Below are positions 1 to 46,649 of a DNA stretch of 46,649 nt, piece by piece. Each line of letters opens with the position of its first letter. The first letter of the stretch is position 1. The notes beneath the pieces were generated by a model. The model searched no databases. It saw only the letters and a list, made by a program, of their open reading frames with translations, and had not been told where the DNA came from. Origin of the DNA: a virus; IMG/VR virus record IMGVR_UViG_3300030107_002350, positions 1-46,649 of that record; one strand, written 5' to 3'. The position numbers and the translations under genes were made by a program.

Positions 1-98
1 TCTAACATGGGAGTTTGTGGCATGGTGCGTAGAGAGACTCTACGACTGGTTGCGGGTATATTGGTTCCCCGTTCCATCTGAAACAAACACAAACTCCT
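1..98. repeat. Left copy of the terminal direct repeat
   Basis: Positions 1-98 are identical to 46550-46647. The copies then differ at the next base (C at 99, T at 46648), two bases before the window ends. This is what a circular or circularly permuted genome assembled as a linear contig would show, or a short real terminal repeat. The plus-strand operon ending at 46542 reads naturally across the junction into the genes at 114 onward, which favours closure. The repeat contains the whole structured RNA element described at 9-98. Confidence 0.9.
9..98 (+). ncRNA. Structured RNA leader element, copy 1
   Basis: The closing stem is GGAGTTTGTG (10-19) against CACAAACTCC (88-97), a perfect 10-bp inverted repeat that a G-U pair can extend (9 with 98). 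Inside, the CATGGTG core (21-27) is followed by hairpin CGTAGA-GAGAC-TCTACG (28-44) and a GCGGG/CCCGT hairpin (52-56 with 68-72). GGTG (24-27) can pair with CATC (75-78). Copy 2 at 41857-41970 shares the core and hairpin but has a different closing stem that is still complementary. The stem ends 16 nt before the ATG at 114. It probably acts in the 5' leader of the RHH-protein mRNA. No known RNA family was recognised. Confidence 0.72.
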
Positions 99-113
99 CT
101 TTAAGAAAATATC

Positions 114-266
114 ATGTCTAACACAAAAACAGATGCGCGAGTTAAAGAGTACAAGCCTGTACTTATTCCAGCTCCGCTGCACCGAAAAATAAAAAGGCTC
201 GCAAGGCGTGAAGGTTTACGCCTTAACGACATCGTCCCGCAACTACTAAAGACCGCTCTGAAATAA
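114..266 (+). CDS. Small ribbon-helix-helix-like protein (50 aa)
   Basis: A 50-residue basic protein. Residues about 15-49 read as a strand (PVLIPAPL) followed by two helices (HRKIKRLARREG and LNDIVPQLLKTAL), the layout of Arc/CopG-type ribbon-helix-helix DNA-binding dimers. The family normally represses its own or nearby promoters, so an early-gene regulator is a reasonable inference; the operator is unknown. It lies directly after structured RNA copy 1, with only a weak AAGAAA purine run before the ATG. Its stop overlaps the next start (TAATG at 264-268), so the two genes are translationally coupled. It is the first gene after the genome junction and heads the DNA polymerase operon. Confidence 0.65.
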   Translation: MSNTKTDARVKEYKPVLIPAPLHRKIKRLARREGLRLNDIVPQLLKTALK

Positions 267-541
267 TGACTGTACTAGATACATTAAGACAAGAATTGGA
301 CAGCTTATCTCCTGACAAGAAGCAAGATACAGAAGCTACGGCTCACAGACTAGCTGACTTAATGTCTACTATCTTGGTTACAGGCTACAAGTCAGGGTTT
401 CAAGATGCGGTAGCAATGCTAGGGTCTTATGCTAACGATCACTTCTCTGGTAACAAAGACTTTGATAAAGAGTCTGCGGAGATTGCTCTAAAGAAGCTAG
501 GCGAAATAGACTTCCCTTCGGATGAGGCACAAACCGAGTGA
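266..541 (+). CDS. Hypothetical helical acidic protein (91 aa)
   Basis: Not recognised. The 91-residue product is acidic and predicted mostly helical, with a moderately hydrophobic stretch around residues 27-52 (LADLMSTILVTGY onward) too weak to call a membrane segment. It begins on the stop codon of the RHH gene. Its last 20 bases overlap the start of the DNA polymerase gene in another frame, so it is embedded in a tightly coupled three-gene unit. A polymerase accessory or early regulatory role would fit the position, but nothing in the sequence proves it. Confidence 0.7.
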   Translation: MTVLDTLRQELDSLSPDKKQDTEATAHRLADLMSTILVTGYKSGFQDAVAMLGSYANDHFSGNKDFDKESAEIALKKLGEIDFPSDEAQTE

Positions 542-2909
542 ACCTTACTCCGGTCTAACTGTTGTCATTGATACGCCCTCGCGTTTTGACCGCCGTATAC
601 TGATGAGCGGTTACGCGGGGGCGTTTTTTGACTCTACACTTACTGTTAGCCGATACTCCTGTGACCTTCGTACTCTAGCTACGATGAACGCTGGGCTACT
701 GCCAGACACAAAGGTAGTCCTGTTGTTGGGTCGCAAGTCTTTGCACCAGTACAAACCGGGAGTGGGTCTTGATGAACAGAGGGGGAATCCTTGGATAGAA
801 GACGGCGTAACTTACATAGCCTCTTATATGCCGCAGGATACGTTTGATCGTAAGAACTACTTCAACCCCAACGAGGAGTACGTAGGTGGTAGTGACGACG
901 ACAAGGTAACACACGGCAAGACCAAGCGGCAGAACTGGAGATTCTGGCTACGCAAAGACCTAAAGAAAGCGTGTCGCTACCTGCTGGTTAAGCCTACGCT
1001 ACATGAGGCAGAAGAGGTAATCTATCCAGAGGTTGATGATGTGGTTAAAGACCTTACAGAAACCAAAGGTAAGGATTTGTTCTTTGACGTAGAGACCGCG
1101 AGCGACCTGACGCTTACGTGCTTTGGCTACGGTTGGAACAGTAGAGTTGCCGTATGCGTCCCTATGTACGAGATACCACGACAGGCTTATTACTATGGTG
1201 GTAAGGGTACAGCAAGAATTTTAAGAGCCTTGGCGGTAGCTTTCCGCGACAATACGGTGGTAATCCACAACGCACTCTTTGACCTTTTCGTTATGGCATA
1301 CAAGTACGGTATCCCAGCACCCCGCAAAGTCTATGACACAATGCTGGCGCACCACCGCCTATATCCAGAGGTGGAGAAATCCCTTGGTCATTGTATCTCC
1401 CTCTACACAGATCGTGAGTACCACAAAAACGAAGGCGTATTCGAGCCACGCAATCAGCAGCAGATACTTTCCCTCTACCACTACAACGCCAAGGACGTAG
1501 TTACTCTCGCCCTTCTCAAGCCAAAGCTAGACCTCCACGCGAAGCAACTCTACGCAGAGGACAGCATACGCCAAGTAAACGAGAGCGTCACGCCGTACCT
1601 GACAGCTATGTTCCAAGGTCTTAACTACGACAAGGACAAGCTGGAAGCACGCATAGCCTACAACAACCGTTACTGCGCTCAGATTTCCCGTATGCTAAGT
1701 ATTCTCGTAGGCTACGAACTGAATCCGAACAGCCCTAAGCAGGTATCCAACTACCTCTACAACTGTATGCGGTACAAGAAACCTGCGAAAGACCTGACGA
1801 ATGAGAAAACGATTCTACAACTAAGGCTCAAGCACAATAACCCTGTACTCACGCTGATTCTAAAGTACCGAGAGATTGCCAAGCAGTCTGGTCAGTTAAA
1901 GTTCCCGCCATATGTTCCACGTGGAACAACCAAAGAAAGAGTAACAACAGCCTATAACCTTGCAGGTACTACGACATACCGACTAGCATCCCGTAGGCTG
2001 CTGAATAGGTGGGGGACTAACGTGCAGAACTTCCCAAAAGACCTACGTAAACTGTTTATACCAGATGAAGGAAAGGTTTTCATACAGGTCGATCAGTCAG
2101 GTGCGGAAGCACTTGTTGTTTCTTACCTCTGTACTGAAGGTAATTTTCGCAGCCTCTTTCTACACGGTATTAAAAGTCACGTGTACGTTGCCCTGCGTCT
2201 GTTTGCCGATGTGTGGTCTTCAGAGATGGGTCACTCAGTTGATGAGTTTTGTACTGCGCCTATTGACAAGGTTGCTACGCTAAAAGGCTGGGCCGATCTA
2301 GACAAAGTAATAAAGTCAAGTGACGGCTGGAGCGCGGAGAAGCGTTACTACTTCATCTCAAAGATGGTATGTCATGCCAGTAACTACGGCATGAAGCCAC
2401 CTACTTTTCGGCTAAACCTACTCCAGAAGTCAGAAGGCAAAGTATCCATATCACTACCAGAAGCTAAACGATTCCTAAATACCTACCACGAACTATTCCC
2501 CGAAATACAACTATGGCACAGAGAAACTGTAAACACATTACGTCGTGATGGTATCCTACGTAACTTGTTCGGATACCCTCGCGTTTTCACGGCTCAGGTA
2601 GAAGAGTCAATGTACAAGGAAGCCTACGCCTTCGTACCTCAATCCACTGTAGGCACAATAACGAACCTAACATTCAGTAAAATGCAACAGAAAATAGAAG
2701 ACCCAAATGACAAGCTATCCGGTATGAACGTGGACATCGTACAGAACAACCATGATAGCGTACTAATCCAATGTCCACCGGAACACGCAGACTACGTAGC
2801 AAAAGAAACTGTTGACGTAATGAACTGCGACTTGGTATCTCCAAGAGGCGAGAGATTCAAGATGAAGAGTGAAGCTTGCATAGGTGATACGTGGGGAGGT
2901 CTCGCGTGA
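522..2909 (+). CDS. Family A DNA polymerase with 3'-5' exonuclease domain
   Basis: Replicative polymerase of 795 residues. The exonuclease motifs are FFDVET (187-192), VIHNALFD (247-254) and YNAKD (321-325). Polymerase features follow in order: SPKQVSNYL (404-412), TYRLASRR (485-492), motif A around VDQSGAEA (523-530, Asp524), motif B KMVCHASNYG (614-623) and motif C NHDSV (743-747). In motif B the position matching E. coli Phe762 appears to be His618. The N-terminal about 125 residues contain VVLLLGRKSL, RGNPW and YIASYMPQD, which resemble a degenerate uracil-DNA-glycosylase-like fold as seen fused to some phage polymerases (inference). The ATG at 522 overlaps the upstream gene. The DUF3987 ATPase gene overlaps its stop. 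Confidence 0.95.
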   Translation: MRHKPSEPYSGLTVVIDTPSRFDRRILMSGYAGAFFDSTLTVSRYSCDLRTLATMNAGLLPDTKVVLLLGRKSLHQYKPGVGLDEQRGNPWIEDGVTYIASYMPQDTFDRKNYFNPNEEYVGGSDDDKVTHGKTKRQNWRFWLRKDLKKACRYLLVKPTLHEAEEVIYPEVDDVVKDLTETKGKDLFFDVETASDLTLTCFGYGWNSRVAVCVPMYEIPRQAYYYGGKGTARILRALAVAFRDNTVVIHNALFDLFVMAYKYGIPAPRKVYDTMLAHHRLYPEVEKSLGHCISLYTDREYHKNEGVFEPRNQQQILSLYHYNAKDVVTLALLKPKLDLHAKQLYAEDSIRQVNESVTPYLTAMFQGLNYDKDKLEARIAYNNRYCAQISRMLSILVGYELNPNSPKQVSNYLYNCMRYKKPAKDLTNEKTILQLRLKHNNPVLTLILKYREIAKQSGQLKFPPYVPRGTTKERVTTAYNLAGTTTYRLASRRLLNRWGTNVQNFPKDLRKLFIPDEGKVFIQVDQSGAEALVVSYLCTEGNFRSLFLHGIKSHVYVALRLFADVWSSEMGHSVDEFCTAPIDKVATLKGWADLDKVIKSSDGWSAEKRYYFISKMVCHASNYGMKPPTFRLNLLQKSEGKVSISLPEAKRFLNTYHELFPEIQLWHRETVNTLRRDGILRNLFGYPRVFTAQVEESMYKEAYAFVPQSTVGTITNLTFSKMQQKIEDPNDKLSGMNVDIVQNNHDSVLIQCPPEHADYVAKETVDVMNCDLVSPRGERFKMKSEACIGDTWGGLA

Positions 2910-4114
2910 GTAATCTAGAGAAATGGCGACTGTACCTGCGTGACTTAGAATCCCCCGACCTTTACATAGATTGGGGATTTTACTTTCTAATAAGTACCTG
3001 CCTCCAGCGTAGAGTATGGACTTCCCAAGGTATCAACGCAATCTACCCGAACTTGTTCATGCTTCTTGTAGGCCCACCCGCCTGCGGTAAGAGCCGTGTT
3101 GTATCTATGATATCTGATCTTATAGAGGATAGCGCGTTGAAAACAATGAGCAAAGACAAGAAGCAAACTGCGCCTCTGTTTCCTTACACAGCAGACAGTA
3201 TCACAGCAGAAGCTCTGAGTGAGTACCTCGCGAAAGAATGCACCAAGCACTTCAAAACCGAGGACGACAAGGAGTACATACACGCTTCATGTACCATGCT
3301 TGTTGAGGAACTCGGTGTGTTCCTGAAGAAGCGCACAGAAGATACCGTAAATATGCTTAACCAACTGTACGATGCTCGCAACTATAGGTACTACACGAAG
3401 CAGAAGGGTAAGGATAATATACAAAACGTCTGCGTGTCTTTGGTTGCAGGTACAACACCCTCGTTTATACGCGAGTGCTTCAACGACAACTTAATATCCC
3501 AAGGCTTTACCTCTCGCTTTGTCGTAGTCTACCAAGACCAACCAAGATTCCTACGGCAGTTCACGGGTTTCACAGACGACCAGCTTCAAGCTAGGGCAGA
3601 ACTTGTGAAGCACATGAAGGCGTTAAGCACACGCTGCGGCCCGATACCAATGTCAGAAGAATGTGCCGCCTACCACAAGCGACGTTACGAGAGCGGCTCT
3701 TACATACACAACAGAATCAATACCAGTCCCAAGCTGGATATGTACTACGCCAGAAAAAACATTCACCTACAGAAACTTGCCATGTGTGTACAGATGGGCA
3801 AGTCGGCAAAGTCTACAGAGATAGAGATGGAGTCATTCAAGCAAGCTGAGAAGTTTATTGCTGAGACAGAAATTTTTATGCACCTTAGCTATGACTTAAC
3901 TGGCCGTAATGCGATTCACGAATTCACACGCAAGCTTGGTGAGTACGTAAACAACGCACCGGAGGGTGTGTCGCATAAGCGTGTGTGGTTAGATTGGCAC
4001 AGCGATTTGAAGAAGGACGAGCTGGAAGCGGCCTTGGAGTTTTTACTACAAACAGACCAGATCAAGGCGACGAAACAAAAAGGAAAGCTAGTCTACCTAC
4101 CCAAAGGAAACTAA
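2906..4114 (+). CDS. DUF3987-like P-loop ATPase, probable primase/helicase partner
   Basis: A 402-residue ATPase with Walker A GPPACGKS at about residues 56-63 and an acidic Walker B-like LVEELG further on. The layout matches DUF3987 proteins, which in phages and plasmids sit beside DNA polymerase genes and are thought to act as replicative helicase or primase-helicase components. The start is chosen as GTG at 2906: it overlaps the polymerase stop (GTGA), and a near-perfect Shine-Dalgarno GGGGAGGT at 2892-2899 lies at ideal distance; an upstream in-frame GTG at 2891 would destroy that arrangement. No DnaB- or T7 gp4-like helicase is visible elsewhere, so this protein may do that job (inference). 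Confidence 0.8.
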   Translation: MSNLEKWRLYLRDLESPDLYIDWGFYFLISTCLQRRVWTSQGINAIYPNLFMLLVGPPACGKSRVVSMISDLIEDSALKTMSKDKKQTAPLFPYTADSITAEALSEYLAKECTKHFKTEDDKEYIHASCTMLVEELGVFLKKRTEDTVNMLNQLYDARNYRYYTKQKGKDNIQNVCVSLVAGTTPSFIRECFNDNLISQGFTSRFVVVYQDQPRFLRQFTGFTDDQLQARAELVKHMKALSTRCGPIPMSEECAAYHKRRYESGSYIHNRINTSPKLDMYYARKNIHLQKLAMCVQMGKSAKSTEIEMESFKQAEKFIAETEIFMHLSYDLTGRNAIHEFTRKLGEYVNNAPEGVSHKRVWLDWHSDLKKDELEAALEFLLQTDQIKATKQKGKLVYLPKGN

Positions 4115-4320
4115 TGACAACATGGCATGAAGAACAAAAGCAAACGATGAAAGAATCTTTAGAGCAACTAATAATAAATCTTACTGAGTACAGGAAAAAG
4201 CTAAACGGCAAGGACGAACTACGCATAATCAACAAAGCAATTGAACAAGCGTGCGAAGTTCAGAATAAAAAAGTAGAAACCCTAGAAGAAGCAGTTAAGG
4301 AGTCTGATGATGCTAGTTGA
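4114..4320 (+). CDS. Small coiled-coil-like hypothetical protein (68 aa)
   Basis: Not recognised. A charged 68-residue protein rich in Glu, Lys and Gln with heptad-like spacing of Leu/Ile over most of its length, suggesting a helical or coiled-coil fold. The start is the ATG at 4114, which shares its A with the TAA stop of the DUF3987 gene (TAATG); the frame is open further upstream but only as a shadow inside that gene. The next gene overlaps its end. It belongs to the replication operon. Confidence 0.65.
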   Translation: MTTWHEEQKQTMKESLEQLIINLTEYRKKLNGKDELRIINKAIEQACEVQNKKVETLEEAVKESDDAS

Positions 4321-4513
4321 TGGAGTAGATTGTACAGGTAGTTTGGAACGAGCGGGAGCGTTCATTGTTAACTCTGAGTATATGGAGGAGGAGATACTAG
4401 ATAATACCGATGAGCAATCCCACAAGTTCAAGACATGGAAACAGCTTATTGAGTATCTAGAAAAAGAGTGTGGTTCTGGCGAAGTCTACGAGTTGATTAC
4501 CATACGGGAGTAG
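4307..4513 (+). CDS. Hypothetical acidic protein (68 aa), last gene of the rightward arm
   Basis: Not recognised. An acidic, compact protein with a plausible alpha/beta pattern (residues 17-22 AFIVNS, 44-52 WKQLIEYLE). Two tandem ATGs lie at 4307 and 4310. An AAGGAG Shine-Dalgarno at 4297-4302 sits 4 or 7 nt upstream, so initiation at 4310 is equally or more likely. The stop at 4511-4513 directly abuts the stop of the convergent minus-strand gene. No obvious bidirectional terminator is visible between the arms. Confidence 0.6.
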   Translation: MMLVDGVDCTGSLERAGAFIVNSEYMEEEILDNTDEQSHKFKTWKQLIEYLEKECGSGEVYELITIRE

Positions 4514-4930
4514 CTAAGTTTCCAGCAGCTCCCAAGCGTTTTCCCACTTACGGTACTTGGGGTTGCTGTCGTAGATTTTTACAGTCATAACTTTTATATC
4601 GTCAAAGGGAAATATCCAGAACCGCTTCTGGTCTATACCTACACAAACATAAAAGTTAACCTCGTCTCTAGTATACTGACACTTGCTGTGCTTACCTTTG
4701 CCAAGCAAAAATTGATAGTGCGGAGTATTGTTCTTGTAGTGATGCTGTTCCAAGGTAGACTTAACTTGAATACATACTAAGTGTCCCTTCTTCACACCAA
4801 CAAGATCATAAGACGCAGAATCAAAAGGTCGCGCTACGCTCCATCCATGCTCAAGCAATTTTTCAGCTACGAGTAACTCACCCCTCTGCCCTGTGTTGCT
4901 TGCGCTTAATTTAACTCCACCATTATCCAA
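4514..4930 (-). CDS. PD-(D/E)XK nuclease-like protein
   Basis: A 138-residue protein with the restriction-endonuclease-fold pattern: GQRGELLVAEKLLEHGW (residues about 14-30), YDLVGVKKG (about 44-52) and IQVKSTLE (about 57-64). These supply the Glu, Asp and Q-x-K residues of the PD-(D/E)XK active site. It most resembles small standalone enzymes related to archaeal Holliday-junction resolvases and to an intron-encoded endonuclease family. A role in resolving branched DNA before packaging is possible. It is the last gene of the leftward virion operon, 5 nt after the giant virion protein gene, and meets the rightward arm tail to tail. Confidence 0.78.
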   Translation of the reverse strand: MDNGGVKLSASNTGQRGELLVAEKLLEHGWSVARPFDSASYDLVGVKKGHLVCIQVKSTLEQHHYKNNTPHYQFLLGKGKHSKCQYTRDEVNFYVCVGIDQKRFWIFPFDDIKVMTVKIYDSNPKYRKWENAWELLET

Positions 4931-4935
4931 GATAA

Positions 4936-7900
4936 TCAGTAGCCCTTTGAGGCTAAAAAGTTAGGTAGATTCTCTGCCAGTAATTGCTTACGTTTTTCTG
5001 CTAACACTTCGTCAGCTATCTCTTGGTTGATAACATTACGTACAGCATCCTTGCCTCGGAGCCTGTTGATAAAGTCAACAAACGCAGCGGACTCCCTGAG
5101 AGATTGCGGGTCTTTCGTTATCCTAGGGGATATACGCTTGGGCTTTTGATAGCCTTGTTGCAGTAAGGACTTAAACCTTTCACGATCTAGTATTTGTTTC
5201 CCAGTAACGGGATCTTTACTCTGTGATCTATTCCACGAACTCTGCATAAAATCCTGCAAAGTATCACGCATCTCCTCTTCAGTCTGTGAGTATTGATAGG
5301 TAGACTTTGGTGTAGTTTCGTAACGGTTAAGATTCTGAAACCAACCTGTACCATATTCACCCTTGTTGAGCCTGTTAAATATACGCAGGTCACGCTCGTA
5401 ACCCTTGCGGTCTGCCTCTGCTGCTCTGGTACGCACGTAAGTTGTACCTAACGCCCTGTCTATATCTTTTGAAAGACTTGAACTTGCTATGACTTGGTTA
5501 CGTGCTATGCGAAGTGTCTGGTTTAGATTTGTAATTACGTCCTCAAGAAACCGCATGGTAGTTGGAGTTTCCCTACCGGAATTCAAGTACGCAAACGTAG
5601 TCTGTGCCAAACCCTTGTCAGCAAGTAAGGCTTCAAATCCTGGGAAAGTTACAAAAGACAAATCTTCTGGTGCAGCTTTTCCTGTGCGTATCATACGAAC
5701 CGCGTCATTGCTTAGGCCAGAAAGCAAACCAAAGTAACCGGACATATTCGCCATGTGCATTGCGTGATACACGTAGTCTTCAAAACCAGCATTAGATTCT
5801 AAAAGCTCTGCTGTTGTAGGCTCATAGTTCTCTTTGGCGTTAATCATCTCAGTAAGTTCCATGAGGACATTTGCCTCAACAACAGAACCTAACGTAGATT
5901 TTAGGAAAGGTTTAAAGTCCTTCTTGCCTGTTGCCGGATCACCTTTGGTCATAGGCATCACAACATCCTTCAAGTACCTATTGTACTTTTCAATAGACCA
6001 GCGAGACAGAGAGGTGAACCAACTAGACGGGCCTCTTATAGACCAACTAGGTACACCTCTTGCACCATAAGTACCTTGGTTGATCTCTACCCAAGCTGTC
6101 GCAAGCTTGTTAAGGTCGGCCTCTGTAGTTGTCTCAGGGTTCTTCGCGAGCCTAGCAGTATCAACGTCTCCCATACGGCCCATCAGATTTAGCATACGCT
6201 TAACGTGTGCGTCTGGAGTACCGCTGTTCAGGTAGCTACGCATAAGAAGCTTACCCAAGTTAAATTGTATCGCTCGCGTCCCGCGCTCAAAGAGTTCCCT
6301 GCCTGAGTATTTCTGCGACAAGTCGGCAACTGTTGCCATAGCATCCGAGGCTCGGTCTACGCTGTCGTGTGCAAACTCAAGTCTTGATAGCTTGCTTCGG
6401 TTTGCGCCTGAGATGTGGCTCTGTTTCCAAGCATCTTGAAAATGCGTAAGTGACTTGAGTATCAAAGGCCAGTCCTCTGTCCTCATGTACATATTTGCAT
6501 TCTTAAACGAGTTAACAAAATCACGTACGCCAGACAGAGTTCCGAGCCATTGGGAAGTGATAAGCCTGTTGAGGCGCAGAATTGAAAGGTCTCCTCTACG
6601 ATGGAATCCTGTGTGTACTTCATCAAGATTCTTAAACGTACCCTGCGCTCTCGCGAGATAACCAGCGTCAACGTCGTCACCAAAGATTTCCTTTAGCGTA
6701 GGTGTTAGCATCTTGTCGCTACCCTCACTCTCTGGAGTTCTGTGCGTAGGTACGTTTGCATCATCCGGTAAGTCTCGGATGGCTCGCATTACTTCATCAC
6801 CTTCAATCTGCGTATGCCACGCCATGTCTTTTGAGAACCTGCCGATATACCGCTGCGCTCGCATAAACGGGTCAGCATCTACTAAGTCCGGTGGCATCAG
6901 CAAACCTTCACCCTTACGTAATGCACCAAATTTTGAAGCGGTTGTCAGAGGTCTGTTCTCTCCAGTAGTGGTTACAAAGCTGTCCTTGTTTGAGATAACA
7001 GCTATGTACTCCGCAAGTTCATCGCGGAGTTCAGCCTCTTGGCCAGCCTTTACACCCTCCTGTTGTTGGCGTTGCTTTAACCAGAAAGCTAAAATCTTTT
7101 CTTGGAGTTCCTCACCCTCTTTCGTGTGAGCCTTGGTACGCAACAGAGTGTTGTTATCATGGCTTAACATATAAGGGTCGTAGTAGTCCCCTTGTGTTTC
7201 CTCTACACGAACATATTTATTGCCAACCTTGATGCGTGGCCCGTTAGCAACCTGCTCTGCGCGTGTCTCCCTGTACAACTTATCAAGAGTTTCATTTGCG
7301 TCAGCCAACTTGCGGTTTAGTTTAATATCCGTCTCAAGCTTCTGGTACTTATCGGCGTAAGGTTTTGTGATCGTGCTGTCGTTGCCAAACTTTTTAACAA
7401 GACGACGTAGTATACGATATGTGCCTAAGTCTTGTATCTCCTGCTTGCTCAAGTGCATAGAACGAAAGCGCATTAGCAGAGGTTCTACAAACATATTAAC
7501 ATAACGCTTCTCTGCCATCTCCAATCTGTTATGAGCGTCTCTGGCATACAGAGCCATACGCTTTGTGGAGTCTGTGATCTCGTCATTCTTCAAACCTTCA
7601 AACGGTCTGAGAATTAACTGATCTGTTTCAGCTTGAACAAGACGAGACCAGCCAAAAATCTGACCACGCATAACTGCACGTTCAGCATCAAAATACTCAA
7701 GACCTGTCTGTACCTTGTCAAAGTTTTCAGCGTTGTACCGTGCAGAGTCTCTGACTTCCTTGAATGGGCTTTCTGTTACGGTGCGTTCTCCTTTGGCTTC
7801 TTGGAATTTAAGGTCTCCAGATTCCTGCCTTATACCCTGCATTATCCGCTGGACAGGAGCGCCTGTTGCTGGCTTATCAAACTTCATACCCTGCTCGCGC

Positions 7901-10512
7901 TCTAGGGTTTTCTTCATCTGAGCCATAAGGTCTAAACCTTCTTCTTCCGACACAGCACGCTCACCGGCTCTGTTAAATCTCTCCTTAGCTTCCTGAAATT
8001 TTAAGTCAGCCCAAGGGTCTCTACTCCCAACGCCGCCTATCGCAGCCGCAGGTATTGGATTACCGGCAGTTACATCGTTAAGTATCTTCTGACGTTCTGC
8101 GTCCCAAGCGCGTGCTTCGGCTGGGTCAGTAGGTCGTTCCTTACCCATACGCCTTGCTGCAAAACCGTCTATAAAATCTGAGTTGTACAAAAACGGGTCA
8201 TCGGTTTCGTACTTGATAAGCATAAAGTCTTTAAGATTCTTAGCGGAGAACCTCATACCAAACTTGTGCATCCAACGAAGTTTGGCCTCACGCACAAGTC
8301 GTCTTAACTTCTGCTGATTACCTGTAGCTTTGCGAGTCTTGAGTCGCTGAGTTAAAGCACGGCCTAGAAACTCCACACCTTCTTCTTCGTCTCTGAAAAG
8401 TTTCAGGTAGTCCTCATGCAGCTTACGGTCTTTCTTATTCGTAGAATACTGAAGGTCATCCATGAAGTTGTGCCATCCTTCATGGGCAATTGTGTCATCA
8501 GTTGCAGTACGTGGATCAAAAGTTATGTTACGTGTATCATAAGCCGCGAACCCTGCCTGACGTACGAGTCTGCCATCTGGTGTGCGGCGATATATACCAC
8601 GGCGTATGGCTTCGGTTATATTAAAGCCTCTTACTGCTGCAAGCTTGGCCAACTCAATAAGTACATCCTCATCTAGTGGCTTGAGTTCTTTAGGCTTAGG
8701 CTTGGGGTAAAGTTTATCTATAGCTGCTGCGCGAGACGCTTCTTCCTGCCGAATAAGTTCAATCTCACGCTCGGCATTTTTTCGCGTACCCTCAATGTGA
8801 TCTAGATACTGCTGTCTTACTTTTTTAGCAACTTCCGGTTTAACAAATGGCCCAAGAACTGTTTCTCTTACTTGGATGTCCTCACCTGTAACTGGATCTT
8901 TCTTAACCACCAAGCGTCCGCCGGGTTTGGCTATTTGCATAGAGCCGTTTGCGTTAAGAAAGATAGGACTGCCTGTTAAGTCAGCACCCTGCCCGTATAC
9001 TTCATATAAACCAGAACCCGGCAACCTCCAGACATCCAAGTTTTGATCTAGTGGTTCGCCGTTTCTGTCAACCAAGCGGCGAGAAGCTGATAAATCAAGT
9101 TCTATAGCAGTTCTAGTTCTAGGCTTACCTGTTGCGGGGTCAACGTCTTCAATCTTTTTTGCTCTTTTGCTGAAAAGACCTTTGATTTTACCAACGTCGT
9201 TTGCTAACTGTGATGGCGTACCTTCAATAATGGCTGTGGCTTCGTTAACTTTTTCTTGGAGTTCTGTAAATTTGCTTTGCGCTTTTTCTATAACATCTTT
9301 TCTAGAACTTGGATTTTCGTTTAGTTCTTTTAATCTACCTCTTGCTGCATCTAACTCAGGCTGTAAACGATCAAGGTCTTTTGTTGCTCGCTGAAAAGCT
9401 TTTTCTGTACCAGTATAAATATCCGACAACTCACTTGGTGCAACACCGTAACCTCTTGCGGCTTCTTCTGCTGTCATAGGTACAGCACCAATACCTGACA
9501 CTCTGCCCATACTCTGAGCCGCTGGCCCCGGTGCAGTTGGGTCTAGAAAACCTACGCCACCAGTTACCTCGCGTTCTATCGTAGCAGCAACATCAACAGG
9601 CGTAGGAGTAAGCCTGTTTTCTACAGAACCAACGTGAGTGCCTTCTGTTCCTATAAAAGCCTCGTCACCAAGTCCTTTATGTACGTACGCGGTATCTCGT
9701 ATACTTCTTGTAAGCTCCGCAGAAGATGGCAGAGGTTCTCTATAGATGTTAAAAAATTTGCTAGGGTCTGCGCCACGGGCTATTGCGGCACTCTCGCGTC
9801 TTTTAATTAGATCATCAATAACCTTTGGCTTAAACGTAGGTTTCTGCAATAACGAACCTACGCCAAAAGCACCGGCTAGTCTGCCCGCGTCAAAGTCACC
9901 CCTAGCATACTGTCCTACACCTTCTATACCTGCTTCCAAACCTCCGCCTATAGCTGACTGAGCTAGTGCAGCAGTCTCAGCCTGAGCTAAAGGTCTGGCT
10001 AATGTAGCTTTCCCAGTACCGGTAAGTGCAGATTTAAGCAGTCGTGGGTCAGGTCTAAAAGCTACTAAAGAGGGAGCTACCTGACCGGCAAAAGAAGATA
10101 ACGGGTTAGCAAGCCTCGCTTCCATACGATCTTGCTGTAGCTGTCGCAACTCGTCATCGTCGTAAACAGCACCCTCTATACCTTGCTGCGCTTCGCTGCC
10201 TAAATATGCACCAAGCAGACCTCCGCCAATCATCAAAGGCACGCCAACTAAAGCACCAACTCCTGTAGCAGATAGTGCTGCACCTGCACCTATTGCCCCC
10301 ACTGCTCCGCCTAAACCTGCGCCAGCAGACTCACCTGCACCTGTCGTAAAAGACTCAAACTTTGAGATGTCCTCTGCCAGATAGTCTTCAAGTTCATCAT
10401 CTGTTAAGAGTTCTACCTCGTCAGGGTTAAGACCCTTAGAGCGCATATAGTCATCGTAGATTCCCTTACGTTCGGTATTCGGTCTACGATATACTGGTGT
10501 TAGTTTTGCCAT
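4936..10512 (-). CDS. Giant internal virion/ejection protein with HExxH motif
   Basis: An 1858-residue protein near the end of the virion operon, where podoviruses keep their ejection (internal core) proteins. Residues about 59-105 are a Gly/Ala-rich hydrophobic stretch that could insert in membranes. Long helical regions follow. HEGWH at 677-681 is a zincin-type HExxH, with a candidate downstream acidic ligand in the EEEGVEF segment (about 709-715), so a metallopeptidase-like domain is possible. The octapeptide DLKFQEAK occurs twice (836-843 and 900-907), flanking a short linker. The C-terminal half is helix-rich with no recognisable domain. It probably travels in the capsid and enters the host envelope with the DNA. 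The peptidase role is inference. Confidence 0.75.
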   Translation of the reverse strand: MAKLTPVYRRPNTERKGIYDDYMRSKGLNPDEVELLTDDELEDYLAEDISKFESFTTGAGESAGAGLGGAVGAIGAGAALSATGVGALVGVPLMIGGGLLGAYLGSEAQQGIEGAVYDDDELRQLQQDRMEARLANPLSSFAGQVAPSLVAFRPDPRLLKSALTGTGKATLARPLAQAETAALAQSAIGGGLEAGIEGVGQYARGDFDAGRLAGAFGVGSLLQKPTFKPKVIDDLIKRRESAAIARGADPSKFFNIYREPLPSSAELTRSIRDTAYVHKGLGDEAFIGTEGTHVGSVENRLTPTPVDVAATIEREVTGGVGFLDPTAPGPAAQSMGRVSGIGAVPMTAEEAARGYGVAPSELSDIYTGTEKAFQRATKDLDRLQPELDAARGRLKELNENPSSRKDVIEKAQSKFTELQEKVNEATAIIEGTPSQLANDVGKIKGLFSKRAKKIEDVDPATGKPRTRTAIELDLSASRRLVDRNGEPLDQNLDVWRLPGSGLYEVYGQGADLTGSPIFLNANGSMQIAKPGGRLVVKKDPVTGEDIQVRETVLGPFVKPEVAKKVRQQYLDHIEGTRKNAEREIELIRQEEASRAAAIDKLYPKPKPKELKPLDEDVLIELAKLAAVRGFNITEAIRRGIYRRTPDGRLVRQAGFAAYDTRNITFDPRTATDDTIAHEGWHNFMDDLQYSTNKKDRKLHEDYLKLFRDEEEGVEFLGRALTQRLKTRKATGNQQKLRRLVREAKLRWMHKFGMRFSAKNLKDFMLIKYETDDPFLYNSDFIDGFAARRMGKERPTDPAEARAWDAERQKILNDVTAGNPIPAAAIGGVGSRDPWADLKFQEAKERFNRAGERAVSEEEGLDLMAQMKKTLEREQGMKFDKPATGAPVQRIMQGIRQESGDLKFQEAKGERTVTESPFKEVRDSARYNAENFDKVQTGLEYFDAERAVMRGQIFGWSRLVQAETDQLILRPFEGLKNDEITDSTKRMALYARDAHNRLEMAEKRYVNMFVEPLLMRFRSMHLSKQEIQDLGTYRILRRLVKKFGNDSTITKPYADKYQKLETDIKLNRKLADANETLDKLYRETRAEQVANGPRIKVGNKYVRVEETQGDYYDPYMLSHDNNTLLRTKAHTKEGEELQEKILAFWLKQRQQQEGVKAGQEAELRDELAEYIAVISNKDSFVTTTGENRPLTTASKFGALRKGEGLLMPPDLVDADPFMRAQRYIGRFSKDMAWHTQIEGDEVMRAIRDLPDDANVPTHRTPESEGSDKMLTPTLKEIFGDDVDAGYLARAQGTFKNLDEVHTGFHRRGDLSILRLNRLITSQWLGTLSGVRDFVNSFKNANMYMRTEDWPLILKSLTHFQDAWKQSHISGANRSKLSRLEFAHDSVDRASDAMATVADLSQKYSGRELFERGTRAIQFNLGKLLMRSYLNSGTPDAHVKRMLNLMGRMGDVDTARLAKNPETTTEADLNKLATAWVEINQGTYGARGVPSWSIRGPSSWFTSLSRWSIEKYNRYLKDVVMPMTKGDPATGKKDFKPFLKSTLGSVVEANVLMELTEMINAKENYEPTTAELLESNAGFEDYVYHAMHMANMSGYFGLLSGLSNDAVRMIRTGKAAPEDLSFVTFPGFEALLADKGLAQTTFAYLNSGRETPTTMRFLEDVITNLNQTLRIARNQVIASSSLSKDIDRALGTTYVRTRAAEADRKGYERDLRIFNRLNKGEYGTGWFQNLNRYETTPKSTYQYSQTEEEMRDTLQDFMQSSWNRSQSKDPVTGKQILDRERFKSLLQQGYQKPKRISPRITKDPQSLRESAAFVDFINRLRGKDAVRNVINQEIADEVLAEKRKQLLAENLPNFLASKGY

Positions 10513-10513
10513 T

Positions 10514-11578
10514 TTAAGGTATTCTTGGAGTCATCCACGGAGCGGCTTCGTTTGTATCATACGTGTCGCCTGTGTTAATTATACCCCCTGCCGCTCTCGC
10601 GCCTGCCGCTGCATCTGAGGTGAAAGGACTTTGTGACGCACGCGCCCTACCCCTGTAGGCAGCAGCCTGAGCTTGTTTCAAGTCTCTTTCCGCCTCTTGT
10701 AGTTGTATCTCAAGCTGTTTTAATTGATCTCTAAGTTCTGGATTAGCCTCGTATAGCCTTTTCAGATGATCAAGAGTTGCCTTTTCCAACTCAAGCGTCA
10801 TTAAAGATTTGTCCATCTCTGACTCTTCAAGCTGTCTTGCTAAAGGACTCTGCGCCACAGCTAACCGAGTCTGATTAAGCGCGTTCTCAAGTTCCACACT
10901 TATCGCTTGCTTGTTAGCTAACAGGTTTGCGTAGTTTGGCGGCAATGCATTACGGACTGCATCTGCAAGTTCCCTTGTTGCTTGCTGAGTTGCGAGTGTG
11001 TTTTGTGCTGACTCTAGTTGTGTCTGTGCTGTTAACGCTGGAGTTGCTGCGCGATTTAACACCTCAAGTTCTGCTCGTTGGCGATCTGTTATCTGTGGAG
11101 TAGCGCCTCTTACAAAGTCTTCTCTAGACATCCCCATACCACTAGGCTGAAACGGAACATTTGACATCTTATTAAAGCGTTCTTCCGGTGTGGTAGTAGG
11201 CATCTTCTGTAACATCCGTCTGCGAGCTTCATCCTCTACAGCCTTGGCTCGGTTTCGTTGTGCAGTCCGCTGATTAAATTCCTGCTGCTGATTAAACTTT
11301 TCCAAAGCTTGACGTTGACGTAATGCCGCATTCCTCGCATCCATTACGTCAGTCAACCTACGAGCTTTTTCAGGCTGAATCGCAGCTCGCATAGCAGCTA
11401 AGTTCTCGTCGCGACGACGGCCACCACCATACTGAAGGTAGTTTACCGGACGCTCTTGTGGGACATACGCGCCAGCAGCACGCAGCTCCTCTATCATACG
11501 ACGTTCTTCTTCGTCTAAGTCCCGCTGATTCTGCGGAAAGATACCACTCATTAAGTTACCTAAAAAACCTTCTGCCAT
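10514..11578 (-). CDS. Probable internal virion protein, coiled-coil (354 aa)
   Basis: A highly charged, Gln/Arg/Glu-rich helical protein. Residues about 60-125 and 225-300 show long coiled-coil-like stretches (for example EKFNQQQEFNQRTAQRNRAK and DQLKQLEIQLQEAERDLKQA). No catalytic motif was seen. The start is taken as the ATG at 11578 because the frame further upstream opens only with TTG inside the preceding gene. The ATG lies 15 nt after that gene's stop, with an AGAAAG purine run before it. Its place between a Gln-rich virion protein and the giant ejection protein suggests the T7 gp14-16-like internal core set. Confidence 0.7.
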   Translation of the reverse strand: MAEGFLGNLMSGIFPQNQRDLDEEERRMIEELRAAGAYVPQERPVNYLQYGGGRRRDENLAAMRAAIQPEKARRLTDVMDARNAALRQRQALEKFNQQQEFNQRTAQRNRAKAVEDEARRRMLQKMPTTTPEERFNKMSNVPFQPSGMGMSREDFVRGATPQITDRQRAELEVLNRAATPALTAQTQLESAQNTLATQQATRELADAVRNALPPNYANLLANKQAISVELENALNQTRLAVAQSPLARQLEESEMDKSLMTLELEKATLDHLKRLYEANPELRDQLKQLEIQLQEAERDLKQAQAAAYRGRARASQSPFTSDAAAGARAAGGIINTGDTYDTNEAAPWMTPRIP

Positions 11579-11592
11579 GTTACTACTTTCTT

Positions 11593-12516
11593 TTAATCGC
11601 TTCCTTGCCAAAAATTCTCCAGAGTTTTTGCACCTCTGCCTACTCTACCAAGGAAGCTGTTGTCTTGATTTAACGAACCTTGAAGCAAGTTACTCGGCGC
11701 AGCTTGTCCCGCTCCCATATAGTTCTGAACAGGTTGCACGCCTTGGAAGTTGCCAGCTATCTGATTCGTACCACTACTTCTACCAAGCGTGGCCTGTATA
11801 GGATCAAAACCAGAGCGTGAGCCAGCCATGAAATTTGTAGCAGATTGCAAAGCCTGACCTAATTGACTGCGCTTCTGATCTAGCCGAGAGCCAAACTGCA
11901 TAGCGTTTTCTATCGCAGTTAAGTTTCCGCCACCACCTGCTTGACCACGCTGCATATTACGCCGTGCGTTCATGCGCTCAATCTCTGCACGTTCTCCACC
12001 AGAGAGGCCACCCATGTTTATGCTTCCGAGAAGTTCAGCTACTTTTTGCCTTCCAAGGTCTCTGGATTGCAGAAAAGGTTGGTCAGTTATAGCCAACTGA
12101 TCCATCGTAGACCCAGCCATGTACGGCCCTTGGAGTCTCATTATATCCAAATCTGTACCAGCAGCACCTCTACGTGAGATATTATCTACGTCTGCTCCAA
12201 GCTGTGCATATTCACGGATACCCGGCACGTACCCGGCGGGAAGTCTTTTCGCCTCTTCACTACCTACAAGCTGCTCATAGGCTAGTCTTTGCTGTTGTGG
12301 AGCGAACTCTTGTTGTACTCCAAGTTCTGCGGCTGCTGTAGGTCTTAGCTCGTCCCTAATTGCTGCCATTATCTTAGGGTAAGACTCCGCATAAGCCTCA
12401 CCCTGCGCTTGGCCTACGTCACCAGCGTCCTTCTCATTTGACTTACCTACGGCATAATTAACACCAAGATTTATTAACGAAGGTACTACGTCTGACCATC
12501 CAAATCCATTACCCAT
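11593..12516 (-). CDS. Probable virion protein, Gln/Gly-rich (307 aa)
   Basis: Not recognised by family. The N-terminus (MGNGFGWSDVVPSLINLGVNY) is mildly hydrophobic. The middle is helical with many Gln, Arg and Glu. Residues about 185-200 are Gly-rich (RGQAGGGGNL). The C-terminus is Asn/Gln/Gly-rich (QNYMGAGQAAPSNLLQG). This resembles the small internal virion proteins of short-tailed phages. It lies in the same orientation between the small fibre-like gene and the coiled-coil virion gene. The role is assigned from position only. Confidence 0.65.
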   Translation of the reverse strand: MGNGFGWSDVVPSLINLGVNYAVGKSNEKDAGDVGQAQGEAYAESYPKIMAAIRDELRPTAAAELGVQQEFAPQQQRLAYEQLVGSEEAKRLPAGYVPGIREYAQLGADVDNISRRGAAGTDLDIMRLQGPYMAGSTMDQLAITDQPFLQSRDLGRQKVAELLGSINMGGLSGGERAEIERMNARRNMQRGQAGGGGNLTAIENAMQFGSRLDQKRSQLGQALQSATNFMAGSRSGFDPIQATLGRSSGTNQIAGNFQGVQPVQNYMGAGQAAPSNLLQGSLNQDNSFLGRVGRGAKTLENFWQGSD

Positions 12517-12528
12517 AACTCTATTTCC

Positions 12529-12771
12529 TTATGTTGCCAACACACCCGCTGTCCTAAGACTTGCGAGAAGTGCATTTATTGTTGTTTGATTATTAGAAGC
12601 CGAGCTGCCTGAAACATCAGACACAGCGGCAGCTTGTTTTACCACGCCATAAGTTGATCCCGTAGCCGCCGGTACGGTAAGCCCTGCTAACCACGTATCA
12701 AAATCATCCTTACTGGTGAACAGCGTCACCTTATCCGACTTCGTTACTGAACTGTTTATTGCTACTGACAT
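12529..12771 (-). CDS. Small head-fibre-like protein (80 aa)
   Basis: An 80-residue Ser/Ala/Thr-rich protein containing TYGVVKQAAAVSDVSG and ending NALLASLRTAGVLAT. This GVVKxAxxV ... LLAxLRxAGVxA arrangement recurs in phage head- or tail-fibre proteins, where the last helix trimerises and a longer Ala-rich part attaches to the virion. Here only the short conserved part is present. It begins 1 nt after the tail tube B gene stops, with no room for an independent promoter. Assignment as a small structural or decoration fibre is inference. Confidence 0.6.
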   Translation of the reverse strand: MSVAINSSVTKSDKVTLFTSKDDFDTWLAGLTVPAATGSTYGVVKQAAAVSDVSGSSASNNQTTINALLASLRTAGVLAT

Positions 12772-12772
12772 A

Positions 12773-15154
12773 TCATGCTGAGTATGCTTGGTTAATAAGT
12801 GACGACTTTAACGTCACATCTTTAGCCTCAAGCCTTAACTGCGAAAGCTTGGGAGACCCTTGTAAATAAATTCTGTACTTAACCTTCCAACCCTGCTCGC
12901 TGGCTTGCCAGTTAAAAGCTAGGTTAGCGTGGGTGTTTATATCAAACTCCGCAGGAAAAACCACAGGAAATCTTACGCCTGACTGTATCAAAGGCAAGCC
13001 TCTGGTTTTTAACCCGCCATGCGTTGCGTCAGTTCTGCTATCATCTACAAACTGGCTGACTGCAACAAAACCTGCATTACGACCTTCATCATTATCAGAC
13101 ACAGCAGCGTTAGACAGAATACCCGCAACCTTGGTAGAACTGTTTGACAGCGATCTGCCTACCTGCCCGTCTGTTGCGAACTCCTTATAAACAAGCGTAG
13201 CACCACTATCAAAAAACAAGGTTGTATTATGTACAGGAAGGTTATCGTCTGTTACAGCCGTGCTACCTTCCTTAAAATTGTCTACAGTTATGTATAAGCT
13301 TGTGGGAGAAGTGCTGAGTAGTTCTGTTGTTGCTGTTGAAGGGTATACTCCAGGTGGGTATCCGCTGGCGTTATTTATCTTAAACGAGTGGAACGCCTCA
13401 AAAGGCTTATTGAACATGAGGTTCAAGTTTGACGGCTTGAGTTCTATCTTTGGTTCCGCCGAACAGTAAGCTTTTGTATCCACGCGAGACATGGCGAACT
13501 CATTGCTGCCGTACAAATGCTTAACCCAAAAAGTCTTACTACTAGGATCATCTGTAATAGCGAACAAGTCTTGATTGCCAGCCGTAGTAGTTCCTACAGC
13601 CATGTCTCTTATCGGAGTGCAGTATGTATTTGCGTCAAAGACATCTATCGTCCCTGCGTTACCGTCTCCCCACGTAACTCCTGTGCTACTAACTTCCTGA
13701 CGATCAAGACTTACAAACTTTTTTGTAGCCATGTCATAAACTATCGTCAGGTATTGTTCCGGTAAGTTCGTAAGTACGTGAAACAAAGCGTAGCCATCGT
13801 GAACTACTGCACATTGAAATGTTCCATCCTGTACAACGCCCTCAAATATATCGGAAATAGGACGAGAAAATATATCATTACGTGCTATGGTTTCAGACTG
13901 CTGCACAGCATTAAACGATCTTATACCATGCTTGTCTATAAAAGCTGAGTCGCCCAACAGGTCAAGATAAGCGTTCTGATTTACTGGGCCTGTTGAAAAC
14001 AGAAACTTTTTTGTAAATGTAGGCTCTCCAAATATCGTGTTTACCCTATCTGGTTTTACCGCATAGCTGGAATTTGCCGCACCCACAAACAACTCATCAG
14101 TATTCATGGAACGCAAACACGTAATTGGATCGTTGCTTATTGTATAAGCTACAGCTTCAACTCCCCCGCTAGATTCTGCTGCGTGTATCTTATTACCGTT
14201 GTTATCTAGGGGAACCATGAAGTCCAGAGGACGACCGCTAACGCTATGGTAAAGCTTTGTTCCGTCAGCAGAAGCCATGTAAAGCTTGCCACCGTGAAAT
14301 GCCATCTGCTTACCTACCGGCACGTACTCACGAAAACCCAGTATACCAACTTCATCGTCTGCCACGCTACCTACCAGCGTACCTGCAAGAGCGGTATCTC
14401 CAGCAGAATTCGTATCACTAACAGTAAGCGTGGCTCCCCCGCTAAACTTAATAACAGAACCAGCATTAATCTGTACTGGTGTTGCATCAACAGTATACGT
14501 AGAAGTACCTGCGCTATAACCACCAGCGTTGTTTATGGTAACGTAGTAATTCTGCCATTGCTCGTAGCCCATAAGCTGACGACAAGTAACACTTCCGTCT
14601 GCTGCGATCTCAATTAAGTTGGGCCTGTTCGTACCGTCCTGTACAACAATACCGGCTGCTGTTGGTGGTATTCGCTTTGTGTAATCCGACTTACCACCTG
14701 CGCTTGCATTATCCGAAGAAGCAGCGGCTGCTGCAAAATTATCATAAGACGGCGGAACAACTGCCGTGTACACAAACTCTGCACTTGCAGAAAGTTGTAT
14801 CGTACCTGTTGTGGTTGTTACCCCGTTTGAATATGCAGCAGGTTTCGTGTGAGTGCTGGATGTAGTCCATACGGTAGAAAACGTGCTGCTGTCTTTGCCT
14901 TTCTTTAGGCATACGCCGTCCACAAAAACAAAAAACCAAGGATCTACAAAAATGATTCCTTGGATCTTTGGATCAGTTGCGCTGTAACCTCCAAGTGTCG
15001 GCGTAGTATCAAAAGCTTTCGCTTTCTTAACGCACTCCAAAGCGTCGTGACGATTCCTTATGTTATACGCAAGTCCATACTCATTAGTGCCGAGCCTAGT
15101 GTCATCGACACCAAGGTTCATGCCACCTGAAAATGACTGTTGTATAAAATCCAT
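12773..15154 (-). CDS. Tail tubular protein B-like nozzle/stabilisation protein
   Basis: A 793-residue beta-rich protein. The N-terminus (FIQQSFSGGMNLGVDDTRLG, then NEYGLAYNIRNRHDALE) is the typical opening of podoviral tail tubular protein B or stabilisation proteins, where a 'G-G-x-N ... N ... R' pattern starts a beta-propeller-like nozzle. The next gene upstream is the A-type tail tube protein, and the two overlap by one base (15154), the usual A-B order. The protein should form the distal tail tube through which DNA leaves. Confidence 0.8.
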   Translation of the reverse strand: MDFIQQSFSGGMNLGVDDTRLGTNEYGLAYNIRNRHDALECVKKAKAFDTTPTLGGYSATDPKIQGIIFVDPWFFVFVDGVCLKKGKDSSTFSTVWTTSSTHTKPAAYSNGVTTTTGTIQLSASAEFVYTAVVPPSYDNFAAAAASSDNASAGGKSDYTKRIPPTAAGIVVQDGTNRPNLIEIAADGSVTCRQLMGYEQWQNYYVTINNAGGYSAGTSTYTVDATPVQINAGSVIKFSGGATLTVSDTNSAGDTALAGTLVGSVADDEVGILGFREYVPVGKQMAFHGGKLYMASADGTKLYHSVSGRPLDFMVPLDNNGNKIHAAESSGGVEAVAYTISNDPITCLRSMNTDELFVGAANSSYAVKPDRVNTIFGEPTFTKKFLFSTGPVNQNAYLDLLGDSAFIDKHGIRSFNAVQQSETIARNDIFSRPISDIFEGVVQDGTFQCAVVHDGYALFHVLTNLPEQYLTIVYDMATKKFVSLDRQEVSSTGVTWGDGNAGTIDVFDANTYCTPIRDMAVGTTTAGNQDLFAITDDPSSKTFWVKHLYGSNEFAMSRVDTKAYCSAEPKIELKPSNLNLMFNKPFEAFHSFKINNASGYPPGVYPSTATTELLSTSPTSLYITVDNFKEGSTAVTDDNLPVHNTTLFFDSGATLVYKEFATDGQVGRSLSNSSTKVAGILSNAAVSDNDEGRNAGFVAVSQFVDDSRTDATHGGLKTRGLPLIQSGVRFPVVFPAEFDINTHANLAFNWQASEQGWKVKYRIYLQGSPKLSQLRLEAKDVTLKSSLINQAYSA

Positions 15155-16122
15155 TAGTAAATTCCAACTGCTCTAGATGACTTTGTATACTTGTTAAGTA
15201 GGGATACAGAAAGTTTGTCGTGAGGATGCTTGTCAAACTTGACTTTTTGTAGCTGTCCGCGCTCAAGGTCGGCGTTACGTCGGCCAAGACTACGCGAGGC
15301 TTTCTGGTCGTATATACGAGCCTCCTCCATCTTACCCTGCTCCTCCAAGAATAACTGCATAACCTTGTTTATTAAAATATTGTCGTATCCGTCAGCCGGA
15401 AACTCGTCGCTGTCTTTGCTAAGGTAAGGAAGTTTTTTCTTATACAGAACCTCAAGCGTATGCTCGTCATCCTGCGTTGCCGTAGACTCCCAAGGGTACT
15501 CACTAACATCACAAATAAGATAGCGAGATTCTTTCTCGTTATTTGGAATAACCGCAAGCACGGTATCATCAGACTGCTTTATGCTAATATCATACGTACA
15601 AACATCAGACTTTATAACAGACTCTATAGACGTAAACGTAGTTGAAAAGGTGTTACTCGTTCCGTCCATCTCAACTTCTTCCACAAACCTTGATGAATCT
15701 GAGCGAGTTCCAACAACAGTCAAGGTTATTTCAGGCATGGACTGCGTAGCTGTAGCTTTTATTCCTGAGTAACTTGTTGGTGTTACTTTGAAAGGTTCGT
15801 AGCCACGCACGCGCCAAGTTCTGTCGTCCTGCTCTACGTTATTCCGAGAGTAGCGTTCTGTGAGGTTCGTGAGAACCCAAGGATACTGACTTTCTTTTTC
15901 CCGCATAGCTCGTATTGAGCTTACGTTACTTGGCAGGGCTATTGTCTTGTCACCTTGAACATAGAACGAGTCCTCGGTAAGACTGCCTACCATATCAGAC
16001 TCTTCGTAAAGTTCTTGGGCTGCTTCGTTAAGGTAGTCCAGCATTATAGAACGCTGGTGATTATCGTTAGGATTTATTCCCAGCTTCTTCCCGACCCTAT
16101 CCAGTATATATTCTACACTCAT
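15154..16122 (-). CDS. Tail tubular protein A-like adaptor
   Basis: A 322-residue protein opening with EYILDRVGKKLGIN and LDYLNEAAQELYEESD, then ALPSNVSSIRAMRE. This pattern is characteristic of gp4/gp11-like head-to-tail adaptors (tail tubular protein A), which attach to the portal ring. The start ATG overlaps the stop of the tiny gene upstream as ATGA (16119-16122), and the stop overlaps the tail tube B start. The translational coupling fits stoichiometric tail assembly. Confidence 0.8.
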   Translation of the reverse strand: MSVEYILDRVGKKLGINPNDNHQRSIMLDYLNEAAQELYEESDMVGSLTEDSFYVQGDKTIALPSNVSSIRAMREKESQYPWVLTNLTERYSRNNVEQDDRTWRVRGYEPFKVTPTSYSGIKATATQSMPEITLTVVGTRSDSSRFVEEVEMDGTSNTFSTTFTSIESVIKSDVCTYDISIKQSDDTVLAVIPNNEKESRYLICDVSEYPWESTATQDDEHTLEVLYKKKLPYLSKDSDEFPADGYDNILINKVMQLFLEEQGKMEEARIYDQKASRSLGRRNADLERGQLQKVKFDKHPHDKLSVSLLNKYTKSSRAVGIY

Positions 16123-16247
16123 CTTGCTGTAACTGAACTTTTTGTAGGCTTAGTGCGAACAGTAACCGCGCTAACAGAACTTTTAGTACGTGCTGTGACC
16201 GCACTTACTGTAGGTTTTGTTCTGGGAGTTACTGCTGTAGTTGCCAT
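16119..16247 (-). CDS. Tiny Thr/Val/Arg repeat protein (42 aa)
   Basis: A 42-residue protein, not recognised. It is made of degenerate repeats of about 12 residues: TAVTPRTKPTV, SAVTARTKSSV and SAVTVRTKPTK, ending SSVTAR. It is basic with no acidic residue at all. The ATG overlaps the o-spanin stop (TAATG at 16249-16245), and its TGA overlaps the tail adaptor ATG. The tight coupling on both sides argues that it is translated. A DNA-binding or virion-glue role would be a guess. Confidence 0.6.
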   Translation of the reverse strand: MATTAVTPRTKPTVSAVTARTKSSVSAVTVRTKPTKSSVTAR

Positions 16248-16441
16248 TAATTACCTCTTTCTAACTCATACTCAAGGCGTGCTATCGTTCTCATTGCTTG
16301 TCGTGTGAAGTCCGGTGCGTGAAACGCTGCCTTCGGAAACTGCGGGTGTGCCGTCAGTTCCTTGACGTTCTCGTACTTCGGCGTCGTCTGGCAACCCGTG
16401 GATACGCATAGCGTTATCAATATGAGTAAGCTTGTCCTCAT
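16247..16441 (-). CDS. o-spanin-like outer-membrane lipoprotein (Rz1-like)
   Basis: Starting from the ATG at 16441 the product is 64 residues: a short signal peptide (MRTSLLILITLCVSTGC) with a lipobox ending at Cys17, then a soluble tail with a proline (PQFPKAAFHAPDF). It lies almost wholly inside the +1-frame of the i-spanin gene (16272-16550), the classic nested Rz/Rz1 arrangement. Such lipoproteins anchor in the inner leaflet of the outer membrane and fuse it with the inner membrane through the i-spanin at lysis. A longer in-frame opening to 16528 adds residues without signal character and was rejected. Confidence 0.8.
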   Translation of the reverse strand: MRTSLLILITLCVSTGCQTTPKYENVKELTAHPQFPKAAFHAPDFTRQAMRTIARLEYELERGN

Positions 16442-16550
16442 ACCTCTGCGCTGCGTTTGCTTCTTTGACTGCATTTGATACTTGCACAAAAAACCTTTCC
16501 AAAGCGGGAAAGGCTTTGAACAACGCAAGTATGGCCTTAATTAGCCCCAC
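16272..16550 (-). CDS. i-spanin-like protein (Rz-like)
   Basis: A 92-residue product from a GTG at 16550. The hydrophobic N-terminus (LIKAILALFKAFPALERFF) could span or lie along the inner membrane. A charged helical periplasmic part follows (KEANAAQRYEDKLTHI), then a Ser/Thr-rich tail that shares DNA with the o-spanin. The GTG lies inside the end of the holin-like gene, so translation is probably coupled. The membrane stretch is shorter and more basic than in lambda Rz. Identification rests mainly on the nested lipoprotein. Confidence 0.65.
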   Translation of the reverse strand: MGLIKAILALFKAFPALERFFVQVSNAVKEANAAQRYEDKLTHIDNAMRIHGLPDDAEVRERQGTDGTPAVSEGSVSRTGLHTTSNENDSTP

Positions 16551-16710
16551 TCGTATCGCTCTTTACACCTTTCCGTAGAAACACGGCAAGCAACGATGTA
16601 ACAACAATGTTTATCATCGTACCCATTTCCATGTCTCCAGAGAAGTACGCACCCACAGCCGCGAGAATACCACCGGCTGCCGTCATGTATGTCTTTTTAC
16701 CTGATAACAT
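16537..16710 (-). CDS. Holin-like small membrane protein (57 aa)
   Basis: A 57-residue protein with two hydrophobic segments (about residues 9-22, MTAAGGILAAVGAY, and 30-45, GTMINIVVTSLLAVFL) separated by an acidic turn (SGDMEMG), and a basic C-terminus (RKGVK). Size and layout match two-helix class II holins, although the sequence is also typical of unassigned phage membrane proteins. It sits directly before the spanin pair, overlapping the i-spanin start by 14 nt. It likely forms the inner-membrane lesion that times lysis. Confidence 0.65.
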   Translation of the reverse strand: MLSGKKTYMTAAGGILAAVGAYFSGDMEMGTMINIVVTSLLAVFLRKGVKSDTSGAN

Positions 16711-16845
16711 TTAACGCCTCTTTCGTTTTGCCATAGCTGTTTTAACAGCCTTTTTAGCTGTTCTTTTAGCTGTTGCATTAGCAGCTCTACCCATTTTCGG
16801 TGGTCTACCCACTTTACTTCCGTATGTTCCTTTTCCGTAAGGCAT
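16711..16845 (-). CDS. Tiny very basic protein (44 aa)
   Basis: A 44-residue protein. The first half is MPYGKGTYGSKVGRPPKMG, the second a lysine/arginine/alanine run (ANATAKRTAKKAVKTAMAKR). The start is the ATG at 16845; the frame extends further upstream, but that part overlaps the neighbouring gene. The composition resembles histone H1 tails or small DNA-condensing virion peptides, which several aquatic phages carry in this region. Its stop abuts the holin start. The function is not known. Confidence 0.55.
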   Translation of the reverse strand: MPYGKGTYGSKVGRPPKMGRAANATAKRTAKKAVKTAMAKRKRR

Positions 16846-16849
16846 ATTA

Positions 16850-17008
16850 TTACTTTCTGTTTTTAGCGGTCTTTGCTGACCGCTTAAATGCTTTAGCAGT
16901 TGGCGCACCTTTAGTACCCGGTTTTCTCATCTTTTCACCGCTACCAGCCTTGATGCGGCTTCGTTTAGCGTGGATGTTTGCGTATAGTCCTTTTTTCTTT
17001 GCTGGCAT
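16850..17008 (-). CDS. Small basic phage protein, MPAKKKGLYANIHAKR type (52 aa)
   Basis: A 52-residue basic protein beginning MPAKKKGLYANIHAKRSR, with GSGEKMRKPGTKGAPTAKAF in the middle. I recognise this pattern as a recurrent small protein in aquatic phages, usually beside other tiny basic virion genes. No function is established that I can name. The ATG at 17008 is 3 nt after the stop of the upstream 103-aa gene. A nucleic-acid-binding or packaged role is inferred from charge only. Confidence 0.65.
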   Translation of the reverse strand: MPAKKKGLYANIHAKRSRIKAGSGEKMRKPGTKGAPTAKAFKRSAKTAKNRK

Positions 17009-17011
17009 AAA

Positions 17012-17323
17012 TCAACCTTTCTTCCACTTACTAGAACTAGACTTTGTTTTACTGGGACTCCATTTAACCTTGTTGGCCCAATAAGCGGCAGACATAGGCC
17101 CGCGTGCTATGTTTGCAGAGTGGCGCGACTTAAACGCTTCGCGCTGTCCAGCCGTTTGATTTGTTTTAACTCCTTGCTGACCAAACCGAATAGTTTTGGT
17201 TTGACCACCAGACTTGGCGACTACAACATGAGACTTTGTAGGGTGACTTGGAGTACGCTTGGGTTTGTTATACCCGCTCACTCCGACTCTTGTTAATCTC
17301 GAATCTTTTTTACTTGCTGCCAT
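17012..17323 (-). CDS. Basic phage protein (103 aa), LTRVGVSGYNKPKRTPSHP type
   Basis: A 103-residue, strongly basic protein. The N-terminus DSRLTRVGVSGYNKPKRTP is followed by PTKSHVVVAKSGGQTKTIRF and a segment around GQREAFKSRHSANIARGPMS, ending in Ser/Lys. The pattern matches a conserved small family of aquatic phages whose function is not known to me. It lies in the cluster of small genes between the fibre and lysis genes. Its start overlaps the end of the membrane-protein gene 17310-17468 by 14 nt. Confidence 0.65.
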   Translation of the reverse strand: MAASKKDSRLTRVGVSGYNKPKRTPSHPTKSHVVVAKSGGQTKTIRFGQQGVKTNQTAGQREAFKSRHSANIARGPMSAAYWANKVKWSPSKTKSSSSKWKKG

Positions 17324-17468
17324 TCTTCAAAAGCTGTCTTATCTTCAAACTTATGTAGACTAAACTTGCAACGGATATAGCCACCTTGAGAACAAGGTCT
17401 ATCTCAACCATCCAGTTACCCAAACCTGTAGCACTAGCGATTGCAACTTTAAGATCATCAAAATTCAT
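17310..17468 (-). CDS. Single-pass membrane protein, holin/antiholin candidate (52 aa)
   Basis: A 52-residue protein with one clear hydrophobic helix (about residues 23-43, IDLVLKVAISVASLVYISLK) after a soluble N-terminus, and a basic end (RQLLKNGSK). The ATG overlaps the upstream lipoprotein stop as ATGA. With the two-helix protein at 16537-16710 this makes two holin-type candidates in one cluster, so one may be an antiholin or pinholin-like partner. Assignment is by topology and position only. Confidence 0.55.
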   Translation of the reverse strand: MNFDDLKVAIASATGLGNWMVEIDLVLKVAISVASLVYISLKIRQLLKNGSK

Positions 17469-17617
17469 TCACTCTTTTCGCCTTGGTATTCTATGTCAAA
17501 GAAAGGCGTGTCTACTTCCAAAGAACCTGGCAAAGACTTACAACCACTTGCCATTACAACAATAAAGACCAGCGCTCCTATGAAAATTCCTAGTGTTATT
17601 TTATCAGTTCTACTCAT
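17465..17617 (-). CDS. Small lipoprotein (50 aa)
   Basis: A 50-residue protein with a signal peptide (TDKITLGIFIGALVFIVVMA), a lipobox VVMASGC and a short acidic tail (SLEVDTPFFDIEYQG). It has no proline-rich segment and is not nested in another gene. It could be a second o-spanin-like factor or an envelope protein that blocks superinfection. The ATG at 17617 lies inside the end of the MscS-like gene, and the stop overlaps the next ATG. Both overlaps support real translation. Confidence 0.6.
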   Translation of the reverse strand: MSRTDKITLGIFIGALVFIVVMASGCKSLPGSLEVDTPFFDIEYQGEKSE

Positions 17618-17999
17618 CTTCTACCAGCTCCACTTTCATTACGCCACCCTCATCACCTTTCGGTAAGTAGGCTTCACCGCCATTGACAGGTAGCCTTTTC
17701 TCTACAATAAGAGCCTTTAACTGTTCGTTAGGTACAATCATTTTTGTCTGTCTATCAGTCATAAAGAAAGTGGTAGAGGTCAAGCCGAGTCGTATAACCC
17801 GTGCTTGCCTCCCACTAATGTAGAGAATTTCGTCATTCTCAAAACTACTACCCCAATAGATTAATAAACCTTGGGCAAAGTTAAACAAGATGTCCTTGAA
17901 CAGCAGCGCACAAAACGCAGCAACAATCATCCACCCGTAGTGTCCGATTGCTTGTTCTGCTACGCGATCAAGTGCTGCATGATCTAGGACATTAGTCAT
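17610..17999 (-). CDS. MscS beta-domain-like membrane protein (129 aa)
   Basis: Residues about 22-48 are hydrophobic (WMIVAAFCALLF, then FNFAQGLLIYWG) and resemble the pore-lining helix of small-conductance mechanosensitive channels. They lead straight into a beta-domain-like segment: GRQARVIRLGLTSTTFF, then TDRQTKMIVPNEQLKALIV. This follows the MscS pattern 'G-x-V-x-x-I-x-x-x-x-T-x-L-x-x-x-D-x-x-x-x-x-x-P-N-x-x-L'. MscS proteins form heptameric tension-gated channels. Here only the minimal TM3-beta portion is present, followed by an acidic tail. It overlaps its neighbours on both sides in the membrane-gene cluster. Confidence 0.65.
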   Translation of the reverse strand: MTNVLDHAALDRVAEQAIGHYGWMIVAAFCALLFKDILFNFAQGLLIYWGSSFENDEILYISGRQARVIRLGLTSTTFFMTDRQTKMIVPNEQLKALIVEKRLPVNGGEAYLPKGDEGGVMKVELVEDE

Positions 18000-18234
18000 T
18001 CACTGCTTTGTCTACTGTGTCTTCTTTTTCTTCTAGCGACTGATTCAACAAACCCATGAAGTGATTTCTCGCTCCAAGTGTCTGTTCCAAACTGAAGTTA
18101 ATCTGACTCGCTTTGCGGTCAAGATCACTTACATGGTTTATTAGCGTGACTTGCTGTGAAGTCAAGTCTGCTACGTTGTGTTCTTCCCCGTTAATGATAA
18201 CGGTTTCCTTCTTCTCTGGATTTTCTGAGTCCAT
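17992..18234 (-). CDS. Small coiled-coil protein, DUF6447-like (80 aa)
   Basis: An 80-residue acidic protein: a short strand-like start (VIINGEEHNVADLTSQQ), then a continuous amphipathic helix (about residues 27-70). The 'NG-x-x-x-x-x-x-DL-s-x-x-q' opening followed by a coiled coil is typical of a small family found next to S74/tail-fibre genes in aquatic phages. I would place it in DUF6447 from memory, without certainty. The start is 5 nt after the fibre stop, and its end overlaps the MscS-like start. It may be a fibre chaperone. Confidence 0.6.
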   Translation of the reverse strand: MDSENPEKKETVIINGEEHNVADLTSQQVTLINHVSDLDRKASQINFSLEQTLGARNHFMGLLNQSLEEKEDTVDKAVND

Positions 18235-18239
18235 AAAAA

Positions 18240-21200
18240 TTATCCTTTAAGTGCTTTAACTTCTGCACTTAATTCTTGTACAGCTTTCAACAACGGAATC
18301 ACCAAGTTGCTGTACTTAACCGCAAGTTTCCCGTTCGCGCCGGTAGTAACCAAATCAAACTCAACACCGGCATCAGCCATCGCGGTTTGTACATCCTGCG
18401 CGACAAGTCCGAGACGCAACGTGTCATCGTCGTCTGGTCGTTCGTCAGCCGGTACAGTCACCGTCTTGTAAACAGCTTCTTGTGCCTCAACTGCTGGACT
18501 CACCAAGCGACGCTCCTTGACTTCCTCAACTGCTGGCTCGGCTGGTGTAATCACGCGGACTTCAGTTCGTGCTGGAACAGCCGGTGATACCAAGCGGCGT
18601 TCAGTACGTTCCGGTTCAGCTTTGCGGACAACAACCATCTCGCGCACTTCTTCCTGCGCTTCTTGAACCACAACAGTCTCACGCTTCTCCTCGCGTGCCT
18701 CCTGCACAACAACGGTTTCGCGAACCTCCTCTTGTGCTTCTTGAATGACGTACTCCTCGCGAACCGGACATTGATGTATCACTTGTTCGGTGACAGCCGC
18801 TTTGGCTTCAACCGCTGGTTCAACAATTTCAGTTCGTGCTGGCTCAACTTCAACAGTCTCCATGACTGCGTTCCCGTCTTCGTCAACTACACCGTCACCG
18901 TTTTCGTCAACGACTTGGCGCTCCTCCGTAACTGCTGGAACCTCGCGAGTAACCGCTTCTTTGGCTTCAACAGCCGGTTCAATAATGTTCACGCATGGAG
19001 TACCATCCTCGTTGACTACTGGATGATCCACATACAACGGAGTGCGCTCAATGCGAGTGACTGTTTCGGTGGTGACTTTGCGGATGTAGTTGTTGCCTTC
19101 ACCCTTAACCATCTCCACCTTCTCAACCTCCTCGGTGACTTCCTTCTCGTCGTGCTTGTGGCGCTCGCCTTTAACTTCCTCGCGTGCTTCTTGTACTACG
19201 CGCTCCTCGGTAATTTCCTCCTGCGCCTCTTGTACAACACGTTCCTCAGTTTCTTCCTCGCGTGCGTGTTGGGTTACTTGTTCCTCCTTGAGTTCCTCAA
19301 CAGCGGGAATGATTACGTCTTCGTAAACCGCTTCTTTAGCTGGGTGTTCAATCGTCTCGGTGACTTCCTCAACAGCTTCGCGTGCTTCAACAACAACTAC
19401 GTCCTCGTACACGGCTTCAGCAGCTTCAACGGCTGGCGTGACAAGTTCCTTGTGTTCCTCAACGCGGTAACGGTGACTCCGAATCTCCTCTGGCCAATCG
19501 GCTGGATTGAGTCGCTTGTAGTTGACGGTTGCCAACTTCTCAACAAAGTCCAAGCCGACGTTGTTATCGGCAATGTCACGCTTGATGCGGCGATCCGATA
19601 ACGCAGCGATTGATGTGTCGTTACAGTGAATAGCAGCCGTGTCATCGTTACCCAGCGTGATCGTGTTAGAACCGTTGCTGACTGCTGTATGTCCAATGAC
19701 AATTTCGTTGGAACGATCCGACTCGGCGGAACGTGTGTCGTATCCGATAAAGATGGAATTATGACCGCTTACTACGTTTCCGTCTGCTGTAGCAGAACCC
19801 GGCGTTGTTGTTGCGGTTGTTTCGTAGTAGCGACCGGCATTAGTGCCAATCGCAACATTATAATCACCTGAGTTGTGGTTCAGGTGGCGTAACGCCGCGT
19901 TGCCAATAGCAACGTTGTCAGAACACCCAAGCGCAGCGGTTCCCAGCGCAGACACTCCAACTGCTACGTTATTCGCACCTGTACAAGCACCACCCAAAGC
20001 ACTTGTTCCAATTGCAGTATTTGAACCACCGGTTGCTGCGCTGAGTGCTTGATACCCCAGCGCTGTACAGTCGTCATTACTGGTAATTGCGCTTCCTGCT
20101 TGATGGCCAATAAATACGTTTTGTTTACCACTCGTAACTGCGTCACCGGCATCAGTACCAATAGCCAAGTTGATTGCTGACGCATCGTTTTGGACATTAA
20201 GCGCATTTCTTCCAATCGCGATACAACTATCTGCGCCACTAGTTTCTGTCCCTAAAGCGTTACTGCCGATAGCGATGTTGTAATCACCCGTGCCATCCAT
20301 CGCGTCAGCCGCTTGAAAACCGATGGCGATGTTGTAACCGCCGGTTGTCATTGCAGTTCCAGCATTTTTGCCGATGAGTACGTTGCCGGGGCCGCTTGTT
20401 AATGCCGCTCCGGCGTTTGTACCAACTAGCGTGTTAGCATCGCCGCTTAACGCTGCCGAACCAGCCGACGAACCAACCACTACGTTAAACCCGCCTGTTC
20501 CACTTATATACGCCCGGTCTCCCAAAGCCGTGTTGTGGTTGCCGGAAGAAACCGCGCTTCCAGCCGCATAACCCACCAGCGTATTACCATCGCCACCCAC
20601 AATCGCATCACCCGCGAGTCCACCAATGGCGGTGTTTTTGACGTTGGCGTTTTGGTAAACTAGCGCGTGATGACCAATCGCTACGCAGTAATCAGCACCT
20701 GATGTTTCAACGCTTAATGCGCCATAACCTATCGCAACATTGTAATGTTCACCCCCATTGGCTGCGTCCAATGCATACGCGCCAATAGCTACGTTTTGGT
20801 AATTAGTAGTAAAATTCTTACCCGCATCGCGGCCAATTAAAACATTTTCATAACCCGTCGTAATGTCCTCACCAGCCGTGTAACCAATGCAAGTGTTGCT
20901 GTCGCCGGTTCCTCGGTAGAACGTTAGCGTTACATTACTGGCATTTGTTGTTGCAGCTTCGCTTAATGTGAAGCTGGTAACACCAGTTGAATCATTGACT
21001 GCGGATACGTAAGCACCATACGGAATGCCACTTCCAGTTACCGATTGGCCGACTTGAATGTCAGTGTTGCTGTCACACGTTACGGTTGTTGATCCATTTA
21101 AGTCGCAAGTGCCGTTGGTGAATGAAGAACTAAAATAGGCCCGATACCCAAGTGTCGTGTTAGCCGCAGCGTGACCAGTATGCGCTCCAGCTTGATGGCC

Positions 21201-23630
21201 AACCCATGTGTTGTAACTGTCTACGTTTGCGTAACCCGCACTCATACCCAGCGCCACATTGTTACCACCTGACTTATTGTGAAATAATGCTGAACCGCCA
21301 ACTCCTGTATTTACAACAGAAGCGTTTTGGCCAATTAGTGAATTGTAGCCAATCGCGATACAATAGTCTGCGCCTGATGTTTCGCTGTATAAGGCATTAC
21401 CACCAATAGCGATGTTGTAGTTTTCACCAGTGTTTGCCGCAAGGAATGCGTTATGCCCAATCGCAACATTAGTGTAGTTATCCGTGACGTTTGCGCCAGC
21501 ACCACTTCCGATCAGCACGTTGCGATAACCGCTTGTCAGATCGTAGCCAGCAGCGTAACCAACAACTGTATTGTCGTCACCGGTAATTATACCTACACCA
21601 CCAGCTTGGTAGCCAATGTAAACACCATCAGTTCCAGAAGTTAGATTTAGACCAGCTTGATAACCAACAGCTACGTTGTGTGCATTATCGTCGTTTTGAT
21701 CTTGTAAGGCTGTATACCCAATGGCAACTGTACCATTAGCCGCGTCTTCAGTTTGAAGCGCACTATGTCCAATCGCTATGTTGTAATATCCTGATGTAAT
21801 CGCAGTGCCAGCGTTGTGTCCAATGCCTAAATTTGACTGACCCGAAGTCACTGCATCAAGCGAGTAACTGCCAATAGCTATGTTGTAGTTGCCATCAGTT
21901 GCGCCGCCATCTACACCAATGAATGCGTTTCGGCCAATGGCAATACAATGGTCAACGGCGTCGGCGTAATAACCGGCTTGCATACCGACCATCACATTGC
22001 TGCTTCCTGTTAATGAATACGCTGCACTTGTGCCAAGTGCGGTGTTTTGCGCTCCAGTTGTGCAACTAGCTAATGCGCCAGCACCAACCGCTGTGTGGTC
22101 GTCACTATCTGTTACCGCTCCTGCTGCATTTTTGCCAACAGCAGTTAAATTCGCTGCACTTGTCGCTGCGTCTGCTGCGTATGAACCAATTGCTACTGCA
22201 TCACTTCCGGTGAATACATTCAGCGCATTCATGCCAACTGCTGTGTTGTCATCAACAGCCGCTGCGCTTAATGCAGCGCGACCAATCGCGGTGTTCCTGT
22301 CACCACCAACGGTTACCGCATCTAAAGCTAGTGAGCCAACAGCAGTGTTGTGGTTGCCTGTAGTAGTTGTTTTTAATGCCTCATAGCCAATCGCCGTATT
22401 TTCACTACCTCCAATAACAGCACCAGCCGCGTTATGACCAACAGCAGTTAAGCAAGTTGCATCAGTTGCTGCATCTGCCGCACCACTACCAACGGCAGTT
22501 GCGTTTGATCCAATAAAATTAACTAATGCGTGCTTACCAATAGCGGTATTGTCATCACTACAATCTGCGTTTAATGCAGCTTGGCCGACAGCAGTGTTGT
22601 TATGTCCATCGACAGTATTAAGTGCTGAATCGCCAACAGCAGTGTTCCTGTCACCAGACGTGATTGCTTGGCCAGCATACGAACCGACAGCCACATTGTA
22701 GTCAGCGTCGGCGTGGTTTAATGCTGTAAGTGCGCTCTGGCCAATTGCCGTGTTGCGGATAGAACCGGAAAGACTCGCATCTAGCGCGTCTGTTCCGATA
22801 GCCGTACTTGCTGTGTCACCACCTAAACCGTGACCGATGTCGAGTGAACCAACTGTGACTGTTGCTGGTAAAGTTACAGCATCAGCAGTTAAAACAATAT
22901 CGTCGTCTGCTTGTAGTGTTAGGTTATCGGTGTTGTGATCGTATGTTATAAGCCCAACAGTTGTTGCACTTGTATCCGCAAACGCAATTCGACTCGTACC
23001 AGAATCAGAACCGGCGCGAATTGTCATACCAACACCAACATCCGCACCCGTAATAACAAGGTCGTCCGCAGTAGCGTGTGGCGTGATTGTTTGCGTCCCA
23101 ATTTTTACGCCGCCGGTGCTGGATATCCGCAGCCGTTCGTGAATATCAGATGCGGCATCTGATGTACTGAACGCTAAATATCCAGCGAAGTTTGCGGTCG
23201 TTGCGTTCTCTTTTCTGCCACTTATCTGTGCAAAATTTGCACCATTCGTCGATGAGGTTGTGTGCCGACCTCCTAGCCCAATGGAGCCGCCTTTGTTTAT
23301 GGCAAAGTCGTCATTTGTTTGGATGACGAGATTTGCCTGTTCACCAGTTATTGGCTTGTCAGCGCCGATGAATCGAACACTAGAAAGGTCGTCTGCAATG
23401 TTGTTGGTGGCTCCTTTAGAAACGTGAAGTGCTGCGCCGGGCGTCACTCCGATACCCAAACGCGCTGGATCACCCTCAGAACCACCTTCTGTAATGTAAA
23501 TACCATCAGCACCGCCATCAGACGGTTGCCATTGCATGATCTCGCCAGAACCATCTGACCTAACGATGGGTTCGTTTTCGTAAGAGACACCTGTTGTATG
23601 AATTGAACTTTGCTGAGTAATCCTAGCCAT
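18240..23630 (-). CDS. Giant tail fibre: YadA-like repeat stalk and S74 chaperone
   Basis: 1796 residues. After an N-terminal beta region (residues about 1-260) come dozens of roughly 14-residue repeats of the type NTAIGxxAL/NVAIGxxAG (about 265-1330), the pattern of the left-handed beta-roll of YadA-type trimeric adhesins. One different domain interrupts them around residues 835-905 (VTCDSNTDIQVGQSVTGSGI onward). Ser1345 begins SDRRIKRD, the intramolecular-chaperone S74 start with its self-cleaving Ser-Asp. The expected second half (LRLGLVAQDVQ ... YSNLVIPLLKAVQEL) appears only at about 1739-1796. Between them about 345 residues of acidic VVQEAxEE and PAVEAxEAV repeats, with an EF-hand-like loop DENGDGVVDEDGN, are inserted. 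It probably binds the host surface. Confidence 0.9.
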   Translation of the reverse strand: MARITQQSSIHTTGVSYENEPIVRSDGSGEIMQWQPSDGGADGIYITEGGSEGDPARLGIGVTPGAALHVSKGATNNIADDLSSVRFIGADKPITGEQANLVIQTNDDFAINKGGSIGLGGRHTTSSTNGANFAQISGRKENATTANFAGYLAFSTSDAASDIHERLRISSTGGVKIGTQTITPHATADDLVITGADVGVGMTIRAGSDSGTSRIAFADTSATTVGLITYDHNTDNLTLQADDDIVLTADAVTLPATVTVGSLDIGHGLGGDTASTAIGTDALDASLSGSIRNTAIGQSALTALNHADADYNVAVGSYAGQAITSGDRNTAVGDSALNTVDGHNNTAVGQAALNADCSDDNTAIGKHALVNFIGSNATAVGSGAADAATDATCLTAVGHNAAGAVIGGSENTAIGYEALKTTTTGNHNTAVGSLALDAVTVGGDRNTAIGRAALSAAAVDDNTAVGMNALNVFTGSDAVAIGSYAADAATSAANLTAVGKNAAGAVTDSDDHTAVGAGALASCTTGAQNTALGTSAAYSLTGSSNVMVGMQAGYYADAVDHCIAIGRNAFIGVDGGATDGNYNIAIGSYSLDAVTSGQSNLGIGHNAGTAITSGYYNIAIGHSALQTEDAANGTVAIGYTALQDQNDDNAHNVAVGYQAGLNLTSGTDGVYIGYQAGGVGIITGDDNTVVGYAAGYDLTSGYRNVLIGSGAGANVTDNYTNVAIGHNAFLAANTGENYNIAIGGNALYSETSGADYCIAIGYNSLIGQNASVVNTGVGGSALFHNKSGGNNVALGMSAGYANVDSYNTWVGHQAGAHTGHAAANTTLGYRAYFSSSFTNGTCDLNGSTTVTCDSNTDIQVGQSVTGSGIPYGAYVSAVNDSTGVTSFTLSEAATTNASNVTLTFYRGTGDSNTCIGYTAGEDITTGYENVLIGRDAGKNFTTNYQNVAIGAYALDAANGGEHYNVAIGYGALSVETSGADYCVAIGHHALVYQNANVKNTAIGGLAGDAIVGGDGNTLVGYAAGSAVSSGNHNTALGDRAYISGTGGFNVVVGSSAGSAALSGDANTLVGTNAGAALTSGPGNVLIGKNAGTAMTTGGYNIAIGFQAADAMDGTGDYNIAIGSNALGTETSGADSCIAIGRNALNVQNDASAINLAIGTDAGDAVTSGKQNVFIGHQAGSAITSNDDCTALGYQALSAATGGSNTAIGTSALGGACTGANNVAVGVSALGTAALGCSDNVAIGNAALRHLNHNSGDYNVAIGTNAGRYYETTATTTPGSATADGNVVSGHNSIFIGYDTRSAESDRSNEIVIGHTAVSNGSNTITLGNDDTAAIHCNDTSIAALSDRRIKRDIADNNVGLDFVEKLATVNYKRLNPADWPEEIRSHRYRVEEHKELVTPAVEAAEAVYEDVVVVEAREAVEEVTETIEHPAKEAVYEDVIIPAVEELKEEQVTQHAREEETEERVVQEAQEEITEERVVQEAREEVKGERHKHDEKEVTEEVEKVEMVKGEGNNYIRKVTTETVTRIERTPLYVDHPVVNEDGTPCVNIIEPAVEAKEAVTREVPAVTEERQVVDENGDGVVDEDGNAVMETVEVEPARTEIVEPAVEAKAAVTEQVIHQCPVREEYVIQEAQEEVRETVVVQEAREEKRETVVVQEAQEEVREMVVVRKAEPERTERRLVSPAVPARTEVRVITPAEPAVEEVKERRLVSPAVEAQEAVYKTVTVPADERPDDDDTLRLGLVAQDVQTAMADAGVEFDLVTTGANGKLAVKYSNLVIPLLKAVQELSAEVKALKG

Positions 23631-23646
23631 AACGTAGCCTTATGTT

Positions 23647-24009
23647 TTAGTAAGCTGTACCAGGCGTGTGATTGCTGTCGCCAATCTGCACGCTAAAAAC
23701 TACGGCAGTTGTCGTAGCTGTTCCCGCTGCTGTACACGCTGTTACGTCTGTAAATTGTACGTCACCTATATCAGCCTGTGACATAGGAGAAAGTTTTATG
23801 TGATAAACGTCATCTGTAGCAACCCCATCTACACGAATGTACATATTTTCAGAGCCAACATTTTGAACTAATGCTGTTGCGTACTGATAACGTCCGTCAA
23901 GAAGCTTTACGTTTTCACCACCTCCTGCATCAAGAGGAACTGTAACTAAAGAAGGAGTGTTAACTGTGCCGTTTGTTACACGACCAGCTCTTAGAGATAA
24001 AGTAGCCAT
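23647..24009 (-). CDS. Small virion protein, decoration-like (120 aa)
   Basis: A 120-residue beta-rich, Thr/Val/Ala-rich protein with no charge clusters (residues 1-30, SLRAGRVTNGTVNTPSLVTV; 80-110, DVQFTDVTACTAAGTATTTA). It lies between the capsid and fibre genes, the place for capsid decoration or head-fibre proteins. The ATG at 24009 follows the hairpin-terminator after the capsid gene, so its expression is probably below that of the capsid. No family was recognised. Confidence 0.65.
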   Translation of the reverse strand: MATLSLRAGRVTNGTVNTPSLVTVPLDAGGGENVKLLDGRYQYATALVQNVGSENMYIRVDGVATDDVYHIKLSPMSQADIGDVQFTDVTACTAAGTATTTAVVFSVQIGDSNHTPGTAY

Positions 24010-24010
24010 A

Positions 24011-24050
24011 ATAGAAAAAGAAAGTGGAGGGGGCTTTTACACCCCCTCCA
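24011..24050 (-). terminator. Intrinsic terminator/attenuator after the capsid gene
   Basis: On the minus strand, TGGAGGGGG pairs with CCCCCTCCA (24025-24033 and 24042-24050) as a 9-bp GC-rich stem with an 8-nt loop. A T-rich run with one C interruption (CTTTTTC, about 24013-24019) follows. It sits 11 nt beyond the capsid stop and just before the next gene, so it should let only part of the transcripts continue. This would keep capsid expression above that of the fibre, tail and lysis genes. Confidence 0.75.
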
Positions 24051-24060
24051 TTGTTATGAA

Positions 24061-25461
24061 TTAAGTAGTGCGACGACGACGATAGAATATCGGCAAGCAA
24101 TGGCGAGCATCACCGGGGATACCACCAAACACAGCTTGCGAGATGAACTTCAAGTAGTCACCGTACACGTTCAAGTCCTGCGTACCTGTATCAGACAGAG
24201 CAGTACCACTATTAGGAATCAAGAACTGATCCGTTAGAGTAACCTCACCGTTCCATTTCATAGAGTAGAACTTCTTGGCACTCATGTTCTTAGAGGCAAA
24301 CTCTTTCGGCGGCGGGCCAACAGCGATTGTCTTAAACGCATCTGCACCAACAAGGAACGCTACCTCGCAACTAGCTTTAGTATCACTACTGCCAGAACTA
24401 ATAGCAGTATAGTTGCTATTAGGAACTACCTTGCCAGTTGTTCCGTCAACAGTTTGCGGAGCCAGAAAACTGCCGTCATCTGTAAACCGTAAAGGATACG
24501 GGTCAAATTTAGCAGTAACTTTGCCGAACAGATCACCAGCAAAACCATCAGATATAAGACTGAGGTTAGCAGAACCTAAGCGAGCGTTACCGTCGTCACC
24601 GGCTTTGAGATCAGCATCCCACATCAAAGAAGACCAAGCTTCTGTAGAGCAAATAAGAACGTACTTACCCTTAATGAACTCAGAATTTTTTGGTGCGTTT
24701 TGAAGACGATCAAACGTAGGAGCCTGAACATCTTCCTGTAAGTGCAGCATAGCCTTGTAAATATCTTTCAAGGTTAAGTTGCCAGCAACATTTGTTGCGC
24801 CGTGTGCGAACTGGTCACGATAAGACTCACCGCCACTATTAGTAACTGTAGCAGAGCCACCGTGAGAAGTTGTAGTTCCAATACCGTCAGCGGCGTTGTC
24901 TACAAGGCGAACATCATCACCAGTAAATGCACGCTTTTCGTGATTTGAGGCGAGCGTTAAACCAGAGCTAAGACCTCTGTTACAAACATAAACGTCCGGT
25001 GTCTGGTAATACATCAACGTACGAGTGAAGATGTTGTTAGCCAAAGCAATTTGACGAACAATATCCTTATGCGCGTACTGAAGTTGATCCCGCCAGAAAG
25101 ACTCAAAGTTACTCAAGAAACGGAAACGATGACTCTCAAAGCGATGCGCTCCAAGCTTTGCAGTTTCGTAACGCTCACCAACTTTGAACTGATCTTTCGC
25201 AGGGAAAGCATCAAGAGTATTAGGAGCGAAGGTTATCCTTTCCACAGGGCTAGGCGTTGCGGTCAGGCCATTAAGGGTATCACCCATGTTAGGTTGCCAC
25301 TTAATAGAACCAAAAAGGCTATCGTAGGTATTCCACTTAGGGAACTGGGCAACTTCGTTACGTGCGAGATAGAAAGAAAGCTTTCTAAACTCAGGCTGAT
25401 ATGGTGTAGCTGTTGCGTTAGACGCATGAATCACACTATCAGCAGCGACTGAACTAGGCAT
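24061..25461 (-). CDS. Major capsid protein
   Basis: A 466-residue protein between the acidic scaffold-like gene and a decoration-like gene, the usual site of the coat protein. Sequence features are typical of large-family podoviral coat proteins: an N-terminal arm (PYQPEFRKLSFYLARNEVAQ), a helical spine (WRDQLQYAHKDIVRQIALA), and a C-terminal region ending in a basic RRRRTT tail. The ATG at 25461 is preceded by an AT-rich leader (AATATAATAAAACATT) without a Shine-Dalgarno and by two hairpins. A terminator-like hairpin follows the stop. This is the arrangement expected for the most abundant virion protein. Confidence 0.85.
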   Translation of the reverse strand: MPSSVAADSVIHASNATATPYQPEFRKLSFYLARNEVAQFPKWNTYDSLFGSIKWQPNMGDTLNGLTATPSPVERITFAPNTLDAFPAKDQFKVGERYETAKLGAHRFESHRFRFLSNFESFWRDQLQYAHKDIVRQIALANNIFTRTLMYYQTPDVYVCNRGLSSGLTLASNHEKRAFTGDDVRLVDNAADGIGTTTSHGGSATVTNSGGESYRDQFAHGATNVAGNLTLKDIYKAMLHLQEDVQAPTFDRLQNAPKNSEFIKGKYVLICSTEAWSSLMWDADLKAGDDGNARLGSANLSLISDGFAGDLFGKVTAKFDPYPLRFTDDGSFLAPQTVDGTTGKVVPNSNYTAISSGSSDTKASCEVAFLVGADAFKTIAVGPPPKEFASKNMSAKKFYSMKWNGEVTLTDQFLIPNSGTALSDTGTQDLNVYGDYLKFISQAVFGGIPGDARHCLPIFYRRRRTT

Positions 25462-25574
25462 AATGTTTTATTATATTACAAGTTGAGGAGTCCGTAGACT
25501 CCGGTTTTGTGAGAGTTCTAATACGCACTCTCTGCGTTGCGATGCCCTTCGCCTATAGTAGCAGTGGTATGCCC
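25462..25574 (-). promoter_or_regulatory. Capsid mRNA leader with two hairpins, no Shine-Dalgarno
   Basis: This gap between scaffold and capsid genes holds two inverted repeats: GGAGTC-CGTA-GACTCC (25487-25502) and GAGAGT-(10 nt)-ACTCTC (25511-25532). An A/T-only stretch of about 20 nt then runs up to the capsid ATG. No purine-rich ribosome-binding site is visible. The hairpins could be RNase processing or mRNA-stability elements, and the unstructured AT leader a standby site for ribosomes. No convincing promoter was found here. Confidence 0.5.
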
Positions 25575-26711
25575 TTACCCTAGTAGCTTTTCAAAGTCTG
25601 TCGTTGAAAACATTTCATCATCACCTACTGGCTCTGACTTCCTTGCTGACCTCGGTTCGACTCGTCGAGAATCTTTCTTGTTTGTCTCCGAGATGTCAAG
25701 CTGTTTTTTCAACTTTCCAAGCTCCGCAGACTGCAATTGCAAAGTGACGTAAAGGTTTGATGCTAAGTTAGTTACGGGATGACGTTTGAAATTTGATGGA
25801 ATTGCCTCGAAAAAACCTTCTTTAATCTGGCCTATCGTAGCAGGTTTTCCAGTCGGCGTTTCAATAGATGTGTTCAACTTCTCTGGATCTCCTTCCCACT
25901 CAAAGTATTTCTTCTGCTCATCTGCTAACATCGTATTAGCATTCTTGTAGATATCACTGTAGTTCTGCTGAATATGTGCAGCTTGTTGGCCAAACTGATT
26001 CATGAAGTTCTTGGCTTCTTGTAGTGCAGATTCAATGTCTATCTCGGAAGACTGTGTAGGCTGATAAGCCTGTTTACTTGCGACCATCTGACCGCTCTGG
26101 TCGTAGCCTTCTATGCCTTGCCAAGCTTCTCCATTACGTACGTTGATAAGCTGCTGTTTCCAATGATTAAACTCAGACTGAGCCTTAGAGTAGTTGGTAG
26201 CTGCTTCTCTGTATTCATGCGAGAGAGTGTATGCTTCGGGATGTTCGTGCATATTTTCTGGCATTTTAACTCCAGAATCTTGCTTATTAAGTTCGTCAAG
26301 CTGCGCTCTTGCCTCGGAAAGCTCCCGCTTATTCTTGGCGTACTTCTCAAAAGCCGCATTAGACATCTGCTTTAACAACGGCCTCTCAGACTCATCGAAG
26401 TCATCGTAATTACGTGGCTCTGCTTTTGTCTGCGCTGGCTCAACCGCTGCCTGTTCGTCATCTAAAAGCTCACCCTCCGGTAAGGGTTCGGCTTCGTCAT
26501 CGTCGTCGGCTGGGACATCCTGTGTCTCACCTTCGTCTTCTACAAGCTCCCCGTCAAAGATGTCGTCAAACAGGTCAAGCTGGTTCTCAGAAGATTCTAC
26601 TTCTTCCGTTGTCTCAGTTGGTTCTGTTTCGAGTTCTTCGACCGGCGTTGATGTTCCTGCCCGTTGATCTTGGACTGTTACCTTCTGCTCGAATAATGTT
26701 TCCTCGCTCAT
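25575..26711 (-). CDS. Scaffold protein
   Basis: A 378-residue, very acidic protein with low complexity in the first 110 residues (EELETEPTETTEEVESSENQ, DDDDEAEPLPEG) and helical, Gln/Lys-rich segments later. Its position directly before the capsid gene and after the portal region, and its charge, match capsid scaffolds, which organise coat subunits and then leave or are degraded. No protease gene was identified nearby. The first 98 bases overlap the end of the 104-aa gene in another frame. Confidence 0.75.
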   Translation of the reverse strand: MSEETLFEQKVTVQDQRAGTSTPVEELETEPTETTEEVESSENQLDLFDDIFDGELVEDEGETQDVPADDDDEAEPLPEGELLDDEQAAVEPAQTKAEPRNYDDFDESERPLLKQMSNAAFEKYAKNKRELSEARAQLDELNKQDSGVKMPENMHEHPEAYTLSHEYREAATNYSKAQSEFNHWKQQLINVRNGEAWQGIEGYDQSGQMVASKQAYQPTQSSEIDIESALQEAKNFMNQFGQQAAHIQQNYSDIYKNANTMLADEQKKYFEWEGDPEKLNTSIETPTGKPATIGQIKEGFFEAIPSNFKRHPVTNLASNLYVTLQLQSAELGKLKKQLDISETNKKDSRRVEPRSARKSEPVGDDEMFSTTDFEKLLG

Positions 26712-26928
26712 TTATTATACTGGTTATGTCGTCTACTGTTTTTAACTGTGCAGCCCTGTAACGTATTATAGAGTCTGGAGAGGCTGCGTCTACAGACTTA
26801 AATTTAATCTCGTTTAGTATTTGTTCTTTATATTCATCCAGTCGCTCAATCAAAAGTTTCGTACATACGGAATCACGCCATTGCAAAAACGCTAACTCAG
26901 CTTGCTGTTGGTTGTGGCTGCTGTCCAT
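26614..26928 (-). CDS. Small helical protein between portal and scaffold (104 aa)
   Basis: A 104-residue protein beginning MDSSHNQQQAELAFLQWRD; residues 15-75 are helical (LERLDEYKEQILNEIKF-like), and the C-terminus is basic and Asn/Arg-rich (RNINAGRRTRNRTN). It overlaps the portal gene by 32 nt and the scaffold gene by 98 nt. The basic tail may therefore be an overprinted extension on the scaffold frame. Small proteins at this site are common in podoviruses; none has a function I can name. Confidence 0.55.
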   Translation of the reverse strand: MDSSHNQQQAELAFLQWRDSVCTKLLIERLDEYKEQILNEIKFKSVDAASPDSIIRYRAAQLKTVDDITSIINERGNIIRAEGNSPRSTGRNINAGRRTRNRTN

Positions 26929-28582
26929 TTGGATTTAGTACCTGCTGTACCTGTTGCATTATCTGTTGCAGTTGCTGCTGATAAGGTTGCGCTTCCTCAC
27001 TTAACTGTCCGGTTTCTGGATCAGTAATTAAAGACTGAACAATTGTTTGAAGCTGCATGAGTAGCTGTGTCTTGGTGTTGTCATCTTGGATAGCTTGAAC
27101 GTAGGCTTGACCATCTTCGGGAAACAACATTGAGACGAAGCGTTTAAGAAAGAGGGAAGCCGCGCCTGTTTGCTGAACGACAGGCCATGCTTGCATCATC
27201 TTGTTTATCTTTTCCTGACGCTCTATTACGTCTGCGTCGCCTGCCGGTCTTATTGAGTATTCGTGGTCTGTGAAAAAATTTGGAGGTATTGAAGCCTGTA
27301 TGAGTCCTTCTATTGTTCTTGACCTGTATATGTTCCAACATTGCGTGTAAACTTTTTTAAGTGCTATGCTAAAGAGCGCAACCTGTGAAGCTGAAAGTGC
27401 TTGGGCTTCTGACGTTGCAGCTTGTACTTCTGTGGCTGTCTTTCGACTATCTTTACGGTTCATGGCCGCAAAGTTTACCTGAGAAGTCTCCTGCATATTC
27501 TGACCCAGTATCGTTTGGATTGCGCCCATGATAGATGAGTCAGGTGGACTAAGCTGAAATTGTTTTATGTTAGAATCAATAAGAGCATTTGGAGTAAAGA
27601 ACACGCTAGTTTGTACATTGGTGTTGTTTGGATCGTTGTTGTCCTTGGCGAAGTACAATCCAGAGGCTCTACGGTGCGCCGTAACAAACGACGATAAGAG
27701 TGATGTTGCCGATTCTTGTGCATACTCATCAAGTTCTGCTCGCCCTTTCATCAGCGAGATGGTCGTGTCCTCGTTAATGTTGTACGGGAATAAGACGTAA
27801 GGATACTGCGTTTCAAATAGTTCTTCACCCTGTTGACGCTTACCGAGGAACAAAGGGCGAGGCTTACGTACCCAATCATTACAACGATCTATACAAGCCC
27901 ACCCAACATAAACTACGTTGTTCTTTTTGAACAAAACCTTTTGAACTTCCATCAAGGAGTAGTTCTCAGCCAGCTCCTTAAAATCCAAATTGTTAACCTG
28001 CTCTTTATTAAAATCGTTGGTTTCAGCCATACGCTTTAACTGAAGGTCTGTGAAGTAGTGCCTGTGAACAATCATTTCACAAGCTTGTATGTCCCGCGCA
28101 TCTTCAGGCAAACCAAGATCTTCAAAGTTAACATCGTTAACAGCAAAGTGACCAGGTTTTGTTACGTCGAAAGAAACTTCTGCTACACCGTAGCCGTGGA
28201 GCTGCATGGAATCTATGATACGAAATATAGATGTTTGCCAACCGGTGTATCTTGCTTTGTCTGTAAAATCTTCTTCAAGTACAGTTGAGTCAAACGTAAC
28301 ATCGTTGAGACTCTTGAAGATAGCCACACGCCTTGAAGAACTTATATAAGACACGTAACGTGCCTGTTCACGTCGTATGTTCATGTCCACAAGGTGCAAC
28401 GGTATGTACAACTCATCTGGAGCTAAATGGCCACTACGCTGCTCTGCATCTATATCTATTGTAGGATGACGCAGGAGTCTGTGTTCGTCCGCTTTTGTAG
28501 CTTGTGTTTGAAGATGGCTGTTTAGGCGATGTATTTCTTTCGCCGCATCATCATACTTTATGTAGTCATAATCAGTCTTCAT
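26897..28582 (-). CDS. Portal protein
   Basis: A 561-residue protein following the large terminase by a 4-nt overlap, the canonical order. The N-terminal helix is charged. A middle region (YPYVLFPYNINEDTTISLMK, then GRAELDEYAQESATSLLSSF) matches the wing/stem of podoviral portals. The extreme C-terminus is Gln-rich (YQQQLQQIMQQVQQVLNPNG), like many portal tails. It should form the dodecameric channel for DNA entry and the docking site of the tail adaptor. Confidence 0.82.
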   Translation of the reverse strand: MKTDYDYIKYDDAAKEIHRLNSHLQTQATKADEHRLLRHPTIDIDAEQRSGHLAPDELYIPLHLVDMNIRREQARYVSYISSSRRVAIFKSLNDVTFDSTVLEEDFTDKARYTGWQTSIFRIIDSMQLHGYGVAEVSFDVTKPGHFAVNDVNFEDLGLPEDARDIQACEMIVHRHYFTDLQLKRMAETNDFNKEQVNNLDFKELAENYSLMEVQKVLFKKNNVVYVGWACIDRCNDWVRKPRPLFLGKRQQGEELFETQYPYVLFPYNINEDTTISLMKGRAELDEYAQESATSLLSSFVTAHRRASGLYFAKDNNDPNNTNVQTSVFFTPNALIDSNIKQFQLSPPDSSIMGAIQTILGQNMQETSQVNFAAMNRKDSRKTATEVQAATSEAQALSASQVALFSIALKKVYTQCWNIYRSRTIEGLIQASIPPNFFTDHEYSIRPAGDADVIERQEKINKMMQAWPVVQQTGAASLFLKRFVSMLFPEDGQAYVQAIQDDNTKTQLLMQLQTIVQSLITDPETGQLSEEAQPYQQQLQQIMQQVQQVLNPNGQQPQPTAS

Positions 28583-30108
28583 TCTTGTAATGCCCTAATC
28601 TCTTCGAGTAAAAATTCTTGAGCGACAGGATCACGCTTAGGCAATAAATGCTTAATACGATTGTTATGCCTAGCTTGATTTAAGGTAAAAACCTTACGCT
28701 CAGTCTTCGGTTCGCACTTGTTAAGTTTGTACTTGACACGCTTACCTCTGGTTTTTGTAGGGTAGTAGTCACAGAAAGCAAGCACAAAAGCATCGGCTTG
28801 GTCAGGAGACTTACGCCCTTTCGACTTCGCTACCTTCTTACTTTCTAGCTGTAGCTTGTTTTGAGGCGTTACCATGTAGTATCGAGAGGCAAGCTGTTTA
28901 CGTAATGTGCTGTACTTGGGTATGATTATCTCCTTGTTTTCGATAAGTTTAGCTACGTTAAACCATGTTTCTGCGCCGCGATTTAAGTAGGCTAACTCAT
29001 TACGAGGTTTTGCTTGGTTAAGGACGTACTTGACAGGCCAGTTGTTTGCTTTTAATGTATCAAGTATTGGTTTACCTAGACCACCAGCATCTCCGTATAT
29101 TACGGCATCTGCGTTATCTAAGCTGTATTTGTAGAAAAGTTTTTCAAGATGCTCAATTAAAACAACTGTATCTGTGAACTTAAATGACTCAAGTGCAATG
29201 AGTTGATTACCATTACGTACCGCAAGAACCTGTTCGTCACCACCTGCTGAAAGGTCAAGACCTGCTGTGTTTTGCTCGGCTGCCTTGTGATCTATCTCAA
29301 CCTCATCGAGTTCCACAAGTTGCTGAAAGTTTATCACCACCTGTTCTTCTAAACCGCCAAAGTCAGCTAGAATCATTGAACGGTAGAGGGTGGAGTTTTC
29401 TCCGTAAGCGTTCTTTACGTCATCTATGTAGTCTTGACTAAGATGCGGGCAGTCAAAAGCCGTTACGTGATATTGTTTCCATACGTTACCCACACAGGCA
29501 TTGTAGAAGTGACCGTCAGGTATTCCCGGCGAACTAACATCGACACGTTTAGTAAAGCCAGTACAGCGAGCTAAAGCTGTAAAGATGTCGTCAGAGATAG
29601 ACTTGGCTTCTGAAACGAAAATTCCAAACTGACCATTAGCCACCGCTGGATGCCAACCCTCAGCTCTACCGGGTTCATCTGTAGCAAACAACTCTATCGT
29701 GGAGCCATTTAACAAGTTAGTGTAATGTCTGTAGTTCAGCTTCCATATCTGCTTCTCAAACAATCTGTTTATTCCATTAAGTAACTGCTGTATATACCTG
29801 TCTGTCTGACGATCCAACTGATTACCAGATGCAGAAGTTATGATACAAAGCGAGTCGTCATAAACTGTACCTAACCATACGGCGCAAGGGGCTATTATAT
29901 ATTTGTCCTTACCCGAACCGTTAGCTGCACGAACAACTGAACGAAACGGGTCTTGGTCAGTAGATGGGTTAGCAAAGTCAGTCATTATCTGAGCTTGCCA
30001 CTTGTGCAGTTTCATCTGACCGTTAAGAATCTCATCGTCTACAAATGTGACGAGTTCTAGGGGCGAGTTAAACTTTAGGCTACGTTCTTGTTTAGTAGCT
30101 ATCGACAT
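28579..30108 (-). CDS. Large terminase subunit
   Basis: A 509-residue packaging motor. Walker A is AANGSGKD (61-68). A hydrophobic strand FGIFVSEA (161-168) occupies the Walker B position with Ser in place of the usual Asp before the catalytic Glu. The nuclease domain shows AGLDLSAGGDE (Asp285), VIYGDAGG (Asp340) and SPDQADAF (Asp436, Asp439), the expected metal-binding acids. The start overlaps the small terminase end by 17 nt. The C-terminus is lysine-rich. It cuts and pumps genome DNA into the prohead. Confidence 0.9.
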   Translation of the reverse strand: MSIATKQERSLKFNSPLELVTFVDDEILNGQMKLHKWQAQIMTDFANPSTDQDPFRSVVRAANGSGKDKYIIAPCAVWLGTVYDDSLCIITSASGNQLDRQTDRYIQQLLNGINRLFEKQIWKLNYRHYTNLLNGSTIELFATDEPGRAEGWHPAVANGQFGIFVSEAKSISDDIFTALARCTGFTKRVDVSSPGIPDGHFYNACVGNVWKQYHVTAFDCPHLSQDYIDDVKNAYGENSTLYRSMILADFGGLEEQVVINFQQLVELDEVEIDHKAAEQNTAGLDLSAGGDEQVLAVRNGNQLIALESFKFTDTVVLIEHLEKLFYKYSLDNADAVIYGDAGGLGKPILDTLKANNWPVKYVLNQAKPRNELAYLNRGAETWFNVAKLIENKEIIIPKYSTLRKQLASRYYMVTPQNKLQLESKKVAKSKGRKSPDQADAFVLAFCDYYPTKTRGKRVKYKLNKCEPKTERKVFTLNQARHNNRIKHLLPKRDPVAQEFLLEEIRALQE

Positions 30109-30523
30109 CTACGAAATTTTCTTCTACACGTTTTTGAGCAGTTTCCAGTCGGAGGTTAATATCGTTTATATTGAACGAGATTCCTTTAGTGTTCTTCTCG
30201 CTTTTTTGGTCTCCGAGCCACTTAAAGATGTCTTTCTTGACAGCTTCGTTTTCTCCGTACTCCAACAGCTCACGGGCAGTTTGGAAAGCCAAGGGTAATA
30301 GTTTGTCTACCTCTTCATTGAAGTTAAACTCTGGTTCTTCAGCGTTGTAGTCTAGGTCTTCCTCGTTTTTTGAGGTAGCTTTTTCAAGCTGGTACTTAAA
30401 GAGATTGTCAAAGGTTACTTTGAACGCTGTGTGTTCTTTACTCTGACCAAGTAACTCTCCAATTTTTGACGGGCTAAGTCCCTGCCTTGCGAGGGCAATA
30501 GCCTGTAAATCTTGGTTTTTCAT
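30092..30523 (-). CDS. Small terminase subunit
   Basis: A 143-residue protein. Residues about 5-27 form a helix-turn-helix (LQAIALARQGLSPSKIGELL), followed by an acidic middle (NEEDLDYNAEEPEFNFNEEV) and a helical C-terminus. Its place directly before the large terminase, with a 17-nt overlap, and its HTH support assignment as the DNA-recognising small terminase. It would bind the packaging start site, which is not located here. Confidence 0.75.
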   Translation of the reverse strand: MKNQDLQAIALARQGLSPSKIGELLGQSKEHTAFKVTFDNLFKYQLEKATSKNEEDLDYNAEEPEFNFNEEVDKLLPLAFQTARELLEYGENEAVKKDIFKWLGDQKSEKNTKGISFNINDINLRLETAQKRVEENFVDVDSY

Positions 30524-30530
30524 TTAGTAA

Positions 30531-33500
30531 TTAACTTTGTGCGGCTTCTCGCCGTTGCTTGGCAAGTTCTAGCAGGAACTCTCTAAAGTCTTCGCTCCCT
30601 GTCCAATCAATTCCATCTGTACCTGCTATTATATCCAGCATACCAGCGTTCAAGCCTAAGTCTGATATAACTTTTTTAGCATCGGCCATTCGTTGTGACG
30701 TTATCGTGCTGTCAAAAGACATAGCGTTGTTGTGGAACTTAACCTTTACACCATTTTCCAGTAGGGTTTTGACTATACCGTATCTCATATCGCCTACTTC
30801 ATCGTCTTCGTTTTTGCTGCGGTAGAGTAGCTTTCTGGATACTTCCATCGGGTCTTCTTTCAAATCCTTAGATGTGAAGTTTAGCTTACCTGTTATCTTT
30901 TGTCCGATTTCGGAAAACACCGAACCAACTGCTTTTGCACCTTGGCCGAGTAAGTGGAAAGCTCCGTTGAGTACGTCTTGTATTGGGTTTCCTGAGTAGT
31001 CTGCGTTAGCCTCGAACATACCCTGAGCTGCGTTTTTAATGTCACTAAGGAGTGCGTTGGCTGTCATTCCGATAGCTGCTGGTGGGTTTGTGAGTAGGGC
31101 AAAAATTCCCATAGGTTGAAGATCTCCATATTCTTGGGTTTCTGTTAAGTTGTTCCACTTTCTACCCCAAGCTTCGTCCTTGCTTGTTTCCCATGTTTGA
31201 CCGAGTTCTTTTCTTAGTTTGTTTAGATTTTTCGCAAATTCTTTTAGCTGGTCTTTTGTGCCCTTCAGGCCAGATGCTTGTAAGGATTCCTCGCTAATCG
31301 TCTTACTTGGGTCTCCAGCAAGGTCAAATATGTTGTTAATCATACCACCTAGCTCGTTGAACCCATCTAAAGCTTTGTTGCCGTAGCCTACGATTTTACC
31401 TGTCTCGTCTTTCTTCTCGTAGTTAAGATTACTAAACCCAATGTCCGGTCTTAATGACTGGTTTCCATCTACCCAGTTATCAAAGTCTTCGACCGTTCTG
31501 AAAGTAACTGTCTTCCCGTCACTAACACCATTAGGGTGTAGGCTGTCAAGTACGGGAGTTATGCTGCCTTTTGATACCTCCATAGTTTCTTGCGCCGAGA
31601 ATCCTGCGAAACCATCTTCTAGGCCACCGGGAACTCCTTCTGATATTGTAGATGTTCCGGTTGTTCCCGTGCTGCCGCCCATTGTACTGCCGGGTGTTCC
31701 TGTGGGCAGAGGTGCGTTTTGCTTGAAGTCGTAACCTGCACGATTAGACCACCATGAGAGTGGCTGTTGTGTTATTTCTCCAGTCTCTCTGTTTACCTGT
31801 GGGCCAGATGTGTAAGGTGTTTGAGATATTATAGGCTGTCCCTGAGATGCGCCAGACGTAGACCAGCGCGTTTCTGCATAACCTTGTGGGCCTGTGTACA
31901 GCCAACCACGACCCGGTGCTGGTTCTTGAGCCTGAACTTGTTGATTTCTGTTTGGGGTTACCTGTTGTTCTGGCAAGTCTGGTACAGCTAAGTTTGGATT
32001 CTGTGCAAATGTTTCTGTTGTTTCTGTTGTTGCAGGTAGCGAGTCTGGAGTTTCCGTTACTATCTGTGCATCAGTTATCTCGCCGGTAAATGGTTGTTCT
32101 TGTACTTGGGTTATATCTGGCCCTGCATTTACGTCTATTCCCTCTGGTATAACAATTGTGTCTTGCGTTAAGGTCGCTGATGGGTCAATAGTTTTAGCTA
32201 GGATTTCTGGATTAGCCTGTACTATTGCGGGATCTAGCGGGGGTTTGCCGGGTTCTGTCACAGGGCCGCGTATGTAGCCATGAGGGCCAGAAGCGTGTCC
32301 CGGTACGTTTTTAACCATGTCACCCTCTTGATCTTTAAAAATCATTGGGTTAGAGCCGGGAGGTGGAAAGTTTATCTCGCCAGCGTCCATAGTTTCTGGT
32401 TCTACCGGAATAGGCACGGAGTCTAACTGTATAGGTTCTTGTACAGGAAGCGGGTCTTCTGCTACGGTTATTGGCTGTTCTGTTATGGTGGGGGTTGGTT
32501 GTTGTCTAGGGTCTATTGGGGGCAAGGCTACTTCGTACGGGTTTATTTCTGGTTGTAACTGAGTGGTTATTTCCGGTGCAGTTTGTATTGGTGGCTGTGC
32601 TAGAGGGTTTTGTGCAATAACGGGGGCAGTTTGTACTGGTGGTGCTTGGTCTATGATATCTTGTACTTGCTGTGCCTGTGGGCTTTCTGCCCATTGGGGT
32701 ACGTCAGACTCAGGCACAACTATGCTTTTAGGTTCTGCGGTGGTTACCTCTGGTACTATGTCGTCTAGGATGGTTGTTACCTCGTCAGGGACTATTGGTT
32801 GTTCTGTTGCAGGGGTAGGTTGTTGTATTTGTATGGGTTCTGCGATGGCTGTTTCTGTGAGGGTTGGTGGAGAGAAAGTTTCTTGAGCGACAACCGGAGG
32901 ACTTATTGGGGATAGTGTCGGGGGTAACTCTGGTGTTATTGTTCCTACAGGGTCTGCTTGGGGTCTAATTATTTGAGTTCCTATTGGCCCTTGGTCTATT
33001 GGCAGAGGCATGGGAGCCTCAATGTAGACGGGTTGAGGCTGTTGTATGTCAACTGGTTCTGCTGTTGTATCTACGCCTACGTTAGGGCCGGGTACAGGTA
33101 AAGGTTGCTGTGGAGTTATTAGGTTCGGTTGTACGGAAGAAACGGGGGGTAGTAAATTGGGCTGCTGGGGCGCAGTTAGGTTTGGCGTTATTGGGGAAGC
33201 TGGTGGTGTAGTTCTTGGGTCAGGTAAAGCTATGTCGCCTTCTCCAGTTTCTCGTCGAAATCTTGGGTCTACCGTAGGGGGTTGATTTTCTGGCATCCAT
33301 ACTCTGTCTGGAGATGGGCCGTAGTTTTCTGGTCTTGGAGCTGGAGTACCCATGCGCCTCCTTGGCATAGGCTCTGCTATGATAGCGTTGGGCGCAGGAG
33401 CAGGAACAGGTTCTACAGCAACAGGAGGCGGAAATATGGGCTGCGAAATCGTAGGCTGGTAGTAGTCGTTGTATACTGTAGGCCCGGTGTCTATTCCGGT

Positions 33501-33599
33501 AGCAGGAGCTATCGGAGGTACAAACTGCGGAGATACCCGCCTCACAGGTCTAATCGCCTGTTGCTGGTTAACTTGTGGTTTCGCTATTGTCCTCGCCAT
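30531..33599 (-). CDS. Pro/Gln-rich large structural protein (1022 aa)
   Basis: First annotated gene of the virion operon. Residues 1-560 are low complexity, rich in Pro, Gln, Ile, Thr and Val (such as PPTLSPISPPVVAQETFSPP). Residues about 560-650 are Gly/Thr-rich. The C-terminal 370 residues are a normal globular, helical sequence (for example GFNELGGMINNIFDLAGDPS) with no motif I know. The long disordered N-terminal tether would suit a minor virion protein, or a fibre or scaffold-associated protein. Placement before the terminase is unusual for a structural gene. No lysozyme or peptidase motif is visible in the C-terminal part. Confidence 0.6.
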   Translation of the reverse strand: MARTIAKPQVNQQQAIRPVRRVSPQFVPPIAPATGIDTGPTVYNDYYQPTISQPIFPPPVAVEPVPAPAPNAIIAEPMPRRRMGTPAPRPENYGPSPDRVWMPENQPPTVDPRFRRETGEGDIALPDPRTTPPASPITPNLTAPQQPNLLPPVSSVQPNLITPQQPLPVPGPNVGVDTTAEPVDIQQPQPVYIEAPMPLPIDQGPIGTQIIRPQADPVGTITPELPPTLSPISPPVVAQETFSPPTLTETAIAEPIQIQQPTPATEQPIVPDEVTTILDDIVPEVTTAEPKSIVVPESDVPQWAESPQAQQVQDIIDQAPPVQTAPVIAQNPLAQPPIQTAPEITTQLQPEINPYEVALPPIDPRQQPTPTITEQPITVAEDPLPVQEPIQLDSVPIPVEPETMDAGEINFPPPGSNPMIFKDQEGDMVKNVPGHASGPHGYIRGPVTEPGKPPLDPAIVQANPEILAKTIDPSATLTQDTIVIPEGIDVNAGPDITQVQEQPFTGEITDAQIVTETPDSLPATTETTETFAQNPNLAVPDLPEQQVTPNRNQQVQAQEPAPGRGWLYTGPQGYAETRWSTSGASQGQPIISQTPYTSGPQVNRETGEITQQPLSWWSNRAGYDFKQNAPLPTGTPGSTMGGSTGTTGTSTISEGVPGGLEDGFAGFSAQETMEVSKGSITPVLDSLHPNGVSDGKTVTFRTVEDFDNWVDGNQSLRPDIGFSNLNYEKKDETGKIVGYGNKALDGFNELGGMINNIFDLAGDPSKTISEESLQASGLKGTKDQLKEFAKNLNKLRKELGQTWETSKDEAWGRKWNNLTETQEYGDLQPMGIFALLTNPPAAIGMTANALLSDIKNAAQGMFEANADYSGNPIQDVLNGAFHLLGQGAKAVGSVFSEIGQKITGKLNFTSKDLKEDPMEVSRKLLYRSKNEDDEVGDMRYGIVKTLLENGVKVKFHNNAMSFDSTITSQRMADAKKVISDLGLNAGMLDIIAGTDGIDWTGSEDFREFLLELAKQRREAAQS

Positions 33600-33711
33600 T
33601 CCAAGTTTCCTTTTCTTTCTTCAGGTAGTGTTTGATTAGTGCGGTGCTAAGGCAAATATCTTTGGCTCTCTTCGAGAACCCCTCGAACTTGATTTTACTG
33701 TTGGTATCCAT
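33568..33711 (-). CDS. Possible small basic leader protein (47 aa)
   Basis: From the ATG at 33711 the frame gives 47 residues (MDTNSKIKFEGFSKRAKDIC, then a LKKEKETW-like end), stopping inside the start of the 1022-aa gene. The same frame is open upstream to about 33892 without any ATG, GTG or TTG. The ATG lies only about 5 nt after the start point predicted for the sigma-54-type promoter, so the message would be nearly leaderless. It may be a real leader peptide, a remnant of a longer gene, or chance. Confidence 0.35.
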   Translation of the reverse strand: MDTNSKIKFEGFSKRAKDICLSTALIKHYLKKEKETWNGEDNSETTS

Positions 33712-33726
33712 AACCAACTCGCCTAT

Positions 33727-33743
33727 AGCAACTTTGATGCCAC
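33727..33743 (-). promoter_or_regulatory. Sigma-54-type (-24/-12) promoter for the virion operon
   Basis: Minus-strand sequence GTGGCATCAAAGTTGCT: TGGCA at -24 and TTGCT at -12, with exactly 10 nt between the invariant GG (33741-33740) and GC (33729-33728). Against TGGCACG-N4-TTGCW there are two mismatches. The predicted start is near 33716, about 117 nt before the first virion gene. The phage encodes its own sigma-54 activator ATPase (40390-41172), which makes a functional site far more plausible than usual. TAACAGTTA-type repeats lie 34-64 nt upstream of the predicted start. Confidence 0.65.
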
Positions 33744-33749
33744 CCAGTC

Positions 33750-33780
33750 TAACAGTTAAGGCACTTTGGTAACTGTTAAC
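33750..33780. repeat. TAACAGTTA-type repeat pair at the virion promoter
   Basis: TAACAGTTAAGG (33750-33761) and AACTGTTAAC (33771-33780) form an inverted pair about 10 nt apart, between the sigma-70-type and sigma-54-type promoters of the minus strand. Closely related copies occur at 34130-34137 and at 41309-41316, 41317-41324, 41368-41380 and 41391-41403 around the other sigma-54-type promoter. This pattern suggests operators or enhancer sites for one phage regulator. Confidence 0.6.
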
Positions 33781-33900
33781 TAACTCGTATTTTTTGTCAT
33801 TTTCCCAGAGAGGGTGATAGTTCTGGAGTCGCTTTGCTTCTGGCCCCCTCCCCTGTCGGTGATCTCTGGTATGATACTCAAGAACGTAGACTATAAACAG

Positions 33901-33929
33901 AAATTACGTACTCTAGGGAAAACTGTCAA
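33901..33929 (-). promoter_or_regulatory. Sigma-70-type promoter on the minus strand
   Basis: On the minus strand a perfect -35 TTGACA (33929-33924) is followed after 17 nt by TAATTT (33906-33901), a weak -10. Transcription would start near 33894 and read a leader of about 295 nt into the virion operon, passing through the TAACAGTTA repeats and the sigma-54-type element. The perfect -35 with a poor -10 suggests an activated or basal early promoter. Confidence 0.5.
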
Positions 33930-33939
33930 GTGTTAATGT

Positions 33940-34135
33940 TGATTGATTTATAATTATACAGGAAAAAAAGAGAGAGGGAGAGGATGAAAGAGGTTTATTG
34001 ATGTTTCTATTTATATAAATATATTTTTATATATATAATAAGACCCCCCAAGCTACTTACTCCCCCCGCTTTTTTCGAGATAAACTTATAAATAAATCAT
34101 CATCAATACCCACTAAAACTTTCTCCAAATAACTG
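33940..34135. other. AT-rich zone with purine tract, origin candidate
   Basis: The plus strand runs from an AT-rich piece into a nearly pure purine tract (33961-33993), then an extended A/T stretch (about 34007-34041, TATATAAATATATTTTTATA), then two C-runs (34044-34049 and 34063-34068). No coding frame is supported. AT-rich unwinding-type DNA between divergent promoters and next to repeats fits a replication origin, but no iterons or DnaA boxes were identified. Confidence 0.35.
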
Positions 34136-34165
34136 TTGACTACCTAGGCCAGAAAATGCTAGATT
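34136..34165 (+). promoter_or_regulatory. Extended -10 sigma-70 promoter for the 152-aa gene
   Basis: TTGACT (34136-34141), an 18-nt spacer and TAGATT (34160-34165), preceded by TG at 34157-34158 as an extended -10. The predicted start is near 34172, giving a leader of about 37 nt to the ATG at 34209. A TAACTGTTGA element (34130-34139), matching the TAACAGTTA family, overlaps the -35 box, so the regulator of that repeat could repress this promoter. Confidence 0.6.
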
Positions 34166-34182
34166 TGCTGCACGTGCTAGAT
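34157..34182. repeat. TGCTAGAT direct repeat over the -10 and start site
   Basis: TGCTAGAT occurs at 34157-34164 and 34175-34182, 18 nt apart, with a GCACGTGC palindrome between them (34170-34177). The first copy coincides with the extended -10 element and the second with the region just after the predicted start. This is the placement expected of a repressor operator controlling the adjacent gene. Confidence 0.45.
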
Positions 34183-34208
34183 GCACGGTTTAACTAGTAA
34201 ATACTAAA

Positions 34209-34667
34209 ATGAGTACAAAATACATGAACCACGTGGGCGACTTCGCCCGATCATTCAAGGTGCAACCTAACAGGCTTGGCAACGATGCCCTGCAGTACGT
34301 AGGCGGCGTAGCAGAAGCCCGCTTGTTCCTCGCGGAGCAGACTTCCCGCCCCGGCGAGGGCGACCAGTCTAGCGTTGATATTGAACTGGATGCGATTCTT
34401 GCGGCCTACTTTTCGTCCAAAGTCAATGACCTTGAGCCGGAAGAAAACAGCGATGCCTTGCTCAAGCGCCTTAACGGCTGGCACAAACGCCCCGAAAAGG
34501 CTACCACGGGCGCGGAGAATGCCGCCAACAAAGGCCAAGTGAAAGAGACCAACTCTCTTGCGGAGGCGCTATCTATCGCGCAAACTGAACATGGCGTAGA
34601 CTCGCCAGAGGCAAAGGCCGCGCAAGAGGCTCTTGTCGCCTACACTCTCTCGCAAATTGGAGTCTAA
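34209..34667 (+). CDS. Hypothetical Ala-rich acidic protein (152 aa), first early gene
   Basis: Not recognised. A 152-residue soluble protein, Ala/Glu-rich, with the C-terminal third mostly helical (about residues 117-150). Its codons favour GCC, CGC, GGC and CTC much more than neighbouring genes, which suggests different origin or strong expression. It has its own promoter (34136-34165) and a strong terminator (34696-34721), so it is a separate transcription unit. There is no Shine-Dalgarno before the ATG. Being first in the rightward arm, it may act against the host early in infection (inference). Confidence 0.75.
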   Translation: MSTKYMNHVGDFARSFKVQPNRLGNDALQYVGGVAEARLFLAEQTSRPGEGDQSSVDIELDAILAAYFSSKVNDLEPEENSDALLKRLNGWHKRPEKATTGAENAANKGQVKETNSLAEALSIAQTEHGVDSPEAKAAQEALVAYTLSQIGV

Positions 34668-34695
34668 GCCTCCCCCGCAACATACACCAAGCAAG

Positions 34696-34721
34696 CCGTC
34701 CCTCTTTGGGACGGTTTTTTT
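34696..34721 (+). terminator. Strong intrinsic terminator
   Basis: CCGTCCC (34696-34702), a TCTTT loop and GGGACGG (34708-34714) form a perfect 7-bp GC-rich stem, followed directly by seven T residues. It lies 29 nt after the stop of the 152-aa gene and isolates that gene from the operon starting at 34927. Confidence 0.9.
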
Positions 34722-34870
34722 CTTCCCTCTACCAATTACACTTTTACCCTCTTTTTATAATCTCGTATCCCCCGATCTACAACCCTCGCAACTTATAGAC
34801 TACACCCCTTTTAATAAGTAAAGTAACAATCCCCAACAGCTAGACCACACAAATAACCCGTAGATTATGC
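34722..34870. other. Non-coding gap, pyrimidine-rich
   Basis: Between the terminator and the next promoter the plus strand is rich in C and T (CCCTCTACC, ACCCTCTTTTT, TATCCCCCGA). No reading frame, repeat or clear structure was found. It separates two transcription units. Confidence 0.4.
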
Positions 34871-34898
34871 TTGTTTATTACGTAGAGTATGGTATACT
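34871..34898 (+). promoter_or_regulatory. Extended -10 sigma-70 promoter for the helicase operon
   Basis: TTGTTT (34871-34876), a 16-nt spacer and TATACT (34893-34898), preceded by TGG (34890-34892) as an extended -10. The predicted start is around 34905, about 22 nt before the ATG at 34927, with a GAGAAAGAAAG purine run between. It should drive the long operon to 41172. Confidence 0.65.
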
Positions 34899-34926
34899 TG
34901 GCGGTTGCTAGAGAAAGAAAGTCAAA

Positions 34927-35412
34927 ATGAACCTAGACTACCTATTAAATGACACGAAGACCACACAAGTTTGGTGCTTACTGAAGCTTGCCAAGCCTAC
35001 GTGTAACCCGATGTATGATACTTACTACCGCAACGATTCAGTAGAGATTACTCTAGCTGAGGCTGTGCGCGTAGCAGACGCTCAGCTTTCAGATGTCGTA
35101 GTTGAGTATCAAGGCGAAGAGTACACTAAGACTTGGTACGATAAGCCCATGCCAAAACTTAGCATAGGTAAAGCACGCCTCTGGTGTAAGCAAGCATGGA
35201 TTGCTAGCCGACAACGCCGTAGTCTTGAACAAGACAAGATCGCAAAGCGTACCGCAAAGATCGAGCTGGTCATAGACTACTTTGTCCGAAAGCTAGGGCG
35301 AGATCGGCAAAAGGTTAGACTACAGCTCCTGAGCGAGATGGATAGAACAACCCAGCAAGCTACGATAGACGCAATCTATCCTATGGCTCAACAAGCTTTA
35401 GCCCACAAGTAA
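34927..35412 (+). CDS. Hypothetical protein (161 aa)
   Basis: Not recognised. Residues 1-85 look globular (several Trp and Tyr: VWCLLKLAKP, YDTYYRND, TKTWYDKP). The C-terminal half is a charged helix bundle (RRSLEQDKIAKRTAKIELVI, then RDRQKVRLQLLSEMD). No catalytic motif was seen. It is the first gene after the strong promoter at 34871-34898 and is followed after 2 nt by the glycosylase-like gene, so it is clearly in that operon. Confidence 0.75.
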   Translation: MNLDYLLNDTKTTQVWCLLKLAKPTCNPMYDTYYRNDSVEITLAEAVRVADAQLSDVVVEYQGEEYTKTWYDKPMPKLSIGKARLWCKQAWIASRQRRSLEQDKIAKRTAKIELVIDYFVRKLGRDRQKVRLQLLSEMDRTTQQATIDAIYPMAQQALAHK

Positions 35413-35414
35413 CC

Positions 35415-35900
35415 ATGAACATATTCTACGTAGAACTAGAACCTGCCGCAGCAGCTCGCAGTCTTTGCGACAAGCACGTTGTCAAGATGCCCTTGGAATC
35501 CGCACAGATGTTGTGCGCTCCATTTGCTACAGCACCATACAAGCGCGTACACTACAATCACCCTTGTACTGTATGGGCCAGAGAATCTAAAGCAAATTAC
35601 GAGTGGCTCCTAGACCACGCTTTCGCCCTGCTCCAAGAGTACACCAACAGATACAGCAAGATACACGCATCGGGTAGTGTTGTTCGCTGGTGTTCCCAGG
35701 AGTACACTCGGCTGAACTTCCCAGAGCGCAAGCTTACTCCACACCCCCAGTGTTTTGGAGACTACAACAACTACTGCTATACTCCAAACGACCCGCTTAC
35801 TGCTTACCGCAAATACTATTGGATAGCCAAGCGTACGTTTGCCAAGTGGCGTAACTCCCCCGTGCCTGAGTGGTACAATAAAGATTTAGTCCAAGGCTAG
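35415..35900 (+). CDS. Pyrimidine-dimer DNA glycosylase-like phage protein
   Basis: A 161-residue protein with the conserved opening FYVELEPAAAARSLCDKHVVKMPLES (here residues 4-29, shown in parts), then HYNHPCTVWARESKANYEWL (about 45-64) and YRKYYWIAKRTFAKW near the end. This 'P-x-x-A-A-x-x-x-C-D-K-H-V-V-K-M' family is common in tailed phages and is usually annotated as pyrimidine-dimer DNA glycosylase, although it does not resemble T4 endonuclease V by eye. A DNA-repair role for sunlit-water phages would fit. It starts 2 nt after the upstream gene. Confidence 0.7.
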   Translation: MNIFYVELEPAAAARSLCDKHVVKMPLESAQMLCAPFATAPYKRVHYNHPCTVWARESKANYEWLLDHAFALLQEYTNRYSKIHASGSVVRWCSQEYTRLNFPERKLTPHPQCFGDYNNYCYTPNDPLTAYRKYYWIAKRTFAKWRNSPVPEWYNKDLVQG

Positions 35901-35922
35901 TAACTTTGGACTACCAAAGAAA

Positions 35923-37470
35923 ATGAAAGTACAGAAACCAGACAGAGACCATATGCTAGATTGCACAGAGCATATAGTCCAAGCGGCTATTGAAACGATA
36001 GTCGAGAATGCCGGAGCGCGTAGTATGCCGTTCCAGATAAAGGCTGCGACAAGTGCAGCCATCAAGCTACAGCAGAAGCAAGGTGTTCTGCTCCAAGCTC
36101 ACGCCGGTCTAGGGAAAACCTACATGGTACTTCCCGCAATCAAATACCTACTCGACAACAACCTACTCGAGAAGAAAAGTAATTGGCCTATGCCAATCCT
36201 GTGGGTTACTCCAGCAGCAGTAATCCCCCAAACTCTAGAAGTCATCAACCAGTTTAGGCTAACTCCCTATGTATTCCCTATGTCTTACGCCGGTCTGCGC
36301 GGTAAGATAGGTGAGCAAGTTTATTGGACTAAGCACAAGCATCCGGTACACAATACGTTTGCATACAACTGGAACCCACACGCTTTACCATCTCTGGTAG
36401 TCTTTGATGAATGCCAAGGTCTCAAGAACGAGACCGCTTCCCAGACACAGATCGCTTGGTCTATCCCACAGGGAGTCAAACGTATCTTTATCTCTGCTAC
36501 TCCCTACCAGAAAGTCAGCGAGTCACGTAGCGTAGTCCAAGGTGTAGGTATGAACTACGGTCAAGAACAAGTTACGACAGACACAGCTCCGCAACTACTG
36601 CGAGACATAGCTCGCTGGGGTAGCCCAAACAAACTATGCCAAGCTCAGATGGGTAGACTACGTGACTCCATGAAACCTTACGCTGTCTACGTGCCAAAGG
36701 TGCGCTACAAGCACGTAACCCACACGCGCTGTCGTCTCATAGAGTTTGAGAGCGACGAAGAGAAGGCACAATATGATGGCTTCTACGAAGCGTTCCTCGC
36801 CAAGTGTCGTAAGTACGACCGTAACACTAACTTCGGTTGGAACGAGATGCTTGTAGCCATGCAGAAGTTCCGAGAGGGAGCCGAACTTACTCGCTCCAAG
36901 CGTATGGCCAAGCGTGCGATAAGCACTATCGAGCGGGGCCGACAGACTATCGTAGTCTGCAACTTCGTTGAACCTATGCGGGAAGTATACAAGTCTCTGG
37001 TAGACCTCGGCCTTCCCAAGTCCAGGATTACTCACATTGTTGGCGGACAATCCCAAAGCACAAGGGAACACCAACGGCAACAGTTCCAGAAAGGTGAAGC
37101 AGATGTTATGCTATTCACTATGCGGTCAGGTGGAGTAGGTATCAGCTTACACCACGACAACGAAAAGGCTAGGCCACGACACATAATCATACCTCCGACA
37201 TGGTCAGCCATAGACTTAGTCCAAGCACTAGGTCGAGGCCACCGCATCACCTCTATATCTGACACGACTCAGGATGTTATATGGTACAAGAACACCATAG
37301 AAGAAAAGGTATGCGAACGGGTAGAGGCTAAGCTAGGTTGCATCAACGCTTCAGTAGGTGCGAAAGAAAATTGGGTTAACGTATTCACCAACGGTACAGT
37401 ACAAAAAGACATAGCTACCAAAGACGAATACACCGAGAGCGAAGAGGAAAACCTTACAGTAGAACAATGA
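35923..37470 (+). CDS. SNF2/DEAD-type superfamily 2 helicase
   Basis: A 515-residue ATPase. Motif I is AHAGLGKT (59-66). Motif Ia is around VTPAAVIP. Motif II reads LVVFDECQGLKN, with DECQ at 162-165. Motif III is ISATPY (190-195). Motifs V and VI lie in the C-terminal domain (TMRSGGVGISLHHD, then LVQALGRGHRI). The lysine-poor 'helicase-C' with LGRGHR is typical of SNF2-like phage helicases thought to act in replication or recombination. An acidic tail ends the protein. The next start overlaps its stop (ATGA). Confidence 0.88.
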   Translation: MKVQKPDRDHMLDCTEHIVQAAIETIVENAGARSMPFQIKAATSAAIKLQQKQGVLLQAHAGLGKTYMVLPAIKYLLDNNLLEKKSNWPMPILWVTPAAVIPQTLEVINQFRLTPYVFPMSYAGLRGKIGEQVYWTKHKHPVHNTFAYNWNPHALPSLVVFDECQGLKNETASQTQIAWSIPQGVKRIFISATPYQKVSESRSVVQGVGMNYGQEQVTTDTAPQLLRDIARWGSPNKLCQAQMGRLRDSMKPYAVYVPKVRYKHVTHTRCRLIEFESDEEKAQYDGFYEAFLAKCRKYDRNTNFGWNEMLVAMQKFREGAELTRSKRMAKRAISTIERGRQTIVVCNFVEPMREVYKSLVDLGLPKSRITHIVGGQSQSTREHQRQQFQKGEADVMLFTMRSGGVGISLHHDNEKARPRHIIIPPTWSAIDLVQALGRGHRITSISDTTQDVIWYKNTIEEKVCERVEAKLGCINASVGAKENWVNVFTNGTVQKDIATKDEYTESEEENLTVEQ

Positions 37471-37610
37471 AAAAACGTAGACTTCGAGACCTTAACAAAG
37501 AACTAAGTAGAACAGGTACACCTTTAGGTTTAGGAAACCAACAACGTGCAGCCAACACTAACAAAGGCAAGTCCACTAACAGACAGAAGCCTAGGAGACG
37601 TAAGAAATGA
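37467..37610 (+). CDS. Tiny very basic protein (47 aa)
   Basis: A 47-residue protein, nearly all Lys, Arg, Asn, Thr and Gln (MKKRRLRDLNKELSRTGTP, then a QKPRRRKK end), probably disordered and able to bind nucleic acid. Its ATG overlaps the helicase TGA and its own TGA overlaps the next ATG. The double overlap supports translation. No family was recognised. Confidence 0.6.
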   Translation: MKKRRLRDLNKELSRTGTPLGLGNQQRAANTNKGKSTNRQKPRRRKK

Positions 37611-37765
37611 GCCGCAAGTACACAAATCTACTTATCGAAATGGTCGAAGATGGTAGAGTAGACAAAGACCAACTTATTCTAGCCTTCGCCAAGTACATGA
37701 GCGAGGACGAAGTAAAGGACATGATGCACGTAAACGAAATAACTACAGACAACAATGAAGAATAA
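37607..37765 (+). CDS. Small acidic helical protein (52 aa)
   Basis: A 52-residue protein, not recognised. Short helices with a hydrophobic face (NLLIEMVEDGRVDKDQLILA) and an acidic end. The helix-turn-acidic layout (EDGRVDKDQLILAFAKYMSE) resembles small phage regulator or inhibitor proteins. It is coupled by overlap to the genes before and after. Confidence 0.55.
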   Translation: MSRKYTNLLIEMVEDGRVDKDQLILAFAKYMSEDEVKDMMHVNEITTDNNEE

Positions 37766-37877
37766 AACATACATACACTTAATGTACTCTATGACAACCA
37801 TACTCCATTGGACTATCCTCGGTACTCTAGCATGGGTAACAGGCATAGCCCTCGGCTACTTACTATTCTACCCATGA
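37755..37877 (+). CDS. Single-pass membrane peptide (40 aa)
   Basis: A 40-residue peptide with one strong hydrophobic helix (about residues 12-38: SMTTILHWTILGTLAWVTGI onward) and a short basic N-terminus. It overlaps the upstream gene by 11 nt and the downstream gene as ATGA. Small membrane peptides in an early operon may modify the envelope or exclude other phages. The function is unknown. Confidence 0.5.
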   Translation: MKNKTYIHLMYSMTTILHWTILGTLAWVTGIALGYLLFYP

Positions 37878-38230
37878 ACCCACAAGATAAAGAATACGTA
37901 GACCTACCACACACCTACGTCTTTACCATAGACACCGAGACAGCGTTCAGTAATATCGGGGAATGTATCCCAACAATTCTTGAAGCGTACGAAAAAGCCG
38001 GAGACATTAAAGGCTACAGCTTTGGCAACTGGGTAGAAGTCCAAGCTCCCTCTTATGTCTACGGAAAAAGTCTAGCTTGGACAGATCGCAAGCTACTCAA
38101 CAAGACTACTTATTGGATAGTCTTTAAGACATCTGAATATGTAGATGTCATGCGTCCAATACAAGCTCTATGTATGTACCTAGAGGCAAAGAAAAACAAT
38201 AACAACAACACAGAAGAAAATGAGTTCTAA
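37874..38230 (+). CDS. Hypothetical protein (118 aa)
   Basis: Not recognised. A mixed alpha/beta protein (residues 10-35 LPHTYVFTIDTETAFSNIGE; 75-95 KTTYWIVFKTSEYVDVMRP) ending in an Asn/Glu-rich tail. The start is the ATG at 37874, which overlaps the membrane peptide stop; an upstream in-frame start at 37808 would read through that gene. It overlaps the CobS-like gene by 11 nt. Confidence 0.6.
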   Translation: MNPQDKEYVDLPHTYVFTIDTETAFSNIGECIPTILEAYEKAGDIKGYSFGNWVEVQAPSYVYGKSLAWTDRKLLNKTTYWIVFKTSEYVDVMRPIQALCMYLEAKKNNNNNTEENEF

Positions 38231-39257
38231 TAATGACTGGATAGATGGACTAACAGAACAAGTCCTAGGAAAAATAGACGACAAGTACACAGAGAAGTTT
38301 ACTGCTCTGGAAAAGGCAATCGCTGAGACTACTCAGCAGAATGTAAAGCTAGAAATCAAACGTGTCATAGCGCACAACAGGGAACACTACTCTACGTTAG
38401 AGGGTCAGCACTACCAAGTGAAGCCTCTACTCGAAACGCTGGGAGCCGGTTTGTCTGCTATGATTATCGGGCCTACGGGTAGCGGTAAGACTAGGGTAAC
38501 AAAGCCTGTCGCCAAAGCCCTTGGTTGTAAGCACTACGCTATACGTCAGGTTAACAAACAGACAGGGACGCACGATCTTATTGGATTCAATAACAGCGGC
38601 GGACAGTACGTACCTGGTGTGTTGACTGACGTAATTAAACACGGTGGTCTAGCTGTTATAGATGAGATGGACAACGGGAATAGTAACGTACTCATGATTA
38701 TCAAGGGTATCTGTAGCGGGCATATCAATATGCCGTACGGCCCGCAGGACGTACACCCTGACTGTCGGCTTATGTGTACCGCAAACACGTGGGGACTTGG
38801 GCCAGACCGAGAGTACGTAGGACGCAACGCGCTAGACGTAGCCCTGCTAAACGAGTTCGTCTGTATAGAATGGCCGTACGATACGGATGCGGAGAAAGCT
38901 TGGGTTAAGGAAACATATATCCGAGTAGACAAACCTCACATTACTCCCATACAGTTTAATAAATTCTGCGACAGGTTCCAGAAGATGAGGGAGTACGCAG
39001 AGAACAACAAGATACGAGTCATCTTTAGCACACGTAACCTACACCAGTGTATTACTTTGCAAGCTATGTCTGGTTGGGATGCAGTAGATTGCCTAGATGC
39101 CACAGTCTTTCGCTCTGTCAAAGGTGACGCTCGACGTAAGCTACTCGACGTATACATGGAGAAGCTCAAGCCTATAAAACCTGTCGAGTACAGCAAGCCG
39201 AAGCCGAACGTACCGGAAGAAGTAAAAGATATCGTAGACGAAGAAGTACCGTTTTGA
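38220..39257 (+). CDS. CobS/MoxR-like AAA+ ATPase
   Basis: A 345-residue ATPase. Walker A is GPTGSGKT (84-91) and Walker B VIDEMD (146-151). The 'AIRQVNKQTGTHDLIGF' and 'YVPGVLTDVIKHGG' segments are typical of the CobS/AAA_5 group, followed by the sensor region (CTANTWGLGPDREYVGRNAL). Cellular CobS works with CobT in cobalt chelation. Phage homologues without CobN or cobalamin genes are frequent, with unknown targets, perhaps protein remodelling in replication or host takeover. The next genes may encode its partners. Confidence 0.82.
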   Translation: MSSNNDWIDGLTEQVLGKIDDKYTEKFTALEKAIAETTQQNVKLEIKRVIAHNREHYSTLEGQHYQVKPLLETLGAGLSAMIIGPTGSGKTRVTKPVAKALGCKHYAIRQVNKQTGTHDLIGFNNSGGQYVPGVLTDVIKHGGLAVIDEMDNGNSNVLMIIKGICSGHINMPYGPQDVHPDCRLMCTANTWGLGPDREYVGRNALDVALLNEFVCIEWPYDTDAEKAWVKETYIRVDKPHITPIQFNKFCDRFQKMREYAENNKIRVIFSTRNLHQCITLQAMSGWDAVDCLDATVFRSVKGDARRKLLDVYMEKLKPIKPVEYSKPKPNVPEEVKDIVDEEVPF

Positions 39258-39265
39258 AAAGAGCT

Positions 39266-39550
39266 ATGAAGATAACACTAGACTACAAACTAAACCCCGA
39301 CAAGGACTACACGTTAAAGGATATTAACCTATACCTCTATGCTTACTGCGAAGAAAGGAATCCAGAGATAGCCCGTAAACTATTTGACCCACTAATGACC
39401 TTGGTAGGCTACAGTATGGACTTGGTTATGAACTACCATGTAAACAAGATACTCGTAGAGTTGCCAAAGTTTGGGCGAGAGATACAGGAACTAAGAGAAG
39501 AACGACAACGCCGCTTGAGCCATGAAGATAATAAAGAAAACAATCTATAG
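39266..39550 (+). CDS. Hypothetical protein (94 aa), CobS-like neighbour
   Basis: Not recognised. A charged helical protein (residues 10-70: NLYLYAYCEERNPEIARKLF, MNYHVNKILVELPKFGREIQ) with an Arg/Glu-rich tail. The ATG at 39266, with AAAAGAG just upstream, is preferred; a TTG at 39254 overlapping the CobS-like stop (TTGA) would add four residues. Its end overlaps the 294-aa gene by 29 nt. It may be a partner of the AAA+ protein. Confidence 0.6.
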   Translation: MKITLDYKLNPDKDYTLKDINLYLYAYCEERNPEIARKLFDPLMTLVGYSMDLVMNYHVNKILVELPKFGREIQELREERQRRLSHEDNKENNL

Positions 39551-40406
39551 TTGGGACGAGTTCCGCTCTGTCCTAGACAATGAACCAAAGCTAGAGGAAG
39601 AAAATTCAGACTTGAACATCTGGTCTTCAAAGGAAACTACAGAGACAGACGACTGGTACGGTACGAAGTCTTGGCTTGAAGCCGTGTTCATACTGGACGC
39701 AGGTGGTTGGGGTATACCAAAGCTAGAGCGCACAAAGATAGACGACAAAATAACAGACTCTATCGCACCGCTCGAAGACTACCTGACAGAGTACGTGCCT
39801 ACTGTAGCTGGAGGTACAATAAACATAGAAGCTGCCATAGCAGACTGCTCTCCCGAACACTTCATAGAGGAAGAGGAAACAGAGACAGTCATAACCAAAG
39901 GCAAAAGACTTCTGACAATCTACGTTAACTGCTGGAACCATTGCGGTATACCGGAGGACTGTTACTTCCATAGGGGAGCCTTGATATACAAAGCCATAGA
40001 CCACTTGGAAACCTTGGGCTACGGCTGCGAAGTTATCGCCACATTCCCTTGTCGCAGTGGCCAAGAGGCTCACATAACCTACGTTAAGATCAAGGACTTC
40101 CAAGAGATGATGGACATAGACAAGTTATGTATAACTATGTGCGCTACGTTTATGATGCGCCGATTCCTATTCCACCTCCAAGAACTAGAACCGCCAGACA
40201 TACGCAAGAAGTTTGGCTACTTCGCCAATGGTGGCTATGGCACACAGATAAAGATGGGTACTCTATCAGACGAAGACATTGCTATCCAACAAGACAGCTC
40301 CGAGCTTATCTTCTGGTACGATGTCTCTGGATTAGAGCGAGTCAAGGACATAGAGGAAGCGTTCATCAAGTTAGTGGAGACCAAGTTCAATGAAGTCACA
40401 GACTGA
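39522..40406 (+). CDS. DUF7192-like hypothetical protein (294 aa)
   Basis: A 294-residue protein with conserved-looking aromatic segments: WGIPKLERTKID (about 65-76), VNCWNHCGIP (about 134-143), RGALIYKAIDHLETLGYGCE (about 150-169) and GQEAHITYVKIKD (about 177-189). The pattern matches proteins that accompany CobS-like ATPases in phages (DUF7192, from memory). The function is not known; a substrate adaptor or CobT-like partner is possible. It overlaps the sigma-54 activator gene by 17 nt. Confidence 0.6.
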   Translation: MKIIKKTIYSWDEFRSVLDNEPKLEEENSDLNIWSSKETTETDDWYGTKSWLEAVFILDAGGWGIPKLERTKIDDKITDSIAPLEDYLTEYVPTVAGGTINIEAAIADCSPEHFIEEEETETVITKGKRLLTIYVNCWNHCGIPEDCYFHRGALIYKAIDHLETLGYGCEVIATFPCRSGQEAHITYVKIKDFQEMMDIDKLCITMCATFMMRRFLFHLQELEPPDIRKKFGYFANGGYGTQIKMGTLSDEDIAIQQDSSELIFWYDVSGLERVKDIEEAFIKLVETKFNEVTD

Positions 40407-41172
40407 CGCAGAGCGCCTACGGGAAAAGGCAGAGAAGCTACTCAAGGCACACACTCTACCAAAAGACTTCGGCTTTGTTACACAAGACGCTGATACTCTA
40501 CGGCTTCTAGCCTTGGCGGATAAGCTTGCGCCCCTAGATGATACGGTGCTGATTACCGGAGAGAGCGGCACAGGTAAAGACCTTGTTGCACGTAGGCTAC
40601 ACGGCAGGCGTAGCGGTAGGTTTCTATCGTTGAACCTGTCAGCAATACCGGAGAGTATGATACAGAGCGAACTCTTTGGCCATGTTAAGGGAGCCTATAC
40701 GGGTGCGGTATCCAACCGTATGGGTCTGCTGGTCGCTGCCTCCAGAGGTACGATGTTTCTGGATGAGATAGGAGATATATCCCCTGCGCTACAGGTCTTG
40801 CTTCTCCGTGTCATAGAGACACGCAAGTTTCGTAGGATAGGCGAGAACGAAGACACAGAATTCAAGGGCCGATTTATCTTTGCCTCGAACAAAGTAAACT
40901 CCGGTTTCCGTGAAGACCTCTACCACAGAATCGCCACCTACAGGCTAGACCTAAAGCCATTGAGAGACAGGCCAGATGACATCCCCCTTATAGTGGACTC
41001 CCTTGGCTTAGGCTTTACACCAGAGGAAATCAAAGACCTCTGGCAACTAATCCGTACCGCCAAGAAATACCAAGAGGAACTACTCTCAGGCAACGTACGG
41101 GAACTTATCCGCCTCGCCAAACAGTATAAAGTTCTAGGCCGAGACAACCTAGACCTCTACTCTAGGCTCTAA
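40390..41172 (+). CDS. Bare sigma-54 activator ATPase (bEBP)
   Basis: A 260-residue AAA+ protein with the complete set of bacterial enhancer-binding protein motifs. Walker A is GESGTGKD (57-64), and the sigma-54-contacting loop GAYTGA (101-106, normally GAFTGA) follows ELFGHVK. Walker B is MFLDEIGDI (122-130). Arginine fingers lie in FREDLYHRI (173-181). Sensor II is GNVREL (234-239). It lacks the N-terminal receiver/GAF domain and the C-terminal Fis-type HTH, so it is constitutive in form and likely acts from solution, as described for some bEBPs without DNA-binding domains. It should open promoters bound by host RpoN-RNA polymerase. Its gene ends about 150 nt before a -24/-12 site. Confidence 0.88.
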   Translation: MKSQTDAERLREKAEKLLKAHTLPKDFGFVTQDADTLRLLALADKLAPLDDTVLITGESGTGKDLVARRLHGRRSGRFLSLNLSAIPESMIQSELFGHVKGAYTGAVSNRMGLLVAASRGTMFLDEIGDISPALQVLLLRVIETRKFRRIGENEDTEFKGRFIFASNKVNSGFREDLYHRIATYRLDLKPLRDRPDDIPLIVDSLGLGFTPEEIKDLWQLIRTAKKYQEELLSGNVRELIRLAKQYKVLGRDNLDLYSRL

Positions 41173-41239
41173 GAAAATTCCTTACAGGGAAAGACAACCT
41201 TAACACAGAGTATTATTATTATTATTCCAGCCCCCCCTG

Positions 41240-41269
41240 TGGAAACTGGAATACTGGAAACTGGAATAT
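41240..41269 (+). repeat. Tandem 15-bp repeat TGGAAACTGGAATA(C/T)
   Basis: TGGAAACTGGAATAC (41240-41254) is followed directly by TGGAAACTGGAATAT (41255-41269). The preceding TATTCCAG (41223-41230) is inverted to CTGGAATA in the first unit, so a stem can form. At 80-110 nt upstream of the predicted sigma-54 start, this is where enhancer (upstream activating) sites usually lie. It could instead be a terminator-like structure after the activator gene. Confidence 0.6.
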
Positions 41270-41308
41270 AGGCTACGAAAAAACTTTCAACTTTTAGAAT
41301 TATTTTTC

Positions 41309-41403
41309 AACAGTTGTAACAGTTGGCATGATTCCTGCTTTATATAGATAGTTAAAAAATTAACTGCTAACAGTTAAAAGAATTTTGCACTAACAGTTAA
41401 AGG
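41309..41403. repeat. TAACAGTT repeats around the sigma-54-type promoter
   Basis: Copies are AACAGTTG (41309-41316), TAACAGTT (41317-41324, touching the -24 box), TAACAGTTAAAAG (41368-41380) and TAACAGTTAAAGG (41391-41403). AGTTAA-AAAA-TTAACT (41350-41365) adds an inverted half-site pair at the predicted start. The same motif flanks the sigma-54-type site at 33727-33743. It may be the operator of a phage regulator that overlaps or follows the promoter. Confidence 0.6.
41323..41339 (+). promoter_or_regulatory. Sigma-54-type (-24/-12) promoter for the recombination operon
   Basis: TTGGCATGATTCCTGCT: TGGCATG at -24 and CTGCT at -12, with exactly 10 nt between GG (41325-41326) and GC (41337-41338). 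Against YTGGCACGRNNNTTGCW it has two mismatches. The predicted start is near 41350, about 80 nt before the ATG at 41430. It lies directly downstream of the gene for a sigma-54 activator. The alternative is a sigma-70 site with TTGGCA and GATAGT, which is a weaker match. Confidence 0.65.
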
Positions 41404-41429
41404 TGCATCAGTAAAAGAAAGTAAATACT

Positions 41430-41849
41430 ATGTTAAACATAGAAACAAACTACACGATGGAGCATTTCCAGTCTGGCGATTGGGAAGGCTATAAGTTCGC
41501 AGTACCAGAGTTCAAGGCTACAGCAGATGTAGTCAGCAGGTACGGCGAGGAAAAAACACTAGCCTTGTTGAACCAACAGGTTAGCGCACGTATCCGGTCT
41601 ACGGTAAAGAACTCGTTGAAGCCTAACGGCAAAACAACTGAGGAACTCAAGGCTGAGTTAGACCAGCAGCATCCAGATCAGGTAATCTATACCAAGGAGG
41701 ACGCTGACAAGTGGACACCGGAGACTACAACAGAAACTCCTAACAAGCTTTTCAATAAAGCCAAGGCAGCGTTTGCCGCTGGTGATATTGAACAGGGTAA
41801 GGCGTTAATCAAGCGCATGGAGGAACTGATGCCTTCTAACGAAGGCTAA
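41430..41849 (+). CDS. Hypothetical protein (139 aa)
   Basis: Not recognised. An acidic, helical protein. Residues 50-70 are RSTVKNSLKPNGKTTEELKA, and the end is AKAAFAAGDIEQGKALIKRM, a TPR-like helix pair. It is the first gene after the sigma-54-type promoter and is separated from the next gene by structured RNA copy 2. That isolation and the purine-rich AAAGAAAG before the ATG suggest strong, separately tuned expression. The role is unknown. Confidence 0.7.
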   Translation: MLNIETNYTMEHFQSGDWEGYKFAVPEFKATADVVSRYGEEKTLALLNQQVSARIRSTVKNSLKPNGKTTEELKAELDQQHPDQVIYTKEDADKWTPETTTETPNKLFNKAKAAFAAGDIEQGKALIKRMEELMPSNEG

Positions 41850-41856
41850 GAAAACA

Positions 41857-41970
41857 AAGAGTAGCGTAGCATGGTGTGTAGGGAGAACCTACAACGGGAT
41901 ACCAGTAACAAGGGTTTTTGTATTCCCCCTTGTTCAACTCTGTCGCCTATAGAAACACTACGCTACTCTT
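41857..41970 (+). ncRNA. Structured RNA leader element, copy 2
   Basis: The closing stem AAGAGTAGCGTAG (41857-41869) pairs perfectly over 13 bp with CTACGCTACTCTT (41958-41970). The CATGGTG core (41870-41876) and the hairpin TGTAGG-GAGAA-CCTACA (41877-41893) match copy 1 at 9-98, with base-pair swaps in the stem (C-G to T-A, A-T to G-C) and the loop GAGA kept. A second hairpin is AACAAGGG/CCCTTGTT (41907-41914 with 41927-41934). GGTG (41873-41876) pairs with CGCC (41944-41947). The stem ends 15 nt before the ATG at 41986. It probably controls that gene. Confidence 0.75.
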
Positions 41971-41985
41971 AATTTTAATTTAACT

Positions 41986-42534
41986 ATGTCAGAAAAAACT
42001 TTAGAAGATCATTCAAACCTACTGCGTAGACTACGCTCACGCCCGTCACCAGCACGTTCGTCGTATAGTGCAAGCAGCACAGCCAAGGTAAAGCCTGTAC
42101 TGGACAGGCTACTCGACGGAAGAAACGACATACTTGTTACGTCGGAAGACACAGGCTACACGGTTAACACTCTGTATGTTAAGCTTGTTGACGGTCTCAA
42201 GTTCCTAGTGGATAACTCGGAAGAGTACGGTTCGGTCTATGCTGAACTACGTTCCCAGATTTCCTTACGGAAAACAGACACGGGTGTTCTTATTTATTTC
42301 AAGGACACCGTACGCAACTTGATTAAAGAGAAGGAACTCAAGTACGACTACGCAGACTCTAGCGTCTGGCGTGGTGAGCTACTCACTTGGTTGCAAACTG
42401 CACAAGACATGGAGACTTGGAAGCGGGATAATCTTGTACTCAAGGAGGAAGACTTGAGGTGGCTAGAGGAACAACAGAAAACCATAGACTTCGAGTTTGA
42501 TACCGCACAGGACAGGCTCGCTGTAATACGATAG
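41986..42534 (+). CDS. Hypothetical protein (182 aa) under structured-RNA leader
   Basis: Not recognised. The N-terminal 35 residues are Ser/Arg-rich and probably disordered (LRSRPSPARSSYSASSTAK). Residues about 37-110 are alpha/beta (VLDRLLDGRNDILVTSEDTG) and the rest is a charged helix set with several Trp. There is no Shine-Dalgarno before the ATG; the structured element ends 15 nt upstream. It is followed 3 nt later by a membrane micro-gene. Codons resemble those of its neighbours. Confidence 0.7.
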   Translation: MSEKTLEDHSNLLRRLRSRPSPARSSYSASSTAKVKPVLDRLLDGRNDILVTSEDTGYTVNTLYVKLVDGLKFLVDNSEEYGSVYAELRSQISLRKTDTGVLIYFKDTVRNLIKEKELKYDYADSSVWRGELLTWLQTAQDMETWKRDNLVLKEEDLRWLEEQQKTIDFEFDTAQDRLAVIR

Positions 42535-42537
42535 ACT

Positions 42538-42624
42538 ATGCCACTTACAATTTTATCTATAGCATCTTTATTCTTTACACTCTTATTCCTTGCTTTATTT
42601 ATCATAGACTTTTATGACAATTGA
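42538..42624 (+). CDS. Micro-membrane protein (28 aa)
   Basis: A 28-residue peptide, essentially a single transmembrane helix (LTILSIASLFFTLLFLALFI) with an acidic end (DFYDN). It is squeezed between the 182-aa gene and the 71-aa gene, which it overlaps by 11 nt. It has the look of a translated small membrane protein, though at this length chance cannot be excluded. Confidence 0.4.
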   Translation: MPLTILSIASLFFTLLFLALFIIDFYDN

Positions 42625-42829
42625 GCAGCTACTAGACTGTACCGTAGAACAGTTGGAGGCTATGTCAGATGACGAGCTACTCCAGCATTTTGAAAAGTAC
42701 CTTGCACTAACAGAACCCAAGGTAGAGTTGGCGAAGCCAAAGACTGCGCGAAAGAAGCGTGTTATAAAGGAAAAGAAAACCCTGCTCGACAAGGCAGAAG
42801 AACTAAAAAGAACCTATGGAATTACTTAA
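42614..42829 (+). CDS. Small helical protein (71 aa), nuclease neighbour
   Basis: Not recognised. N-terminal residues 1-35 are acidic and helical (EQLLDCTVEQLEAMSDDELL), while residues 36-60 are Lys/Arg-rich (KPKTARKKRVIKEKKTL), ending in a helix. Bipolar charge is common in nucleic-acid-associated phage proteins. It overlaps the Cas4-like gene by 14 nt, so the two are probably made together. Confidence 0.6.
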   Translation: MTIEQLLDCTVEQLEAMSDDELLQHFEKYLALTEPKVELAKPKTARKKRVIKEKKTLLDKAEELKRTYGIT

Positions 42830-43748
42830 TTTAGAGAAAACACCGGAGGGTAAGTACATCGTAAAGATAGATGCGTCCCTTATTAAAGAGTCAGCTTGTG
42901 AACGTAGGCTATGGTATATGCTATTCCGTGGACTACGAAAGCGTAACTCTAATCACAAGATGGAGTATGGTACTGCTGTACATAAAGCACTTGAATCCTT
43001 CTACGAGAACGGTGACAAGGATGCAGCAATCAATAAAGCCATAGACCACTATGCAGATGTTCTCGTACCCGACAAAGACTTTCGAGACCTAGCGCACCTA
43101 GTCAACCTACTCAATCAATACTTCAGCATAGACACAGGGCTTGAGGTAAAGAAAGACCCCGACCCTGTACTGGAGATGCGCTTCGCTTACCCGTACAAGC
43201 AGACACACAAGTTGGACATACTCTTTTGCGGTACGATAGACTTCGTTGGAACCTACTACGGCAGACCTGTTATCGTAGATCACAAATCCACAGCAGCGTA
43301 CAACACCGCCGCTTACTTCGCCTCGTACAAGGTATCGCCGCAGCTTATGTTTTATAATCTTATCTGGAACACGTTGTTTCCTGACGATTACATAGGCTGT
43401 ATGATAAACGGAATCTTTCTTGCGCGTTCCAACAAGAACAAGTTTGAGCGCAGCGAGATATTTGAGTTTAGTAAAGACAGGCTGGCGAAGTTCAAGGACT
43501 ACGTTGATGATCTTGTGGACAGAATCATACTAAAATTTGACGACTACGTTGACAATGTTAACATAGTTGGTGAGCAGGAGGCAGAGGCAGAGAAGATTTT
43601 CTACAGTAACTTTTCCTGTTGTGAAACCCGCTTTGGTCTATGTTCTTTCGTTCCTCTCTGTACAGCGAACAGCGTACAGGATAGGGAATCAATAGTGAAC
43701 ATGGACTACACACGTAAAGTTTATGACCCGTTACAATTTCAATTATGA
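42816..43748 (+). CDS. Cas4/RecB-like PD-(D/E)XK exonuclease with Fe-S cysteines
   Basis: A 310-residue nuclease. The RecB-type active site is made of His56 (YGTAVHKALE), Asp142 (GTIDFVG), and Asp155 and Lys157 (VIVDHKST). Cys28 (SACERRLWY) and the C-terminal group Cys268/269, Cys276 and Cys282 follow the Cas4/AddB pattern for a [4Fe-4S] cluster. Such phage enzymes resect DNA ends for single-strand annealing. The gene belongs to an operon with a Sak4-like ATPase, SNase and a DUF669-like protein, so recombination-dependent replication is the likely role. Confidence 0.85.
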   Translation: MELLNLEKTPEGKYIVKIDASLIKESACERRLWYMLFRGLRKRNSNHKMEYGTAVHKALESFYENGDKDAAINKAIDHYADVLVPDKDFRDLAHLVNLLNQYFSIDTGLEVKKDPDPVLEMRFAYPYKQTHKLDILFCGTIDFVGTYYGRPVIVDHKSTAAYNTAAYFASYKVSPQLMFYNLIWNTLFPDDYIGCMINGIFLARSNKNKFERSEIFEFSKDRLAKFKDYVDDLVDRIILKFDDYVDNVNIVGEQEAEAEKIFYSNFSCCETRFGLCSFVPLCTANSVQDRESIVNMDYTRKVYDPLQFQL

Positions 43749-43927
43749 AAGCTATAACATCAATTAACGGTAATGTTGAGGTGGTTAATCTACCGGACAA
43801 CGCGAGGAACTGGACAAAGCTAGATAGTCCAAGTGAATCGGAAAGCACTAGCGCCTCCAAGCGTCAGGATAGCTGGGATAAAGCCCTCACCCCTAACATA
43901 GTCAAAAGTAAAAAGTTAAGAACCTGA
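43745..43927 (+). CDS. Hypothetical protein (60 aa)
   Basis: Not recognised. A polar protein with a short N-terminal strand (MKAITSINGNVEVVNLP) and a Ser/Lys/Asp-rich, probably disordered remainder. Its ATG overlaps the nuclease stop (ATGA). It lies in the recombination operon with no motif to suggest a job. Confidence 0.55.
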   Translation: MKAITSINGNVEVVNLPDNARNWTKLDSPSESESTSASKRQDSWDKALTPNIVKSKKLRT

Positions 43928-43933
43928 AGTAAA

Positions 43934-44218
43934 ATGGAAGACATACAACAGAAAACTAAAGATGCTAGGCTAGATGCCTACAAGGACGGCATGGAGAACT
44001 TTACCATGCTACGCTACACAGCAGCACTTGAATCGCTTAACAGTACCATTCAAGCTACGCTACAGGACAATGATAGAGTAGGTGTCTTGACCGGCGACTG
44101 CGCTAGTCATGCAGCAGCAATCCTAGCTGCGGCAGATATGCTTGGCAGCAAGCTTACAGCACTAGACAAGTCTATCCAGAATTTATCATTGCTGGTGGGA
44201 AGGAGTCTAAGTAAATGA
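43934..44218 (+). CDS. Hypothetical helical protein (94 aa)
   Basis: Not recognised. The 94 residues form two or three long helices (ENFTMLRYTAALESLNSTIQ; ASHAAAILAAADMLGSKLTA; LDKSIQNLSLLVG) without membrane character, so an oligomeric coiled-coil protein is likely. The stop overlaps the Nmad1 start (ATGA), and a GGAAGGAG ribosome-binding site for that gene lies inside its end. It is part of the recombination/replication operon. Confidence 0.6.
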   Translation: MEDIQQKTKDARLDAYKDGMENFTMLRYTAALESLNSTIQATLQDNDRVGVLTGDCASHAAAILAAADMLGSKLTALDKSIQNLSLLVGRSLSK

Positions 44219-44595
44219 ACTCGACGTTACTCAAGAAGATAAAGTTAGACACGCTCGCAGGTAAGCGTGCTCTGTTTGTGGCAACCGACTGCGTTAGTCT
44301 ACTGGATGCAAAGCAGAAGGACTACGGGCCAAGGAACATCAGCCGCTTCGGTACAAAAGGTCTTGCAGTACGCCTGTACGATAAGGTAGAACGTCTGGCG
44401 AACCTTCTCATTGATAGAGAATCTGCTCCAAACAACGAGTCTTTAGAGGACACGTTTAAGGACATAACCAACTACGGAATCATTGGTCAGCTACTCTTAA
44501 AGGAAGAGTGGCCAGCAGATGAGCCAGAAGAATTTGACACTTTCTACGGTGTCATTGAACCAGAAACTAAAGTAGATATTAAAGAAAATGTATAA
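44215..44595 (+). CDS. Nmad1 (DUF1599)-like protein
   Basis: A 126-residue protein with the typical core KQKDYGPRNISRFGTKGLAV, then RLYDKVERLANLL and DTFKDITNYGIIGQLLL. These residues (KDYG, GxxVRxxDKxxRxxxL, DxxNY) define the nucleotide-modification-associated domain 1 family, found near thymidylate-synthase-like and base-modification genes in phages. Its biochemical role is not settled. No base-modifying enzyme is recognisable in this window. It is preceded by a strong GGAAGGAG and overlaps the Sak4-like gene. Confidence 0.8.
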   Translation: MNSTLLKKIKLDTLAGKRALFVATDCVSLLDAKQKDYGPRNISRFGTKGLAVRLYDKVERLANLLIDRESAPNNESLEDTFKDITNYGIIGQLLLKEEWPADEPEEFDTFYGVIEPETKVDIKENV

Positions 44596-45244
44596 ACCAC
44601 TAATCGCTATCGTAGGTCATAGTGGCAGCGGCAAGAGTACGTCGTTGCGTAACCTAGACCCAAAGACAACTTACATCCTAGACTTGGAACGCAAAGGCTT
44701 TCCTTTTCCCGGCGCTAATAAGTTCAACGTAATTCCAGTAGATAACCCTAACGCATTCACGCGAGAGTTTGCCAAGGCACTCAAGGAGGACAACTGTGAA
44801 ACTATTGTTATCGAATCCTTCACAAAGTACGTAGAGCAGGTAGCCACATTGGCCAACACCAGCTTCAAAGGGTTTGATATATGGGCTTTCATAGCTCGTA
44901 CAATACGCACAATGCTGGATAGTATAAAGAATGACAAGGCTACTGTTATATGTACAGCAGTTGATGACATTGTAAAGATCCCGCAAGTTACAGGTGGGGA
45001 AACCTCGAACCGCAGGATTAAAGTACAAGGCAAGGTACACGAAGGTACGGTTGAGAAGGAGTTTCTCATGGTCTTGTTTACTGAAGTTTGCAAGAACGAG
45101 AAGACGGAAGAGATGGAGTATTTTTTCCAGACCAACACGGACGGTGTTACTTCTGCCAAGACTCCAATGGGTATGTTCAAGGAACGCCTGATACCCAACG
45201 ACATTGTTGAAGTCTTGAAAGCTGCTGAAGAATACTACGAATAA
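44588..45244 (+). CDS. Sak4-like RecA-fold ATPase (AAA_24)
   Basis: A 218-residue ATPase with Walker A GHSGSGKS (10-17). A hydrophobic Walker B strand follows (CETIVIESFTKYV). The segment VKIPQVTGGE and the C-terminal DGVTSAKTPMGMF are typical of AAA_24/Sak4 single-strand annealing ATPases. These pair with a phage ssDNA-binding protein to anneal or invade homologous DNA. The likely partner is the DUF669-like protein at 46066-46542, with the Cas4-like nuclease supplying 3' tails. Sak4-type rather than Erf or RecT. Confidence 0.82.
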   Translation: MYKPLIAIVGHSGSGKSTSLRNLDPKTTYILDLERKGFPFPGANKFNVIPVDNPNAFTREFAKALKEDNCETIVIESFTKYVEQVATLANTSFKGFDIWAFIARTIRTMLDSIKNDKATVICTAVDDIVKIPQVTGGETSNRRIKVQGKVHEGTVEKEFLMVLFTEVCKNEKTEEMEYFFQTNTDGVTSAKTPMGMFKERLIPNDIVEVLKAAEEYYE

Positions 45245-45258
45245 TTTATACTTGAGAT

Positions 45259-45381
45259 ATGGAATACGCATCTTCTAGACGTTGGACAACGAGTAGCTCT
45301 GGTCATTGGCTACTTCGCGTAAACCTTAACCTGCTGTTTGTGAGTGTGTCAGCGGGGTCTCAAGTAGTTTTTAACCTATGA
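45259..45381 (+). CDS. Possible micro-protein (40 aa)
   Basis: A 40-residue frame, Ser/Trp-rich at the start (MEYASSRRWTTSSSGHWLLR) and hydrophobic later (LNLLFVSVSAG). The stop overlaps the next ATG as ATGA, and it fills most of the gap after the Sak4-like gene. GAGATATGG gives a weak ribosome-binding site. It may be real because of the coupling, but composition alone does not prove it. Confidence 0.4.
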   Translation: MEYASSRRWTTSSSGHWLLRVNLNLLFVSVSAGSQVVFNL

Positions 45382-45611
45382 AGAAACTAAAGTTAAAACT
45401 AGGACGGCTACTAGAGGTAGAGAACACAGGTAAGCACAAGGCTGCTAACTCAACATACAGTCTTGTGTACCTTGAAGGTATGTATAAACAAAAAGATGGT
45501 AGCCCAGCTCCCTACTTGTTTACTACTTCGCAACTTGTGGAAGCTAGAGACAGGGCGCAGAAGAACGAAGAGGACTGTGGTTCGTTGTCTCGGTGGTGGA
45601 AGTTTTGGTAA
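45378..45611 (+). CDS. Small phage protein (77 aa), ARDRAxKNxED type
   Basis: A 77-residue basic protein. Residues 50-68 read TSQLVEARDRAQKNEEDCG, matching a recurring phage motif 'L-x-x-A-x-x-R-A-x-K-N-x-E-D' in short proteins of unknown function. It ends in an aromatic cluster (RWWKFW). It lies 1 nt before the SNase gene in the recombination operon and overlaps the upstream micro-gene. Confidence 0.65.
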   Translation: MKKLKLKLGRLLEVENTGKHKAANSTYSLVYLEGMYKQKDGSPAPYLFTTSQLVEARDRAQKNEEDCGSLSRWWKFW

Positions 45612-45612
45612 G

Positions 45613-45981
45613 ATGAAAACCAAGAGCAAGCTTTACCACTACAGCGCAGAAGTTACGCGGGTAGTTGATGGTGATACTGTTGATGCCTTCGTAGACTTGG
45701 GGTTTGATATGCACTCCAAACAACGTGTTCGACTGTACGGTATAAACACACCTGAGTGTAGAACACGGGACAAGATAGAGAAGGTAGCTGGACTAGCTGC
45801 CAAAGCGCGTCTACAAGAGATGCTTAAAGAAAACAAAAACAAGTGTGTCATTAAGACTAGCTTGGATAAGAAGGGTAAGTATGGGCGAGTTCTCGGCGTA
45901 CTATACGTTGATGACGTAAACCTAAACGAAACTCTAGTGGAAGAGGGCCACGCTGATGAATACTTCGGAGGCTCTCGTTAA
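45613..45981 (+). CDS. Staphylococcal nuclease-like (SNase) endonuclease
   Basis: A 122-residue nuclease. The core shows VVDGDTVDAFVDLG (17-30, metal-binding Asp), RLYGINTPE (40-48, with catalytic Arg40 and Glu48) and KYGRVLG (89-95, Arg92). Spacings 40-48-92 equal the 35-43-87 of staphylococcal nuclease, so the active site is complete. There is no signal peptide, so it acts inside the cell, possibly on host DNA or recombination intermediates. The start is the ATG at 45613; a longer frame upstream overlaps the previous gene and lacks fold character. Confidence 0.85.
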   Translation: MKTKSKLYHYSAEVTRVVDGDTVDAFVDLGFDMHSKQRVRLYGINTPECRTRDKIEKVAGLAAKARLQEMLKENKNKCVIKTSLDKKGKYGRVLGVLYVDDVNLNETLVEEGHADEYFGGSR

Positions 45982-46065
45982 GAATTTTCCTACGAGTGTA
46001 GGAGAAATGTGTACGTTACACCTAATAAACTAAACATAAAACATAAAACATAAAACATAATACTC
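45982..46065 (+). promoter_or_regulatory. Leader with two hairpins and 7-bp repeats
   Basis: The gap holds hairpin TCCTAC-GAGT-GTAGGA (45988-46003), hairpin GTGTA-CGT-TACAC (46009-46021) and a tandem 7-bp repeat CATAAAA (46035-46060, 3.7 units) that runs up to the ATG at 46066. There is no Shine-Dalgarno. The unstructured A-rich leader could serve as a ribosome loading site for an abundant ssDNA-binding protein. The hairpins could be RNase processing sites. Confidence 0.5.
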
Positions 46066-46542
46066 ATGGCTACAATAAGTCTAAAAGATATTACGGAAAG
46101 TTCTGGTAGGCCATACCTACCGAACGGTACATACACGCTGCGTGTCGTAGAGGCAGAGCGTAAGGTTAGCGCAAAGGGCAACGATATGGTTGCTGTTGTC
46201 GCTGAAGTTGTTGAACCTACAGAAGTTAACGGGCCTAACGGTTTCGTTGAGATCGGTGGTGTTCAGGTACGTGACTATCCTCTGATTCCTTCTCGGAGTC
46301 TCAAGGAGTATCACAAAATCTTCGATCTTCCAGATGAGTTTGAGTTGGAAGACTACGATGAGATTGCTGAAGGTTTGAAGGGTAAAGCATTTAAGGCTGT
46401 ACTCTACACAAAGCAAGAGGCTAGAATGGACGAAATCAGCGGCGATCCCATGATCGACCCGATTACGAATCAACCGTTGGCTACCAATAGGTACAACGTG
46501 GAGCGCAGGTTAGAAGCTGCACCAGACCACGACTTAGGTTGA
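46066..46542 (+). CDS. DUF669-like ssDNA-binding protein
   Basis: A 158-residue beta-rich protein beginning MATISLKDITESSGRPYLPN, then TYTLRVVEAERKVSAKG, FVEIGGVQVRDYPLIP and a terminal NRYNVERRLEAAP. This is the DUF669-type ssDNA-binding protein layout, often encoded with Sak4-like ATPases and thought to coat single strands. A canonical acidic C-terminal tip is not clear. Its long hairpin/A-rich leader suggests high expression. The gene ends 7 nt before the structured RNA element that precedes the polymerase operon across the junction. Confidence 0.75.
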   Translation: MATISLKDITESSGRPYLPNGTYTLRVVEAERKVSAKGNDMVAVVAEVVEPTEVNGPNGFVEIGGVQVRDYPLIPSRSLKEYHKIFDLPDEFELEDYDEIAEGLKGKAFKAVLYTKQEARMDEISGDPMIDPITNQPLATNRYNVERRLEAAPDHDLG

Positions 46543-46549
46543 TCTAGTC

Positions 46550-46649
46550 TCTAACATGGGAGTTTGTGGCATGGTGCGTAGAGAGACTCTACGACTGGTT
46601 GCGGGTATATTGGTTCCCCGTTCCATCTGAAACAAACACAAACTCCTTT
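46550..46649. repeat. Right copy of the terminal direct repeat
   Basis: Positions 46550-46647 match 1-98 exactly, then one mismatch and one match to the window end. This copy contains the same structured RNA element (46558-46647), so the element is immediately downstream of the ssDNA-binding-protein gene in the closed molecule. Confidence 0.9.

Follow-up and report, generated by a model that had tools for sequence, protein, structure and literature searches.

A compact three-way-junction RNA class carried by many viruses and by a few bacteria and archaea, possibly a self-cleaving ribozyme

The viral record analyzed here (the window; 46,649 bases) contains two copies of an RNA element, both members of an RNA class that is absent from Rfam 15. 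Its members fold into a compact three-way junction of three covarying helices, in which the junction strands (CAUGGUG, AC, and GAAACA) and the GAGA loop are nearly intolerant of change. It is carried by many viruses and by a few bacteria and archaea. It is gene-agnostic and portable, with copies directly downstream of stop codons, next to tRNAs, behind archaeal genes, arranged in tandem, or, in some cases, embedded in frame within a gene. We tentatively favor a portable cis-acting RNA-processing module, for which a new putative self-cleaving ribozyme is the leading candidate. The RNA family appears to be new, where newness refers to the family and not to a proven function; literature searches, which reached neither figures nor most subscription papers, turned up no paper in which the motif was recognized, and an earlier description may exist elsewhere.

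Copy 1 occupies positions 10 to 97 and copy 2 positions 41857 to 41970, both on the + strand of the window. They were recognized in the sequence and scored 47.0 bits (E 1.6e-10) and 62.8 bits (E 2.6e-15; positions 41858 to 41969), respectively, with covariance model R1, whose own alignment includes both. In copy 1, the closing stem P1 (10-19/88-97) encloses CATGGTG (21-27), P2 (28-33/39-44) with the loop GAGAC (34-38), AC (45-46), the P3 region (47-79), and GAAACA (80-85), and an ATG is located at position 114, 16 nt past P1'. Similarly, copy 2 is composed of P1 (41857-41869/41958-41970), CATGGTG (41870-41876), P2 (41877-41882/41888-41893) with the loop GAGAA (41883-41887), AC (41894-41895), the P3 region (41896-41951), and GAAACA (41952-41957), with an ATG at position 41986, 15 nt past P1'. 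The places of the two copies, their core, their GAGA loop, and the spacing of 15 to 16 nt to an ATG are as an earlier note on this DNA had described them. Its description of closing stems that are unlike yet complementary was likewise confirmed in the sequence, the copies having no common stem sequence, and the difference in P2 indeed amounts to two compensated pairs (C-G/U-A and A-U/G-C). Among the conserved elements that it listed, the CATGGTG core and the hairpin stand, whereas the 3' strand GAAACA, which is invariant in the class, had been overlooked. The folding z scores were -2.85 for copy 1 and -4.29 for copy 2, and in each case 1 of 200 shuffles folded equally well.

A third GCATGGTGYGTAG match was observed in the window at position 46569. 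However, positions 46550 to 46647 (+ strand) are identical to positions 1 to 98, and once the contig ends are joined, 593 of 600 bases agree with L003, a continuous relative. The contig is thus circular, the match at 46569 is copy 1 again, and the genome holds two copies of the element rather than three. Upstream of copy 1 lies a gene for a single-strand DNA-binding protein-like product (46066 to 46542, + strand; phrog_378, E 3.2e-5), and downstream are a 50-amino-acid ORF without a family match (114 to 266, + strand) and, further on, a DNA polymerase gene (522 to 2909, + strand; phrog_17, E 5.8e-67). Copy 2 is flanked by a 139-amino-acid ORF (41430 to 41849, + strand), which stops 7 nt before P1, and by a 182-amino-acid ORF (41986 to 42534, + strand), both without a PHROG match. 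A megablast search of window positions 36000 to 45000 against phages gave zero matches. On the - strand, the window also contains a 1,796-amino-acid ORF (18240 to 23630) with repeats of a 39-nt period at 18647 to 18770 and 19175 to 19298, as well as large ORFs without a PHROG match (12773 to 15154, 26897 to 28582, and 30531 to 33599), which are perhaps divergent structural proteins.

The class consensus was derived from 30 loci around polymerase relatives and 21 loci retrieved with a strict DNA pattern. It consists of a variable P1, CAUGGUG, a 6-bp P2, the loop GAGAN, AC, a variable P3, NNU-GAAACA, and P1'. The consensus fold contains one bulged G and extra GU/AC pairs at the base of P2, which are constant in alignment A2 (defined below), instead of the pairing between GGTG and C(A/G)(T/C)C proposed previously; the latter is unsupported, and since GGTG is constant in A2, it lies beyond the reach of covariation. 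In 20 listed relatives of copy 1, coordinated changes affect the last position of CAUGGUG and the A of AC (G/A in 7, A/G in 8, and A/U in 5), but these sequences are closely related, so that the co-changes amount to few events. The base preceding GAAACA was U in 137 of 170 distinct cores. Core variants comprise UAUGGU(G/A) in relatives of copy 1 and AAUGGUG in two of the terminase copies described below.

Pairing was assessed at several levels. Among the matches listed for all loci (277 raw matches), P2 was paired at 5 or 6 of its 6 positions in 204, of which 179 are distinct with their flanks. The 73 matches with fewer than 5 of 6 pairs all came from the scan of bacterial and archaeal genomes, where 50 of the 123 matches listed were paired. 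When distinct cores among the matches listed were considered, 170 of 218 paired, as compared to an expectation of 38.8 (maximum, 52) after shuffling of the P2 strands. In the viral scan, 119 of the 120 listed stretches were examined, the remaining one being already among the earlier loci; P2 was paired at 5 or more of 6 positions in all 119, and P1 was also paired at 5 or more of 8 positions in 92 of these. Furthermore, in the 103 distinct viral members, taken without any selection for pairing, 99.5% of the P2 cells paired (61.3% after shuffling; maximum, 66.2%), as did 82.3% of the P1 cells (43.2%; maximum, 49.0%), and 102 members had at least three of the four outer P3 pairs (shuffled mean, 73.6; maximum, 82).

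Alignment A2 is composed of 84 sequences, namely, the two window copies and 82 of the 93 non-redundant members with at least 5 of 6 pairs in P2 and at least 6 of 8 in P1 (omitted were L069, L089, L049, L135, L151, L160, L164, L210, L085, L145, and L231). Because the members were chosen for pairing, the P1 and P2 statistics of A2 are favorably selected: 90.8% of the cells paired, as opposed to 51.3% after shuffling, and double changes numbered 686 versus 225. The covariation score was 0.966, whereas slid controls reached at most 0.19. There were 143 G.U and 29 A.C combinations in A2, and this excess of G.U identifies the sense strand as the functional molecule. The class thus recurs with compensated stems in homologues, as is expected of the functional structured RNA with a conserved core and covarying stems that had been proposed from the two copies.

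Because the loose pattern used for the scans forces the core and demands no pairing, the viral scan was repeated with one base changed. The original core was found at a minimum of 120 loci, as compared to 11 for a GAAA loop, 9 for GAAAGA in place of GAAACA, and 1 for CATCGTG in place of CATGGTG; these controls represent three single changes, one in each of the three core strands. Only two of the 21 control matches had at least 5 pairs in P2, namely, L430, in which P1 was paired at only 4 of 8 positions, and L162, a normal member with GAAAGA further on. The controls therefore provided zero new members with both P1 and P2 paired. The identity of the core is required and is not merely a product of the search pattern, and GAAA is not accepted for GAGA, which is stricter than expected of a general GNRA loop. 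A small ORF starting at the AUG of CAUGGUG was also considered and rejected: GAAACA was distributed over the three frames in 60, 60, and 50 of the 170 distinct cores, and 83 had a stop codon within the core, indicating that a coding constraint is absent.

The view that the copies match no known family was borne out by Rfam 15. The window had zero matches at the gathering score, the regions of copies 1 and 2 gave only matches far below that score at E ≤ 10, and no match overlapped the element in 11 further loci at E ≤ 5. In locus L039, positions 512 to 644 showed a sub-threshold match to the Y RNA-like family YrlA (42.9 bits versus the 69 needed), located among viral tRNAs.

The loose pattern hit at least 120 loci in viral contigs and gave at least 123 matches in GTDB genomes, and the abundance is a lower bound in both cases. 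In each of the 30 polymerase-relative loci, a covariance model search detected a relative of copy 1 located 356 to 539 nt ahead of the polymerase match, and many further viral loci contain the element, either as a single copy or in tandem. All 15 viral records that were searched whole, each chosen for holding a member, contained one or two copies. The cellular occurrence was sporadic, with 3 of 300 genomes in the class of the archaeal metagenome-assembled genome (MAG) G001, 3 of 337 in the phylum of G003, and 3 of 297 in the phylum of G008, the seed genomes being counted in each case; G001 itself had 17 matches. BLAST searches with a 32-nt consensus, which are insensitive to members with other stems, returned no match or short matches only from the INPHARED phages and short matches only from the PLSDB plasmids. 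Inspection of 8 of these 28 short hits with the model revealed no member (best score, 10.2 bits).

The genomic context was analyzed for the 170 distinct elements among the matches listed (120 viral and 50 cellular), using ORFs from a longest-ORF script and not from a gene finder, which makes them unreliable in GC-rich DNA. According to this script, 43 of the 170 elements lie inside an ORF, although many such ORFs are doubtful. An upstream ORF within 300 nt was on the same strand in 86 cases and on the opposite strand in 25. The same-strand upstream ORFs ended no more than 20 nt from P1 in 47 of 86 cases, and 19 of 68 same-strand downstream ORFs began within 20 nt after the element, while 13 overlapped it with the start chosen by the script. 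In 11 of 179 elements, the core had a tRNA no more than 20 nt away; 10 of these tRNAs were on the same strand (including one doubtful tRNA call, L231), and in 7 the element precedes the tRNA. The roles of upstream and downstream genes are hard to separate in packed phage genomes. Around position 2036 of the Xylanimicrobium locus L185, 26 tRNAs were predicted in 8 kb, apparently forming a tRNA array, with a tRNA-Ala located 12 nt ahead of the element core.

A complex and nearly unchangeable core usually marks an RNA class as a ribozyme, a riboswitch, or a component of ribonucleoproteins. The presence of the element in viruses as well as in bacterial and archaeal contigs favors an RNA that is independent of lineage-specific proteins. 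We infer a cis action on the transcript in which the element happens to lie, for which it would serve as a processing or boundary module. As a small ribozyme, it would cleave itself, which would separate the neighboring units of long transcripts and give defined RNA ends. In broader terms, and put with a little more reserve, this may be a new small natural ribozyme class, or an equally autonomous RNA device, which viruses and a few cells would place almost anywhere in a transcript, including in-frame sites in terminase and transposase genes, and which would process or delimit RNA without protein. The element is small and easily synthesized, and it is common in viral contigs while being absent from Rfam 15. 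Were it catalytic, it would represent a new class of ribozymes; were it to bind a protein, it would be a cis-acting control common to viruses and some archaea.

The hammerhead ribozyme has the consensus core CUGAUGA / GAAA / UH in three-way junction order, and the HDV-like fold consists of nested pseudoknots. The occurrence of the element in viruses and in bacterial and archaeal contigs, its dispersal, its nearby multiple copies, and its positions at tRNAs and gene boundaries have also been reported as traits of self-cleaving ribozymes. Several copies of hammerheads flank variable genes in prophages, archaeal members exist, and a hammerhead is located 13 nt upstream of a helicase start in haloviruses HF1/HF2 (PMC3088659). 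Theta ribozymes are HDV-like RNAs of gut phages that lie beside phage tRNAs, with cleavage sites adjoining the tRNA and a proposed 3'-trailer role (PMC10879173). The element shares three stems and invariant core bases with the hammerhead, and with theta ribozymes the nature of a small phage RNA beside tRNA genes. However, its junction strands are CAUGGUG, AC, and NNUGAAACA, the sequences and order of which misfit the hammerhead core; it has in-frame copies inside ORFs; and, unlike theta ribozymes, it more often precedes the tRNA (7 of the 10 same-strand cases within 20 nt). Neither the hammerhead nor the HDV-like Rfam models matched the window copies (E ≤ 10) or the 11 further loci (E ≤ 5).

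The strongest argument against constitutive cleavage is provided by copies inside terminase genes. In locus L133, the element lies in frame within a large terminase-like ORF (24 to 28% identity to annotated phage terminases in tblastn). Of the 55 homologous terminase loci, 15 had an in-frame element, and 36 of the other 40 had a different loop and no element, L378 among them perhaps holding a remnant; of the remaining four, L421 and L425 do not reach across the site, and the script gave no reading for L399 and L424. In all 15 copies, P2 was paired at 6 of 6 positions, with five different sequences, and P1 at 6 to 8 of 8 positions. The amino acids changed along with it, examples being SGE(I/N)PE, PEE(I/N)SG, SEEISE, SEENSE, and SDERSE. 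The protein thus varies while the RNA pairing persists, the changes in P2 being non-synonymous compensation, and the in-frame copies represent a natural example of an RNA structure steering a protein sequence. Further in-frame copies were found in a Mu transposase (L290; Pfam DDE_2, E 3.7e-38) and in two ORFs without a Pfam match (L060 and L282). In L129, a terminase ORF (6506 to 9301) contains, besides an in-frame element, an insert resembling an intein, which matched Pfam Intein_splicing with E 2.3e-8 and a score of 34.4 bits, slightly below the curated cut-off of 35.8.

Since a cut terminase mRNA should be harmful, a constitutive self-cleaver fits badly with these copies, which favor a signal acting on a factor or on the polymerase. 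Such a cis element, which would bind a protein or act on RNA polymerase as, for instance, a put-like antiterminator, a pause, or an mRNA-stability signal, is a somewhat unlikely alternative. It would fold in the nascent RNA and recruit or block a factor while tolerating translation, and we regard this mode of action, too, as possible rather than probable. It is compatible with the in-frame copies, with the placement before untranslated tRNAs, and with the strict identity of loop and junction. The put RNA of phage HK022 consists of two hairpins acting on bacterial RNA polymerase; like the element, it is a structured RNA of phage operons, and it acts in cis. However, archaeal transcription machinery differs from that of bacteria, and the element class has the same core in viral contigs and in archaeal MAGs. 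Moreover, for an antiterminator, a convergent downstream gene leaves nothing to read. According to the script, the next ORF is convergent for at least 6 of the 17 copies in G001, yet for only 2 of the 8 copies linked to the genes described next.

In G001, 8 of the 17 copies lie 67 to 122 nt past the stop codon of a PQQ-dehydrogenase ORF (8 of 8 assigned by Pfam), and one copy in G196 lies 128 nt past another PQQ-dehydrogenase stop. The G001 loci L173 and L330 to L341 hold a family of large PQQ-dehydrogenase ORFs, eight of which are followed by the element. This placement, together with the frequent position of the element close behind stop codons, would be expected of a 3'-end or exonuclease-stalling element, the fold of which shields upstream mRNA and tRNA precursors from ribonucleases. 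We consider this unlikely, as it leaves the in-frame copies and those 5' of tRNAs unexplained and as any stable hairpin would suffice, yet GAAA does not replace GAGA. Furthermore, a strict script detected terminators behind only 6 of 169 elements, while the opposite-strand control gave 4 and shuffling gave 1; with counts so near to the control, a general link to terminators is not claimed. By eye, a GC-rich hairpin and a T run closely follow the element in L031, L040, L048, L066, L070, and L117, in some of which an opposite-strand ORF comes next.

A trans-acting decoy or anti-defense RNA would need only transcription, anywhere, in agreement with the position-agnostic placement and with the one or two copies per record in the 15 viral records searched whole. 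The 17 copies in one archaeal MAG, eight of which lie behind one gene family, make this reading doubtful. Rather improbable, too, is a mobile or selfish element that spreads by insertion, whether REP- or RPE-like or an intron relic. The copies in G001 are alike one another, but eight of the 17 are those behind one gene family. In-frame copies in unrelated genes, the 36 terminase homologs without an insert at the same site, and the tandem copies are consistent with it. However, the two copies of one phage have no common stem sequence, and stems diverge while a complex unpaired core is fixed, with P2 compensated at one site. Rickettsia palindromic elements are palindromic inserts that lie in frame within protein genes and are known only from Rickettsiales; they share the in-frame insertion with the element but are not known to have such an invariant junction core.

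The earlier note had proposed a leader RNA of a cis-regulatory class, possibly ligand- or protein-sensing and placed before genes, which corresponds to a riboswitch-type reading. The position of both window copies 15 to 16 nt before an ATG and the compact junction with invariant nucleotides would suit such a function, but the genomic context makes it very unlikely. The element sits tighter against the upstream stop codon than against the downstream gene, some downstream genes are convergent, and copies lie behind archaeal genes and inside ORFs. The neighboring proteins are diverse, including RusA, a head protease, SSB, helicases, a sliding clamp, and Erf, and have no common function; among the ORFs scanned (50 of 52 upstream and 38 of 40 downstream, with two archaeal paralogs and the ORFs of L183 and L222 omitted), no common downstream pathway was found. 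Finally, fortuitous hairpins or a bias of the chosen pattern, which could account for the 73 of 277 listed raw matches with poor P2 pairing, all from the genome scan, are refuted as an explanation of the class by the pairing of P2 in 119 of 119 viral matches examined, by the single-substitution controls, and by the shuffles.
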